Shown in pieces: positions 1 to 64,000 of a stretch of 64,000 nt of DNA. The stretch is taken from positions 871,881 through 935,880 of the forward strand of contig CAJNDS010000002.1 of NCBI GenBank assembly GCA_905221605.1, read 5' to 3'. Each line of letters begins with the position of its first letter. Position 1 is the stretch's first letter. This DNA is from Symbiodinium natans. Its lineage: Eukaryota; Sar; Dinophyceae; Suessiales; Symbiodiniaceae. A model generated the notes under the pieces. That model made no database searches. It was not told where the DNA came from and worked only from the letters and a program-made list of their open reading frames with translations. The position numbers were made by a program, and so were the translations under genes.

Positions 1-406
1 CCACAAACCCTAAATGCCCTTAACCCTGGAAACCTATATAGACTAAACTTGGGTCTCGTTTTCTGTCCGCTCTAGAGTACGGCACCTTGTAAAAAAGGAC
101 ACGCCCGAAAAGGAACCCTCTTTAGAGAACTAGAGAACTTCCCACATGCACCCGTACTACCCACCTCTAAACTACCCCCCCCCCCCCCCTCTCCGGGATA
201 GGTTCGCCCCTTAAATAACCCATAGCTAGGCTTAATTATCCCTAAATAGTCTTGATTATGGGAGGGAACCAGGTGGGGTAGTGTAGAAGGGGGTAGTAGG
301 GCTAGAAGGGAACCCTAAACCCTAACCCCTAAACCCCGAACCCCTAAACCCTAAAACCTAAACCCTGAACCCTGAACCCTAAACCCTAGACCCTAAACCC
401 TAAACC

Positions 407-508
407 CTAAACCCTGAACTTAATGTCAGGCACGGCCTTGTCATTTCCCGCCGGGTGCAGCCGCCGGAGTTCGCCTCCCAGCTTGGCCTCCAGGTGCTTC
501 ACCAACTC
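407..508 (-). CDS. UBA1: E1 last exon ending VPDIKFRV-stop
   Basis: Reads ELVKHLEAKLGGELRRLHPA then GNDKAVPDIKFRV and stop; E1 proteins end with an acidic-VP-I-Y-like strand. The last Val codon and the TAG stop (407-409) come from a TTTAGGG unit, so the protein terminates inside a telomere-like array. The 5' boundary (TTCGAG) is uncertain. Left of it (1-406) are CCCTAAA units and a diverged inverted-repeat element near 140-300. Confidence 0.7.
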   Translation of the reverse strand, partial: ELVKHLEAKLGGELRRLHPAGNDKAVPDIKFRV

Positions 509-982
509 CTCGAACAATTTTGTTGGGGGGTTGAAGTAGGGTTTAGCGTTTAGGGTTTAGGGTTTAGGGTTTGGGGTTTATGGCTCAGGGTACCCTAAGC
601 CCTACACCCTACGCCCTAGGGCGTAGGTCTAAGGGTCGATACAACTACAACCCTCGAGCGGCTGGAGGACCTGGAGACCTGTGCCTAGACCCTAAACCCT
701 AAAGCCTCGACCATGAACCATACACCAAAAAAGCCCTGAACCCTTGATATCCTGCTTCCCTAAGTCCTAGACCCAGAATCCTTTCAACGAGACTTCGAGT
801 TCTAGAAATGCCGAGGGCTTTGGGGCTTTCGGGGTTTGGGGCTTTAAGTCTAGAAAGGTTTAGGGAAGTTCGTGGAGGTTAGGGCTTATAGGACTTCTGA
901 TAATTAGGGCTTCTACTGCCTTAGTTGTGCATTTAGGGTGTATGGGGTTACAAACCCTAAGCCCTAAAATTAAGTGTCAAGC

Positions 983-1037
983 CCGCAAAGCGCTTAAGCA
1001 AAACGTCCTCCAGTTGGATCTCACCATCGACCTCCAC
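983..1037 (-). CDS. UBA1: E1 exon: VEVDGEIQLEDVLLKRFA, ubiquitin-fold domain
   Basis: Joins as TSWDK-VEVDGEIQLEDVL, as in E1 'WDRF-V-G--TL--F'. Acceptor ATTGCAG/G. The 3' end (GC donor after GCGG) is a guess. About 30 residues of the domain expected between this exon and the last one (509-982) could not be identified. Confidence 0.72.
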
Positions 1038-2046
1038 CTGCAATGCAACCCTCTAAGCGCTGGTCTCATCGGGCTTAGGGTTCAGGGTTAGGGTCTTAGG
1101 GTTTAGGGTTTAGGGTTTAGGGTTTAGGGTTTAGGGTTTAGGGTTTAGGGTTTAGGGTTTAGGGTTTAGGGTTGTCTTGAAGTCTTGATCCCCTAAACCG
1201 TCCGAATCCTCCGTAGCCTCAACCCAAGAGCCGCCCGAAGCCCAAACGCAATACGCTCCGAAAACGAGGCACCGAAGTTTTCTGGAGGCTTGCGGGGTTT
1301 CCCAAGAATAGTAAGAATAGTAGTAATAAGGATAACAATAGTAATAGTAGTAATAGTAATAGTAGTAATAGTAATCCAGTGCAGGGTTTAGGGACGGGAT
1401 TGGAGATTAGAGGTACGGTCTCAGTCGCTTTACATTCCTTCTCAAGGTTGCTGCAAATCTCACCCAAAAGGCCGGAGACCATATAACAAGGGGACTGTAC
1501 TTCTAAACGTAGACCCTAAACCCTAAACCCTAAACCCTGAACCCTGAACCCTGAACCCTAAATCCTAAACCCTAAACCCTAAACCCTAAACCCTAAACCC
1601 TAAACCCGAAACCCGAAACCCTAAACCCTAAACCCTAAACCCTAAACCCTAAACCCTAGCCAGCCGATGGTTCTTTGTGGCTTGGGCTTGAGCGGTTGCT
1701 TCAGGGCTAACCGTGTGGTCGGCAGTCTGAGGGCTGTCGGGATTCCCGAGTCGGGATGGTAGTTTCTTGAGAGTGGCTGGCTGAGGCTACATGATTCCCT
1801 GAGCCAAAAGTAAGAACGATAAACCCTAAAGTCCCTAAAGACCCAGAACAACCTTGACCGCAACAACCCTAAGCCCCGAAAAAGCTAAACCCTAAAAACC
1901 CTAAACCCCCAAAACCACCCTACAACCTAAACCCGAAACATCCCGAAACCCTGAACCCCGAAATCCCTGGATCCTAGACACCCCCTAAACCCTAAACCCT
2001 AAAACCCTGAACACTCTGAGTCCGAACGTCGCCGTCGCAATGGGGC

Positions 2047-2079
2047 CTTGTCCCAGGAGGTGAACTCGGCAACCGAGCC
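2047..2079 (-). CDS. UBA1: E1 exon: GSVAEFTSWDK
   Basis: FTSWDK matches the E1 'WT-WD' motif that starts the ubiquitin-fold domain, which recruits E2. GC donor after GACAAG; the 5' end may instead follow GCCGAG at 2064. The intron (1038-2046) is mostly CCCTAAA units. Confidence 0.72.
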
Positions 2080-2780
2080 CTGAGTTGCCAGAAGTTTCGG
2101 CTGAGGGTTTAGGGTTTAGGGTTTCGGGTTTGGGTTCAGGGTTTAGGGTTTCGGGTTGAGGGTTTAGGGTTCAGGTAGTCCAGGAGCGTCAAATAGTTTC
2201 ACGTATCAATATCATCCCTTCCTTGTTCTGATGAAAGTGGACAACTTCAGCTGCTCAAAAATCACCACTGTCTGCTTGCAGGCATTGCGCACACAGGCTG
2301 GCTAGATCTTTAGTCCTAACGGGAACATGCACTGAAGTCGCAAGGGGGCACTGGGGGAGTAAGCCCCGATCGGCTCAGATTCAGAATCCATATGTCGACA
2401 GTATGATATGTTGCATGCAATGCTTCGGAACCGTCGTTTGGCCGTGCAGGTGTAGGTGAGGCAGGACCCCTTAACAGTCGGGATGCTACCCTACTACCCC
2501 ATTTAGGGTTTAGGGTTTAGGGTTTAGGGCTTAGGGCTTAGGGCTTAGGGCTTAGGGCTCAGGGTTTGCGGTGTACAGTTTAAGGGGGCCAGACCTGATG
2601 TGCGTGCGCTTTTGAGCCGAGGGTTTTTTATTGAAGACCCTTTTAGTTTTGGAGGGCCCTAAACCCTAAACCCTAAACCCTAAACCCTAAACCCTCAACC
2701 CTAAACCCTAAACCCTAAACCCTAAACGAGCGTGTTGGCTGCACTTGAGGTGCGTCATGTGCCCGATCCCTCGAACTACT

Positions 2781-2939
2781 CTTGGTAGCCCAGTAACCAT
2801 ATTACAATAAGGGCACCCTTTTTGGGTTGGGGGCCCTAAACCCTAAACCCTAAACCCTAAACCCTAAACCCTAAACCCTAAACCCTAGGGAACCTTGACC
2901 CCCAAAAAAGGGAAAAAAGGGTACCACTGGGCTACCGAG
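2781..2939. mobile_element. Inverted-repeat element, same family, split by a telomere-like array
   Basis: Ends CTTGGTAGCCC and GGGCTACCGAG; about seven CCCTAAA units (2833-2888) replace the middle (the TTACTTTATAA part of other copies). No clear target duplication. Confidence 0.75.
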
Positions 2940-3535
2940 TCGGTAAGTGGGGAGTTGGGCAACCCATTCAAGCCCCAAGGCCTGAAAGTACGCCCCTGAA
3001 GGGTTTAGGGTTTAGGGTTTAGGGTTTAGGGTTTAGGGTTTAGGGTTTAGGGTTTAGGGTTTAGGAACCCCCTAAACCCTGAACCTGCATCTCCTGAAAC
3101 CCCAAGCTAGGCAAACCTTTCGGACACCCCGAACAAACACGCGCAACTAGTTATCGACAATTAACCCACTAGGGGATAACTTATAAGTTCCCAAAACCCA
3201 AAGCCAAACCGCCTGAACCCCAAACCCCGTATGCCGAAACTCATACCCTGAAGCCCTGCAATCCCGTACCCTCCTACCCATAAAGCCCTAAAAGCCGAGA
3301 AGTCTAAACCCCAAACCGTAAATGAAGCAAACCTTCAAACCCTGCGTCCTATGAGCCCTTAATCCCTAAAAAACCCTAGACCCCTAAAAGGGCAAAGAAG
3401 CACCTAAACCCTAAACCCTGCACCCTAAACCCTGCACCCTAAACCCTAAGCCAACCCTAAACCCTAAATCCTAGACCCTAAATCCTAAACTCCAAACCCC
3501 AAACCCTAAACCCCAGCTGGGCTTGTCGCTGGCAG

Positions 3536-3560
3536 CTCGGTCTTCCGAACGATGGCCGGC
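3536..3560 (-). CDS. UBA1: E1 small exon, boundaries uncertain: (R)PAIVRKTE
   Basis: Acceptor GTCGGAG/G gives phase 2, reading GARPAIVRKTE before FTSWDK. The exon may stop after PAI at a GT donor (then the next exon starts GSVAE) or run to KTE, where no G-type donor is seen; both give the E1 spacing between EP and WD. The following intron (2080-3535) holds a CTTGGTAGCCC element split by a telomere-like array at 2.78-2.94 kb. Confidence 0.5.
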
Positions 3561-4117
3561 CTCCGACACGCAACAGCCCGCATGCAATGGGTTCTGGGGT
3601 TCTGGGTTTCCGAGGGTTTAGGGTTTAGGGTTTAGGGCTTAGGGTTCTAGGGTTTAGGGTTTAGGGTTTAGGGTCCCACAAAGCCCATAAACCCACAGGG
3701 GATAGGATTTTAGGGGGACCCTTTGGGATATAGACCGTCTCATCAGTGCTTAAGAGAGCCAGAAGAGGATTCCGAAGGGTTCCCGTTTAAGGGCCCCCCT
3801 TATCCCACCTGGCAGGTTTGCCGGCCTAGGCTCAAAACTCTGCCCCGAAAATCCTGGACCCCTGAACACCTGAACCTAAAAACCCTGAAGCCAGAAAGCC
3901 TTCAAAAGACCCAAAGACCAGAAAACCCTAAAGGGCCTGTAGAATTTCTTGAAAAAGGAAACCTTCAACTTTCAACTTGAAACTCTGAACCGTGAACGCG
4001 AAACACCTAAGGTTTAGGCTTTAGGGTTCATAAACCCTAAACCCTAAACCCCAAACCCTCTACCCTAAACCCCAAACCCGAAAACCCCAAAAACACCGTA
4101 AAACAAAAAGCTAAAAC

Positions 4118-4152
4118 CGAGCTCCGGGCTCAGGTCGGAACACGTTCATGGC
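4118..4152 (-). CDS. UBA1: E1 exon: AMNVFRPEPGA
   Basis: Continues LATGLQ-AMNVFRPEPGA, matching E1 'NLA----F-EP'. GT donor (GTTTTAG) after GCTCG in phase 2. The next exon supplies G. Confidence 0.8.
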
Positions 4153-4726
4153 CTGGTGTAGCTTTAGGGCGCCTTTTTCGCGCATATACTCACGGTTAGG
4201 GTTTATGGGGTTTATAGGGCTTTCTAGGGCTTATAGGGCATTATAGTGTTTCTGGGGTTCAGCGGTTTAGGGGTTTAAGGGGGTCTAGTGCTTGTTTAGT
4301 TTTGCGTAGGGATTGCGTAGGGATCGATGTTAGTTTGCTTTCTTGGGGGTAGATTTAGGGCAGCATTTGTGCCGATGGTGGCGCATGAGCCGATAAACGG
4401 TTTCGTCAAGAAGGCCCCAGAAGGAACACAATAGCCTGCTGAATCAGTGAGAGGTCGTATTGACTTTGTCTGACATATGGTGCTGCCCTTGAGGGCAACC
4501 CTTTAAGTCAAGGTGCAGGGTAAGGCAGGTACTGAAGAAATTGTATTGGAACCCCTTAAGCCACAAGTTTATACTAATTGTGTAGGCACGTGGGCCCTTC
4601 TTCCGGCTAACTCCGGGTTTAGGGTTTAGAGTAAACCAACTGCCTCCTACCCTCCAACCTGGCAACCCTAAACCCTAAACCCTAAACCCTAAACCCTAAA
4701 CCCTAAACCCTAAACCCTAGAATCGC

Positions 4727-4796
4727 CTGGAGACCCGTCGCCAGGTTCACGTTCGCGTTGTAGAACTTGTCTAGGGCTCCCTCCTCCCGGTGCATC
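4727..4796 (-). CDS. UBA1: E1 exon: MHREEGALDKFYNANVNLAT and GLQ
   Basis: E1 has '--G----Y-N-F-NLA' here. Acceptor GGTGAG/G; GC donor after CTCCAG, matched by CACCAG/GC at the next acceptor. The exon is flanked on both sides by TTTAGGG/CCCTAAA arrays. Confidence 0.88.
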
Positions 4797-4897
4797 CTCA
4801 CCAAGAGCCCCAAAGCGGAGTTTAGGGTTTAGGGTTTAGGGTTTAGGGTTTAGGGTTTAGGGCTTAGGGTTTAGGGTTTAGGGTTTAACAGCTGAGG

Positions 4898-5112
4898 CTT
4901 GGGATGCTCCCCCTTAGAAAAAACCTTAATGGGAATAGAGTACCCCCTACTAGACTTGGCTGCACTTAGGAGGGTAGCTATAAATTGAATTTTTGGCTGC
5001 CTTGTTAAGAAACCCAATAAGCTCAAAAAGGCTAAGGATGTAAAGTTACAGTAAAGCACCACAATGTAGAATCCCTATTCAGGCCTGTTGGCAGAAGGGG
5101 GAACATCTCAAG
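4898..5112. mobile_element. Inverted-repeat element (GGGATGTTCCCCC family) with a second element nested in it
   Basis: Ends CTTGGGATGCTCCCCC and GGGGGAACATCTCAAG, flanked by CTGAGG on both sides. A TGGCTGCACTTAGG element occupies 4955-5065. Relatives: about 8980-9057, 11053-11161, 22637-22718 and 54213-54301. Confidence 0.7.
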
Positions 5113-5736
5113 CTGAGGCGTGAAAGAGATTACGGGATTGTTGGAGGTTTACAGGTTGGGGCTTTTTAGGGGCTTACATGGCTTACAAGGGTACGTTGAG
5201 ATTGTACATCGGGTGCAGCAACCCTGTGAGGTTCGGTCTTAGAATTAAGGCTTATAGGCCTTTAGGGTGCTTCTAGGCCTTTAGGGTTTAGAGGGTTTAG
5301 GGTGTAAACATTCGGGTTTGGGGATGGTGTGGGATTTACAGTCAAGGACCTTGGTTTGGGTTGGCCCTTTAAACCCTATATAAACCTTACATAAACCCTA
5401 TAAAACAGACCCTAAACCACACCATAAACCCTATGTAAACCAGAAAACATGAACCCTAAACCCTACGTAGACCCCAAAAACACGTTTTCACATAACCCTA
5501 AACCCTAAAACAACCTACATAAACCCTATAGCATAAACCCTAAACCCTTTAAGCCCTACATAACCCTAGAAAGATAAACCCGAAACCCTACAAACCCTAC
5601 AGAAACCCCATCAACCCATAAACCCTCCCTGTAGGGGTTGGGGCTGACAGTCCAGCGCTCGGGGGCTTAGGGCTTCTCCAAGGATTGGGTGTTTAGGACC
5701 CCAAGCCCACTTAAGCCCGAAACACGACACCCCGTC

Positions 5737-5798
5737 CCGAGTACGATCTTGAGGAACTCCATGTCCACCAAACCGCAAATCATGGCGGTGGTCGTCGC
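5737..5798 (-). CDS. UBA1: E1 exon: ATTTAMICGLVDMEFLKIVL
   Basis: Joins as AGRIIPALA-ATTTAMICGLV, a diagnostic E1 run. Acceptor CATTTAG; GA donor after CTCGG in phase 2. The intron (4797-5736) holds an inverted-repeat element (4898-5112) with another element nested inside it. Confidence 0.92.
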
Positions 5799-5806
5799 CT
5801 AAATGG

Positions 5807-5920
5807 CTTGGTAGCCCTGTAACTATATTGTAATAAGGGCACCCGTTTTTTTGGGGTTGGTTACTTTATAAGGGGACCTTGAACCCAAAAAAGGGAAAAG
5901 GGTACCACTGGGCTACCAAG
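5807..5920. mobile_element. Inverted-repeat element, CTTGGTAGCCCAG family
   Basis: 114 bp with 11-bp perfect ends CTTGGTAGCCC/GGGCTACCAAG and an ATGG target duplication (5803-5806, 5921-5924). It lies immediately next to an E1 exon; the acceptor is four bases beyond the duplication. Confidence 0.87.
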
Positions 5921-6514
5921 ATGGAGTTTAGGGTTTCCGTCTTAGGCATCAAATTCTTAGTCGGTTTTAAGGCACAGAGGACTGTTGTGCTTTGGGGGTT
6001 GTGGGTGTTTCCTTACAATCCTAAACGCGACACCCAGAGGCCAAAACATCTAAGGTTTTGGGAGGTTTGGTTTGGAGGCTTGGGTTTGGCTTCCATGGTT
6101 CAGGAACCATTAGCACCCCTGTGCAGCGTGTGCACAACACGTTAATGAAAACCTAGAGACGGTTTCGGGTTTCGGGCTTAGGGTTTAGGGTAGCTTTAAT
6201 CTAAACTCTAACAAGTAAACTCCTACAACCCCAAACCCTACCTTGTAAACCCTCATATCTTAGGTCGCTTAGTGTGGGCCCTTGTAAGGGGGGCCCCTTA
6301 TATACCCCTTATGTACCCTATAAAACCCAAGGGTTTACCACATTCAGGGACCATAGAACTACCCCGAGCCCTAAACCCTAAACCCTAAACCCTAAACCCT
6401 AAACCCTAAACCCTAAACCCTAAACCCTAAACCCTAAACCCTAAACCCTAAACCCTAAACCCTAAACCCTAAACCCCAAAGCAGCATTCCACCCTTGTGG
6501 TCATCTGAGGCCAC

Positions 6515-6553
6515 AGCCAGGGCTGGGATGATACGCCCTGCGGTCACCTTCAC
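6515..6553 (-). CDS. UBA1: E1 exon: VKVTAGRIIPALA
   Basis: AGRIIPA-A is the E1 motif preceding ATTTA. Spacing from NYDI is the same as in canonical E1 when the acceptor CCCCAAG is used. GT donor after CTGGCT. The intron (5799-6514) includes a complete inverted-repeat element (5807-5920) with an ATGG duplication. Confidence 0.9.
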
Positions 6554-7910
6554 CTTGGGGGTTTAGGGTTTAGGGTTTAGGGTTTAGGGTTTAGGGTTTA
6601 GGGTTTAGGGCTAGGGGGTTTTTAAGGTTCGGGTCGAGGAGTTGGGGTGAAGATTGGCAGGTTGAGGGTGTGGAGGTTAAGAGAGTGTCGGGCATGGGGC
6701 TTCGGGTATACGCTCAAGAGTTTGGGGTTTGGGGGCTAAGGGTTTGGTGGATAGGGGTTGCGTAGGGTTTCAGGCTTGGGGCTTACAAGGGTTTAGGGTG
6801 TACACAGGTTTTGGGCTTGGGGGGCTGCGGGGCTTCGGAGGGCGATGGTCTCAGGGGTGCCCTAGGCCAGCCCTAAGCCCTAAACCCTAAACCCTGAACC
6901 CCCTAGGCTACCCAAATGTTTAGGCAGTTTAAGGTGTAGGGCCTATAGGTTTAGGAGGTTTTGCCGACGTGGCCAGTAAGAGAGCGTCATCAGCGTGCAT
7001 CAGATCCTAAACCCTAAACCCTAAACCCTAAACCCTAAACCCTAGATCCTAGAGCGGTTGGGCGTCTGGCACGGACCCGCCGGAACCAGGCGGTGGACTC
7101 ATGTCTGGAACATCGCTCTGAGAACGACTGCCCTTGAAAGGCTTTCGAGGTCGACTCGAGGGTTTGTACAGGGTTTATAGGGTTTTTCTAGGGTTTTTTC
7201 TAGGGTTTTTCTAGGGTTGTTCTAGGGTTTTTCTAGGGTTTTTCTAGGGTTTTCTAGGGTTTTTCTAGGGTTTTCATAGGCTATTTTAGGGTTTTTATCG
7301 GGTCCTTTATAGGGTTTACACGGTTAATAGAGTTTACAGGGCGGGTGCGCATTTTGGGGCCTAGGGAACCGACAACCGCGCGAAGCCCACATCGCCAACA
7401 ACCAATATTCACACCAACCGTGAGCCGAACCTCAAAAACCCTAAGGGTCCATGTACCTGTCTGTTATATGCTTGGGCCTGCAAGGGGTTCCCCTGTAGTA
7501 GCTTTAGGGCGCAAGTATATACTACATAGGCACCTGGACCCTCAGGGACCTTATATACTTGGAGGTTCATGGGTACTTATAACCCCTACTATGCGCCTAC
7601 TTTTAACCTACTTAGAGGACCTAGGGGGCTTATACGTAAGGTTATAATTGGGTTTCCCCTAAACCCTAAACCCTATACCCTAAACCCTACTTCTCAGCAG
7701 CAGTATCCTATGAACCCCATGCCAAAGCCCTAAACCCTACAGATCCTAAACCCTACAAACCCTCAAACCCTCGACTCAGCGAGCCCTACAAACCCTAAAC
7801 TGTTTAGGGTTTAGGGTTTAGGGTTTAGGGTTCAGGCTTTAGGGTTTAGGGTTTAGGGTTGAGGGCTTAGGGTCTACACCCCCAAACAAACTCGCTCTGG
7901 GCCATCCAGC

Positions 7911-7967
7911 AGTGGCCCTCTCCGTGTGCTTGATGTCGTAGTTGCTCGCTCGGAGGTTCGTGGAGGC
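7911..7967 (-). CDS. UBA1: E1 exon: ASTNLRASNYDIKHTERAT
   Basis: Follows FHIDFLT in phase 0: E1 has 'AASNLRA-NY-I--ADR'. Acceptor GCCAAG, GC donor after GCCACT. The intron (6554-7910) is rich in TTTAGGG/CCCTAAA units and TCTAGGGTTTT repeats at 7.18-7.28 kb. Confidence 0.92.
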
Positions 7968-9114
7968 CTTGGCTTGTTTTTTCAGCGGTTTAGGGTTTAG
8001 GGTTTGGGGTTTAGGGTTCAGGGTTACGCTTTGCAGGGTTTGCAGGGTCCGGGTAGGGTCTCTGGGATGCTTAGTGTTTTTGGGGCTTCTCGAGTTTTAG
8101 CGTTTCAAAGGTTCTCGGGTTTCTCGTGTTTCTCGAGTTTCTAGGGCTTCTAGGGTTGAGGGGGCGTAGGGTTACGGCTTTCGGTTCCCCCATTCCATAG
8201 CAGGGAACTTAGTGGGAAGATGATAGGGACTGATGGTAGTTCACGCTCGGTCGCAAGGAAAACCATTCTGCGCAAGCTTGAAAGGGCAAGAGCTCCCAAG
8301 GATGGAGGTGCAGGGTTCAAGATTCGGGTTATGTGGAGGGTTTAGGGTTTAGCGACTTGAGCAAGAACATCTAGATTCTGAGGCTAAGCATCCTAAACCC
8401 TAAACCCTAAACCCTAAACCCTAAACCCAAAACCCTAAACCCTAAACCCTAAACCCTAACCCTGAAAGCCTTAAAACCCCAAACTGGCTCTACCTCGGCT
8501 TCTCATTAGGTCCGAGGTAGTTCTTCACTTCCGGGGGCTTCATGTGGGGGCCTTAGTAATTAGAAAGTTTTTTTTTTTTGTGGGGGGGGGGTATAATTGT
8601 TGTATACTAATATAGGGACTATATTAGGCTACATTGACTGCCTTGGTGGGTACCTGTGAGAATGGTGGCTCTACTGTATTCAGGTTGCCACAGAATGGCC
8701 CATTAATATCTTGTAGACCGAACGCCAAGTAAGGCATAGGCTTCAAAGGCTTAGGGCCTCACTCAAACTTGCATAAAAGGAACCCCAAACCCTAAACCCT
8801 AAGTTCTAAACGCTAATCCCCAACCCAAACCATAAACCCTAGCCCGTAACCTTGTTGCAATAGGGGTACACTTTTTGAGGTTGGTTATGCTATACAAGAC
8901 CTTGAACCAACAAAAAGGGCAAAAGGGTACCACGGGCCACCAGGATAAACCCAACGTCCTAGACCCCAGAACCTATATCCTTGGGATGTTCCCCCTTTCA
9001 CTAACAGTACGATAATCCCTATAAAGGACTGTTCGTGTAAGTGGGAACATGTTCCAACCCTAAAGATTAAAGCCTTGACAAACCTGTGGCCACAGTAGAC
9101 GAAAGGATCCGGGC

Positions 9115-9168
9115 GGTAAGGAAATCGATGTGAAAGTTGGTGTCGTCGTCCTTCTCGAAGTCGTGAGC
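9115..9168 (-). CDS. UBA1: E1 exon: AHDFEKDDDTNFHIDFLT
   Basis: FEKDDDTNFHIDF is nearly invariant in ubiquitin E1. Acceptor GCGAG, GC donor after CTTACC. The intron (7968-9114) contains a diverged CTTGGTAGCCC element (8.84-8.94 kb), an inverted-repeat element (8.98-9.06 kb) and telomere-like arrays. Confidence 0.92.
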
Positions 9169-9821
9169 CTCGCATCTCAGAGATTTTAGGGTTGCGGTGT
9201 AGGGCTTTTGGGTGGCTTAAGGTTTGGGGTTGTGGGGTTTGAGGGTTTAGAGTTTACCCGGCCCTCTGCGCATAGCCGAAAACTAACGCCTAAGTACTAA
9301 GCACTCGACATGGGATGTTCCCCCACTACAGCAACAGTCCTCTCTTGGGAGCTGGGAGTATTTTCGGGGAACCTTATCCATTCTTTTCATGGGTTCCCCT
9401 TCTACCCCCCCCCCCACATAACTAAAGCAACTAAAGCTATTTAGGGTTGTAGGGAAACCCGTGATATTTTGGAGCACGGAACCCGGAGTCGGCTGCTGGG
9501 TTTAGGGTTTAGGGTTTAGGGTTTAGGGTTTGGGGTTTGGGGTTTGGGGTTTGGGGTTTGGGGTTTGGGGTTTGGGGTTTGGGGTTTTTTGGGTTTAGGG
9601 TTCCCCAGTGAGCACTCAAAAGAAACGCAAAGGGCGCTTACGCCAGTTTTGCTCTGGTGGAGGCTGTGAGGGCAAACCGGAGGCTATAAGGGGCAAACCC
9701 TAAACCGCAAAAAGCCTTTCTAAGCCACAAAAAGCGTCGACCCTAAACCACGGAACCTTCAACCCAAGCCACAAAAAATATTTTTACTTCGAACATCCCC
9801 ACCTCAGGGCTTTGGATTAGG

Positions 9822-10020
9822 GCACTCCAGGGAGTCTCTGGGGTTGGGCACTCCAGGAGTCTGGGGTTGGGCATTTCAGGTAGTCTCTGGGCTTGGGCAC
9901 TCCGGGGAGTTGTCGGGGTTGGGCACTCCAGGAATCTCTAAAATTGGGCACTCCTTGAATCGCTGGGGTTGGGCACTCCAAGGAGTCTCTGGGGTTGGGC
10001 ACTCCAGGGAGTCTCTAGGA
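9822..10020. repeat. Minisatellite, 24-28 bp unit around GGGTTGGGCACTCCAGG
   Basis: About eight imperfect copies of GGGGTTGGGCACTCCAGGAG. Open frames on both strands here are by-products of the repeat. A doubled CCGGGCGAGGAGAAGAGTT follows at 10.02-10.06 kb. Confidence 0.8.
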
Positions 10021-10185
10021 GTAGACCGGGCGAGGAGAAGAGTTCCGGGCGAGGAGAAGAGTTGAGTTTAAAATCTAACAAACCCACACCGACGGTGGAT
10101 AAATAGAAATAAACAAATAAACTCCACCCTGACAACTTTTGGGGAAACCCTAAACCCTAAACCCTAAACCTACCCCAGGGCCAGC

Positions 10186-10230
10186 CTCACACTCCCGTAG
10201 ACTTTGAGGGTCGATCTGGTACAGCTCTCC
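10186..10230 (-). CDS. UBA1: E1 exon: GELYQIDPQSLRECE
   Basis: Phase-0 exon; the donor GAG/GCT and next acceptor GAG/GCT match. Joined it reads LRECEAHDFEKDDDTNFH. The intron (9169-10185) contains a 28-bp minisatellite at 9.82-10.02 kb and a TTTGGGG array. Confidence 0.75.
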
Positions 10231-11217
10231 CTGGCCAAGTACTCTCATGGGGCTGTTAACCAATTATATCTGTACTTCAAGGGGTTTAGGTTTAGGGTTT
10301 AGAGTTTAGGGTTTAGGGTTTGGGGTTTCGGAACTGTGCTTATAACTGTACTTGGAACCATATGAGGGCACTTAAGGGGCTTATAAGTGGGATATAAGTG
10401 CAGTAAGAGCTGGCTACATAAGTAGCATGAAACCTCCCAATAGGGTTTAGGGTTTAGGGTTGGGATGCTTAGGGTTCAGGGTTTTGGTTTTAGGGTTCTG
10501 AGCACCCCCGACGCCCAGAACGGTAGCCCCACCCCCTTTTTTTATGTTTTTGTTGGTTTAGGGTTTAGGGTTTAGTGTTTCGGATTTAGGGTTTCGGGTT
10601 TCGGGTTTAGGGTTTGGGGTTTGGGGTTTGGGGGGCGGAGAGGGGGGGGGCGGGGGGGGCGGGCCGGGTCCTAGGGCAAGGCTTGGGGTTGAGGGCCTCT
10701 ACTTACTGGTTTTGAGGAGGGAGGCAATAAGGTGCCAGATGTCCCCCACAAAACTAAGGAAGGCCCTAAACCCTGAACCCTGAACCCTAAACCCTAAACC
10801 CTTAACCCTACGGTTTAGGAACCGTAAAGCCTTGAAACCCTTCCTTGACATTTCCACTCTAACAACCCAACCCGGACGATGAAACCATCCCTTATTCCTA
10901 CCTCTTTGCATGTGAACTAAAGGGACGGTCCTATGTCATCTCTTAAAGGGATATTTAGTGCAGGGTATAAGGCGCCGAGCATCAACCCTGAACCCCAACT
11001 AGTAAACTTGTGGCACTGCTAGGAAGGAGGGTTTAGGCTTTATAGGGTATAGGTTGGGATTTTCCCCCTTATACTAACAGTTTTTAATAGGGATTATAAT
11101 CGGGGGTAGTCGAATCCTTGCTAAGGACGGATAGTAACTGTTAGTATAGGGGGGAACATCTCTAAACCCTAAACCCTAAACCCTATACCCCAAACCGGGT
11201 TGAGGGCGTCTTGCGGC

Positions 11218-11265
11218 CTTCAGAGCCTCGATGGCGGCAGGATCCACTTTGTCCCCATCGTCCTC
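11218..11265 (-). CDS. UBA1: E1 exon: EDDGDKVDPAAIEALK
   Basis: Acidic linker expected before FEKDDD. Acceptor AACGAG/G mirrors the upstream donor ACGGAG/G. GC donor after CTGAAG. The following intron (10231-11217) includes a palindromic element near 11.05-11.16 kb. Confidence 0.75.
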
Positions 11266-11918
11266 CTCGTTTCGGGTTTAGGGTTTAGGGCTTAGGGTTT
11301 AGGGTTTCGGGCTTCGGATTTAGTGTTTAGGGTTGTAAGGTTTAGGGCTCGGAGGTCACGAGAAACCCTAAACCCTCAACCCTGAACCTGAGGCCCTAAA
11401 CCCTAAACCCTAAACCCTAAACCCTAAACCCTAAACCCTAAACCCTAAACCCTAAACCCTAAACCCGAACCGTAAACCCTAAACCCTAAACCCTAAACAG
11501 CAGGTCCTCCCAAATCCATACTGAGGTCTAGGCTTTAGGGCCTCGGGCCTTTCTTACAGGACAGGTTAGGATAGGTGCATCTACAGTAACTGAATGGGGA
11601 TATGCGAGACGAGCCTCAAGAACGAGGCTGTCTAGGAAGCTAAGCCCCAGGCCCCAAACCTCAACTCCACCCCCCTCAGCCGTAAACCGAGAACGCTACA
11701 CCTCAAGCTCTAAGCCTCAATAACTGCGTAAACCCGAAACCCATTAAACTCAAGGCACCCCTAAACCTAAACCCTACATGCACACCTAAAACCTGAACCC
11801 TACATTTAAACCTGGACTATATGAACTTCCTCAAACCCTTAAACCCTTGAACATTTAACCCCTAACCCCTTAAACCCTGTAACCCTAAACCCTTGAACCC
11901 TCAAACCATTAACCCCTA

Positions 11919-12026
11919 AACCCTAAACCCTAAACCCCTAACCCCTAAACCCCTAAACCCCTAAACCCCTAAACCCCTAAACCCCTAAACCCCTAAACCC
12001 CTAAACCCCTAAACCCCTAAACCCTG
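11919..12026. repeat. Eight-base variant array (CCCCTAAA)n
   Basis: About twelve units of CCCCTAAA in a row. The opposite-orientation twin, (TTTAGGGG)n, is at 54783-54900, and a TTTGGGG array is at 9536-9588. Confidence 0.85.
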
Positions 12027-12313
12027 AACCCTTCTTAAACCCATGAACCATGGGGGGGGGGGGTCCTTAGACTGCGTCGGGGCTCTGGCCATGTCGGAGG
12101 CCAGCTCAGGGGTAATGTGTATACTATATGGTCTAGGTTTAGGGTTTGGGGTTTAGGGTTTAGGGTTTAAATTTTAGGGTTTAGGGTTTAGGGTTTGGGG
12201 TTTGGGGTTAGGGGTTTGAGTTCAGGAATTCTTGTGTAGGGTGCATGATCTAGAAGCCCGCTTCAGTCGAACGCGTTCGGATTCTTTTTGAACTCAGAGC
12301 TCACTACGCGTCT

Positions 12314-13990
12314 TTAGACCAGTTTGTGCACAACAACTGATAAACCGAAACCGTCAAAGCACACAAGTCCACTCGGCGGGGCCACATTCCCCAAGCTCTG
12401 ACTGAAAGCGTCTCCGAAGCGCAAGGACTGCAAGCTGGCAGGCAGGGCCACATTCTCCAAGCTCTGGTTGAAAGACTCTCCGAAGCTCAAGGACTGCAAG
12501 CTGCCAGGCAAGGCTACATTCTCCAAACTCTGATTGAAAGCGAACCCGAAGCTCAAGGACTGCAAGCTGCCAGGCAAGGACACATTCTCCAAGCTCTGGT
12601 TGAAAGACTTTCCGAAGGTCAAGGACAGCAAGCTGCCAGGCAAGGCTACATTCTCCAGGCTCTGGTTGAAAAGGCCTGTGAACCTCTGGTTGAAATCGCC
12701 TCCGAAGCTCAAGGACTGCAGGCTGCCAGGCAAGGCCACATTCTCCAAGCTCTGGTTGAAAGACTCTCCGAAGCTCAAGGACTGCAAGCTGCCAGGCAAG
12801 GCTACATTCTCCAAACTCTGATTGAAAGCGAACCCGAAGCTCAAGGACTGCAAGCTGCCAGGCAAAACGACTTTCTCCAAGCTCTGGTTGAACCTGCCTT
12901 CAAAGCTCAAGGACTGCAAGCTGGCAGGCAAGGCCACATTCTCCAAGCTCTGGTTGAAAAAGCCTCCGAAGCTCAAGGACTGCAAGCTGGCAGGCAAGGC
13001 CACATTCTCCAAGCCCTGGTTAAAGCGATACCCCAAGCTCAAGGACTGCAAGCTGCCGGGCAAGCCCACATTCTCCAAGCTCTGGTTGAAATTGCCTCTG
13101 AAGCTCAAGGACTGCAAGCTGCCGGGCAAGCCCACATTCTCCAAGCTCTGGTTGAAATTGCCTCTGAAGCTCAAGGACTGCAAGCTGCCAGGCAAGGCCA
13201 CTTTCTCCAAGCTCTGGTTGAAAAAATGACCGAAGCTCAGGGACTGCAAGCTGTCGGGCAAGGCCACATTCTCCAAGCTCTGGTTGAAAGACTTTCCGAA
13301 GCTCAAGGACTGCAAGCTGCCAGGCAAGGCTACATGCTCCAAGCTCTGGTTGAAAGACTCTCCGAAGCTCAAGGACTGCAAGCTGCCAGGCAAGGCCACA
13401 TTCTCCATGCTCTGGTTGAAAAAACTTCCGAAGCTCAAGGACTGCAAGCTGCCAGGCAAGGTCACATTGTCCAAGCTCTGGTTGAAGCTCTGCCCAAAGC
13501 TCAAGGACTGCAAGCTGCCAGGCAAGGCCACATTCTCCAAGCCCTGGTTGAAAAACCCTCCGAATCTCAAGGACTGCAAGCCGCCAGGCAAGGCCACATT
13601 CTCCAAGCTCCGGTTGAAACACCATCCAAAGCTCAAGGACTGCAAGCTACCAGGCAAGGCCACATTATCCAAGCTCTGGTTGAAAAACCCTCCGAAGCTC
13701 AATGACTGCAAGCCGCCAGGCAAGGCCACATTCTCCAAGCTCTGGTTGAAAGCGTCTCCGAAGCTCAAGGACTGCAAGCTGCCAGGCAAGGCCACATTCT
13801 CCAAGCTCTGGTTGAAAGCGTTTGCGAAGCTCAGGGAGTGCAAGTTCTTTGGCAGGTCAACGTGCTCAAGCCTGCGCTCGCCACAGAACTCCAACGAAGA
13901 GATTGCGTCCTGTGCATGTACGTCCATCATGCTCAGGCGTTGGCCGTCACTTTTTCGCAGAAACGCAGCTGCTGCTTGCCCTGCACCAAC
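12314..13990 (-). CDS. Ubl-FNIP gene 1, exon 2 (FNIP/LRR repeats)
   Basis: About 20 tandem copies of a 23-residue unit with consensus FNQSLENVALPGSLQSLSFG; this matches the FNIP type of leucine-rich repeat known mainly from Dictyostelium and some algae, and suggests a binding solenoid. The exon starts after CCGAG/GTTGG and reads GAGQAAAAFLRKSDGQRL, then the repeats, then a short C-terminal cap. One unit (around 12.66-12.70 kb) is truncated. No signal peptide or membrane segment is apparent. The gene lies wholly inside an E1 intron on the same strand. With exon 1 the predicted protein is 665 aa. Confidence 0.75.
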   Translation of the reverse strand, partial: VGAGQAAAAFLRKSDGQRLSMMDVHAQDAISSLEFCGERRLEHVDLPKNLHSLSFANAFNQSLENVALPGSLQSLSFGDAFNQSLENVALPGGLQSLSFGGFFNQSLDNVALPGSLQSLSFGWCFNRSLENVALPGGLQSLRFGGFFNQGLENVALPGSLQSLSFGQSFNQSLDNVTLPGSLQSLSFGSFFNQSMENVALPGSLQSLSFGESFNQSLEHVALPGSLQSLSFGKSFNQSLENVALPDSLQSLSFGHFFNQSLEKVALPGSLQSLSFRGNFNQSLENVGLPGSLQSLSFRGNFNQSLENVGLPGSLQSLSLGYRFNQGLENVALPASLQSLSFGGFFNQSLENVALPASLQSLSFEGRFNQSLEKVVLPGSLQSLSFGFAFNQSLENVALPGSLQSLSFGESFNQSLENVALPGSLQSLSFGGDFNQRFTGLFNQSLENVALPGSLLSLTFGKSFNQSLENVSLPGSLQSLSFGFAFNQSLENVALPGSLQSLSFGESFNQSLENVALPASLQSLRFGDAFSQSLGNVAPPSGLVCFDGFGLSVVVHKLV

Positions 13991-14091
13991 CTCGGCTGGC
14001 CCCTTACAATTAAACCCTCGGATAAAACTCGAACATAGGATCCACTTGCAGCCAAGAGGAAAAGACAACAGATAAACATGGCACAGGCAAC

Positions 14092-14412
14092 CTGTTGAAC
14101 CACATACGTAATGACATCGCCCTGAACTTGCTCCAACAGCGGCTTGGAATCGTCCAGGGCACGGCCGCCAGCCGTCAGGACAAGCATGCCACCCAGGCGA
14201 AGGCTGATCTTCCCTTCGACGCTCTTGCGCAAGTCTTCCAGGGTCATGTTCTCTTCAAGAGGAAGCGAAATTTCGGAACCATCAAGACCGTAGACCGCCA
14301 ACTGTCGGCCGGCAGTGAGGCCCTGAAACTCGTCAAGGCGCTGACGTTTGACCTTCCTTTCTTCTTGAGACCCAGGAAGCATGGTCCGGAATCCTGGTGC
14401 CATGTCGGCCAT
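14092..14412 (-). CDS. Ubl-FNIP gene 1, exon 1 (ubiquitin-like domain)
   Basis: 107 codons from MADMAPGFRTMLPGS to DVITYVVQQ. Residues about 38-105 have a ubiquitin-like beta-grasp pattern (QLAVYGLDGSEISLPL, then LRKSVEGKISLRLGGMLVLT, then DVITYVVQQ). Splicing as CAACAG/GTTGCC to CCGAG/GTTGG keeps phase 0 across a 101-bp intron; both ends carry AGGTTG. A CCCTAAA array (14433-14525) begins about 20 bp upstream of the ATG. Unlike copies 2 and 3 this exon is not interrupted. Confidence 0.75.
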
Positions 14413-15299
14413 GGTTCCTTGCGCCTTGGCTTCCCTAAACCCTAAACCCTAAACCCTAAACCCTAAACCCTAAACCCTAAACCCTAAACCCTAAACCCTA
14501 AACCCTAAACCCTAAACCCTAAACCTTGGGTGACTGGGGACGACATGACCCCCTGCCTTGATAAAGGTTTTGGTAGCACAGGGCACAGGGTATCCATCCC
14601 AATGTTCGGCTGATCTAGGGTTTAGGGCTTATGTCTCTAAGGGACCATGTCTAGCATCTACTTCGGCCCGAAAGCTACTTTCTAGGAAGCCCTTTAAGGC
14701 CCAATGGGCAGGGTTACAGATCCAAAGTCCGGTTGAAGTCGTGTGTCACCGTGCCGGCAACCAGGTCCCGAGTATTCCCGAGTTCCCTTTTCAGAATACC
14801 ACGGCTGCTTGGCCTTTCGGATTTTTTCGTACAGATTCTGTTCGAGGTTCTTAGTTGGTTCGCTTAGGAGGGCATACGCTTTTGAAGGTTTTTGTTGTTT
14901 GAAAGTGTTGAGAAGACATGAGGCTTAGCGCGTCAAAAACATCAGCTGCAACCACAGAACCGGCGAAAAGAATGGCCACAGCGAGCAGCGCTTTCACGCA
15001 AACCAAAAGCACCTACAGCATGAACGCAAACCGAGTCCACAAGTCCTACACCAAAGCCCCACCTTGCAAGGCAAACTCGCTCAAACACCGGAACAGCTTA
15101 CATACACAAATCCCTAAACACTAAACCCTAAACCAAGTCTCTTCAAACGCAGCCCAAGTCCCTATGTACAGAGAGACCCAAACCAAAAATCCAGAAATCT
15201 CAGGGTAGCCACATGGTCCCCTAGTATGGGCCCTTAAGCGGGGACACCGTATGTACCCCCTGGTATGAACCTAAAACCGCCAGAGAAAAACATTGGAGC

Positions 15300-15344
15300 C
15301 TCCGTCTCCACCTTCTTATCCGAGGGAGGAGCCCAGGCAGGAAC
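15300..15344 (-). CDS. UBA1: E1 exon: VPAWAPPSDKKVETE
   Basis: VP-W-P-S--K- is the E1 segment closing the catalytic domain. Acceptor ACCCAG/G, GC donor after ACGGAG. The open frame extends further both ways by chance. The intron after it (11266-15299, 4 kb) contains the whole first FNIP-repeat gene and several telomere-like arrays. Confidence 0.83.
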
Positions 15345-15975
15345 CTGGGTTTCACGTTCCGAGTTCATAGTGTCTTTTTTGGCTTTCGCCGAGGGCATGG
15401 ATGCCTTGCGTAGCTTGCTTGCGTGGGTTTCGGCCACCGTGGGGTTCGCAGAGCTCCCAGCATTTAGAGGGTTAGGGTTTAGGGTTTCGGGCCTTGCGTT
15501 TAGGGCCCTGCGTTTAGGGCTCAGGGTTCCGGCATAGGGGTCTGGAAGTTTTACCCGGGCTTGCCGGAGATTCTGGAGTTGCAGGCTTCAGGTCCACTAA
15601 TAGTCTTGGCTTCTCTGGGGTGTGGGGACTATATAAAGGCATTCGGGCGTTCTAGGGTTTCGGGGATTTAAGGGCTTAGTGTTTAGCGTTTAGGGTTTAG
15701 GGTCTAGGGTCTAGGGTTTAGGGTTTAGGGGTTCAGGGTTTAAGGGTTTAAGGGTTTGAGGGGTTTAGAGGTTTAGGGGTTTAGGGGCTTGGGTTTAGAG
15801 TTTCCGGTTCAGGCGATTGAGGGCAGAGGCTACGGGCAGCCAAATCCCAACTCTAAACCCTTAACCCCTACACCCTGAAACCCTAAACCCTCCTTTCTCG
15901 GCAAGGAGGTGTTGTAGTTCAGCTCTTGCAACCCGAGAATTCCGAATCCCTCAACCATGAAGCCGCAACTCCTAC

Positions 15976-16053
15976 AGCAAACCTCAAAAAGTTGGAAACC
16001 TTTTTTAAGGACGATTGAGGCTATTGAGTTTCCAACTTTTTGGCTTCTGCTAT
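15976..16053. mobile_element. Small hairpin element AAAAAGTTGGAAAC...GTTTCCAACTTTTT
   Basis: About 75 bp with inverted ends. A second copy (44848-44912 plus 53915-53976) is the site interrupted by the copia element. Confidence 0.7.
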
Positions 16054-16612
16054 AAACCCTAGGGTTTAGGGTTTAGGGTGCTAAACCCTAAACCCTAAAT
16101 TCCTATGAGTTCCTAAGCCCCAAAACCCTGAGTCCCAAAATCCTAAACCCTAAGCCCCAAGTATCGGGGCCCTTAATAACCCCGCATTGGAGTAAACCCT
16201 GGAAAGCAAGGAGATACTTTGCAGGCATAAGTAGCCATAATAGGAACCCAGAACCAAAAAGTATTAAAGTATAGTACTCCAAACCCCCGATAACTAGGGT
16301 TTTGAGGGTTACTGTGGTATAAACAGATAGGGAGCCCTAAGGGAATACCATTAGAAAAACAATCCGACCCCTAGATTAGGAACCCTAAGCCCTAATAACC
16401 CCTAGACCCTAAACCCCTGAACCCCGAAACTGAGTTGCTGAGTTCATAAGCCCCCCAAAAAGGTGTACACTTTCAGTTCTATGGGGGACTATGGAGCATC
16501 CCCAAAAGTGTAAAGTGTACTCACTCAGCTACTTACTAAACCCCTAAACCCTAAACCCTAAACCCGAAACCCGAAACCCTCCAACCTCGACACCCGAAGC
16601 TCTCGGAAGCAC

Positions 16613-16672
16613 CTGCAGGTTCAGCTGCACCACGCGCTTCTGAAACTCGGCGCGGTTGCGAACGAAGGGCAC
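16613..16672 (-). CDS. UBA1: E1 exon: VPFVRNRAEFQKRVVQLNLQ
   Basis: Joins in phase 0; E1 has '-----F---L----VP-F-P' here, completed by the next exon (LNLQVPAWAPPSD). Acceptor CTTGAG/G, GT donor after CTGCAG. The intron (15345-16612) has telomere-like arrays, a small palindrome at 15.98-16.05 kb and an inverted-repeat element at 16.43-16.54 kb. Confidence 0.85.
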
Positions 16673-17412
16673 CTCAAGGGAGTTTAGGTTTCAGGGTTTA
16701 GGGTTTAGGGTTTAGGGTTTAGGGTTTAGGGTTTAGAGTTTAGGGTTTAGGGTTTAGGGTCCCTGGCGAAGATAACCCTTATTTACACTATGCATGATCA
16801 GGGCCCAGACATGGGATCCCTGGCAACAAGGGTAAGGGACCATAGTAAGGCCTGCGGTTCGAACCTTTGAAATGGAGTTTAGGGTTTAGGGGGATTAGGG
16901 GTCTTGGCTGCACTCAGGAGGGTAGCTATACAGCAAACTTTTAGCTGCCTCAATAAGAGACCCGATAAACCCAAAAAAGGTAAGGATCTAAAGTTACAGT
17001 AAAGTACCACAAAGGGTTCAGGGCCCAAGTGAATTAAGGGTTAGGGTGAGTTTAGGGGTTAGGGGAGTAGGGTGTAGGGCCAGGGGAATTAAGGGTTAGT
17101 TTCGGGGTTAGGGGATGAGGGTCAAGGGTAATTTAAAATTTAGGAGTTAGGGGATTAGGAGATTGGGGATTAAGATTTAAGGTTAGCAGTTTAGGGTGTG
17201 CAAAAGGCTACCAATTTAGTGGCTTAGGGGCTTTAGGGCTTTAGGGAACCACCTCCCCCGATGTGGTCTCCCGCCCTCCTCCCACCAAAAAGAACCTTGT
17301 GAGTATGTGTATAATGCTTCCCCACCCTAAACCCTAAAACCTAAACCCTAAACCCTAAAAACCTAAACCCCTCACACGAAACCCCATAGATCTATCGATA
17401 AATGTGGGGCAC

Positions 17413-17503
17413 CTCACAGTAACTCCCTTGCACGTCGGCCTTCCAGATGAAGGCATAGCAGTTCGCCGTTGCGTAGAGGTACCTGTCGAAAAAGCTGGTG
17501 GCG
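17413..17503 (-). CDS. UBA1: E1 exon: ATSFFDRYLYATANCYAFIW and 10 more residues
   Basis: Matches the E1 helix '-H--Y---AANL-A--YG' after PFW-G-KR-P. Acceptor TTTAGGTAG lies in a telomere-like tract; GT donor after TGTGAG. Donor and next acceptor share the 10-base repeat TGAGGTGCCC. The intron (16673-17412) holds a TGGCTGCACTC element at 16.90-17.01 kb. Confidence 0.88.
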
Positions 17504-18375
17504 CTACCTAAACCTAAACCCTAAACCCTAAACCCTAAACCCCTAGCATTAAGTAGACGGAGAATTGCCCCAACCTTGCTAGAAGACCAAGCCCTTCTAG
17601 GTTTTAAGTCTCCTAAGCCTAAGCCCTAATGACCTCCTACAGGCCCAGAGGCCAGGCCAAGTGTTGGATTTAGGGTTTAGGGTTTAGGGTTTAGGGTTTA
17701 GGGTTTAGGGTTTAGGGTTTAGGGTTTAGGGCAATGTTGAGACTCAGGGATGTGCTAGTATGAGGTCTGTAAGAATGTTTGAGACTTCGAAAAAACAAGG
17801 TTCAGTGCCCATTTTTTGACTGGTTTGTTGAGCCCCTAAACCCTTAACCCTAAACCCCAAACCTTAAACCCTGGGACACACAAGAATTAGGCTTCTGGAA
17901 GGTTTGGGCTTCGAAGTCCACGCTCGAAAAGTCCGGGACCCTGTCAAAGCCCCTCGATAATTGCAACTTAAGCCTACCACTGCACAACCTTCAATACCCT
18001 AAACCCTAAACTCGAAACTAAACCCTAAACTCGAAACTCTAAACCCTAAACCTCTGAAGACCTCCTTTAAAAGCCGAGAAAATAAGTCTTCTACACCCTA
18101 CCCCCCGCACTCTCAGCCTTTGTCGTTTAGGCTGTGGGGCTTGAGGGGGTTATGAATTAGGGGGCTTCGGCTTTAGGGCTTAAAGGGCCGAGTGGGGCGT
18201 AGGGTTTTGAGGGCTTAGGGTTTAGCGCTTAGGGTTGCTTAAGTAGGTTTCTGAGGCCACCTCTCTCCCCCCCAAACCCTAAACCCTAAACCCTAAACCC
18301 TAAACCCTAAACCCTAAACCCTAAACCCTAAACCCTAAACCCTAAACCCTAAACCCTAAACCCTAAACCCTAAAC

Positions 18376-18428
18376 CGAGCGCCGAACTCCATGGCTTCCG
18401 CAGGGGGCGCTTGCGAGTCCCACTTCGC
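18376..18428 (-). CDS. UBA1: E1 exon: AKWDSQAPPAEAMEFGA
   Basis: Phase 0 after RRPIE; ends in phase 2 (GCT CG). The donor is GTTTAGGG, the first unit of a telomere-like array (18278-18376 on the plus strand). One more base from the next exon completes Arg. The intron (17504-18375) is thus bounded by TTTAGGG repeats at both ends. Confidence 0.8.
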
Positions 18429-19450
18429 CTCCAAAGAGCGGGCGTTTGGGGTTTAGGGTTTCGGGGTTGGGGTTTAGGGTTTAGGGTTTAGGGTTTAAGG
18501 TTCTGGGTTTAGGGTTTAGGGTTTAGGGTTTGGGGTTTGGGGTTTAGGGTTTAGGGTTTAGGGTTTAGGGTTTAACCCGACGGGTTCACTTCCGGCGCGG
18601 GGCTGGCTTTTCCTCGCAATTTACAGGGCTTCGTGTTTTGTTATCGGAACCTCGCATATCGATATCGGAAACTCCTGCTTTTTTGCTGCTTTCGTCCATG
18701 TTTTCCTCAATTCAGGCGCCTGTACTACGACAGGCAAGGCAAGGGGGCTTGGGCATCGAAGCGGTTCTGGGCTGACAGCTGCGGTTTAGGGTTTTCGGTT
18801 TAGGGTCCAGGGTTTAGGGCCGGAGCCATCGACTTTGGAAAGCCTGCACCCTAATCCCCTCCAAAGCCAGGATCCTCCGGTAAGGAAAGCTGGCTGTTCT
18901 TAGTAGGGAATGATGTAATGAGGTACCCTATATAATCCTTAAAGGGCATGCGTAGGGCCCTAATTCCCTCATTCCCTACTGTGAGCCAGGGGGATGAACC
19001 TGAAGGATTCCTACGTGCCTGCGTGGCCTTCTTGAGAATCATCAGCTAATTTGCTGTGTCGTGGGTGTGAACGGAAGGGTTTAGGGTTTAGGGTTTAGGG
19101 TTTAGGGGTTAGGGTTTAGCGTTTAGGGTTTAGGGTTTAGGGTTTAGGGTTTAGGGTTTCAGGCTTTTTGAGGGTTTGGGAATTAGGGTTCAGGGCTGGG
19201 AATTAGGGTTGAGGGTTAGGGTTTAGGGCGTTTCATAGAATGCACACTGGGGACCGCACAGGGACGAGGTATCAAACTCTACACTCTGCACCCCTGAACC
19301 CCACCCCACGAACGAAGCCTTCAGGTCCGGTTCAGTGTTTTGGTTTAGGACCCTAAACCCGCCCTAAGCTCTAAACCCCTATCCCCCTGGATAACGCTCC
19401 CTGCGTACCCTTCCTTCCCTCCTTTCTGCTAATTAAACCTTCAGAATCGT

Positions 19451-21262
19451 TTATATACATGTATATATATATATATATGCTCACCCCCCCCCCCCCCCAA
19501 TGGACCAACCGCGAAATGAAAAGGACAGGAAAAACTAGTTGTTTTTGTCGTGCTTTGTGTTTTCTTGCGTGTTTTGCCTTATTTCTTGTGCTTTTTGTGC
19601 ATTTCGTGCATTGTTGCACTTTCTGGTGCTTTTTGCACTTTTGCACTTTTGCACTTGATTTGTTTTTTTGCACTTTTGCACTTTTTTGGCTTTTTACACT
19701 TTTTTAGCTTTTCGCACTTTTGCACTTTTTTGTTTTTTTTGCATTATTTTCATATACCGTGTTTTTTTCTATGCTTGTCTTATGCATAGAAATCCAAAAA
19801 TCCAAAAATCCAAAAATCCAAAAATCCAAAAATCCAAAAATCCAAAAATCTCCGGACAATCTCCCAGGAAACTTTGGGTTTTTGGATTTTTGGATTTTTG
19901 TATTTTTGGATTTTTGGATTTTTGGATTTTTGAAGATTTTTATGATTTTTCACATTCGAGGTTGGCTCATATTCGTTCTCCTTTTTTTTGAATGAAAGGG
20001 GGGCGACCATTCAAATGTACCCTTATCAGAATTTCAAATGCGTCCTACCTACTCGAAACGTGAACACTACATTCATCGCACAACTAAATAGCATATTCAA
20101 TACGATTTTGAATATGATGTTTCTATATATGAGGACCAAGCAAAGCCTGCTCGAAGCGCATTAACGTCTTAACTACTCGATTGAAAACAGTATCAAAAAA
20201 ATCTAAGTAGCCTGCTCAAGAAGCCATAAGGTTTTGAAAACATCCTACTCGAAAAGCCAACAAGAGGTTGAGCAGAAGAATTCAAGACAGTAATAGGGCT
20301 TGGGTCCAATACAGGGCTAGTGAACTGTCCCAATGGACCAACCGCGAAATGGAAAAGAAGTCCAAAAGTCCAAAAATCCAAAAATCCAAAAGCCCAAAAA
20401 ACCCAAAAATCCAAAAATCCAAAAACCCAAAGTTTCCTGGGAGATTGTCCGGAGAACTTTGGATTTTTGGATTTTTGGATTTTTGGATCTTTGGATTTTT
20501 GGATTTTTGGACTTTTGGATGTTTAGATTTCTGGGTTGTGTGCTTTTTTATGTTATTTGTGCTTTTTTCATGCTTTTTCGTGCTTTTCTTGCACTTTTTG
20601 CACTTTTTGCACTTTTTGCACTTTTTTGCATTTTTTGCACTTTATTTTGCACTTTTTGCACTTGTTGCACTTTTTTGCACTTTTTGCACTTGTTGCACTT
20701 TGTTGTACTTTTTGCACTTTTTGGTGTTTTTCTAATTGCACAATATTTTTTGCAAATATTTGTCATCTTGAATGTGCTTTTCCAATCCAAAAATCCAAAA
20801 ACCCAAAAATCCAAAATCCAAAAATCCAAAAATCCAAAAATCCAAAGTTCTCCGGACAATCTCCCAGGAAACTTTGGATTTTTGGATTTTTGGATTGGAA
20901 AAGCACATTTAAGATGACAAATATTTGCAACAAATATTGTGCAATTAGAAAAAAACACCAAAAAGTGCAACAAGTACAACAAAGTGCAACAAGTGCAAAA
21001 AGTGCAAATAAGTGCAACAAGTGCAAAACGTGCAAAAAAAAAAAAACAGAACAAAGCACAAAAGAACACACAAAGCACAAAAAAACACGAAAATAAACAC
21101 AAAAAATGCACAGGAAGCACAAAAAGCACAAAGAAGTGGACAGCGAAAGCGTGGCAGGGTACAGTGTCTCGAGAACCTTGGACATGTCGATGTGGGTCCA
21201 TTGGGGTTAGAGGTTGGTCCATTGGGGGGGGCGACCATATATATATATACGTATACAGATAA
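19451..21262. mobile_element. 1.8-kb foldback element of AATCC/GCAC simple-sequence tracts
   Basis: Outer ends are inverted copies: TATATATATATGCTCACCCCC...CAATGGACCAACC on the left and GGTTGGTCCATTGGGGGGGG...CCATATATATA on the right. Inside, tracts of CCAAAAAT and TTTTTGCAC run one way, then their complements. A long palindrome is centred near 20.86 kb, with arms of about 270-320 bp (20.57-20.84 and 20.88-21.10 kb). All ORFs here are low-complexity and not genes. It lies in an E1 intron. Confidence 0.7.
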
Positions 21263-21370
21263 CGTGGATAACAGTATGTGGTTTGCACATATGTAAGTCA
21301 TGCCTATGGCTAAACTCGCGGGTCTGAGTAAGACCCCCAAAGCCCGAGGGATGTGAAGCTCCGGACAAGC

Positions 21371-21407
21371 CTCGATTGGCCGCCTTTTCGTGCCAGTCCA
21401 GAATGGC
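21371..21407 (-). CDS. UBA1: E1 exon: PFWTGTKRRPIE
   Basis: PFW-G-KR-P is a strongly conserved E1 motif. Acceptor CTTGAG/G, GC donor after ATCGAG. The following intron (18429-21370) contains the 1.8-kb foldback element and TTTAGGG arrays. Confidence 0.9.
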
Positions 21408-22023
21408 CTCAAGAGGGGGTTTAGGGTTTTTTGGGCTTTGGGGTTTTGGGGTTTAGGGTTTAGTTTAGGGTTTAGGGTTAAGGGGCCCTACACCATAAAG
21501 GGTTTATAAATAGGTTTTTATGTATGGGGTTTATATCGGGTCATAGTATAGGGTTTAGGTTCGGGTTGCGGGTTGCCTGGATCCTAAGCCCTAGAGGCCC
21601 TAAACCCTAGTTCGGTGCCTTTTTCCCGGCATGCGCAGTTAAGCCCTATAGAATCCCCATATAAACCCTATGAAAACCTATATAAACCTTATATAAACCC
21701 CATAAACACTGTAAAAACCCTGTAAAAAACCTGTAAAGCCCTGTATAGACCCTATAAACCCTGCAAACCCTTTAAACCCTAAACCCTAAACAGCGTCTGG
21801 GGTTGCTGTAAGCAGGTCGGGTCCCAAGGGCTGACAAGATGGTTGACGGATCGCGGCTGCAGTGGGCCTGCTCAACATTACAGTGTGCTTAGACGGATGG
21901 TTAGGGTTTAGGGTTTAGGGTTTAGTGTTTAGGGTTGAGGGTTGAAGGTATAAGGTTTAGGGTCCCAATACTCCCTGGTTCTCCCGAAATCCCTGAGGTT
22001 CTCGAGGTAACTCGGGCCCCCGC

Positions 22024-22049
22024 TTGCCCGTGGACTTCTCGATCTCATC
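22024..22049 (-). CDS. UBA1: E1 exon: DEIEKSTG(K)
   Basis: Eight codons plus two bases. Donor GC after GGCAA. Joined to the next exon it reads DEIEKSTGKPFWTGTKRRPI, the E1 pattern 'D----SG-PFW-G-KR-P'. Acceptor CGCCAG. Confidence 0.8.
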
Positions 22050-22585
22050 CTGGCGTGTCCAGGGTGGGTTGAAAACCCTCTAAGGTTCAGGGTTTAGGTT
22101 TAGGATTTAGGGTTTCGGGGTTAATTAGGGTCTAGGGTTTAGGACTTAGGGTTTAGGGTTTAGGGCGTGCTACTTAAGCCCGGCTGTTCGCTCGTGGTTC
22201 GGCCTCTTCGATAGGGATTGATTTGGGTTCTGGAGTGTCTGGTTTCTTGAAGCAACAAGCGCTTGGAGCCCAAACCCCGATGCATTGGCTCAAATAGTGG
22301 CTCAAAGAAAGGGGATGATGAATGCTTCGGCAGGCGCCCTCCACCGCATGAAAGAATACATGTAGAGGTATATGAGGGCCCTAAACTGTGTTGTCAGAGC
22401 TATAGCCCATAGCTTAGGTTTGTAAGTCCCCTGGAAGAAGAAACCGCTACTCCAGTACAGGGTGTCCCTCATTGTCAAGCGCACAGTCACAGAACCCTCA
22501 CAGCCATACACGTGCCCCATAGCCCAGCATCCGATGCTGCAGCAGACAACTACCCTCAACCGCCATCCAGGGACTCTATGCTTAC

Positions 22586-22636
22586 CGGCAGCTTACTCAA
22601 CAACACCTCAACGTTGCAGGTCCAGATCGTTTTTGA
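22586..22636 (-). CDS. UBA1: E1 exon: SKTIWTCNVEVLLSKLP
   Basis: Seventeen codons; matches the E1 'I--LL--FP' helix. GT donor with strong consensus (CCG/GTAAGC). The acceptor (CATCTCAAG) is the last base of an inverted-repeat element at 22637-22718. Next exon starts DEIEKSTG, as expected before PFW. Confidence 0.78.
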
Positions 22637-22718
22637 CTTGAGATGTTCCCCCCCCTTATACTAACCCCTTTATTATAATTTCCACGAAGGACTGCTAGTT
22701 TAAGGAGAGCATCCCAAG
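22637..22718. mobile_element. Inverted-repeat element (GGGATGTTCCCCC family) abutting an E1 exon
   Basis: Ends CTTGAGATGTTCCCC and GGAGAGCATCCCAAG. On the gene strand its last bases CTCAAG are the splice acceptor for the exon at 22586-22636. Confidence 0.7.
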
Positions 22719-23280
22719 TCCCAAGGGTTTCGGGTTTTGGCTTCCCTGGACCTCCAGGAGCGCAGTTCCTTTTCTGGGGGGTGACAGGGGACTATGCCTC
22801 GATTCCTGGAATCGGGAAACGTTTGAGGGGTTGAGGGTTTCTAGGATATGAAGTAGGTTTTATAATTCTTGGATCCCCCAAAAAGACACCCAGAAATATA
22901 CACTCACCAATATTAACAAGGAACCTTTTATCCACTCACCAGTAACAGAAGTATAAACCGTGCTTCGTATAGAGTTTAAGGTTTTGGGCGTAGGGCGCAG
23001 GACTGAGGGCTTATTAGGTTAGGATGGCCCCAAAAACCCTCGGAAACAAATCCTAAAAACGACCCTCTTAACCCCAATGCAGGAAACCCAAGGCCTACCT
23101 AGTAGGGCTTTGAGGTTTCTAGACCCGGGAGTAGCCTAGGAATAAAGAGGGTACCCTTTTTTCGGTTTCAAGGGGATTATAAAGGGAACCCCAACCCTAA
23201 AAAAAGGAAAAGAGGGCCTACTCCCGGTCCTAGGGTTTAGGGTTTAGGGAGGGTTTTGGGTTTTGGGTTCACTGAGTCAC

Positions 23281-23336
23281 TAAGTGTGAGGCGCAGTTGT
23301 AGACGAGGTCCCGGATCGATGTGATGAAATCCCGGC
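23281..23336 (-). CDS. UBA1: E1 exon: GRDFITSIRDLVYNCASHL
   Basis: Fits the catalytic half-domain helix that in E1 reads '-F--C--WA---F'. Acceptor TACGAG/G; a GT donor after CACTTA leaves phase 0, matching the next exon. The intron (22637-23280) ends in a MITE-like element whose terminus itself supplies the acceptor. Confidence 0.75.
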
Positions 23337-23982
23337 CTCGTAAACGGACCTCCTAAACCCTAAACTGCTAGTTGCTTAAGAAACCATCAAAATAAGATAA
23401 TACTTCCTAATATTACCCTTCGCAGGAAGGGGAATATTGGGGGGGGGGGTTCGTAAACACACAGCAGTAAAACCATCTTTCGCGAGATCTTCAGGGCTTG
23501 AGACCCTCTCTAAGCCCGAAATCGTGCCAGAGTTGATTATTGCAAGCACTTGAGGCTGGATGCTTGTTTGGTTGGGGTTTGGGGTTTGGGGTTTAGGGTT
23601 TGGGGGTTAGGGTTTTAGGGTTTAGGATTTCAGGGTTTCAGGGTTTAGGGTTGCACGGTTTTGGGGTTTGGGGCTTAGGGTTCAGGGTTTCGCATGGTGT
23701 CAGGAACGAGAGGGTCAAGCCGAAGGGGAGCCCTCTGATCGCCAGAAAACCCTAAACGCTAAACCCTAAACCCCCCTAAACCCTAAACCCTAAACCGTAA
23801 ACCCTAAACCCTAAACCCCAAACCCTGAACCCCAAACCCTAAACTCTAAACCCTAAAACTAAGGAAAACTCTGAAACCCGAAGCTTTATTTCAAACCCTA
23901 AAACCCTAAAGCCTAAACCCTCAAGCCCTTAAACCCTAACTGCAAACCCTTCGACGACCCTAAGCCACAAACCCTTAAGACC

Positions 23983-24041
23983 CTAAGATTCATGCGCCCT
24001 GGACTGGATCCTAAGATTCATGCGCCCTGGACTGGATCCTC
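23983..24041. repeat. Tandem duplication of a 28-bp unit
   Basis: CCTAAGATTCATGCGCCCTG plus eight further bases occurs twice head to tail. Confidence 0.85.
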
Positions 24042-25135
24042 AGACGTTGCAGAATTCAGGCAGGGTTGAGGGGGTCTGTCGGGTTTGGGGTCCACGGTTA
24101 GGGTTTAGGGTTTAGGGTTTAGGGTGTGTTTAGGGGGGTTTAGGGTTTAGAGTTTAGGGTTTAGGGTTTAGGGGGGTTTAGGGTTTAGGTTTTAGGGTTT
24201 AGGGGTCAGGGTTGAGTGGGTTTTGGGGTTTCGAGGTGTTAGGGCTCGAACGTTTAGGCTTCGCGGTGCACGGGCTTCAGGGGAGGTCATGCCCCGCCAC
24301 CTCCCCTTTGTGCAGGAAATATACCACCCCAAAGCGGTACTTGGCTACTTCTGGGAGCTAGCGACCCAGAGCAAGCTTGCACCTCAGACAGCGGTATATG
24401 TAACCTAACCTTCAAACCCAAAACCCGAACCCCAAAAAAACCAAAGGTTCACTCCTGGGTTTTGAAGGGTAGGTCCTACAGCCTAAACTCGAAACCCTAA
24501 AGCATGGTGTGTCCTGAGACCCCCTAAACCCTAAACCCTAAACCCTAAACCCTAAACCCTAAACCCTAAACCCTAAACCCTAAACCCTAAACCCTAAACC
24601 CTAAACCCTAAACCCTAAGCCGCCACACCGGCGACTCCCTCCACCCCTCAGCCTCTAAGCCGCTGAACCTCTCAGACCCCTCCCCTCAAGAGCCCCTAAT
24701 TAGGCCCCTTAAACCGAAAGCAAACAAAAAAACAAAAAAGCGCAAACAAAAACCTTCAAGCCCAACACCCCGCCCCCCTCCCCCCCAAAAAAAAGCAAAA
24801 AAAATGAAAAAACAAAAAAACAATAGCCCTCCAAGCTCTACAAGCTCAAAACGCTTTTCTGGGAGGCTCCGGCAGTAGTGGTTAAAAGCGGCTTTGATGC
24901 AGACCTGGGGAGCACAAAGGGGGGAGCTCCCATGGGCACTTGATAAGCCTCGAAGGGTTTAGGGTTTGGGGTTTTGGGTGCAGGGTTTAGGGTTTACTCC
25001 TAGATTTCTCAAACTCCCCAAGCCCGAAACCTTATCCATCTAAGGGCTTGGTGAGGGCATGCTGAGCAAGGGCTGATCTTTCGGGCATTCCTGGCCGCGA
25101 TCCTTTTATGTCTCTCTAGCAAAGAACTTGTAATA

Positions 25136-25159
25136 CAATTGCTTAAGACCCTCCCCCCG

Positions 25160-25208
<49 letters not shown>

Positions 25209-25322
25209 GGAAAAAAAAAAAAGAATAAAACAAAAGGGACAGTCATCCCTGTACGGCCCTTATCAGGATCTTTCTTTTTTTTTTTTTTTTTTTTGGGGGG
25301 GGGGGTTCTTGAGCAAACAGTT
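25136..25322. mobile_element. Inverted-repeat element with about 50-base poly-C and poly-T
   Basis: Ends ATTGCTTAAGACCC and GGGTTCTTGAGCAAAC. A poly-C run of roughly 50 bases (25157-25206) and a poly-T run (25273-25294) lie inside; run lengths may be assembly-sensitive. Confidence 0.6.
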
Positions 25323-25434
25323 GTATACATGTGCATATGGACACGCATACAAGGACTATCCTATGGGTTTATACATGCAACACGAGTGGGGGAGGGGAGG
25401 GCGGCTTGTGGCCTTATAGGGTTTGAAGGGAACT

Positions 25435-25576
25435 ACTTGGAGGTTCATGGCACTTATTAACCAATTATAACAGTACTTAGAACTGTACTTATAACCATAT
25501 TAGGAATCTTAAGGGGCTTACAAGTGGGTTATAAGTACAGTTGTGATTGGTTAACAAGTACCATGAACCTCCAAGT
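25435..25576. mobile_element. 140-bp palindromic element, ends ACTTGGAGGTTCATGG
   Basis: Left end ACTTGGAGGTTCATGGCAC and right end CCATGAACCTCCAAGT are inverted copies and inner parts also pair. A related copy near 10240-10435 is split by a TTTAGGG array at 10279-10331; fragments lie at 7556 and 31205. Confidence 0.75.
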
Positions 25577-26415
25577 ACAGTTCAGGAGGCTTCGCAACTC
25601 CCAAACTCGAGGCCACGCCAGACATGGACTACAGAGTCGGGGGACCGTGTTTGGTGTTTAGGGTTTAGGCTTTGGGGGTTTAGGGTTTAGGGCTTAGGGT
25701 TCAGGGGGTGCACGCTTTGTTTCTTCCGGGGCGCCGGCATCAAAATCGATAGCGCCTGCCTGCTGGAGCTCGATGATGCCTTGAGGGATTAGGGTCTTTT
25801 TGTTTGTGTTTTTTTTTTGTGGGGGGGAACCCCGAAACTCTAAAGGGTCTGCATGGCCACGATGGCGGGCAATTCGGCTTCGGTTGGGGGGGGTGAGGGC
25901 TAGGAATTAGGGTTAGATTGCTGTGAGTGGGTGGGGGGGGGAGGGACTTTTGGTTTGAATGAGGGGCTGGGGACTTCATCCCAACCTCTAAAACTGCACA
26001 GGAGCTTTACTATGGGTAAACTTTGTTGAAGCTCGTCAGCAACCTAAGGAGTAGGCAATGGCTTGCCTAAGGTCCTCCTTACAAATCCTGCAGGAACCCT
26101 CAGAAATGGCAGGATAAAGACAAAATTGGCCCAGCTTCGCAGGCCCATGACCAAACTTTCATATCGTTTACCTTGTATTTATTAAAGGTTCTGCTCATCG
26201 GGTGTAAGGAGCCAAGGCTGCGGAAACATGCACACTGCTTTTGGGTTACCTCGCGAGCGAAACGGTCACAAGCTAGAGACAAAGAACGAGACACTTCAGA
26301 ACCTAAGCCCGAAAACATCGTTAACAACTCCGCCCTACACACCCCTAATCCCTAATCCCCAAACCCTAAACCCTAAATCCTAAACCCTTAAAATCCCCTA
26401 AGCCGAACCCTGTGC

Positions 26416-26449
26416 CTTTGATCATCTTCAGCGCTTTGAACTGCTCCGC
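26416..26449 (-). CDS. UBA1: E1 exon: AEQFKALKMIK
   Basis: Eleven codons plus one base. The 5' end could be about 15 bp further upstream, adding MSE. GC donor after AAAG; the next exon restores Gly and continues GRDFITSIRDL. The 3-kb intron (23337-26415) holds a long poly-C/poly-T inverted element (25.13-25.32 kb), a 140-bp palindrome (25.44-25.58 kb) and telomere-like arrays. Confidence 0.68.
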
Positions 26450-26486
26450 CTCGCTCATCCTTTGTGGCCGGCTGGGCATCTTACTA

Positions 26487-26585
26487 ATTGCTTAAGAACC
26501 CCGAAAAAACAAACATATTCTTCCTTATTAAGGGGAATAGAGGGCTTTTTGTTATTTTACTCTTTTGGGGTTCTTAAGCAAACGG
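26487..26585. mobile_element. Inverted-repeat element TTGCTTAAGAACCCC
   Basis: Ends TTGCTTAAGAACCCC and GGGGTTCTTAAGCAA. Relatives at 54412-54545 and 25136-25322 have long C, G, A and T runs just inside the ends; a diverged one lies near 23.37-23.46 kb. Confidence 0.75.
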
Positions 26586-27747
26586 TGGGCATAATGCTAC
26601 CGCAAGCACTTTCAGGGAATATAAGTTATATAAGGGCCGTGGCAGGAGTACATTAAGGGAGCCTCTTAAGGGTAGATCCGGTTACATCCTCAGGGGCACG
26701 AGTCTTAATCCCTTGATTGCGGGGCTTCGGGCCGCAGGTTTTACGGTTTTCTTCGGGGTTTAGGGTTTCTGGGGTTTAGGGTCGCAGGTTCAGGGTTCAT
26801 TTTTCAGGGATAAGGTTGCTGTCTCAGGCCTTACGCGTTCGGGCTTAGAATCCTGATCCATAAACCAGTCTGAATCGGAACACTTGCAACCCCCAAGCAG
26901 GGTTTAGGGTTTAGGGTTTAGGGTTTAGGGAGGAGTTTGGGTCTAGGGAGATGATCTGAACAGCCATGCGCCTCGAAGACGGTCCTCGGCCTAGGCCTAC
27001 ATCATATGTACTTGGGCCGCCCCCTCCCCCACGTGCAAAAAAAAAAAAATCATGTCACGGACCATGAAGGGCGACGGGCGCGCTGCCTCCCTGTTGCGCT
27101 GCCTCCCTGTTGCGCCCCACCCAAGCAAAACCGACCTCTAACCGCTGAAACCCATTGATAAAGCCTTGATCAACCTGTCAGAAACCTATCGAACCCCTTG
27201 CAGAAACCTATCCACTGCCGCCCTAACGTAAAAAAAGCTTGGAAACCCAGAAAGAACAGCAACAACCCTACAGTAAGCACCCGGCGCGTCAAGCTGCTCA
27301 AAGAAGCCAGAAGCATCCTAATACGGTGGGCTGAGGTCAAGGGATGTAGGGTTTTAAAGGGTTTAGGAGGCGGTATATGATTTAGGGCTTGGGGCTTGGG
27401 ATTTCGGGTTTAAGATTTAAGGTTGAAGATTTAAAGGGTTTATCAGGGTTGAGGACTTACCCCGCCTCCCGCCCCACCCCAGGGTTTCCCCCGCCCCCGC
27501 CATGGGTGGTGGTTGGGGATAGGGTTTCGGAATTAACCCCACAGGTGGTGGTTTAGACTTCTGGGGGTTATAGGGTTGCCCCCTCTCCCCCTGGGTAGGT
27601 GGTGGTTGGTTGGGGCCAGTGTTTGGCCATCTGCGGGGGGTTGAGTCCAGTGACTCTATAGTGTTTCGGGTTTAGGACTTTGGTGCTTTAGGGTTTCGGA
27701 GTTCAAGGTTTCGGGCTTGCACCAACACACAAACAACCACCGCAGTC

Positions 27748-27804
27748 CTTGCGGAAGGACTCGTATTGCTGCGGTGCGAACTCCATGTAGTCCGAGAAGT
27801 ATGC
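27748..27804 (-). CDS. UBA1: E1 exon: AYFSDYMEFAPQQYESFRK
   Basis: Joins in phase 0 after FAKQ. It matches the E1 catalytic half-domain by position and helical composition, less by sequence. GA donor (CGCAAG/GACTGC). The following intron (26450-27747) contains a MITE-like element with TTGCTTAAGAACCCC ends at 26.49-26.59 kb and little recognisable otherwise. Confidence 0.78.
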
Positions 27805-28126
27805 CTGCAAAGCAGGGCCAAAAGGGCTTAGGTTTAAGGTTCAGGAGGGCTGGGGAACAAGCAAAAAGTGCCCAACAACAACACTCAAAACGCCCGTGCT
27901 GCACGTAGACTTACTGCTGGCTGGCATGAAGGAAGGAATCGGGAACTACGGCTGCGCTTGTTGCTACTCCCTCTGTTCCTCCCAATCACCAGTAGGCGAG
28001 AAGACTTGGGTGGGGCGGGGGGGGATTATCTAAATTATGGGCCCTTTCTGGGCACTCTGTATACACATGTATGTACGTATATGATATGTATATATATATA
28101 TATATAGAAAAATTGAGGCTCTGTAG

Positions 28127-28158
<32 letters not shown>

Positions 28159-28209
28159 GCTCACAAAAACCCACAAATGAAGCCTGTAGCATCAACAGGA
28201 TAATCGAAA

Positions 28210-28321
28210 CTTGGCTGCACTCAGGAGAGTAGCTATAAATTAAACTTTTGGCTGCCTTAATACGAAACCCAATAATCCCCAAAAAGGTAAGGATCTAAAG
28301 TTACAGTAAAGTACCACAAAG
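28210..28321. repeat. Dispersed 110-bp repeat (TGGCTGCACTCAGG family), copy 3
   Basis: CTTGGCTGCACTCAGG to GTAAAGTACCACAAAG. Copies at 4955-5065 and 16903-17014 are about 90 percent alike by eye. This copy splits a 50-bp direct repeat (ACAAAAACCCAC...CATCAACAGGATAATCG) present at 28157-28207 and 28333-28384. Confidence 0.75.
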
Positions 28322-28460
28322 TTTAGATATGCTTACAAAAACCCACTAAATGAACAGTCTGTAGCATCAACAGGATAATCGAAAAAAACCCTAAACCCTA
28401 AACTCTAAACCCTAAACTCCTAAACCAAAGGGACCTCGACTTAGGGAACCTCCCCTATGC

Positions 28461-28491
28461 CTGCTTCGCGAACTCGATGCAGTGCAGCGGC
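28461..28491 (-). CDS. UBA1: E1 exon: (L)PLHCIEFAKQ
   Basis: Continues the catalytic half-domain (I-H-IE-A). Donor GC after AAGCAG, acceptor CTTGAG. The donor (GCAG/GCATA) and the next acceptor (GCAG/GCATA) are a 9-base direct repeat. The intron (27805-28460) contains a TGGCTGCACTC element at 28.21-28.32 kb and AT microsatellites. Confidence 0.88.
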
Positions 28492-28641
28492 CTCAAGCTG
28501 GCTCTTTGAAAGCGAGTTCCGAGGATGGCGGGTTTCGGGTTTGGGGTTTAGGATTTAGGGTTTAGGAAATCCTAAACCCCAAACTGTCAAAACCGCAACC
28601 CTTATTCCCACTGCCAGAATGGCAGCATCTGGGCCCCCCGC

Positions 28642-28717
28642 AAGAAAGGGAAACTTCGCAAAGTGCACATGGCTATCTGCGTCTCGTTTGCATCGGTCTC
28701 CACGCCATCGTTGTAGC
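28642..28717 (-). CDS. UBA1: E1 exon with the catalytic cysteine (CTLRSFP)
   Basis: Reads YNDGVETDANETQIAM then CTLRSFPF. CTLR-FP is the signature of the ubiquitin E1 catalytic loop; the thioester cysteine codon is at 28665-28667. Acceptor CTGCAG/G, GC donor after TTCTT in phase 2. The next exon continues with LPLHCIEFAKQ, as in E1 ('FP---HCIE-A'). This is the best single identifier for ubiquitin rather than SUMO or NEDD8 E1. Confidence 0.9.
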
Positions 28718-29057
28718 CTGCAGTGCAGAGTTTTTTTTGTTTTTGCTTTTTTCCCCCCCCCCCCCCCGCTTCTTTGGGCCAGGGACTTTCATTTGTTGGA
28801 AACCTCCGTTGGCACATAAGTATAGTAACTAAACAACCCAAGCCCCGAACTCGAAAAACCCTGCCCCATGTCATGAAACAAAACCCATGCTTTCCTAAAG
28901 CTACCCCTACCCAAACCCTAAACCCTAAACCCTAAGCCCTAAACCCTAAACCCTAAACCCTAAACCCCACACCCTAATGAAAAAGAGCTTCGGGGCCCCT
29001 ATAGTTCCACAATAGCCGGTCCTACAACCGGGGCGTCCTGGGTGACTCTTGAGGGCC

Positions 29058-29166
29058 GTACTGTTGGTTAGCAGGGAATGGGGGGAATGAGGGTTTAGGG
29101 TTTAGGGTTTAGGGTTAAGGGTATATATAGGGCCCTCATTCCCTCATTCCCTGGTAACCAACAGTA
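29058..29166. mobile_element. Palindromic element TACTGTTGGTTA...TAACCAACAGTA with telomere-like insert
   Basis: Ends are near-perfect inverted repeats including GGGAATG/CATTCCC; four TTTAGGG units sit at 29090-29120 between the arms. A relative without the array is at about 18893-18995. Confidence 0.7.
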
Positions 29167-29790
29167 AGTTACATGTACCTACAGCAAGGTTCTTCTCTCT
29201 CACACCCACACAGCCACCCCCAATTCGTGGGTTCAGGGTTTCATGTGTGTAACCCTAAACCCTAAACCCGTCAGACAGTACAAAAAAGCCTGAGACACTG
29301 CTGGAAGGTTCATGAAACTTACGAAAGGAGGGATCGCCTTGCTGTGACTTCGGTTGCATGTTAGGGTCAAGGGTATGGCTTATGGGGTTTAGGGTACGTA
29401 TAGGGTTTAGGGTTTAGGGTTTAGGGCTTAGGGTAGAGGATTTAGGGACCTAACCAAGGAACTCTGCTTGCAACTAGGGGAGGCTCCCCTTGTTGCGAGT
29501 TTCAAGTTGGGTTAATTGCGCGTCCAGATACGGGGAATCCCTAAAACCCAAGCCCCAAGTCAACAAGGTATCATTTATGAACCTCATTTACAACGAGCGA
29601 GTAATCTGGACCCAAGAGTCACCTGAGAATAATAAGGGGCGCCAGTTTGGCTAAAAGAGGCTAACTAGGGGAACCCAGAAGCCCCCCAAACATGGGAATA
29701 AGGGCCACTCTGGGTCCTAGTAACTTACACCCCTAAACCCTAAACCCTAAACCCTGTAAACCTGGTACGGGTGCGCTCTGGGCATCCGGC

Positions 29791-29828
29791 TCTTCGTCAG
29801 GCCTGGCAGGAAGACGTCGCTGTTGCAC
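29791..29828 (-). CDS. UBA1: E1 exon: CNSDVFLPGLTK
   Basis: Corresponds to the E1 segment after SGTLGTK ('N--V-IP-LTESY'). Acceptor AGTCAG/G; GC donor after AAGA in phase 1; the next exon restores Ser and reads LTKSYNDGVETD. The intron (28718-29790) holds a palindromic element at 29.06-29.17 kb with a telomere-like insert, and several CCCTAAA islands. Confidence 0.83.
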
Positions 29829-30214
29829 CTGACTTGTGCAGGTACGGGGTTTAGGGTTTAGGGTCCCTGGTTAAGGGCTTTTCGAGGGCCATCTTTTTCA
29901 ATATGTTAAATGAATCATCATGCTGGTTAAATGATTCATCGTGCTGAAAGAGAGGAGGGGGGGGGGGGGGGCTTGCGGTGTGGGGTTGAAGGGTTTCGGT
30001 TGTTTGGGTTTCGTGATTTGACATTTTGAGCAAAGGCCCAACCCTAAACCTAGAATTCGCCTAAACCTACACCTTGAACCGCCAGGCAACGTGAGGCCTA
30101 AACCCCCTTGAGGAGCCTGGGGATTCAGACGAGTTCGGAAGGTTTTCGTGGGTTCTAAGGCTTACCTGAAGGCTCCAATGTAGTTCCGTTTTGGGTTACT
30201 TATAGGGGATTCTA

Positions 30215-30549
30215 GTATCCTACCCCAAAAAGGTACTTCTTCGACATCTTGAGCTTCCCGAAGAGTGTCTGCAGTTCCGGCTCAACATCCATTGACTTGA
30301 ACGAGCTCAAAGAAAGGTCTGACACAGCGAGGCCCTCCAACTCCAGCGGCTGCTTTTTCTCCAACTTCTTTCCTGGCTCCGACCCCACTACGAAACCAGC
30401 TCCTTTGGCGAATGTGGCCTTGTTGAGTTCCGTGATGTTGAAAAACTCCATGAACCGATCGTCACTGGGTGACTTGCGGAACTTCAGGCTGCCTCGTTTC
30501 AGGCGGGCGATCGCCTCGTCCTTTCCGAATTTCTTCTTGATCTGCCTGC
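30215..30549 (-). CDS. Hypothetical exon inside an E1 intron, unrecognised
   Basis: Frame reads QIKKKFGKDEAIARLKRGSL, then DDRFMEFFNITELNKATFAK and ELQTLFGKLKMSKK; lysine-rich and non-repetitive. Acceptor ATTGCAG/G and a GT donor (GTACCT) are plausible. It does not fit E1 and falls between SGTLGTK and CNSDVFLPGL, so it may be part of another nested gene. Confidence 0.4.
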
Positions 30550-31085
30550 AATGCATACTTCATTGCAAACGTCGCGGACAACATCCACGCTCATTGTTTC
30601 ACAGTGCTGCCTGGAGGGCAGGTGAGCAATATTTCATGGGCTTGGTACTCGCCGGAACCAAGCCAGGACTTTGGCTGCAGGGTTTAGGGTTCATAGGGTT
30701 TAGGGTTTAGGGTTTAGGGTTTAGGGTTTAGGGTTTAGGGTGTAGGATTTAGGGTTTAGGGGTCTTTGATCATGGCAGCTCGGCCCGATAAGGAGACGCA
30801 GACATCTCTGGCCGCATCTGTGTCAGCGCAGAACACTACACTGGTTCATAGTTGGGATAGTAATAAAAATTTAAATTTTTATTCTTTTTGAGTTTAAGTA
30901 CCCTTAAGAATGTAAAATGTTATCCCACTATGACAAAGTACAGGTCTTTCACTCAGCTGCTGCTCAGAGTCTCATGGCGGGGCGTTGCGAGCCCAGGGCT
31001 CAGGGTTGAGGGTTTAGAGTGTGTGTGTGTGTGTATACGTATATACGCAAGGGATTCTATTGGAGTCTGCAGGCCTTAATGTATA

Positions 31086-31188
31086 CTTAGTTGCTGAGTT
31101 CATAAGCCCCGACAAAGTGTACACTTTCAGTTCTATAGGGGGATATAGTATCCCAACAAGTGTAAAGTGTGCTCACTCAGCTACTAAG
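31086..31188. mobile_element. Inverted-repeat element CTTAGTTGCTGAG...CTCAGCTACTAAG
   Basis: About 100 bp with imperfect ends; a second copy is at about 16433-16537. Both have the core GTACACTTTCAGTTCTAT. Confidence 0.7.
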
Positions 31189-31546
31189 TTTCCAAAAGAA
31201 GTGGCGGTACTTAGAGGTTCAGGGTGCGTATAACCCCAATGATAACTGTACTTATAAGCCCCCTAAGTCCCCTAAGTCTTCTAAGTAGGTGATTAGTCAC
31301 CCTAAACCCTAAACCCTAAACCCTAAACCCTAAACCCTCAGTTTATGGTCTTGGGTTGGGGTTCAGGGCTTTTGGGGCCCAGGGTGTCCTGAAGCCAGTC
31401 AAGACCAAGCCACGGCAGTGACATCATGCTTGGAAGGACGAGTGTAGGGTCTTTAGGGTTTAGGGTTTAGGGTTTAGGGTTCAGGGTTTAGGGTTTAGGG
31501 CTTAGGGTGTCACGTCATCACGATATCATGCGGATAAGGCTGGGAC

Positions 31547-31567
31547 TTCGTTCCCAGTGTGCCTGAC
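31547..31567 (-). CDS. UBA1: E1 micro-exon: (G)SGTLGT(K)
   Basis: Only 21 nt: one base, SGTLGT, and two bases of Lys. SGTLGTK is one of the most conserved E1 motifs. GT donor after ACGAA, acceptor CTGAG/G. The next exon supplies G and continues CNSDVFLPGLTKS. The following intron (29829-31546) contains MITE-like elements (31.09-31.19 kb), telomere-like arrays and an unrelated ORF at 30.2-30.55 kb. Confidence 0.78.
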
Positions 31568-31963
31568 CTCAGCTCGAGCCAGGTCGCAGTGGTCTTGGGG
31601 CAACGCAGCGTATGCTTGAGGCCCAGCCCTAAACCCTAATTAGACCCTAAACCCTATACCCTAAACTCTAAACCCTAAACCCTAAACCCTGAACCCTGAA
31701 CCCCAAGCCCATAGACCTTAACCCTAAACCCTAAACCCCTGGGGCTGCGGGGCCCCATGGGATAGACATGCGCGTACACCCGCTCCCAGCACACTTTCAA
31801 CCCCATCGAGCACTGAAAGAAAGAATGAGCCCCGAACCTTGTCCTGTAGACCCTAAACTCATGGGTTCCCTCAGACTAAGGAACCCATGAGTTTACCCTA
31901 AACACCCCCTAAATCCCCTAAATCCCCCTAAGCCCCCTAAACCCTAAACCCTATAGGGGTTTA

Positions 31964-32086
31964 GGGTACCCCCCTCTATACTACCCGCCCTCCTAGGTTC
32001 CCCCCTTGAACAACCTTAATTCTAGGCCCCTAAATAGCCTAATTATTGGGGGGATCCTAGGGGGGTAGTATAGAGGGGTGTACTAG
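31964..32086. mobile_element. Inverted-repeat element GTACCCCCCTCTATACTACCC
   Basis: Left arm GTACCCCCCTCTATACTACC is matched by GGTAGTATAGAGGGGTGTAC on the right. A diverged copy lies at about 146-300. Confidence 0.7.
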
Positions 32087-33364
32087 GTGAACCCATGATA
32101 GACCCATTTAACAAGCCCTGAAAGCCTGACCTTTAAAAAAAACACGATAAACCCTATAAGCCCTGTAAACCCTATAAACCCTATAAACCCTACAAACCCT
32201 ACAAACCCTAGAATTATAAACCCTGCGAGCCCCAAACCCTTAACACTATGAACCCTAAACTTACAAACCCTATAAGCCCTAAACCCTTGGCATATAAACC
32301 CTAAACTTCTGAACCATATAAGCCCTACACCCTTGACACATAAACTCCCACAAAAACGCCCCAACGACTGCGCTTGGCATCTTCCCGAGCAACTACGTAA
32401 GCCCACTGAAGCCACGAAGCCACAAGCGCGATAAACCTTCGACCCTCACACTAAGCCCTTTAACTAGAAAACCGGAGTCCAATAAACCCAACAAACCTAC
32501 TAAATCCCATACCCCCAGTAACCCCCAATAGCCCCAAAAACTCCCTAAACCCTACGAACCCCTTAAACCCTAAACCCTAAACCCTAAACCCTAAACCCTA
32601 AACCCTAAACCCTAAGCCCTAAGCCCTAAGCCCTAAGCCCTAAACCCTGAACCCAATAAACCCCCATCCTTGAGGCGCGGGCTCAAGCAAAGGCAGGCCT
32701 GGGCACCCGAACATGCGGGTAGTTCTGCAAGTTAGGGTTTAGGGTTTAGGATTTAGGGTTTAGGGTTTGGGGTTTAGGGTATAGGGTTTAGGGTTTGTTG
32801 GGGTCCCTTTTAGGGGCGATCCTTGCAGTTTAGGCTTTGTATTGGGGGTAGTGTCAGGGTACATATTGGAAATCCCGAGCATAGAAGCGCTGCTTGGGGT
32901 GCTATAGTATAAGGGTACCAGAATTCACAAAGGACCCAAATTATGCAGGGGGGGAGCTGGGTTTAGGGCATAGAGGCCTTTGATGACCCCCCCCCCCCCC
33001 TCGAACTAAATATTCTCTTGTTCTCTATCTCCTTGTCTATACCGCCCGTAGAACCTTAATAAAAAAATATGCTGAACATCCTCTTGGGCTTTAAATAAGC
33101 AAAATACAAAAAATTATTCTCAAGGGGGATATAGTCGTGTACCATGAACATCTAAAACTCAGCAGTGGTTTCGCTTTTACTGGAGAGGACCCAGATGGCT
33201 AGTTTGAATAAACGATGGTCCCCTTCTAGTGCCCTAAACCCTAAACCCTAAACCCTAAACCCTAAACCCTACTATGCTAGGGCTACTAAGGACCGGCAGC
33301 ATAAACCCAGAAGCACTAAACTCTTGCCTTAATCCCGAGGAAGCCCCTCAAACATCTAAGGGTC

Positions 33365-33397
33365 CCGCCGTACCACAAGCAGCACTTGTCCGTGTAC
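33365..33397 (-). CDS. UBA1: E1 exon: KYTDKCCLWYGG
   Basis: Completes the R-Y-D--C motif that follows NALDNV-AR in E1. Acceptor CGGAG/G. The 3' boundary (GA donor after GGCGG) is chosen for phase with the next exon; the usual 'PLLE' before SGTLGTK is missing, so a further micro-exon or another donor is possible. The following intron (31568-33364) holds inverted-repeat elements near 32.0 kb, several telomere-like arrays and poly-C near 32.99 kb. Confidence 0.7.
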
Positions 33398-33684
33398 CTC
33401 CGAGGATGTGGGGCTTAGGGGAGGCTGGGGAGGTTTAGGAGCCAGCACCCTAAACCCTAAACCCTAAACCCTAAAACCCTAAACCCCAACCCGTAAACCC
33501 TAAACCCAAGGCTTTCGGGTTTAGGCTTTACGGCTTAAGGGGCCCTGCATGCATGCTTGCATCTTGACAACAGGGACTCTCTTGTACAACTTACCTTCAT
33601 GGGGCTAGTAGTGTAGAGCGAAGAGTTCACCTCAATAAAGACCTCGAACTAGACTCTGTAGACGATATCTTGTAGCACGGGCAC

Positions 33685-33725
33685 TTGCGGGCAATGACGT
33701 TGTCCAGGGCATTCCAGCAGAGGTC
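33685..33725 (-). CDS. UBA1: E1 exon: DLCWNALDNVIAR
   Basis: NALDNV-AR is the E1 motif preceding the crossover loop. Acceptor GCGCAG, donor GT after CGCAA (phase 2). The next exon supplies G to complete Lys, giving ALDNVIARKYTDKCC. The intron to 33398 is 287 bp with CCCTAAA-like islands at 33.45-33.52 kb. Confidence 0.88.
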
Positions 33726-33743
33726 CTGCGCAACAAAACCCCC

Positions 33744-33851
33744 CAATATTAAATACTCCCCATATACCAGAATATGCCTATAGTGGGAGATATTGGATAC
33801 TCCCCATATACCAGAATATGCCTATACTAGGCCTATACTGGGGGCATTTAA
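33744..33851. repeat. AT-rich palindrome with a tandem 47-bp repeat
   Basis: ATACTCCCCATATACCAGAA occurs twice, 47 bp apart, between AATATTAAAT and ATTTAATATT arms. Confidence 0.7.
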
Positions 33852-34103
33852 TATTCGCAGGGAAGCGATGAAACCCAGCACAGCCCCTGGTCTCAGAATC
33901 TTCGATCACGGCCTTGGTCCATCAGGAACATGAAGGCCCCTGTAGGCCCAATGGAGCAAAAGCTCTCAAGTCCGAAAGCCCAGAAGCCCCGCGAGCTGAC
34001 GGAGCTCAAAAAAAGACCCTAATCCGCTTAATAACCCTAAACCCTAAACCCCAAACCCCAAACCCCAAACCCTAAACCTTAAACCCTTACCCTCAACCCA
34101 GTC

Positions 34104-34136
34104 CAGCGACGTCCAGAAGTTGTCATCAAAGAAATC
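34104..34136 (-). CDS. UBA1: E1 exon: DFFDDNFWTSL
   Basis: Eleven codons between GACCAG and a GA donor (TCGCTG/GACTGG). Joined: GVGVTSE-DFFDDNFWTSL-DLCWNALDNV, the E1 pattern 'E--FDD-FW-SLD-V-NALDNV'. The following short intron (33726-34103) carries an AT-rich palindrome with a tandem 47-bp repeat (33.74-33.85 kb). Confidence 0.85.
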
Positions 34137-34401
34137 CTGGTCCGAGGCTCTCAGTTCTGGGGCGCGGGACTTGCAGCCGAGGGGTTCGCGGTGTTGCGTT
34201 TGGCAGTCTAGGGGTTTGGGTTTAGGCAATTGAGGACTTTGGTATTAGGTGGGTGAGGGTTGTGAGCTTTGGGGTGTTAGCTTAGGTTGGGCTCTATGAT
34301 GGTGGAGTGCACCCAATCAAGGCTCATCAGATGCTGTATAAGGATTGAACATGTTGGGGGCTCTGTTTTGTTTACCGGGGTTGCTACTGATCCCCTGCAC
34401 T

Positions 34402-34462
34402 CTTCGTATATATATATATATACATATATTTATATATACATATATATATACATATATATATA
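34402..34462. repeat. TA-rich microsatellite
   Basis: TATATA with occasional C. Similar runs are at 28.07-28.16 kb and 43.60-43.63 kb; three runs in the window end in TATATATGCNCAC. Confidence 0.8.
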
Positions 34463-34819
34463 GATTTCCATGTGGTCAGTGCTCTTGAAAACTGCGGTCC
34501 CTGTTGGGGTACCTCAAATATTTTGCGCCGTAGTATAACCACCTCTAGCCCCCCGCCCCCCAACTCCCCAACCGCCGACCCACCCCCACCCCGCTAACCC
34601 CCACCCCCGACCCCCTGCTGTTTAAGAAACGCCCTAAACCCTAAACCCTAGCCCTAAACCCTAAACCCTAAACCCTAAACCCTAAACCCTAAACCCTAAA
34701 CCCTAAACCCTAAACCCTAAACCCTAAACCCTACACCCTACACCCTAAACCCTAAACCCTAAACCCTAAACCCTAAACCCTACCCCACCTGCTTTAAGAA
34801 ACGCCCCAAAAGGCCCGGC

Positions 34820-34881
34820 CTCAGATGTGACCCCCACGCCCTTCTCCAAGGCTTCGATCTGCAACTCTGGGTTCCAGCCTG
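34820..34881 (-). CDS. UBA1: E1 exon: AGWNPELQIEALEKGVGVTS
   Basis: Follows VVK in frame; matches the E1 segment '-MNP-L-IEA----VG--TE'. Acceptor CTTGAAAG; the upstream donor also follows AAAG, so the splice ends share a short direct repeat. Donor is GC after TCTGAG. The following intron (34137-34819) holds a long CCCTAAA array (34632-34785), AT microsatellites near 34.4 kb and a C-rich stretch. Confidence 0.85.
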
Positions 34882-35331
34882 CTTTCAAGTGATTTGATTC
34901 AAAGAGGTACATTAGGGTTTAGGGTTTAGGGTTTAGGGTTTAGGGTTTAGGGTTTAGGGTTTAGGATTTGGGGTTTAGGGTTTGGGGCTTGAAGTTTAGG
35001 GTTCGGTGTTTGGGGAGTTAGGCTATGGGGGTTTAGGAGCTTGAGCTTGAGCTAGAACCGTGGAGGATGTAGGGCTTGTTGAGTTCAGTTTGCAACCCTA
35101 AACTTTAGCCATAGACCCCTCAAATTTGGGATCCCTTCGTTTGGGATTCTGTGTAAGCCGCAGACGCCAGCCCTAAACGTCCCAAAAACCTCGAGCCTAA
35201 ACAACACCAGGCCGCGCCTAACCTCTAAACCCTAAACCCTAAACCCTAAACCCGAAACCCTAAACCCTAAACCCTAAGCCCTAAACCCTAAACCCTAAGC
35301 CCTAAACCCTAAACAACCCCAGGCCGCGCGC

Positions 35332-35369
35332 CTTTCACGACACGTGCTGCGGACGTGCTCTTAGGATTC
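35332..35369 (-). CDS. UBA1: E1 exon: NPKSTSAARVVK
   Basis: One base completes Gly (DVG), then NPKSTSAARVVK plus one base. E1 proteins have DVG-PKS--AA at this point. Acceptor CCGAG/G, donor GC after AAAG. The next intron (34882-35331) is largely CCCTAAA/TTTAGGG repeats. Confidence 0.8.
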
Positions 35370-36342
35370 CTCGGAGATGCTCGCAACTTCTGACTTAGGG
35401 TTTAGGGTTTAGGGTTTGGGGTTTGGGGCTTGGGGTTTGGGGTTTAGGGGCTTAGGGGTCTAGGTGTTAGGGGTTTTCGGGTTTATAGGATTTACGGCTT
35501 GCCCCCGAAAACTAAAAGTATCAGGGTGCCCTCTTTTGTTTGAAGGGATGTAGAAGGGGATCCCAAGGGAAAGATGCCTCCCTAAACCCTAACCCCAAAC
35601 CCCAAACCCCAAACCCTAAACCCTAAACCCTAAACCCTAAACCCTAAACCCTAAACCCTAAACCCAAACATGCCAAGCTCTGAACACCCTGAACTCTCGC
35701 CTCCAATCGGGACTGGGGCTTGGCTCCGGTGGGTTTAGGGTTTGGGGTTTAGGGGTTTGGGTTTAGGGATTAGGGTTTAGGGTTTAGGGTTTAGGGTTTA
35801 GGGTTTAGGGTTTAGGGTCTAGGGTCTAGGGTCTAGGGGTTTAGGGTTTAGGGGTTAGGGGTTTTGGGTTTAGGGTAAGATTCTGGGGTGAGAAACGAAA
35901 GTCTTTGGGTCGTTGATGTTCGCCGATCGAGGTAAGCATCAGTCACTGCTCGGGAGCCCCTCCCTCCGTCACTTAGTATTTCAATTTTCGTAGGTTGTAG
36001 AATAGGAGGTGCTCTGTTCCTGGACGGGCCTAATCCCTAAACCCTAAACCTTAAACCCAAACCCTACAAGCAGGGACCCCCTTACTATACTAACTATACT
36101 TATAAGGGGTCTATAACCTATTTTAGGATCCTTAAAACTCAATCTAGGGCCCTTAGAACTCTACTTAGAACTAGGGAGCCCCTCCTTGTAACCCTAAACC
36201 CTAAACCCTAGACCTAAACCCTAAACCCCAAACCCTAAACCCTAACTCCTAAACCCTAAACCCGAAACCCTAAACCGTAAACCCTAAACCCTAACTCTAA
36301 CCCCTAAACTGGGAAAGGGTTGCGACACCCTCGGCACCCGGC

Positions 36343-36389
36343 CCGACATCCGTCTGGCGGAAGAGGAACTGACGGCTGAGATTTGACAC
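36343..36389 (-). CDS. UBA1: E1 exon: VSNLSRQFLFRQTDVG
   Basis: This is the canonical E1 strand-helix motif (SNL-RQFLFR--DVG) directly after TDMD-IE; joining the two exons in phase 0 gives DRIEVSNLSRQFLFRQTDVG. Acceptor GGAAAG/G, donor GC after GTCGG, ending in phase 2. The following intron (35370-36342) holds telomere-like arrays in both orientations. Confidence 0.9.
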
Positions 36390-37810
36390 CTTTCCCCGGG
36401 CCCGTCTTGGCTTACTTATAGGGTCCTGAACAATTGGAAGGGGTATTCTAGTCTAACTATAAAGGGACCAGAAGGGAACATTATTGGCAATGATTCGACC
36501 CCTATATTGTTTTATAGGGTTTTAGGGTTTATGGGGTTCAGGGTTTTAGGGCTTCGGGTTTTGGGGGTTTGGGGGTTTCAGGGTTTAGTGTTTATCAACT
36601 TTTGACCGACTGGGGTCTACCAGGTAGCCAGACCGTAAACAGGTGGAGTTGGAAAAAAGTCATCAAGGGGTGCCCTAATTAACTCTTAAAAACTAAACCC
36701 TATAAACCCTAAACCCAAGAAAACCTAAACCCAGTATGGGGCAAGTGTAATCCGCTAACCTGCACGGGCGGTAGCGAGGCGCTCATCACCCCGCAAGAAA
36801 GGAAATAAGGGCCTATTCTGGGTCTAAGTACACCCCCTCCCCCCCCCCCCCCCCCCAAACAAAAAAAAAAACAACAACGACTACAAAGCCCTGAAGCCCC
36901 CAACCACTAGCCCGCCACCCTGGCCCTAAAGCCTTAACCCTAAACCCTACACCCTAAACCCTGCACCCTATACCCTAAAACCCTGAACCCTAAACCCTTC
37001 GAACCCCCACATGGTGGCATTGCGCAGGAATGCGCACTGGGGCCGCGGGATGCGATGGCTCAGGTATACAGGGTTTGGGGTTTAGGGCTTAGGGTTTGCG
37101 GGTACTTTGGGTTGCTAGAATTCTTACCCCTAAACCCTAAACCCTAAACCCTAAACCCTAAACCCTAAACCCTAAACCCTAAACGCTTCTTACGGACTTC
37201 AGAATTAGATCCCGGGAAGTATTTCGGAAGTATAGGGAGCCAATCCCGCAATTCGGGGTTTAGCTACGTGTTTCATGGCTGAGGTCGAATGCCCGACAAC
37301 TACCAAACTCTTTGCCATAGAAGGGTACCCTAAACCCTAAACCCTAAACCCTAAACCCTAAACCCTAAACCCTAAACCCTAAACCCTAAACCCAAACCCT
37401 AAACCCTAAACCCTAAACCTACGATCTAAGTCTACGCCCTCGGCTGCAGGACTCCACCGCACACATGACGCCGGCTGTTGTTTGCTGGGCTTCAAGCGTG
37501 CGAATGTGGGACTAGGGTTTAGGGTTTAGGGTTTAGGCTAAAACGATCTCCCTACATATGCTATCAACCTCTGCAAGATCTAAGCCTCCAGGACACGCTA
37601 CTAGTAGGTAGGTCGAGGGTTTAGGGTGGAGGGTTCAGGGCTTCCCCCGGAGTGAGGGTTGAGATTTTCGGGGTTCCGCCTATGTCGGAGACTTTGGATT
37701 AGAGTGAGCAGTGAGTGTAGGGTAGAGGGCTGAGAGTTTACGATTTAGGGTGCAGGGTGTGGGAGTTGCGAAGCCCCCTTAAACGGAAGGAGTCCGGATT
37801 CTTTTCGACT

Positions 37811-39604
37811 TCAGAGCTCGCTGGCCATCTTTAGATCAGACGTGTGCACAACAATGCTCAACTCCATATCCTCGAACCGCAGAAGTTCACTCGACAAAGG
37901 CAACGATGTCAAGGTCTGGTTGAAAGCATCTCCGAAGCTCAAGGACTGCAAGCTGCCTGGCAAAACCACATTCTCCAGACTTTGGTTGAAAGCGCCTTGG
38001 AAGCTCAAGGACTGCAAGTTGCCAGGCAAGACAACATTCTCCAACCCCGTGTTGAAAGCATATCCGAAGTGCAAGGACTGCAAGTTGCCAGGCAAGACAA
38101 CTTTCTCCAAGCTTTGGTTGAAATCGTTTCCGAAGCTCAAGGACTGCAAGCTGCCAGGCAAGGCCACGCTCTCCAAACTCTGGTTGAAAGAGCTTCCGAA
38201 GCTCAAGGACTGCATGTTGCCAGGCAAGGCCACATTCTCCAAACTCTGGGTAAAAGCATACCCGAAGCTCAAGGACTGCAAGCTGCCAGGCAAAACCACA
38301 TTCTCCAGACTTTGGTTGAAAGCGCCTTGGAAGCTCAAGGACTGCAAGTTGCCAGGCAAGACCACATTCTCCAACCCCGTGTTGAAAGCATATCCGAAGT
38401 GCAAGGACTGCAAGTTGCCAGGCAAGACAACATTCTCCAAACTCTGGTTAAAAGAATGCCCGAAGCTCAAGGACAGCAAGCTGCCAGGCAAGGCTACATT
38501 CTCCAAGCTCTGGTTGAAAGCATATCCGAAGCTCAAGGACTGCAAGCTGCCAGGCAAGGCCACACTCTCCAGACTTTGGTTGAAGGCGCCTTCGAAGCTC
38601 AAGGACTGCAAGTTGCCAGGCAAGACCACATTCTCTAAACTCTGGTTAAAAGAATACCCGAAGCTCAAGGACAGCAAGCTGCCAGGCAAGGCTACATTCT
38701 CCAAACTCTGGTTGAAGCGATGCCCCAAACTCAAGGACTGCAAGCTGCGAGGCAAGGCCACATTCTCCAAGCTATGGTTGAAACCGTTCCCGAAGCTCAA
38801 GGACTGCAAGCTGCCAGGCAAAACCACATTCTCCAGACTTTGGTTGAAAGCGCCTTGGAAGCTCAAGGACTGCAAGTTGCCAGGCAAGACCACATTCTCC
38901 AACCCCGTGTTGAAAGCATATCCGAAGCGCAAGGACTGCAAGTTGCCAGGCAAGACAACTTTCTCCAAGCTTTGGTTGAAATCGTTTCCGAAGCTCAAGG
39001 ACTGCAAGCTGCCAGGCAAGGCCACGCTCTCCAAACTCTGGTTGAAAGAGCTTCCGAAGCTCAAGGACTGCATGTTGCCAGGCAAGGCCACATTCTCCAA
39101 GCTATGGTTGAAACCGTTCCCGAAGCTCAAGGACTGCAAGCTGCCAGGCAAAACAACATTCTCCAGACTTTGGTTGAAAGCGCCTTCGAAGCTCAAGGAC
39201 TGCAAGTTGCCAGGCAAGACCACATTCTCCAAGCCCGTGTTGAAAGCATATCCGAAGCGCAAGGACTGCAAGTTGCCAGGCAAGACAACTTTCTCCAAGC
39301 TTTGGTTGAAATCGTTTCCGAAGCTCAAAGACAGCAAGCTGCCAGGCAAGGCCACATTCTCCAAGCTCTGGTTGAAAGCATCTCCGAGGCTCAAGGACTG
39401 CAAGCTGCCAGGCAAGGCCACACTCTCCAGACTTTGGTTGAAAGCGCCTTCGAAGCTCAAGGACTGCAAACCCTTTGGCAGTTCAACATTCTCGAGAACG
39501 TGGTCACCGTACAGCGTCAACGAAGAGATTGCGTCCTTTGCATCTACGTCCATCACGCTCAGGCGTTGGCCGTCTCTGGCTCGCAGAAACGCAGCTGCAG
39601 CGCG
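37811..39604 (-). CDS. Ubl-FNIP gene 2, exon 2 (FNIP/LRR repeats)
   Basis: About 23 FNIP-type repeats of 23 residues, then a cap ending LKMASEL. Relative to gene 3 the first bases of the exon lack two nucleotides; using the next AG (GTGCAG/GGC) restores an open frame (GAAAAFLRARDGQRL). Internal blocks of 5-6 repeats are duplicated almost exactly (for example 37.96-38.26 and 38.82-39.11 kb), a sign of unequal exchange. Nested in an E1 intron. With the split first exon the protein is about 675 aa. Confidence 0.72.
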   Translation of the reverse strand, partial: RAAAAFLRARDGQRLSVMDVDAKDAISSLTLYGDHVLENVELPKGLQSLSFEGAFNQSLESVALPGSLQSLSLGDAFNQSLENVALPGSLLSLSFGNDFNQSLEKVVLPGNLQSLRFGYAFNTGLENVVLPGNLQSLSFEGAFNQSLENVVLPGSLQSLSFGNGFNHSLENVALPGNMQSLSFGSSFNQSLESVALPGSLQSLSFGNDFNQSLEKVVLPGNLQSLRFGYAFNTGLENVVLPGNLQSLSFQGAFNQSLENVVLPGSLQSLSFGNGFNHSLENVALPRSLQSLSLGHRFNQSLENVALPGSLLSLSFGYSFNQSLENVVLPGNLQSLSFEGAFNQSLESVALPGSLQSLSFGYAFNQSLENVALPGSLLSLSFGHSFNQSLENVVLPGNLQSLHFGYAFNTGLENVVLPGNLQSLSFQGAFNQSLENVVLPGSLQSLSFGYAFTQSLENVALPGNMQSLSFGSSFNQSLESVALPGSLQSLSFGNDFNQSLEKVVLPGNLQSLHFGYAFNTGLENVVLPGNLQSLSFQGAFNQSLENVVLPGSLQSLSFGDAFNQTLTSLPLSSELLRFEDMELSIVVHTSDLKMASEL

Positions 39605-39703
39605 CCCTGCACCAACCTAGGTTCGTTTTTCACACCTCCGACAACAATACTAAAATAGGATCGCACCCTACAATGAGGGAAACATCAACGCGGCAAGGGC
39701 AAC

Positions 39704-39886
39704 CTGTTGAATCACATACGTGATGACATCGCCTTGAACTTGATCCCACAGCGGTTTGGAATCGTCCAGGGCATTGCCGCCAGCCGTCAGGACAAGCATG
39801 CCACCTAACCGCAAGCCGATCCTGCCTGCGACGCTCTTGCGAAAGTCTTGCACGGACATGTTATCTTCAAGAGGAAGATGCACTTC
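39704..39886 (-). CDS. Ubl-FNIP gene 2, exon 1b (ubiquitin-like core)
   Basis: 61 codons from EVHLPLEDNMSVQDF to GDVITYVIQQ. GT donor CAACAG/GTTGCC. Its 5' edge is the GAAG duplication left by the inverted-repeat element at 39887-39988. Confidence 0.68.
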
Positions 39887-39988
39887 CTTAGTAGCCCAGT
39901 AACCATATTGTAATAATGGCACCCTTTTTTGGGTTGGTTACTTTATAAGGGCCCAAAAAAGGGAAAAGGGCACCACTGGGCAACCAAG
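39887..39988. mobile_element. Inverted-repeat element inside exon 1 of Ubl-FNIP gene 2
   Basis: 102 bp, same family and same site as in gene 3, flanked by CTTC on both sides. Slightly shorter, lacking the ACCTTGAACC part. Confidence 0.85.
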
Positions 39989-39992
39989 CTTC

Positions 39993-40043
39993 TGAACCAT
40001 CCAGGCCACAGAGCGTCAACTGTCGGGCGGCAATTGAGGCCAT
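39993..40043 (-). CDS. Ubl-FNIP gene 2, exon 1a (start)
   Basis: ATG at 40041-40043 reads MASIAARQLTLCGLDGS, aligned to RQLAVYGLDGS of gene 1, then meets the inserted element. If the element is spliced out as GAAG...AAG (GA-AG), GS joins EVHLPLED with no gap relative to GSEISLPLEE of gene 1. Confidence 0.6.
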
Positions 40044-40781
40044 CAAACTCGTTATGGCACTGCCGGAGGACCTTCCGTCCTTCTTCCTTGGGGACCAAAT
40101 GAACCTTAAAAGGGTTTATGGTCCATATACCTCAATAGGAATTATCGTAGTATAACCCACTCGTGCCGCTCGAGCCAGGAGGTCACTATTTTACTACTGT
40201 GCTATCTACTACTGTAACTTCTCGAAGTGCAAGGAATACCTCGGTTCCTATTCACTTTAGAAGGAAGTCCTCTGCCCCCCCCCCCCCCCCCCCAGCAGTT
40301 TGCATCTCGAAAACCCACACCTGTGCCGGTTGAGCCAGCAATTCATTGTTTTACTACGCTCCTATTTTCCTCGAAATTCAGAGAATTCCTCAGCTCCGAT
40401 TCAGTTAAATAAGAAATCCTCCACGCTCCCAGCGGCGCTCCGGCTCCTCTCAAAACCCTAAAGCTCAGCTCATCTGAACTTTACCCTGAGCCCTTTTGAC
40501 CCTAAGATCAACGTCTAAGCCCTCGGCTGCAGGACTCCAGAAACATTCGCCCCACACACACACACACACGACGCCAGCTGTTGTTTGCTCTAAGGTGTCG
40601 GGCTTCAAACGTGCGAAAGTGGCTTATCCCCTAAGACGATCTCGTTACCTGTGCTCTCAACTTCTGCATAGCCCCCGCGAGACCCAAGCCAGCAGGACAC
40701 GCTACTGGTAGGTCGGTCGAGGGCTTAGGGTGGAGGGTTCAGGGGCTTCCCCCTAAGTGAGGGTTCGGATTCTTTTCGACT

Positions 40782-42515
40782 TCAGAGCTCGCTGGCCGTC
40801 TTTAGACCAGACGTGTGCACAAGAATGCTCAAACCCATACCCTCAAATTGCAGAAGCCCACTCGACAAAGGCAAAGATGTCAAGCTCTGGTTGAAGTCGT
40901 GCCGCAAGCTCAAGGACTGCAGGCTGCCGGGCAAGGCCACATTCTCCAAACTCTGTTTGCAGGGGAAGCTCAGGGACTGCAAGTTGCCCGGCAAGACCAC
41001 ATTCTCCAAACCCTGGGAAAAAGAATGCCCGAATCTCAGGGACAGCAAGCTGCCAGGCAAGGCTACATTCTCCAAACTATGGTTGAAGAGATGCCCCAAG
41101 CTCAAGGACTGCAAGCTGCCAGGCAAGGCCACATTCTCCAAGCTCTGTTTGAAACACATTCCCAAGTCCAAGGACTGCAAGCTGCTAGGCAACGCCACAT
41201 TCTCCAAGCTCTGGTTGAAGACACCTTCGAAGCTCAAGGACTGCAAGCTGCCGGGCAAGGTCACATTCTCCAAGCAGTGGTTGAAAGCATATCCGAAGGT
41301 CAAGGACTGCAAGTTGCCAGGCAAGGCCACATTCTCCAAACTCTTGTTAAAACAATACCCGAAGCTTAAGGACTGCAAGTTGCCAGGCAAGACCGTATTC
41401 TCCAAACTCTGGTTAAAAGAATGCCCGAAGCTCAAGGACAGCAAGCTGCTAGGCAAGGCTACATTCTCCAAGCTTTGGTTGAAAGCAAATCCGAAGCTCA
41501 AGGACTGCAAGCTGCCAGGCAAGGCCACATTCTCCAGACTTTGGTTGAAAGTGCCTCCGAAGCCCAAGGACTGCAAGTTGCCAGGCAAGACCACATTCTC
41601 TAAAGTCTGGTTAAAAGAATACCCGAAGCTCAAGGACAGCAAGCTGCCAGGCAAGGCTACATTCTCCAGACTATGGTTGAAGCGATGCCCCAAGCTCAAG
41701 GACTGCAAGCTGCCAGGCAAGGCCACATTCTCCAAGCTATGGTTGAAACTGTGCCCGAAGCTCAAGGACTGCAAGCTGCCAGGCAAGGCCACATTCTGCA
41801 GACTTTGGTTGAAAGCGCCTTCGAAGCTCAAGGACTGCAAGTTGCCAGGCAAAACCACATTCTCCAGGCTCCGGTTGAAAGCATATCCGAAGCGCAAGGA
41901 CTGTAAGTTGCCAGGCAAGACCACATTCTCCAAGCTTTGGTTGAAATCGTTTCCGAAGCTCAAGGACTGCAAGCTGCCAGGCAAGGCCACATTCTCCAAA
42001 CTCTGGTTGGAAGAGCTTCCGAAGCTCAAGGACTGCATGTTGCCAGGCAAGGCCACATTCTCCAAACTCTGGGTAAAAGAATGCCCGAAGCTCAAGGACT
42101 GCAAGCTGCCAGGCAAGGCCACATTCTCCAAGCTCTGGTTGAAATCGTTTCCGAAGCTCAAGGACTGCAAGCTGCCGGGCAAGCCCACATTCTCCAAGCT
42201 TTGGTTGAAATCGTTTCCGAAGCTCAAGGACTGCAAGCGGTCAGGCAAGGCCACATTCTCCAAACTCTGGTTGAAAGCATATGCGAAGCTCAAGGATTGC
42301 AAGCTGTTCGGCAAGGCCACATTGTCCAAGCTCTGGTTGAAATCGTCTTCGAAGCTCAAGGACTGCAAGCCCTTTGGCAGGTCAACATTTTCGAGAATGT
42401 GCTCACCGTACAGCGTCAACGAAGAGATTGCGTCCTTTGCATGTACGTCCATCACGCTCAGGCGTTGGCCGTCTCTGGCTCGCAGAAAGGCAGCTGCAGC
42501 GCGCCCTGCACCAAC
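40782..42515 (-). CDS. Ubl-FNIP gene 3, exon 2 (FNIP/LRR repeats)
   Basis: 578 codons including the stop: VGAGRAAAAFLRARDGQRLS followed by about 22 FNIP-type repeats and the cap LKTASEL. It starts after CCTAG/GTTGG. Tandem paralogue of gene 2; the two units (about 37.4-40.2 and 40.5-43.1 kb) share flanks on both sides. Nested in an E1 intron. Predicted protein with both first-exon parts 655 aa. Confidence 0.74.
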   Translation of the reverse strand, partial: VGAGRAAAAFLRARDGQRLSVMDVHAKDAISSLTLYGEHILENVDLPKGLQSLSFEDDFNQSLDNVALPNSLQSLSFAYAFNQSLENVALPDRLQSLSFGNDFNQSLENVGLPGSLQSLSFGNDFNQSLENVALPGSLQSLSFGHSFTQSLENVALPGNMQSLSFGSSSNQSLENVALPGSLQSLSFGNDFNQSLENVVLPGNLQSLRFGYAFNRSLENVVLPGNLQSLSFEGAFNQSLQNVALPGSLQSLSFGHSFNHSLENVALPGSLQSLSLGHRFNHSLENVALPGSLLSLSFGYSFNQTLENVVLPGNLQSLGFGGTFNQSLENVALPGSLQSLSFGFAFNQSLENVALPSSLLSLSFGHSFNQSLENTVLPGNLQSLSFGYCFNKSLENVALPGNLQSLTFGYAFNHCLENVTLPGSLQSLSFEGVFNQSLENVALPSSLQSLDLGMCFKQSLENVALPGSLQSLSLGHLFNHSLENVALPGSLLSLRFGHSFSQGLENVVLPGNLQSLSFPCKQSLENVALPGSLQSLSLRHDFNQSLTSLPLSSGLLQFEGMGLSILVHTSGLKTASEL

Positions 42516-42608
42516 CTAGGTTCGTTTTTCACACCTCCGACAACAACACCAAAATAAGATCCTCGCACCCAACAACGAGGGAAAAGATATCAACGAGGCA
42601 AGGGCAAC

Positions 42609-42791
42609 CTGTTGAACCACATACGTGATGACATCGCCTTGAACTTGATCCCACAGCGGCTTGGAATCGTCCAGGGCATTGCCGCCAGCCGTCAGGACAA
42701 GCATGCCACCCAACCGCAAGCCGATCCTGCCTGCGATGCTCTTGCGCAAGTCTTCCACGGACATGTTATCTTCAAGAGGAAGATGCACTTC
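42609..42791 (-). CDS. Ubl-FNIP gene 3, exon 1b (ubiquitin-like core)
   Basis: EVHLPLEDNMSVEDLRKSIA to DVITYVVQQ, 61 codons, same borders as gene 2. A 93-bp GT-AG intron follows. Reading through the inserted element instead would give a different N-terminus (starting at about 42923) with WATKEVHLPL. Confidence 0.7.
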
Positions 42792-42902
42792 CTTAGTAGC
42801 CCAGCAACCATATTGTAATAATGGCACCCCTTTTTGGGTTGGTTGCTGTATAAGGGAACCTTGAACCCCAAAAAAGGGAAAAGGGTACCACTGGGCTACA
42901 AG
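42792..42902. mobile_element. Inverted-repeat element (CTTAGTAGCCCAG family) inside exon 1 of Ubl-FNIP gene 3
   Basis: 111 bp, ends CTTAGTAGCCCAG and CTGGGCTACAAG, flanked by CTTC at 42788-42791 and 42903-42906. Body contains the family core GGCACCCCTTTTTGGGTTGG. No coding capacity. On the gene strand the element plus one duplicate begins GA and ends AAG, so it can act as a GA-AG intron. Confidence 0.85.
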
Positions 42903-42906
42903 CTTC

Positions 42907-42957
42907 TGAACCATCCAGGCCACAGACCGTCAACTGTCGGGCGACAATTGAGGCCAT
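42907..42957 (-). CDS. Ubl-FNIP gene 3, exon 1a (start)
   Basis: ATG at 42955-42957 reads MASIVARQLTVCGLDGS, 17 codons, then the inserted element. Same structure as gene 2, so the insertion predates the duplication. Confidence 0.62.
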
Positions 42958-43171
42958 CAAACTCGCTTTGGCACTGCCGGAGGACCTTCCCTCCCCCTTC
43001 CTTGGGGACCAAATGAACCTTAAACAGGTTTATGGTCCACATACCTTAGTAGGAATTGTAGTAGTATAGGCCCATATACCTTAATAGGAAATTATAGTAG
43101 TATAGGGTCGGCCAATACAGGCTTGCGCCTTGGCTTGTGTGGCCTTGTGGACGACATGAGCCTATGTCTTA

Positions 43172-43285
43172 CTTAGTAGCCCAGTAACCATATTATAATA
43201 AGGGCACCCCTTTTTGGGGTTGGTTACTTTATGAGGGAACCTTGAACCCCAAAAAAAGGGAAAAGGGTACCACTGGGCTACGAAG
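43172..43285. mobile_element. Inverted-repeat element, CTTGGTAGCCCAG family
   Basis: 114 bp, ends CTTAGTAGCCCAG and CTGGGCTACGAAG, flanked by CTTA at 43168-43171 and 43286-43289. Lies in an E1 intron 5' of Ubl-FNIP gene 3. A more diverged relative follows at about 43750-43867. Confidence 0.85.
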
Positions 43286-44693
43286 CTTAATAGGATTCTT
43301 TGGTAGGATGGGGCATCGAGTCTCTGATCCACATGTTAGATCAAACCCTAAACCCTAAGCCCTAAACCCTATATAAACCCTAAACCCTAAACCCGATATC
43401 ATGTCCCTAAGGGAGTTGGTCTATGAACGCCCGATGGTCGAAGGTCCCGCAAGCAGCTGGGCCGGCTTACAGTATCCTTGCTCTGGTTGAAGTCATCTGC
43501 CACCCCAAGGCCTATACGCACACAGGCCCTATACACCCTGGGTTTAGGGTATAGGGTTTAGGGTTCAGGGTTTAGGGCTGCCAAGCGTCGAAACTGCTTA
43601 TATATGTATATATATATATATATATATGCGCACAAGCCAAAGACAGCCCCATACCGCCTATACCATTACCCCCAAACCTTAGGACCCCCATGCCGACCCC
43701 CAACCCCAATATCCCAAACGCGGGCTTTCTAAAAAGACGCCAAGCCCTACGGGGTTGCCCAGTAACCTGGGATTAAAAAGGGTGCCCTTTTTTGCTTGAA
43801 GGGGTTCATAAGGGAACCTAAACCCCCCCCCCAAAAAAGGGAATAAGGGCACTACTGGGCATCCTAGCCTATAGAGTTAACGACTGAAACCCTAAACCCC
43901 GAACCCTTGGGCTCAACAGAGCCCAAGAACCCTATGCAGGGAAGACCTTTGGGCCCAACAGCAAAAACCCCAAGAACTAAGTGTCCCTATAAAGCCCTCG
44001 GGCCGAGGGCTTACTAGCTTTTTTGTTCTTCTGGTCGAAAGGATGGAGGTGAAGCTTTCTATTCGGGCTTCGGATTTCGTAGCGGCCTCAAGAACAAATA
44101 AATCGACCATAAACCCTAAACTAAGCCCTCATAGCCTCCAAGCCCGAAGCCCTAGTAGCCCTAAACCCAAAGCCCTAAGCCCTCAACCCTAAATCCTAAA
44201 CCCCAAAAGCCTCTAAGCCCTAGAAGCCCTAAACCCTGAGCCCCAGACCCTGAATTCCCTAAAGCCAACCTTGGGTTGATGCTTACCTTTTTTCCGATTC
44301 TGGGGCTTAGGATTTCGGGCAAACTTGGGGTTTAGGGTTTAGGGTTTAGGGTTTAGGGTTTAGGGTTTAGGGTTGAGGGTCCAGATGTACTGGTAGCAGG
44401 ACACAGAAACCGACAGCCCCAAGCCCTTTAAACCCAAAACCCTAAGTTTCGTGCAGCACCAACATTGACCCTAAGTAAGAGCCCTAAACCCTGAACCACT
44501 AAACCCCGAAGACCTGAACTCCTAGAACCCTAAAATCCCCTAAACCACTGGGCCTAAACCCTAAACCCCAAACCCTAAACCCTAAACCCTAAACCCCAAA
44601 CCCTAAACCCCAAACCCTAAACCCTAAACCTTAAACCCTAAACCCTAAACCCTGAACCCTAAACCCCCTAAAAGCAGGATTTAGGAGGGGTGC

Positions 44694-44731
44694 CTCAATA
44701 CGGTCCATGTCAGTGACGATGAGTTTGCCAC
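44694..44731 (-). CDS. UBA1: E1 exon: GGKLIVTDMDRIE
   Basis: Two bases complete a Gly codon, then GKLIVTDMDRIE; the TDMD-IE motif binds ATP/Mg in E1 and precedes SNL-RQFLFR. Acceptor is TATAG, donor is GC (ATTGAG/GCACCC). The 3' LTR of the copia element ends only about 180 bp upstream. The following intron (36390-44693, 8.3 kb) contains two FNIP-repeat genes in tandem, MITE-like elements and telomere-like arrays. Confidence 0.88.
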
Positions 44732-44912
44732 CTATACCGCTGCAGGCACCTGGCTGGAGGCGGGTGTAGGTCCGATAACACATGAGGGTTTAGGGTTTAG
44801 GGTTTAGGGTTTAGGGTTTAGGGTTCAGGGTTTAGGGTTTAGTGTGCGGCAAAACCTTCAGTAAAACCCAAAAAGTTGGACACCTTTTTTAGGACAAATA
44901 GTGCTGGGATTC

Positions 44913-45166
44913 TGCAGCGGAATGGCCACAGGTAGCTGTATTGGGCTTCGGAACAACAGTTGAGGGATCTTCACAATTCAAGAAGGAGCTCAGCGCTCCG
45001 CACACTGTTTTCGTACGCCGGGTACGGTCCGTATGGCTCAGGTCGGCGATCTAAGTCGCCCGAACAAAGGGGCCCCTAGGTCCAAGCCTATAGAGCAGCG
45101 ATATCACGCAGCAAAGTCTGGTACAACACATGAGCAGATGAACCACTCTGAAAATCACCAATCGCA
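44913..45166 (-). repeat. 3' LTR of the copia element
   Basis: 254 bp, identical to 53656-53909 except one base (C at 45099, G at 53842). Begins and ends TG...CA. Preceded by target duplicate GATTC (44908-44912). A purine-rich tract (GGGGGTGG on the element strand, 45167-45174) lies just inside. Confidence 0.93.
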
Positions 45167-45530
45167 CCACCCCCAAAAATAGTCAGCTGCTCAAGTGCTT
45201 GGCCTAGAGCCTCATCCACTTGTGAAATTGCGCTACGGCCAGCTTTCTTGTTCTTCTTGGCTGAAACAAACTGTGGATCATACTTGATGCACCAACGGCC
45301 AGTGCGTAAGAACTTCAAAAGTCCTACCCTGCACTCAGCACGCTTCTTCGTCAGAGCATCGGCAAGGTCAAAGTCAGAGGCTAGCCATCGCAAGAGGCCG
45401 GCGGTCCTTCTGAGATTGTCACGCAACTGGAAGGCCTGGAGAGCTGACCTCATGTTGCTCAATCCCAACAATGGCGACTCGTTCAATTCCACGGCGTCGT
45501 AACCGCCCTTGCTATCGGATGGCCAGCTTC
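45088..45530 (-). CDS. Copia RNase H C-terminus in a shifted frame, running into the 3' LTR
   Basis: From about 45530 another frame reads DSKGGYDAVELNESPLLGLS, then FDLADALTKK and RWCIKYDP, the usual copia RNase H end. A one-base change near 45515-45520 separates it from the main frame. It stops at 45088, 26 codons inside the LTR. Could be a disabling mutation, a sequencing error, or programmed frameshifting; no slippery motif is evident. Confidence 0.75.
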
Positions 45531-48500
45531 TCCTCCATCTCCACGCGATCGCCACGAAGGGGTCGGTCGACAGCGTGTCCACCAGCTCCATGCAACTCTG
45601 CCCACAGAAGCCTCGTCCGGAAATTCTGGTCCTCGGCTTCCAGCATGGCTTGAACTTCAGCATCGTTACTGCCGATGGCCTTCCGCTTGAGTTTCCAGGT
45701 CCGCCAGGTAATCAAGCTCATCGGACACACTTCGCCGCTGAGGCTCTCGGGACCTGCCAGAAGTGTCACCAAACCACCAGTTGAATCGCCCTTGGGTCGA
45801 TTGGCATGCGCTTGATCTCCCATGGTGATCACGACGACTTCGGACCAATGCTTCGCCCGATGGAACTTCTGGAACACGAGGGAGAAGGGTTCACGGCGAA
45901 CTTCCGCAATGACCTCTTGGATCTCTCTCGCCACGCTCATCGTGCCCACGGTCACCAAGTCGGTGAGGAGGAGGTTGCAGCGGGCACTGATCTGTGGCTG
46001 TGACTGGATGGCCAACCATTGAAGTGCTCCAAGGCTAGCGCGGCATGCTTCAACATCACGATGTGTGAGGGGCTCTTCTGAGCGTAGTCGGTTCATGTCG
46101 ATCTCCACGTCGGCAAGGCCCTCCGCATAGTAGTCCTGGTTCACCACTATTTTCATAGCCCCAAGCTCGTCCTTGGTGGTGATGACGTCCGTGCCAGCGT
46201 GCCGGTAGTTCTTCGTTTTAGTCATCCCCCACTTGTAGGCCTTGTTGATCTTCTCACGGATCTCCATCCACTCGGGTGAGCCATCGCCAACTCGGTGAAA
46301 ATCATCAACATGTCCGCCCATAGCTCCCAGCAATTTTGGATGATTGCCGTCCATCACTTGACGTGATAGAAAGATCCACAAGCATCGCTCGCCAAGGATG
46401 GCTTGTCCTCCGAGTTTTGTCAAGGTCTTGCGCAAATCCAACCACAAACCACGGGGTGCCGTTGTGGAACCATAGATGTTCCTCAACACTCTCATAATGC
46501 CCTCCTCGCCGATGTTGAGTGCTTCACGAAGTTCACGAACACCAGATGTCCACAGCTCCTGGTCGGCTTCAGTGGCCTGGGTCTGCAAGAAAGCCGTCGC
46601 CAAATCCAGTCCCTCCAGTTCCCAGCCATGTTGTGCAGCCAGGGCGTAGAGCAGGTTTCTCCCAACAGTGCTTTGGACCGGACTCGCTGTCTTGAAGTTG
46701 GGATCCAGCAGGTTCGGATGCTCGAACCCCAAAAGCACGATGCGAGCTTTTGCCTTCTTCGTACAGTCACGATTGTACACGGTGTTGGGATTCGTGGCTT
46801 GGTCTTGCCGAGCTTCTTCCATGTCTTCCGTGGGCGTAAGTTTCCAGGTAAGGACCCAGCGGGCACGGACGATTCGCTTCGAATCATACGCCCGTTTGAC
46901 CTCGGCATCTCCAAGGCATTTTCTCACGGCCTCATTTTTCAGGAAAGAGTCCACCTCCTTGACTTTGGCTCGATCGAAGAGAACTTTCTCATGTCCTGGA
47001 AGCTTTGCCACGGAAACCTCGGCATCTTTCATCTTCTTGACCAAGTAGGCCACAGGATTCCGCTCGAAGGCCTTCTGCTGCCGATTCGACGTGAAGGGCT
47101 CCAATTCCATCTCTACCTTGAGGAACTCATGGGCCTCTTGGAATGCAGTAAACACGTCCAAGCCTTTCGCCTCCATAGCCGCCGTAGCATACAAATCCTG
47201 GACCCAATCATCAGCCACTCGTTGCCGCTTAGGTTCAGGAGACTGGTAGTCATTGACGTCGTCAACAGGCAGCGGCCTGGTAGCAGCATCATTGCCATTT
47301 GACGGTTCACCTCCAATCACCTCTTGGTCAGGAGTAGCACGTCCTTCACCTTCAGCTGGAGTGGTCGCTGGCGTCACTCTAGGAGCTGCTGCGGTTGTGG
47401 CTTCTGTAGAACTCGTGGCTCCCTTCTGTCCCAATGTCCGACCAAAGTGGTGGCCGACGTCAACACCAGCAGATTGCGGCGCTGTCTTCCGTAGCAATCG
47501 TGTGGTCGGTGAAGTTGTTGTTGTCGCATCAGGGGCCAATGGCAAGTTTGGCTCCTCGACCTCATCCATGTCGGGGATCTGGTCCGTGAGGTCCTGGAAC
47601 TCCCGTTGCGGCAGCATGTCCGCCAAGGAGCGCCATTTCGTCGGGTCTTCTTCACCAGACGTCTCAAAGGTGAACTTCTCGGTCGTGGTAGCAGGACGCA
47701 CAGAGTGGGCCGAGCATCGGAAAAGTTGGGCGCCGATGAGCACCCACACAATGTGGCGTCTTTCATCATCCGCTTCCTGGTGAGGCAGGACCTCGTTGAA
47801 AACCACACGACCGGGCCCTATCCAGTGTGGCTTCCCACTTTTCTTCAGGCCTCCACGCGGCCCTTGATACTGCTCCTTGGGCCAGACTCTTCGCCACACT
47901 TTCACCAGATCCATGGGTGCGAAACTTCTCAAGGGCTGTCGCACGCTGGTGTTGTTGAGCCTGGACAACACCCTTCTCGCACGCGTGCGCCTGGCGACAG
48001 CTTCGGCCTGCTCACGGGCTGTGACAAGCCTAGCAAATTCGCCCTTGTAGTCGGAGAGTGAGAAGGTGCGAATGTCCTCGTCGGAAAGCGAGTATTCTCT
48101 GCCGTAGGCCCACTGAAATGAGGAGTAGCCCGCGGTGTACTCTGTGGAGTTCAGGGCAGACGTCGCCAAATACAGGGTGATGAAGGGATCTTGATCCAGG
48201 GCCTCCATGTGGATGGCTGACGCCGTCATTTTCAGATCTTGGACTCCAGCTTCTACGATGCCGTGAGACCATGCTTCCTTCTCCGCCACATACGACACCA
48301 TGATGTTCAGGTTGTGGGCAAAGTCGTGCACGGTGTCCGAGGCAAAGGTCTTGGCCGCATCCATGATCAGCACACGGGGTTTGGGAAAGTTCCCCAGCCA
48401 ACGTTCCGTAAACGCCTTCAGCACGTCATCTGCCGTCTCCGTTCTCATCTGCAAGAAGTCGTACACGTAGAGAGGCTGAACTACCCGAAGCTTCGTGGCC

Positions 48501-51500
48501 ATGTCCATGAACAGTACGAACTTCACTTTCTGTTTCGAGCCCGGGGGTATCCACTCACCAGTGTCCGCACCCACGGCTTCCCAAGCTGCGTAAGAGGTGT
48601 GGGTGGCTGCTGGAGGAATTTGCCCCGAGCTGGTGCCACCCTGCTTCAGGCTCTGACATGCAGGGCACGGATGGTGAAGCGCAATCTCCACCTTCCATTC
48701 AGGGTGTCCGGCATCACGAACAATCTTGGCTAGGTTGCGATTGGTGGGGTGCCCAGCCGCCTTGTGGAGCTTGGCTACCTGTGCACGCCACCGTTCCTTC
48801 TCTTTTTCCTGCACATCCATCTCCGTTGTGGTAGTTGACGTAGTCGTCGATGGCACTGCCAGAAGCTCTCCCGTAGCCGGAACGGACGACTGCTCATTGC
48901 TGGTCTCCAAGGGAAATCCCAGTTCTCGAAGACGTTGTCGTTGACCCACGGACATGTCGCTCACAGACCGGGTGGTAAAGGCACTAATCACCATGCGAAG
49001 GCCCGTCCATGCTTGTGTCCCGTGCTTGGTCTTGGGGTCAAAGGCAACAATCTTTCCTCGCGTGGGCAAGACGTAGCCCCGAAGGAATGTACCATCTTCT
49101 TGTTGTCGTCGAGCAATGGCCACACCAGGAGGGGGTTCGCCATGTATCCATAGACCACCTTGCTGATAGTCGCCAACTCCATGGATGTAATTCGTGCTGC
49201 CGGTCATGTTGTTGTTGTCCTTGTGCAACAGGGAACCACCATTCAAGTTCACGAACAGGCCCGTCCAGGAACGACCAGGTAATCGATGGCGAAGGTACGC
49301 ATTCACATACCGGACCAGTTCTTCATGTTTTTCCGTGTCTCGAGAGATGCCACAAAAGGCACCATACGAGTACCCACCAAGAAGCAGTCTGACGGCATGG
49401 TGCCGCCCAACCCATCGTCGGCTCCCTTGTCGAGATTGACAGACAGCCTGTCGGAGTTCACTCAGAATGGTTTCCAGAGTCGATTGGTGGAAGTCTTGTC
49501 GAATTCGGGCATCCCGGGCCATGGATTCATGAGCAAGACGTTCAGCTGCCGAGATCACGAGCTCGTCCGCGATCTCCTCGTTGGTGATGGTCAGGGCCTC
49601 ATTCGAGTCAGAGGTGTCCTCTTCGGTCCATTCAATCAGTTCACACTCCGGCACGATGTCATCCACCGGAAACTCTTCCATCAATGCCGGCTGATCTTCA
49701 CGTAGATGTAGGAGTTGAACGTGTCGCTCCGGGACAAGTTGTTCCTTCCAGAATCGAGCGATGGCCTGTACCATCCGCCAGGGATAGTACGAGGAGCGCG
49801 CGGTCTCTCGTCCCTCAATGGCGCAATGGTTGCCGTGGTTGCCGGGGCATACTTTAGCTCGAAACCTCCGATGGAACTGTTCATCAGTGGTACGGATCTT
49901 CCATTGCTTCTTCACGAACAAGTTGTTGTCCTCATTGCGCATTCCATACGCACATCCGTCCACGCGACAGCTGAGCCAAGGGATGCCCTGAGACTCCAGG
50001 TGCTCTTCTAGGTCCACCAAGGGCTGTTGTTTCCAGCCTACACATGGCCAGGGCCACTCATAGTACACATCCGTGGTTTCGTCCTCGGCCAGGGTCTCCT
50101 TGATGAACTCGTTGGCAGACCAAAGAAGACGACGCTCACGGCGGCGTGCTGTCTCCAGCTTTATCTTCTTCTCCTCCGTGTTGTAGTTCACCACAGACCA
50201 CTGGCACCATTTGGTACAGGGCAGGCTGAACCATATTTTGCGAGGTCGGTATTTCCGCCGAAGTTCTCGCAAGGCATTCCACGTCGAGGGGTTGTAGAGG
50301 TCATAGCCACTGTGAAGGTTGATGCGGCGGGGCTTCAAGTCGTGCTCCTGTGAGGCCTGGCTCAACCAGCTGTGAGGGGCACAGGCAATCTCCCACACAC
50401 CATCGCGACCTTCCAAGTGCAACCCCATGAGAAGTGAGGATGTCGCCGTTGTCATCAAGGCAGCCATAGCCATCAGTTTCTTTCCAATGAACAAGGGTGC
50501 CTCCTTCTTCGTCACATACTTGGGCTTCATGGCAATCGGCTGAGATCGTTCTCGTAGGCGTGAATCAACTCCTCGTCGTCGGGCATCTCCGCCGTCTGTA
50601 CCACGCCCCAAGTGCTCGTTGGAGAACTCGTCGCCGTTGCCGAACTCGCCGGAGTGGTCGTAGTGTGGCCTGCCTTGAGATCGCGAATGGATTTCATCAG
50701 AACTTCCTCGGCCGTGATCTTCGCGAGCATGTGGTGGCACACCTTGGCCGTGGGCTTGGTCTCTCCCAGCAGCTGGCGAAGCTCTGTCAGCATCTTCATC
50801 ACGGTGGGGTGGTTCACCACTGCTGTAGAGTTGGCCGGACTCCCCTTGCGCGGGGTGTACAGGAGTCGAAGGCCGCATGTCTCGCAGATCACCCACTGGC
50901 CATGAGGATTTGCTTGAGGAACTCCCGGTGTGTGTTGGCCGAAGCATGGCCACTGCTTCCTTGCCACACGAGGATCCCTTGGATCCGCTTTCATGCACCG
51001 GGTCGGGTCGAGGGATCTTGGTCTGGTCTTTGGCTTTGATTTGGCCTTCAGCGCTGCCGTCAAGATCTCCTCCGCTTCCTTGTCGATCACGTGGCTCGCC
51101 GACGAGGGATAAGCCATGGGTCCGCGAAGATGAAGTTGTCGTAGGGGGCAAGGCGCTCGAGGCGCCGCACATTTGAGCTGAAAGAGCTGAAGACGAGGAG
51201 GAACGTTGCGCATGTTGGTACAGGAGCCACATTCTCTCACGGGCCACTTCCAAGTCAGCATCAGTTGACTCAACCTCACCTGCTGTCATGTCAAACCAAA
51301 CAGTACCCAGTTCAAGCATGTTGTGCGACAGGTGCTGCTGATGGTCACTGCCATGCGGGGGTTTCACTACCACATGTGCTTGACCGTGAAGATTCTGATG
51401 ACCACAAGTGAGGTGCTGGACAACATCCAAGGTGAAGTGCCCTTTCTTATTGGCCTCAAGATTGAAGATTCGAGGTTGGGGATCGCGAGTTCGCATGGCA

Positions 51501-53509
51501 AGACCTGTGGTGAAGTCTATCATCATGCCAACGCCACTAGCACCTAGGAAATCCATCCCGATAAGAATGGGGACCAAGGAGGACTTCTCGAAGTGGGACT
51601 GATTGTACTCCGACGGATTGGGCAGGGTATAGAGTGCAAACTCCCGACATTCACCAGAAACTTCACTGCGTATGTGGGTCCTACACAAAGCTCTGCCCCA
51701 TCGCCCATTCCCAAACCGGAAGTATGGCCGAGCAGACTGGTCCAGTTCGATGCGAGCTCCCTTGTCTTGCGCAAGGACAGCGGTGATGAGGCCTTGCACC
51801 ACCGCCTCTGGTGCTGCTGAGGCCGTTGCCCCACAGTCCAACATTCCAATGTGAGACTTGTCCACACTTGCGTTCGCCGAGTGCAGTTCCAGGCTATCGC
51901 TCAGCTCCAATCCGCCCACGAAGTAGTCGGCCGCATAGGCATTCACGGCTCTCGAGGGCTCCTTGCTCTTGCCCTTGCCCTTGCTTTTGCCCTTCGTCCA
52001 TGCTTGAGCATCGAGCCACATGCCCTTCTTGCCCTTGAATGGAGACTTGTTCTTGCCCTTGGAGGTGTAGAACATGTCCGGCGCGGTCGTCACGTAGTTG
52101 TGGTACTTGCCGTAGCCCTTTCCCTTGCCAAGACCAGGGTGACGACGATCCGGACACTCCCTCGCGAAGTGGTTGCCTCCGCACACGAAGCATTTGCCAC
52201 CCCCATTGCCGCCTTTGGCCATGTTGACAGCACCAAATCCACGATCACGACGTAGGGCCTGGGTGGCCCGCTGAGCCTCCGTCCATGACCGATTGGCCTC
52301 TGCCGCCAAGCTCTCAGCAATGTGCTCTGCCTTCTGAGCTTCTTTGATCTTCTCGTCCATCTCTGGGTCATCGGCAGGCGTCGCCGTCATGGCCACACCA
52401 GGTTCTCCAGGCCATTCATCCCACCAAACATCGTCCTCGTAGGCGCCGAAGTCATTCATGTAGTAGCCGGAGTAGTCGTTGGACCACCAACCATCATCCT
52501 CCCACCAATCGTCATCCTGCTGGTAGAAGAGCTCGGGGTGGTTAGCCTCCGTCTCTGCCAAGTGAAGATCATGTTGGCCACGGTGACGATGTCCACGAAG
52601 TTGATCGTCCCACAGGTTCTGCAGGGCCGCTGCCACAACCTCGTAATCCAAGGAGTTGCGGGTTGTGCTGAGGATGTCTCGCTTCTCCTCTGCCGAGAGG
52701 CCCGCCGCCTGCAGTAATCTCCAACCTCTGAGGACCCCCATGATGAACGAGTCAGCCACACTCATCTCGTCGATGGCCTCGCCGGTAGGTGGCCTCTCAG
52801 GCTCACGGACGGGCACAAAGGTGCGACTCTGCCGGTCGCTTCCACGATGGCTCGGCGACGAGCCTGTGGTGGCAGGTATGCCGCCAGTCGGTCCACTTCC
52901 AGGTTCTCCCGAATCGCCTTGGCCAGGGCCAGCATCATCAGCAGGAGGTGCTCGTTCAGGATCCGGCGGCGCTTCTTCGTCGTTCTCGTCCACGTAGTCA
53001 TCTTCGCCACGCCACCAGCTCCAAGGAGACTCAGGCCAGTCTCCATCAGACCAGGTGTCATCTGCAGGAAGGCCGAAGTCGCGATGCTCCTGCGAGATGC
53101 CCAACTTCTCCTCGTGCAACCGGATCAACGCCTCCGTGAACTCCTCGTGGACCAAGGTCTCGCGCACCAAGAAGTTCCCGATGCTCTCCTGGTGAGCACG
53201 TCGAAAAGAGAAGTACTGCTGGCAGATCGCGGCAGCATTCGGCAAGCTCTTTCTCACAAGCGGCGACGCCGCGAGCTTCTGCAAGAGGACCTTGGTACCA
53301 GATGGCGAGTCCAGGGCCGGTCGAGACCACGACATCGCCAGCAGCCTTGCCGGTCCTTGAAGACGACCCAACAACTGGGATGCACAGTAACGTCTCTTGT
53401 GCACCGCAGTTCCTTGAACGAACCATGCCACCTCCCTCGTGTAGCGCCTCCAAGTCCTTGCTGATCCATCCCATACGGGCACCACGCCCTTTTCTCTGCT
53501 CTCAGCCAT
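45512..53509 (-). CDS. Copia Gag-Pol polyprotein with methyltransferase-like and 2OG-dioxygenase-like segments
   Basis: About 2665 aa from the ATG at 53509 (MAESREKG; an in-frame ATG at 53578 would add 23 residues of leader-like sequence). In order: gag; CCHC knuckle C440-x2-C-x4-H-x4-C453; K/G-rich linker; protease with DCGA in place of D-S/T-G-A at D558; Q/S-rich linker; a C5-methyltransferase-like segment (about 1040-1260) with FSLPC at C1098, EWPWP and DGCAYGM; a 2OG-Fe(II) dioxygenase-like segment (about 1390-1515) with H1429-x-D1431, H1496 and R1505; integrase HHCC from H1587 and D1669, D1717, E1753 (35 residues apart); reverse transcriptase with D2302 and HVDD (2402-2403) in place of YVDD; the start of RNase H (D2565). 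The frame stops at 45512, before RNase H is complete. Confidence 0.9.
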   Translation of the reverse strand: MAESREKGVVPVWDGSARTWRRYTREVAWFVQGTAVHKRRYCASQLLGRLQGPARLLAMSWSRPALDSPSGTKVLLQKLAASPLVRKSLPNAAAICQQYFSFRRAHQESIGNFLVRETLVHEEFTEALIRLHEEKLGISQEHRDFGLPADDTWSDGDWPESPWSWWRGEDDYVDENDEEAPPDPERAPPADDAGPGQGDSGEPGSGPTGGIPATTGSSPSHRGSDRQSRTFVPVREPERPPTGEAIDEMSVADSFIMGVLRGWRLLQAAGLSAEEKRDILSTTRNSLDYEVVAAALQNLWDDQLRGHRHRGQHDLHLAETEANHPELFYQQDDDWWEDDGWWSNDYSGYYMNDFGAYEDDVWWDEWPGEPGVAMTATPADDPEMDEKIKEAQKAEHIAESLAAEANRSWTEAQRATQALRRDRGFGAVNMAKGGNGGGKCFVCGGNHFARECPDRRHPGLGKGKGYGKYHNYVTTAPDMFYTSKGKNKSPFKGKKGMWLDAQAWTKGKSKGKGKSKEPSRAVNAYAADYFVGGLELSDSLELHSANASVDKSHIGMLDCGATASAAPEAVVQGLITAVLAQDKGARIELDQSARPYFRFGNGRWGRALCRTHIRSEVSGECREFALYTLPNPSEYNQSHFEKSSLVPILIGMDFLGASGVGMMIDFTTGLAMRTRDPQPRIFNLEANKKGHFTLDVVQHLTCGHQNLHGQAHVVVKPPHGSDHQQHLSHNMLELGTVWFDMTAGEVESTDADLEVARERMWLLYQHAQRSSSSSALSAQMCGASSALPPTTTSSSRTHGLSLVGEPRDRQGSGGDLDGSAEGQIKAKDQTKIPRPDPVHESGSKGSSCGKEAVAMLRPTHTGSSSSKSSWPVGDLRDMRPSTPVHPAQGESGQLYSSGEPPHRDEDADRASPAAGRDQAHGQGVPPHAREDHGRGSSDEIHSRSQGRPHYDHSGEFGNGDEFSNEHLGRGTDGGDARRRGVDSRLRERSQPIAMKPKYVTKKEAPLFIGKKLMAMAALMTTATSSLLMGLHLEGRDGVWEIACAPHSWLSQASQEHDLKPRRINLHSGYDLYNPSTWNALRELRRKYRPRKIWFSLPCTKWCQWSVVNYNTEEKKIKLETARRRERRLLWSANEFIKETLAEDETTDVYYEWPWPCVGWKQQPLVDLEEHLESQGIPWLSCRVDGCAYGMRNEDNNLFVKKQWKIRTTDEQFHRRFRAKVCPGNHGNHCAIEGRETARSSYYPWRMVQAIARFWKEQLVPERHVQLLHLREDQPALMEEFPVDDIVPECELIEWTEEDTSDSNEALTITNEEIADELVISAAERLAHESMARDARIRQDFHQSTLETILSELRQAVCQSRQGSRRWVGRHHAVRLLLGGYSYGAFCGISRDTEKHEELVRYVNAYLRHRLPGRSWTGLFVNLNGGSLLHKDNNNMTGSTNYIHGVGDYQQGGLWIHGEPPPGVAIARRQQEDGTFLRGYVLPTRGKIVAFDPKTKHGTQAWTGLRMVISAFTTRSVSDMSVGQRQRLRELGFPLETSNEQSSVPATGELLAVPSTTTSTTTTEMDVQEKEKERWRAQVAKLHKAAGHPTNRNLAKIVRDAGHPEWKVEIALHHPCPACQSLKQGGTSSGQIPPAATHTSYAAWEAVGADTGEWIPPGSKQKVKFVLFMDMATKLRVVQPLYVYDFLQMRTETADDVLKAFTERWLGNFPKPRVLIMDAAKTFASDTVHDFAHNLNIMVSYVAEKEAWSHGIVEAGVQDLKMTASAIHMEALDQDPFITLYLATSALNSTEYTAGYSSFQWAYGREYSLSDEDIRTFSLSDYKGEFARLVTAREQAEAVARRTRARRVLSRLNNTSVRQPLRSFAPMDLVKVWRRVWPKEQYQGPRGGLKKSGKPHWIGPGRVVFNEVLPHQEADDERRHIVWVLIGAQLFRCSAHSVRPATTTEKFTFETSGEEDPTKWRSLADMLPQREFQDLTDQIPDMDEVEEPNLPLAPDATTTTSPTTRLLRKTAPQSAGVDVGHHFGRTLGQKGATSSTEATTAAAPRVTPATTPAEGEGRATPDQEVIGGEPSNGNDAATRPLPVDDVNDYQSPEPKRQRVADDWVQDLYATAAMEAKGLDVFTAFQEAHEFLKVEMELEPFTSNRQQKAFERNPVAYLVKKMKDAEVSVAKLPGHEKVLFDRAKVKEVDSFLKNEAVRKCLGDAEVKRAYDSKRIVRARWVLTWKLTPTEDMEEARQDQATNPNTVYNRDCTKKAKARIVLLGFEHPNLLDPNFKTASPVQSTVGRNLLYALAAQHGWELEGLDLATAFLQTQATEADQELWTSGVRELREALNIGEEGIMRVLRNIYGSTTAPRGLWLDLRKTLTKLGGQAILGERCLWIFLSRQVMDGNHPKLLGAMGGHVDDFHRVGDGSPEWMEIREKINKAYKWGMTKTKNYRHAGTDVITTKDELGAMKIVVNQDYYAEGLADVEIDMNRLRSEEPLTHRDVEACRASLGALQWLAIQSQPQISARCNLLLTDLVTVGTMSVAREIQEVIAEVRREPFSLVFQKFHRAKHWSEVVVITMGDQAHANRPKGDSTGGLVTLLAGPESLSGEVCPMSLITWRTWKLKRKAIGSNDAEVQAMLEAEDQNFRTRLLWAELHGAGGHAVDRPLRGDRVEMEEKLAIR

Positions 53510-53655
53510 GAAGAAAACTGTACACGGAAAACTGAACGTAGACAAACTGGAGAAAATAGCTGGACCCCGGTGTCCCAAGCAACTGGCTCGACAGTAGCAG
53601 CAGATGCTTCTCTTAGAGAGGCAGCCAAGTCACTGGAGCGGTCGCTCCGCTACCA

Positions 53656-53909
53656 TGCAGCGGAATGGCCACAGGTAGCTGTATTGGGCTTCGGAACAAC
53701 AGTTGAGGGATCTTCACAATTCAAGAAGGAGCTCAGCGCTCCGCACACTGTTTTCGTACGCCGGGTACGGTCCGTATGGCTCAGGTCGGCGATCTAAGTC
53801 GCCCGAACAAAGGGGCCCCTAGGTCCAAGCCTATAGAGCAGGGATATCACGCAGCAAAGTCTGGTACAACACATGAGCAGATGAACCACTCTGAAAATCA
53901 CCAATCGCA
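53656..53909 (-). repeat. 5' LTR of the copia element
   Basis: 254 bp, TG...CA, followed by GATTC (53910-53914). Just inside, the element strand reads TGGTAGCGGAGCGAC, a likely primer-binding site for a tRNA ending ...CTACCA (initiator-Met-like). One difference between LTRs implies a recent insertion. Confidence 0.93.
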
Positions 53910-53976
53910 GATTCCCTATACTGTACTCTTAGGAGATCAGGATATTGAGTTTCCAACTTTTTGGCTTCTACTATAG

Positions 53977-54400
53977 AGGCCACGGATGGGACAGTCATTG
54001 AGGGTATCGCTTTTGGGGCTTAGGTATCCATTTCTCAATCAAAACCGTACTGCCAAATCATGGAGCACCCGGGGCGCTCTTAACCAGCCGATTTCAAGCC
54101 CAAGGCACTGCATCAGCAAGGTACTCAGCTCAAGTTATGAGGATAGAACTAACTCGTATCTGGGGATATCGCTTTTGGGTGCGGAGGCCCTATATGACCA
54201 ATGGAGTACTAATATTGGGGTGTTCCCCCATATGCTAGCAGTCCTTCATGGGGATTATAGTAACCCCTATGATAATCCCTTTTTCAGGACTGCTAGGGTT
54301 CGGCATCGCTTAGCAAATTCTGCAAAAGGCTACCTAGAGAGGCGCGGGAATTCAGCCAGTCGCTCAGATCAACTCAGAGTCCTGCACCGAAAGCCCAAAG
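53977..54400. other. Unassigned unique sequence beside the copia element
   Basis: Non-repetitive apart from a doubled GATATCGCTTTTGGG-like phrase (54.00 and 54.17 kb) and one inverted-repeat element (54213-54301). A 165-codon plus-strand ORF here lacks support and runs into homopolymers. Confidence 0.4.
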
Positions 54401-54782
54401 CTACCAATTGCTTAAGAACCCCCCCCCCCAAAAAAAAAAAAAAAAAGAGCATGAATAAATATACTATTCTTCCTTATAATTAAGGGTAATATAGGGATTA
54501 TGTTTTTGGTTTAAAAAAATTGGGGGGGGGGGGTTAAGGCAATAGTAGAAAACTCTACACCGAAAAACCCCTAAACCCTACACCCTAAACCCTAAAACCC
54601 CAAGCCCTAAGCCCTAAACCCTAAACCCTAAACCCTAACCCCTAAGCCCTAAACCCTAAACCCTAAACCGTTCCAGCCCCAGGGCCATCCCTGAGTTGGG
54701 GGGCTGCTATGGGCTCTCGTATGGGTACCTTCGCGACTCGCAATTCCTGCAGAAGATAGAGCCAGGACTGGATACCAGGTCT

Positions 54783-54900
54783 AGGGTTTAGGGGTTTAGG
54801 GGTTTAGGGGTTTAGGGGTTTAGGGGTTTAGGGGTTTAGGGGTTTAGGGGTTTAGGGGTTTAGGGGTTTAGGGGTTTTAGGGGTTTAGGGGTTTAGGTTT
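54783..54900. repeat. Eight-base variant array (TTTAGGGG)n
   Basis: About fourteen units of TTTAGGGG, homogeneous, ending in ordinary TTTAGGG. Confidence 0.85.
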
Positions 54901-55191
54901 TAGGGTTTAGGACTACAAAGTACCACCCACCCCCTAGCAGCTTCCTTTGATGTGCTGTTGCTTAGCCTGGTCTTCGCTTCTTCACGCTGCGTCCCACCGT
55001 GAGCAGCTAAGGATTTGCTTGTTTGGCGATCTCACCCTAAACCCTAAACCGTAAACCCTAAACCCTAAACCCTAAACCCTATATAAACCCTAAACCCTAA
55101 ACGCTAAGCCGCCCTCAGAGGACATTCGATACCAGGGCGCCTCAAGTATCGTTAACGCTTTTTTCTTGTGCTTTAAATTCTGTGATTTGTG

Positions 55192-55317
55192 CTAGCCCAG
55201 CAACCATCTACTGATGAGGGCACCCTTCTTTCGGGTTGGCGACTTTATCAGGGGACCTTGAAACCCCCCCCCTCCCCCCGCAAAAAAAAGGGGAAAGGGT
55301 ACCACTGGGCTACCAAG
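55192..55317. mobile_element. Inverted-repeat element, same family (diverged)
   Basis: CTAGCCCAGCAACC to CCACTGGGCTACCAAG with a C-rich expansion in the middle. Another diverged copy is at about 8839-8944. Confidence 0.7.
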
Positions 55318-55934
55318 CCAGACAAGGGTTCAGGGTCTAGGGGTTTGCAGTCTTCGCCTCGCGCAGAAAAATGCCTAGGTTTAGGGCTAAGGGTTTGGGA
55401 TTAGGGTTTCGAAACCCTAAACCCTAAACCCTAAACCCTAAACCCTAAACCCTAAACCCTAAACCCTAACCCTAAACCCTAAACCCTCCAAAGATGGATG
55501 GAGCTGTCGAAGACATGCTGTTCTGTGTTGCCTGAAAGTCCGGGCACGAACCCTGCACCCCGAAATGAGGACAAAACCCTGGCAAATCACAACCCCTAAA
55601 CCCTAAACCCTAAGCCCTAAACCCTAAACCCTAAACCCTAGAACCCTAGACCGACACCATAAACCGAAACCCTAATCCCTCCAAAAGCGAACCTAGAACC
55701 TCTCAGGCCTCACCCCACGTCTGAGATTCACAGCTACCAGCCCTGAACCCCAAATGCCCGAAACCTTAGACCCTGAACCCCGAACCCGAAGCCCTGAACC
55801 CTAGACCCTAAGCTCTCAACCCTAAACCGTATACACCCTAAACCCTAAACCCTAAACCCTAAACCCTAAACCCCAAACCCTAAACCCTAAACCCTAAACC
55901 CTAAACCCTGAACCCTAAACCCTGCCGGGGGGGC

Positions 55935-55995
55935 CCATCAGAGCGAGCCCTTTCAGATACTCGCAGCCCAGGGCGCCACAGCCGACAAGAAAGAC
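55935..55995 (-). CDS. UBA1: E1 exon: second adenylation domain nucleotide-binding loop
   Basis: Reads VFLVGCGALGCEYLKGLALM plus one base. G-x-G-A-L-G-C-E is the ATP-binding loop of the active E1 adenylation domain. It may start slightly upstream (about 56007) with SSGSE. It is preceded by TTCTGAG and followed by a GC donor. The intron that follows is 11.2 kb (44732-55934) and contains telomere-like arrays at 55.41-55.92 kb, MITE-like elements at 55.19 and 54.2-54.5 kb, and the whole copia element; the next exon completes the broken glycine codon. Confidence 0.85.
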
Positions 55996-56214
55996 CTCAG
56001 AACCAGAGCTGCTTTAGGGTCTAGGGTTTACGGTTAACAGAGCTGCTCTAGGGTATAGGGTTAGGGTCTAGGGTTTAGGGTTTAGGGTTTACGGTCTAAG
56101 GTTTAGGGCTTAGGATAGGTAAGAGAGGTGTGAATGATAATAGGCAAGAAAGGCCTGGGGCTTAGGGTTTAGGGTTGGGGCTTTGGTAGGTTGGGCCTAC
56201 AAGTTAGTGCTGTC

Positions 56215-56261
56215 CTCACGCGGAAATTGGGTTCGCTGGCACGACTCTTGAAGTCCAGAAC
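56215..56261 (-). CDS. UBA1: E1 probable exon before the GCGALGCE motif
   Basis: Reads VLDFKSRASEPNFRV and ends in phase 2 at a GA donor (GTGAG/GACAGC). The next exon can start one base after AG at about 56007, giving SSGSE before VFLVG; the joined peptide has the spacing expected upstream of the E1 nucleotide-binding loop. Sequence similarity here is weak, so this rests mainly on position and phase. The gap to the next exon holds TTTAGGG-like arrays at 56.04-56.11 kb. Confidence 0.45.
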
Positions 56262-56311
56262 CTTAGGGAACCTTACGGAGCCTTAGCGAGTAGTGGGGAG
56301 TGTTAGGGAAC

Positions 56312-56328
56312 CTTGGGTACATACCGCC
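56312..56328 (-). CDS. UBA1: E1 possible upstream micro-exon (RYVPK)
   Basis: Seventeen bases between AG (TTCAAG) and a GT donor read as two bases plus RYVPK. Joined in phase 0 to the next island this gives RYVPKVLDFKS, which resembles the E1 segment RYDGQ-V-FGS just before the second nucleotide-binding loop. Donor and acceptor share AAGGTTC. It is short, so chance agreement is possible. Upstream (right) I see no further E1 exon up to 64 kb. Confidence 0.3.
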
Positions 56329-56559
56329 CTTGAACCCCCTCCCTTCACCCAATAATACCAGGCTTTTCCAGAACCCAAAGCTCGCTTTGGTTTAACAGTA
56401 TAGGTTTAGGGTTTAGGGTTTAGGGTTTAGGGTCTAGGGTCTAGGGTTTAGGGTTTAGGGTTTAAGGTTTAGGGTTTAGGGTTTAGGGGTAGGGTTTAGA
56501 GTTTAGAGTTTTTGGGTTTAGGGTTTAGGCTGCCGCCGCTCATTGCTGTTTCAGGGTAC

Positions 56560-56870
56560 GTCAGGCGTTGGGGGGGGGAAATAATTACATCCATTCATAT
56601 GGCGACCCTGCCCAAAACATCGGTATTTATAGCGTTTTTTTGTGACGTTTATGGAACAAGACACGCATGCCCTTTGGCGAAGAGGCCCAAAACACTGGCG
56701 TTTACAGCATGTCCCTTCTCTTTACAACATCTTCTGTGGAACAAGACATGCGGTCACAAGCGTCCATGCCTTTGGCGAAGATGCCACAACACTGGTGTAT
56801 GCAAGCATTTATTGCCTCTCCGTATTTGTACAACATAAGCACAAGAACGCTGTGCGCAGTGTCAGCAGTG
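56560..56870. repeat. Imperfect direct repeat around GGAACAAGACACGCATG
   Basis: Two copies of about 100 bp with AACAAGACA-GC, CCTTTGGCGAAGA and ACACTGG. The rest of 56.4-57.9 kb has palindromes and a doubled GCGGGATGGGTTGGGGGGAG (57.41 and 57.51 kb), with no supported gene. Confidence 0.6.
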
Positions 56871-58031
56871 TTCTCCTAAGTTGTCATCAAGCAGCGCTTG
56901 GATGATTGTGCGCGTAAGCGCGCTTGGCGCGCTTGTTTGGGGTGAGCATTTTGTAAGGTACTAGAGGAGACACTGGTGCGTTTTTCCAAGTCCCTGAAAC
57001 GCACGGCTTGCACGGAAACCTCCAACTTGTAAGTTGCTAAAATCATGCATGGGAATGTCTGGTCTGTGGTGCGTTTGGGGTGGTGGCAAAAACGCACTGA
57101 GCTCTTTTTCTCGGCGATTCGCACCGTGTACCCCAATCCAGCTGGTCCAGGCCAAGTCCTGGTGGAGTTTTGATATGCATTGCTGGTTGTTTGGGGCACC
57201 CCCAACATGCGTTTCAGAGGGTTTTTAAAACGCACAGCTGAGGTTTGGGGATTTCAGGTTTTGGGTTGAATGCCTTCGCGCAGCTTTGGTTTTTGGTTTG
57301 GGGGCTTAGGGCGGCGACTATAGAGTTGCTTAATTAGAGACAGGGCTTCCAAAAAAATATGTGACCTGAGTCCCCAGAACCCCCCCAAACAAAATGGGTA
57401 CCTGGCCGGGGAGGCGGGATGGGTTGGGGGGAGGCCCCAAACACAGCTGCGCACACGACACAACGACAGAAGGGTAAAAAAACAACGAACTGGGTCCGGC
57501 CAGGTGGGGGCGGGATGGGTTGGGGGGAGACCCCACACAGCAACCCCACGCAACCCTGGCAAGGTGTAGGGGTTAAGTTTGCTACGTTTTGGGACACCCC
57601 AGAAACGCACACCCAGCAAGAATTGGCTAGGGGTTGTAGGGGTACGAAGCTATGCGTTTTGCAGGGCTTTAAAAACGCACAGCTGAGGTTCTGGGGATTT
57701 CGGGTCTAGGGTGAGGACTAGTGGACAGCTTGCACAATCTTCTTGCTGCGGAGCGCGGAAAGGTCTAAGCAGCAATGCGGACATTGCTGCGCACAGCACG
57801 GCTTCGGCCTGCTGTTTGGGGCTCCTAAACCCTACGCCTGTAGCCCTAGCTGAACCCTGCCCGAAAAGTGCCCACTATACACAGGCATGTAAACGCGTTG
57901 CGCGCATGCCTCTCACAAGCCTACGAGGTCCGCGCTTCTGGTCTCAGGAGCTTAAGGGGTTTAGGAGGAGTTTAGGTATATTCCCCGAGTTGACCGTCTC
58001 GGGCGCGTCTGTCGTGGCTGAACAGAAAAGG

Positions 58032-58535
58032 CTAGTTCAAAGTTCGGATTTTCGCAGGCTTACGCCTGCCCTCAGGCTTTGCTGGCTTGGAAGACGACGA
58101 CGGAACCTCAGGGGCCTTCTTGTCAGCCCGACGTTTTTTGGTCTCAGGCTTCACAGACGTGCAAGACGATGGCACCTCAGGGGCCTCAGCAACGCGCACA
58201 GCTTCCTCAACCGCACGCTTCTTGCTCTTCGGCCGCGCTGCCACATCACCAGGGCGTACGGCATTCAGGCGCTCAGGAAGTTTGAAGTCCTCCAGCATAA
58301 CCGTGCCACGCCTTGCGTGGGTTGCGCACATGGCAGCTTTCACCATGGTCTCTACGCCCAGAGCCGTGGTAGCCTCCATCAAGGTGTCAATGGCCTCGTT
58401 GCTGAACCTGGTCTGCCGATGGGGGGCCAGCTCGGTAACCATCTCCTTGGCAAGCCTGACGAAAGGGATCCTGCGGAACAAGGGGGCTCGCCAGTTTCGC
58501 TGGCACCAAGCGATTTCGGCAGCCGCACTTCGAGC
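58032..58535 (-). CDS. Divergent histone H3-fold protein with basic C-terminal tail
   Basis: After AAACAG/G: ARSAAAEIAWCQRNW, then RRIPFVRLAKEM, RFSNEAIDTLMEATTALGVE and HARRGTVMLEDFKLPERL. This follows H3: the alpha-N helix (ALREIRRYQ), IRKLPFQRLVREI, RFQ-A---LQEA, and HAKRVTIMPKDIQLARRI. The fold is followed by a tail of about 70 residues rich in K, R, P, E and S with two KAPEVPSS-like repeats, which ordinary H3 lacks. Probably chromatin-associated; a CENP-A-like or dinoflagellate-specific variant is possible. The downstream island at 57.72-57.83 kb is open in the same direction but unassigned. Confidence 0.7.
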   Translation of the reverse strand, partial: ARSAAAEIAWCQRNWRAPLFRRIPFVRLAKEMVTELAPHRQTRFSNEAIDTLMEATTALGVETMVKAAMCATHARRGTVMLEDFKLPERLNAVRPGDVAARPKSKKRAVEEAVRVAEAPEVPSSCTSVKPETKKRRADKKAPEVPSSSSKPAKPEGRRKPAKIRTLN

Positions 58536-58631
58536 CTGTTTAGGGTCTAGGGTTTCGGGTTTAGAGTTTCGGGTTTCGGCTTTAGGGTGTAGGGTTTACC
58601 CGACAAAACAGAGCCCAAGCTCACCCGAAAC

Positions 58632-58901
58632 CGTGGCCTGTCCACCAAACGCGCCCGTGGTCTTCACCTCCGCAACCTGGTTCTTCTTGGGGCGTCCACC
58701 CTTGCCACCGTTGCCCGTGTACTTCTCGAGGTTGGAGCGGTCCGGGAGAGGCTTGGGCTCGCCGAGAAAGCCGGTCACAATCACGCGTATCATGACCTGG
58801 CGCAGGGCAAGCGGGAGCCACATGGCAGGGATCAGGTTGATGAGGTCGCGAAAGGAGCCCTCGTCCTCCTCCTCCTCCTCGTCCTGCTTTGCTCTCGGCA
58901 T
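58632..58901 (-). CDS. Possible first exon of the histone-fold gene (acidic start, GGKGGRPKK)
   Basis: ATG at 58899-58901 reads MPRAKQDEEEEEDEGSFRDL, a hydrophobic stretch, then GNGGKGGRPKKNQ, which resembles a histone H3 tail or AT-hook. Ends GGQAT at a GT donor (GTTTCGG) in phase 0, matching the next exon across a 96-bp intron that contains TTTAGGG-like units. The middle part has no histone counterpart, so it may belong to another gene. Confidence 0.45.
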
Positions 58902-58909
58902 TGCAGCGG

Positions 58910-61070
58910 GCACCGACTCCAAGTCTAGCTTGCTGCTGGCCGAACTGCGGTTGCAAACTTCTCAACCGACTTCAGGTTTATGGTTTCCTGCCCAGTGCGT
59001 TTTCAAGCCCCTGAAAAACGCACAGCGCCGTCATTCGTACACCTGTAAAACAAGAGCCAGCCTTCCCCCCTTTCCCCTCCCTCTCCAGCCCCCCGGATGC
59101 GCAAGAATCCGTCCTGTAAGTCCTCGCTCCGAGCCCAGACCAATCTGCAGGCATGGGCCTGGCCAGGCACATCCCAAACCCTCAGCCATAAACCCTAAGC
59201 CCCCTAAACCCTAAATAAACCCTAAACCCTAAACCCTAAACCATAAACCCTAAACCCTAAACCCTAAAACTCAAATTTAGGAGCCAAAAAACGGGCCGTC
59301 TTGCGGCCCCAAAAATGGGGCCGCGAAATGGACCCAGCTCCCGCAATACAATTTGGAACTAGATTGGGGGGGTGAAACTGCGATGCAGTTTAAGAGGCCT
59401 CATGCGAGCATCATGTTTGCAAAATGGGGGGAGCTGCGCCCCCCCCCAACCCCCGCTTGTTCAAGCCCGACAAACTGTGGAAGCCTATGAATCATGTCCA
59501 AAACAAAACAGAACATGGGGTTCTCGCTTTTTCTGCCGAGCTTGCCCTAAACCCTAAACCTAAAACCCTAAACCCTAAACCCTAAACCCTAAACCCTAAA
59601 CCCTAAACCCTAAACCCTAAACCCTAAACCCAAACCCCCAATCAGTCCCTACGGGGTCCGAGGTGCCTAACCCTTCCCCTGCGCCTCCGGTCCCACGGTG
59701 CTCGGTGGCCGTTCGACCTCGCGCCCGGGGGAGGGGGGGGCGAAGGGGGTTTCGAAAGCCTGAACTTACCCCCACTTGGAAGCCCTTTGGACTTAGTAAG
59801 TAAGTTCGGGTTTATAGGGGAGTACAGTGGGCTTACTATAATGGGCTTACTCAGTCCTAAGAGCTTCCAAGTGTCTCTAAACCCCTAAATCTAACCCCCA
59901 AACCCTTGTCGGCTTGCAGCTGCTTTGTCGCGGACCCGCCAAGCCCTAAGCCCCAAACCGGAAACCCTAAACCCGGGTGTTTGGTTCAGGGGTTTTGAAG
60001 GCCCAACCCCCCCCCCCCAGCGACACCAGTGCGTTTTGCAGCCCTGCAAAAACGCACAGCCGCAATCTGTGCCCAAGAGGCGGGGGTCTAGGGGTTTAGG
60101 GACTACAGTAGAGGACGAAGCCGTAAACCCTAAACACTTAAGAAAGTCTAGGGGATAGGGCCTACAGCCGAGACAGGGCGGTAAACTCTAACCCTAGCAC
60201 GGCGTATGGTTTAGGGTGCAGGGTTTTTGGTTTCGGGTTAAGAGGCCCAAGCCCCTGAATGAGAGGAGTGCGTTTTGCAGGCCTGCAAAAACGCACAGCC
60301 TTTCAATGTGTGCCAAAGGGGGGTCTAGGGTTAGGGAGTACAGTAGAGGACCCGAAGCCCTAAACCCTAAAATCAGGGGGGTCTAGGGTATAGGTCTAGG
60401 GTATAGGGCCTCAAAAGATACAGGGCGGGCCACGTACAAGTCCTCCTACACCCTGAGCACGGCCTGCGAACGCGAATCTCGCTGCCGGCAAGGTAGGCAT
60501 AGCGGGATAGCACAAGTCCAAGTCGTAGAAGGGCCTGGAAGGCTGTGGTTTAGGGTGTAGGGTTTATTTGGTTTCGGGTTTGAAGGCCCAAGCCCCCCCC
60601 AGTGACGCGAGTGCGTTTTGCGGCCCTAGGACTGCAGTGGAGGACCCGAAGTCCTAAACCCTAAATATATGAGGGGGTCTAGGGTATAGGTCTAGGGTAT
60701 AGGGCCTACGGCAGAGACAGGGCGGGCCACCTACAAGTCCTCCTACACCCTGAGCACGGCCTGCGAACGCGAATCTTACAGTGGAGGACCCGAAGCCCGA
60801 AACCCTAAACACCAGAAGTTCTAGGGTATAGGTCTGGGGAAAAGGCCTACGCCACAGACAGGGCGGGCCACCCACAAGTCCTCCTACACCCCACGGCCTG
60901 CGAATGCGAATCTCGCTGCCGCAGGATAGCATAAGTCGAAGAAGGGCCTGGAAGGCTGTGGGTTAGGGTGTAGGGTTTTTGGTTTCGGGTTTGAAGGCCC
61001 AAGCCCAACCCCCCCCCCAGAGACGCGAGTGCGTTTTGCAGCCCTGCAAAAACGCACAATCTGTGCCTAA
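58910..61070. other. No supported gene; repeats only
   Basis: Between the histone-fold gene and the ORF at 61.1 kb I see telomere-like arrays (59.2 and 59.55-59.63 kb), palindromes and degenerate tandem units. The islands at 59.28-59.53 and 59.64-59.76 kb are GC-rich but give no convincing frame. Confidence 0.5.
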
Positions 61071-61085
61071 GGGAGTCTAGGGGTT
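60225..61085. repeat. Tandem repeat region, three to four degenerate units
   Basis: Recurring blocks: palindrome, GACCCGAAGCCCTAAACCC, TCTAGGGTATAGGTCTAGGG, CAGGGCGGGCCAC-TACAAGT and CACGGCCTGCGAACGCGAAT. Units have been partly deleted. No gene seen. Confidence 0.7.
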
Positions 61086-61496
61086 AGGGAGTACAGCAGC
61101 GGACCCCAATTCCTGTATTCTTTTTTGTCGAGCCCAGGCCTGCCGTCCGTAGCGCAGCAGCCCAACTGGGTCCAAGTAGTTCCTGAAGGAGTTGTCACGC
61201 GTGTCGGCGTCCTGCCGAGATGAAGTGGGTGCGAACATGGGCCCATGGGTGAGCCGTACCCCGCCTCGGATTCCCAACGGAAAGACTTGCGCTGCAAGGT
61301 CGGTGCCACTTGGGCTCTCGAGGCGAATTTCAGAGATGAACCAGACCCTCGATTGTCGCCGTATGGCCCGCAACAGACGGACCAAGGAACGGAAGAGCCA
61401 GAGAGCAAACCTGCGCGTAGTTGTTCCGCCACCGAACCGGCACAATGCCAACTGGAAACTTTGCCCGGCGCACTCAACGTCGATGACGAGCTCCAT
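61077..61496 (-). CDS. Hypothetical protein or exon, unrecognised
   Basis: Open from MELVIDVECAGQSFQLALCR to the stop, about 139 aa, with non-repetitive composition and the patterns RFALWLFRSLVRLLRAIRRQ and SRVWFISEIRLESP. A start at 61577 would add 27 residues. Splice sites and family are unknown; one side is bordered by a palindrome and telomere-like repeats. Confidence 0.4.
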   Translation of the reverse strand: MELVIDVECAGQSFQLALCRFGGGTTTRRFALWLFRSLVRLLRAIRRQSRVWFISEIRLESPSGTDLAAQVFPLGIRGGVRLTHGPMFAPTSSRQDADTRDNSFRNYLDPVGLLRYGRQAWARQKRIQELGSAAVLPNP

Positions 61497-61574
61497 GCTA
61501 GGAGCGCGGCATGTGAAAGTAAGGAGAAACAATACATAAATGTATAGCTTGGGATGTCTCAGCGCATGCAAGTC

Positions 61575-62362
61575 CATCTAGTTGCGACAGCTGTGCGTTT
61601 TCCAGGCCCTCAAAAACGCACAGAGCCCTGATTCGTAAGGTTTCGGGCTTAGGGTTTAGGGTTGTGGAGAATGACCCAGGGTTTCCAGTGAAGGATTGAA
61701 GTTTCAAGGCACTGTAAACCCTAAACCCTAAACCCTAAACCCTAAACCCTAAACCCTAAACCCTAAACCCTAAACCCTAAACCCAATCGCCGGGCCAGTC
61801 TGGGGCTCCTGCTTGTGAGAGCTGTGCGTTTTCCAGGCCCTCAAAAACGCACAGAGCCCTGATTCGTAAGGTTTCGGGCTTAGGGTTTAGGGTTGTGGAG
61901 AATGACCCAGGGTTTCCAGTGAAGGATTGAAGTTTCAAGGCACTGTAAACCCTAAACCCTAAACCCTAAACCCTAAACCCTAAACCCTAAACCCTAAACC
62001 CTAAACCCTAAACCCTAAACCCTAAACCCTAAACCCTAAACCCTAAACCCAATCGCCGGGCCAGTCTGGGGCTCCTGCTTGTGAGAGCTGTGCGTTTTCC
62101 AGGCCCTCAAAAACGCACAGAGCCCTGATTCGTAAGGTTTCGGGCTTAGGGTTTAGGGTTGTGGAGAATGACCCAGGGTTTCCAGTGAAGGATTGAAGTT
62201 TGAAGGCGCTGTAAACCCTTAACCCTAAACCCTAGACCCAATCGCTGGGCCAGTTTGGGGCTCCTGCTTGTGAGAGCTGTGCGTTTTCCAGGCCCTCAAA
62301 AACGCACACAGCCCTGATTCGTAAGGTTTCGGGCTTAGGGTTTAGGGTTGTTGAGAATGACC
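61575..62362. repeat. Tandem repeat, four units of about 190-265 bp with inner CCCTAAA arrays
   Basis: Each unit: palindrome, CAGAGCCCTGATTCGTAAGG, TTTAGGG units, GTGGAGAATGACCCAGGG, a CCCTAAA array, then AATCGCCGGGCCAGTCTGGG. Inner arrays have roughly 9, 15 and 2 units; the fourth unit is cut short at 62.36 kb. Confidence 0.85.
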
Positions 62363-62713
62363 CTTGCTAGGCAAGCTTAGAGATCCCCAACCGAAAGGTT
62401 TAGGCTTGCTAGGCATGTCTGGGGCGCATGGGCAACTTCTTTTGGCGGCAACCTCTGCACCAAAGCCGGCCGCGGCCCTGTGCGTTTTGAGCCATACCAT
62501 AAACGCATGGCAACCCCTCTGTTGCAATGAGGACATTGGCCAAAAGCCCCTGTGCGTTTGCAGCAATACTGAGCGATGGGTACAAGAGAACGTTCGCAGG
62601 GAAGGAGTATAGCATTCTGGAAACGCACCAAATCTGCTGGCCCCTTTAAGGCCGCTGAAAAGTCGGCAAGTCGAGCCCCAGGTGAAAAGCAAGAAAGAAC
62701 TCCAACAAGTAAG

Positions 62714-62880
62714 CTAGCAAGGCCCGAGAAGCAAGTCTGCAGCTGCATTAGCCACACCCTCCACATCCGGCATCTCCAGCACATTCAATGCAGGCACATC
62801 TGGGTTTTCCTCTCCATCTGAGTCGCTGGACTCTTCATCCGCAGTGGTTTCTGAGGAACTGCTGGACGCGGAATCTGAAC
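62714..62880 (-). CDS. Hypothetical gene, exon 3 (acidic serine-rich C-terminus)
   Basis: Phase-1 join gives DAGSDSASSSSETTADEESS, then DGEENPDVPALNVLEMPDVE and stop at 62714-62716. The 85-bp intron (62881-62965) holds CCCTAAA-like units and is flanked by the 9-base direct repeat GATGCAGGT. Together the three exons encode about 301 aa. Confidence 0.52.
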
Positions 62881-62965
62881 CTGCATCAACATAACTCTAA
62901 ACCCTACACCCTAACCGTATAAACCCTAAACCCCATACCCGGGGCGTAGACCTGTAAGCCCGCAC

Positions 62966-63237
62966 CTGCATCTACATCGTGGTCCCCGCACTCGGCGCCA
63001 CCGTCCGCTTCGAGGTTTCTGGCCGGAGCATCCGGGACGTCGGGATCGGGCTCAGGAGGAAGGCCCGCAACACCATCCACATCTTCGACCTTGAGGTCGG
63101 CAGTGACACGGAGCTTGGGCGGGATCCAGGACCGGCGGCGCCTCTTGGCAGGCGGCGGCCGATGTGGCGGCAAGTCGCCTGTGTGCGGGCGCACATGTGC
63201 ACCCAGATTGGCCACGGTGCTGAGCATGCGACGAGAC
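62966..63237 (-). CDS. Hypothetical gene, exon 2 (KRRRRS basic cluster)
   Basis: Continues in phase 2: RSRRMLSTVANLGAHVRPHT, then PPAKRRRRSWIPPKLRV (a likely nuclear-localisation cluster), then an acidic run. The upstream intron (63238-63368) contains one copy of the GTGCGTTTT palindrome. GT donor after GATGCAG. Confidence 0.5.
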
Positions 63238-63368
63238 CTGAATGGCCACACAGGTGCGATTTCTCGTCAAAGCCAAAAACCCTAAACCTGAGACAAACCC
63301 ATCACGTGTGCGTTTTGCGACGGGGCGGAAACGCACAAGACAGCTCAGTGCCCCACAGCATGCTCAGC

Positions 63369-63835
63369 CTGTTTCGAAGCGGGGTGGTCTGTCGGGAAAG
63401 GTGTGCCCACCCATGCTCGGCGCTCTGGTTCGTCGGCACGATGCTGTCCAGATGGGTAGCTAGGTCGGCCAAGTATGTACTTTTCGTGCACGTCTGCCAC
63501 CACTCCGTCATGGACATCTTGCCAACCTGGAACAGCTGGCCCGCAAAGATGCCTGTGTTCGTCTGGAAGTCACGCCACTCCAGCGCAGCACAAGACCGGG
63601 CATACGGGTTGTCGGCGTAGAAATGGTCCATGTACGGCAACATTTTGTGTTTGTGCACGTTAAAGAGCTGGGCAACATTCGGCAGCGGAAGGCCGTCAGC
63701 TGTCTGGGGATTTCGCCGACGATGCTGCAAAGATTTCACCCGCGTTCTCGGCGACAAGAGGAATGCCACATAGTGAACCTCCTGCAGATAGCCGGGGTCC
63801 TGAAAAGGCGACAGGCATTGCAAAGGTGGAAACAC
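63369..63835 (-). CDS. Hypothetical gene, exon 1 (5' end uncertain)
   Basis: Open frame with diverse composition: NPQTADGLPLPNVAQLFNVH, then MLPYMDHFYADNPYARSCAA, then MSMTEWWQTCTKSTYLADLA. GC donor after CGAAACAG (phase 2) pairs with acceptor CATTCAG/G. Not recognised. Acceptor-like AGs near the start suggest an earlier exon beyond. Confidence 0.5.
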
Positions 63836-64000
63836 AATGGCCTAGGCGCCCTAAACCCGAAACCCTAAAGCCTACACCCTCACGACAGCTGTGCGTTTTC
63901 CAGGCCCTCCAAAACGCACAGAACCCTTATTCGACGTCTAAAAGGGGTTCTGGCTGAAGCAGGGTTCCGAGTCAAGGGTAAGAGTCAGAGTTTCAAGGCA

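Follow-up and report, generated by a model that had tools for sequence, protein, structure and literature searches.

How did a gene for a ubiquitin-activating enzyme (E1) come to lie in tiny exons, closely flanked by arrays of telomere-type repeats, at a site that is not a telomere? The question is raised by a 64,000-nt window of the Symbiodinium natans genome (the whole stretch of DNA that was analyzed), which spans 0.87 to 0.94 Mb of a 2.06-Mb contig and thus carries its telomere repeats away from the chromosome end. Dinoflagellate genomes contain many introns and odd splice sites.

Judging by alignment, the minus strand of the window is the site of a UBA1-type E1 gene in tiny exons. Spliced alignment of this strand to UBA1 scored 447.8 half-bits with consistent phases, versus 69 to 76 half-bits for five controls (73 for the plus strand, 70 for the reversed protein, and 69, 73, and 76 for three shuffles of base pairs inside unmasked stretches). 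LRR-like and copia-like stretches and array interiors were masked in the later alignments. A preliminary description had quoted five E1 motifs in compatible phases; the alignment chains them, and all five were located on the minus strand in protein order, namely, SGTLGTK (31546-31566), CTLRSFP (28647-28667), FEKDDDTNFHIDF (9121-9159), AGRIIPALA (6515-6541), and ATTTAM (5781-5798). CTLRSFP aligns to PLCTLRSFP of yeast, and the cysteine in this context is presumably the catalytic cysteine of E1. The joined exons matched yeast Uba1 (E = 4.7e-58), and two joined exon stretches matched UBA1 chains of the PDB (4.7e-58 and 7e-27). The active adenylation domain was present (Pfam ThiF, 5.4e-44, for 13 joined exons, including one located to the right of the window), and a joined stretch matched Pfam UBA_E1_SCCH (5.7e-16) over the last 47 of 254 profile positions, the middle of the SCCH domain being weak in the chain alignment. 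Coding character was evident from the G+C contents of the three codon positions (0.507, 0.418, and 0.752 in 882 joined nt). An open frame adds no independent support, because the aligner penalizes stops. The locus thus resembles UBA1-type E1 in its active adenylation domain, catalytic-cysteine motif, and SCCH end, in the same order; it differs in that the in-window model covers neither the first 431 residues nor the UFD end securely.

As far as alignment can place its residues, only roughly the C-terminal half of the protein is encoded in the window, corresponding to approximately yeast residues 432 to 903 at 56.0 to 4.7 kb. The notion of an E1 gene split into tiny exons is therefore borne out by the alignment and by the UBA1 and Pfam matches, whereas that of a whole gene in the window is not. 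Earlier E1 exons apparently lie right of the window, where three exons were placed at window coordinates 67.1 to 69.0 kb; the chain for this N-terminal part (inactive adenylation domain region) scored 79 versus 52.5 for one control. For residues 410 to 431, the alternative weak placements include 57416-57446, 61199-61235, and 63252-63281 in the window. The UFD or C-terminal end received competing weak placements in separate alignments; pieces placed at 992-1037, 2047-2064, and 420-536, as well as those left of the window, are mutually contradictory, and the three in-window pieces may not belong to E1. The accepted in-window model extends from 56001 to 4735 in place of the 407 to 56328 originally assigned.

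All exons are on the minus strand and are designated by yeast residues. The first, 435-456 (SEVFLVGCGALGCEYLKGLALM; score 78), lies at 55935-56001, with an uncertain start (alternative 56008). It is followed by 457-475 at 44694-44749 (score 50), 476-490 (SNLSRQFLFRQTDV) at 36343-36389 (score 51), 491-503 at 35332-35369 (score 24), 504-525 at 34820-34878 (score 36), 526-536 (FFDDNFWTSL) at 34104-34136 (score 39), 537-549 (LCWNALDNVIAR) at 33685-33725 (score 34), and 550-559 at 33369-33397 (score 24). A probable micro-exon for residues 560-564 (32683-32698; score 11) fills the gap exactly with AG and GC borders. Residues 565-571 (ESGTLGT) are at 31547-31567 (score 31) and 572-584 at 29791-29828 (found in two alignments; donor end uncertain, alternative 29762). 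The exon with the catalytic-cysteine motif MCTLRSFP is at 28642-28717 (score 35 as 28642-28682, the acceptor at 28682 or 28717 being uncertain), and that for residues 608-616 (LPLHCIEFA), identical at 6 of 9 positions to a second E1 gene of the genome, is at 28465-28491 (score 22). A possible exon for residues 687-696 (LKQLYYKFF) at 25121-25150 (score 21) was left out of the accepted set and of the tests. Residues 705-717 (PFWTGTKRRP) are at 21371-21407 (score 38), 806-835 (FEKDDDTNFHIDFLT) at 9115-9204 (score 80 with a longer start at 9215; the Pfam SCCH match is on this joined stretch), 836-854 at 7911-7967 (score 32), 855-866 (VTAGRIIPAL) at 6518-6553 (score 42), and 867-889 (ATTTAMICGLVDMEFLKIV) at 5729-5798 (score 39 as 5737-5798, the 5729 end coming from another alignment). 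A further probable exon, residues 890-903 (LDKFYNANVNLA) at 4735-4776, was accepted from two other alignments and is absent from the main chain. Nine of the 10 main-chain exons scoring <20 in the window were not accepted (32683-32698 was kept), nor were the five main-chain exons left of the window. An alignment with a low intron penalty produced 101 pieces across the window and was discarded as mostly noise; of the 14 exons of a strict-penalty alignment, one was rejected because it fell inside an LRR-like ORF.

The 22 accepted exons, which include the 19 in-window ones, have a median length of 44.5 nt, matching the estimate of about 45 nt in the preliminary description. Its count of about 34 exons proved too high, since 28 chain exons fall within the window, of which 18 (little over half of the claim) score at least 20, and its coding density of about 3% falls to 1.7% (880 nt for the 19 in-window exons in ~51 kb). 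Copia-like and LRR-like ORFs are located in the introns. Donors were GC for 16 exons, GT for 5, and GA for 1, and AG precedes 21 of the 22 exon starts, the remaining start being the first exon of its chain; the aligner permitted only GC/GT/GA..AG borders and scored GC and GT equally. The transcript would be spliced as modeled, the tiny exons being joined by ordinary dinoflagellate splicing with GC, GT, or GA donors and AG acceptors. Iso-Seq data have been generated for S. natans (PMC8045281).

Arrays occupy 9,715 of the 64,000 nt, and the gene is therefore not embedded in a continuous matrix of telomere-like repeat, as had been suggested. How the arrays are oriented and spaced around short islands, a more unusual point, had not been mentioned. 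Arrays lie close to the E1 exons, at a median distance of 27 nt, whereas random placements gave 151.5 nt (p = 3e-7). In the sense of the gene, the order CCCTAAA-exon-TTTAGGG (C-exon-G) was found for 13 of 22 exons versus 27.3% of random placements (p = 0.0017), the other 9 exons being arranged differently, and of the 21 array sides lying no more than 60 nt from the 17 best exons, 17 had this outward orientation (p = 0.0036). Thus, exon 6518-6553 has a CCCTAAA array upstream (6559-6610) and a TTTAGGG array downstream (6369-6480), and exon 44694-44749 likewise (44785-44842 and 44553-44672, respectively). The TCP1 family, used as a second test gene, gave six matches, of which three loci were inspected only by eye; the exon-array association therefore rests on one gene, the window E1. 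Array density is uneven, with 0, 0, 2, and 8 units in four 3-kb stretches at other genes. Intron ends were analyzed for 16 of the 19 neighboring exon pairs, the three pairs that were not surely adjacent being omitted. The 5' end was TTTAGGG-type (G-type) in 14 introns, and at the 3' end, 11 introns were CCCTAAA-type (C-type) and 2 were G-type, the other 3 being devoid of units; both a G-type 5' end and a C-type 3' end (G..C layout) occurred within 200 nt in 9 of the 16, such end windows overlapping in introns of <400 nt. The 13 E1 introns examined contained seven complete C..G islands, among the intronic islands being 37420-37512 and 54670-54777, which are not chain exons. Islands similar to those containing exons are therefore not only exons.

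The short-range polarity extends genome-wide. At spacings of 75 to 105 nt, CCCTAAA..TTTAGGG pairs outnumbered the reverse order (63,099 versus 30,350), whereas at 300 to 330 nt the two orders were nearly equal (143,516 versus 134,098); a count of 375,946 at 135 to 165 nt, obtained for one order alone, was not used as evidence. The excess suggests that islands of about 100 nt between outward arrays number in the tens of thousands, an estimate from pattern rather than an individual count. In 264 kb, 147 C..G gaps of at most 150 nt were found versus 78.7 (standard deviation, 6.5) after label shuffling, and telomere-type arrays, ranging from perfect to degenerate copies, made up 48,530 of 264,000 bases. 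Within the gaps of the 264 kb, 27 of 182 C..G islands, 71 of 168 G..C inner segments, and 42 of 118 (CC) and 34 of 115 (GG) same-direction gaps had a 40-nt partner at another site, a comparison confounded by length (median gaps of 105.5 nt for C..G and 230.5 nt for G..C). Relative to dinucleotide shuffles, open frames were in mild excess in C..G islands (z = 2.0 and 2.1; -1.4 and -1.1 for G..C). Among the 142 islands of 60 to 150 nt, AGG occurred within the first 55 nt in 119 when the minus strand was read and in 105 when the plus strand was read, and CAGG was found in 59 and 60 of these islands, respectively, indicating no clear acceptor strand bias.

The second E1 gene (C1764) provides a comparison within the same genome. 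Its median exon is 58 nt and its median intron 257 nt, versus 962.5 nt for 16 introns of the window gene. Its locus has four array units in 20 kb, and no array unit was found within 200 nt of the intron ends in 13 of 13 introns. Since this gene has exons of similar size and few array units, the arrays are not the cause of the tiny exons, which are ordinary in this genome; the array layout is the new part. Only 2 of 32 modeled intron positions, weak junctions included, are common to the two genes in place and phase (those preceding exons 34104-34136 and 6518-6553). Both carry array units in the window gene, not in the G..C layout, and a simple arrival of arrays together with new introns therefore does not account for the pattern.

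With a probability of about 0.6, we regard the locus as approximately the second half of a nuclear dinoflagellate UBA1-type E1 gene whose introns were enlarged by units ending in telomere arrays. An inserted unit would end in (TTTAGGG)n on the left and (CCCTAAA)n on the right. Exons and some intron pieces would then appear as CCCTAAA-island-TTTAGGG, typically of 80 to 130 nt, because host sequence remains between inserted units. We infer that the arrays arrived as such units, through telomerase-type addition at breaks or as elements with telomere-type terminal inverted repeats. The greater share of G..C segments with repeat partners is as expected if these segments are the inserted part. Random insertion alone accounts for neither the tight island length nor the closeness of arrays to exons.

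It is unlikely, in our estimation, that each array-bearing intron is instead an introner (an intron-making DNA transposon) born with its arrays as telomere-type terminal inverted repeats. The scarcity of shared intron positions fits many gains, and the inner G..C DNA is often repeated, but the two shared introns likewise have array units close to their ends and the repeated segments have no demonstrated end-to-end family. Introners that have terminal inverted repeats and make target duplications of 4 bp are reported from Symbiodinium microadriaticum (PMC9860276), a precedent for this alternative.

We are more doubtful still that the arrays are putative functional splicing elements pairing the ends of long introns. 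Next to a 5' splice site, (UUUAGGG)n would supply G-runs, and (CCCUAAA)n next to a 3' splice site would supply the pyrimidine- and branch-point-like CUAAAC. Array proximity to exons far beyond chance and the nine introns in the G..C layout speak for such a role, and pairing of intron ends is proposed for Amoebophrya introners (PMC7789003) and euglenid introns (PMC6221363). However, pairing by itself requires no such polarity, median predicted duplex energies were not discriminating (-124.4 for true pairs, -115.5 for mismatched 5'-3' pairs, and -110.2 for 5'-5' pairs), the second E1 gene manages without arrays, and seven intronic islands are bracketed likewise. An assembly or scaffolding artifact or a dead gene copy is very improbable: repeat-rich regions are hard to assemble and another E1 gene, with shorter introns, exists in the genome, but the exons are in order with high third-position G+C and a retained catalytic motif, both perfect and degenerate arrays occur, the two strands of the genome carry equal numbers of 21-mer matches (1,185,204 and 1,184,385), and identity to yeast (105/191) is not below that of the second gene (101/194).

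The array layout at intron ends, if it is upheld, would link telomere-repeat addition to intron growth, offer gene finders a usable micro-exon signal, and provide a natural experiment in the form of a pair of E1 genes within the same genome, one with and the other almost without arrays. A broader proposal, that telomere-type repeats bracket exons genome-wide and that G-rich 5' and C-rich 3' ends define and join the splice sites of very long introns, seems to us a long shot. We found no description in the open-access literature of telomere-type arrays with fixed polarity at intron ends. The nearest known systems are dinoflagellate introners (PMC9860276 and PMC7789003), which have inverted repeats near both intron ends, a layout seen here in 9 of 16 introns; non-GT donors, as modeled for the window gene, likewise occur in Amoebophrya and Symbiodiniaceae. 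Unlike in introners, the inverted repeats are here telomere-type tandem arrays of variable length and decay, with no single family demonstrated. Euglenid nonconventional introns (PMC6221363 and PMC4770533) are similar in that their ends could pair, whereas the window gene has borders modeled as GC/GT/GA..AG, which are of the spliceosomal type. Interstitial telomeric sequences from break repair share the occurrence of telomere-type repeats at nonterminal sites (PMC7215372); by contrast, the arrays described here account for 48,530 of 264,000 bases, have a short-range polarity around islands of about 100 nt, and lie near the tested exons.

The preliminary description had read, from the sequence alone, a ubiquitin-activating enzyme (E1, UBA1) gene in tiny exons, and all five of its E1 motifs were found on the minus strand in the order of the protein. 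The protein-to-genome alignment that it proposed was performed with a purpose-written spliced protein-to-DNA aligner that penalizes stop codons. The queries were yeast Uba1 (sequence in agreement with PDB 5l6h), an approximate Arabidopsis sequence and, for the main chain, the genome's second E1 gene. This E1 chain, built across the window's first 57 kb plus 20 kb on the left, scored 447.8 half-bits, far above all five controls: 73 for the plus strand, 70 with the protein reversed, and 69, 73, and 76 for three shuffles. Omission of the second-gene query, over a slightly longer stretch, gave 528 versus 145.5 and 178 for controls; a strict intron penalty with no masking gave 267.5 versus 39 and 43.5. 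The in-window chain comprised 28 exons, 18 of which scored at least 20. Joining 13 exons, one of them to the right of the window, yielded 196 codons free of stops that matched yeast Uba1 at 4.7e-58, and five additional exons, when joined, matched UBA1 at 7e-27. Since exons were chosen by E1 alignment and stops were penalized, the weight rests on the strand, reversed-protein, and shuffle controls. G+C in the joined exons was 0.752 at the third codon position versus 0.507 and 0.418 at the other two, a sign of coding that is independent of the alignment. The catalytic-cysteine motif is retained. Judged from its sequence, the window gene is a conserved coding E1 gene.

The accepted model covers residues ~432 to 903 (yeast Uba1 numbering). 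Exons for residues 361 to 431 were placed to the right of the window, at 67.1 to 69.0 kb in window coordinates, and weaker N-terminus candidates extend to about 172 kb. The upstream half of the gene is provisional, because its chain scored just 79 versus 52.5 for one control and because two other alignment runs used different weak pieces for residues 410 to 431. If the exons at 67 to 69 kb belong to the E1 gene, it would span at least 64 kb.

Several other features lie in or near the gene. A minus-strand histone-fold open reading frame (ORF) at 58032-58595 (Pfam Histone, 2.4e-10) is possibly a nested gene, as it falls between exons assigned to E1 at 55.9 kb and at 67.1 kb. Three long minus-strand ORFs of 22-residue repeats inside the E1 gene (12314-14448, 37811-39616, and 40782-42929) look leucine-rich by eye. 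Two of them adjoin an ORF resembling ubiquitin by eye, and a Pfam search of these ubiquitin-like stretches (13933-14448 and 42516-42929) returned no match. An ORF labeled copia-like polyprotein by eye (45512-53629, minus strand, 2,705 unbroken codons) sits within an 11-kb E1 intron. The word GGTAGCCCAGT or its complement occurs 15 times in the 264 kb around the window (e.g., window positions 2784, 5907, and 55304), partly in facing pairs resembling a small inverted-repeat element, and one copy is close to an E1 acceptor site. A further facing-repeat cluster at 19790-20846 contains arrays of AAATCCAA and its complement, alongside arrays of TTTTGCAC-like units, and 25149-25206 is a 58-base run with 92% C.

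The genome searched (759,417,921 bases in 2,543 contigs) is that of a dinoflagellate of the family Symbiodiniaceae; Symbiodinium natans is termed free-living, with a G+C content of 51.79%, in PMC8045281. Searching the genome for the E1 domain family SCCH identified two places, in an exon-by-exon search, so that more may exist. The second E1 gene (C1764:462419-481147) aligned over residues 359 to 1021 in 27 pieces with a score of 642.5, the opposite strand giving 92.5. Its median exon is 58 nt (13 exons measured) and its median intron is 257 nt (n = 13), versus a median intron of 962.5 nt (n = 16) in the window gene. No TTTAGGG or CCCTAAA unit was found within 200 nt of the ends of these 13 second-gene introns. 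The two proteins share 93 of 191 residues, and two intron positions coincide in place and phase among the 32 and 26 modeled, weak junctions counted. Tiny exons are normal in this genome.

The 264-kb region spans C2:851881-1115880, with the window at C2:871881-935880. In it, 5,000 of 264,000 bases are N, and 623 arrays total 48,530 bases. Exact three-unit array words occur at 5.6 per kb in the region versus 3.1 per kb in the genome. Array units numbered 0, 0, 2, and 8 in four stretches of 3 kb located at other genes; the architecture is therefore uneven. The 22 accepted exons include three that lie to the right of the window. In 13 of the 22, the closest array was C-type (CCCTAAA) on the left and G-type (TTTAGGG) on the right, versus 27.3% of random placements (P = 0.0017, exons taken as independent); the remainder were CC (4), GC (3), and GG (2). 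This C-left, G-right layout reads alike on either strand. The median distance from exon to nearest array was 27 nt versus 151.5 nt for random placements (P = 3e-7, exons taken as independent). When the test was restricted to the 17 best exons, the C-exon-G orientation was seen in 17 of the 21 array sides within 60 nt (P = 0.0036, exons again taken as independent).

The same polarity extends beyond exons. In the 264 kb, C..G gaps of up to 150 nt numbered 147 versus 78.7 (standard deviation, 6.5) when orientation labels were shuffled, and G..C gaps numbered 60 versus 78.6. The lengths of the C..G islands of 40 to 200 nt peak at 80 to 130 nt (119 of 152), as against 25 of 69 G..C gaps. Of the 152 islands, only 9 overlapped any entry in a list of 25 exons and candidates, and seven array-bracketed islands of 65 to 145 nt, outside modeled exons, lie wholly within the 13 E1 introns examined (7690-7801, 31339-31451, 35666-35730, 37420-37512, 43395-43539, 44252-44327, and 54670-54777). 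Thus, islands are general, and E1 exons tend to fall inside them. A genome-wide count of two CCCTAAA units followed after a gap by two TTTAGGG units gave 63,099 matches versus 30,350 for the reverse order at gaps of 75 to 105, and 143,516 versus 134,098 at 300 to 330; matches are not independent, as long arrays match repeatedly, which should act alike on both orders. With starts counted once in the 264 kb, C..G versus G..C counts were 57 versus 24 (gap 75 to 105), 312 versus 89 (135 to 165), and 77 versus 75 (300 to 330).

Insertion, at many sites, of units bearing telomere-type ends, with G-strand repeats on the left and C-strand repeats on the right, is the most likely origin of this layout; host DNA would be the stretch left between two inserted units. 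A repeat partner was found for 27 of 182 islands and for 71 of 168 G..C segment interiors, a comparison confounded by length, with intermediate values for CC gaps (42 of 118) and GG gaps (34 of 115). From general telomere biology, telomerase-type addition at both sides of a break would yield the polarity seen here. The arrays may possibly have a role in splicing.

We found no published account of this array-exon layout in our searches of an open-access library. Roy et al. (2023) reportedly dealt with introners, i.e., intron-making DNA transposons, of dinoflagellates. The TTTAGGG repeat is placed at dinoflagellate chromosome ends in a review (PMC11453091) and in a cytology paper, in which interior signals are rare in Karenia (PMC6395649). 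One precedent for the proposed units comes from mammals, in which telomeric repeats are reported to be inserted at breaks (PMC7215372). Dinoflagellate introners with inverted repeats (PMC9860276 and PMC7789003) offer a second. The narrow island length is explained by neither precedent. Introners are reported, in PMC9860276, to insert in the linkers between nucleosomes, and we would guess that insertion of this kind could account for the length of the islands.
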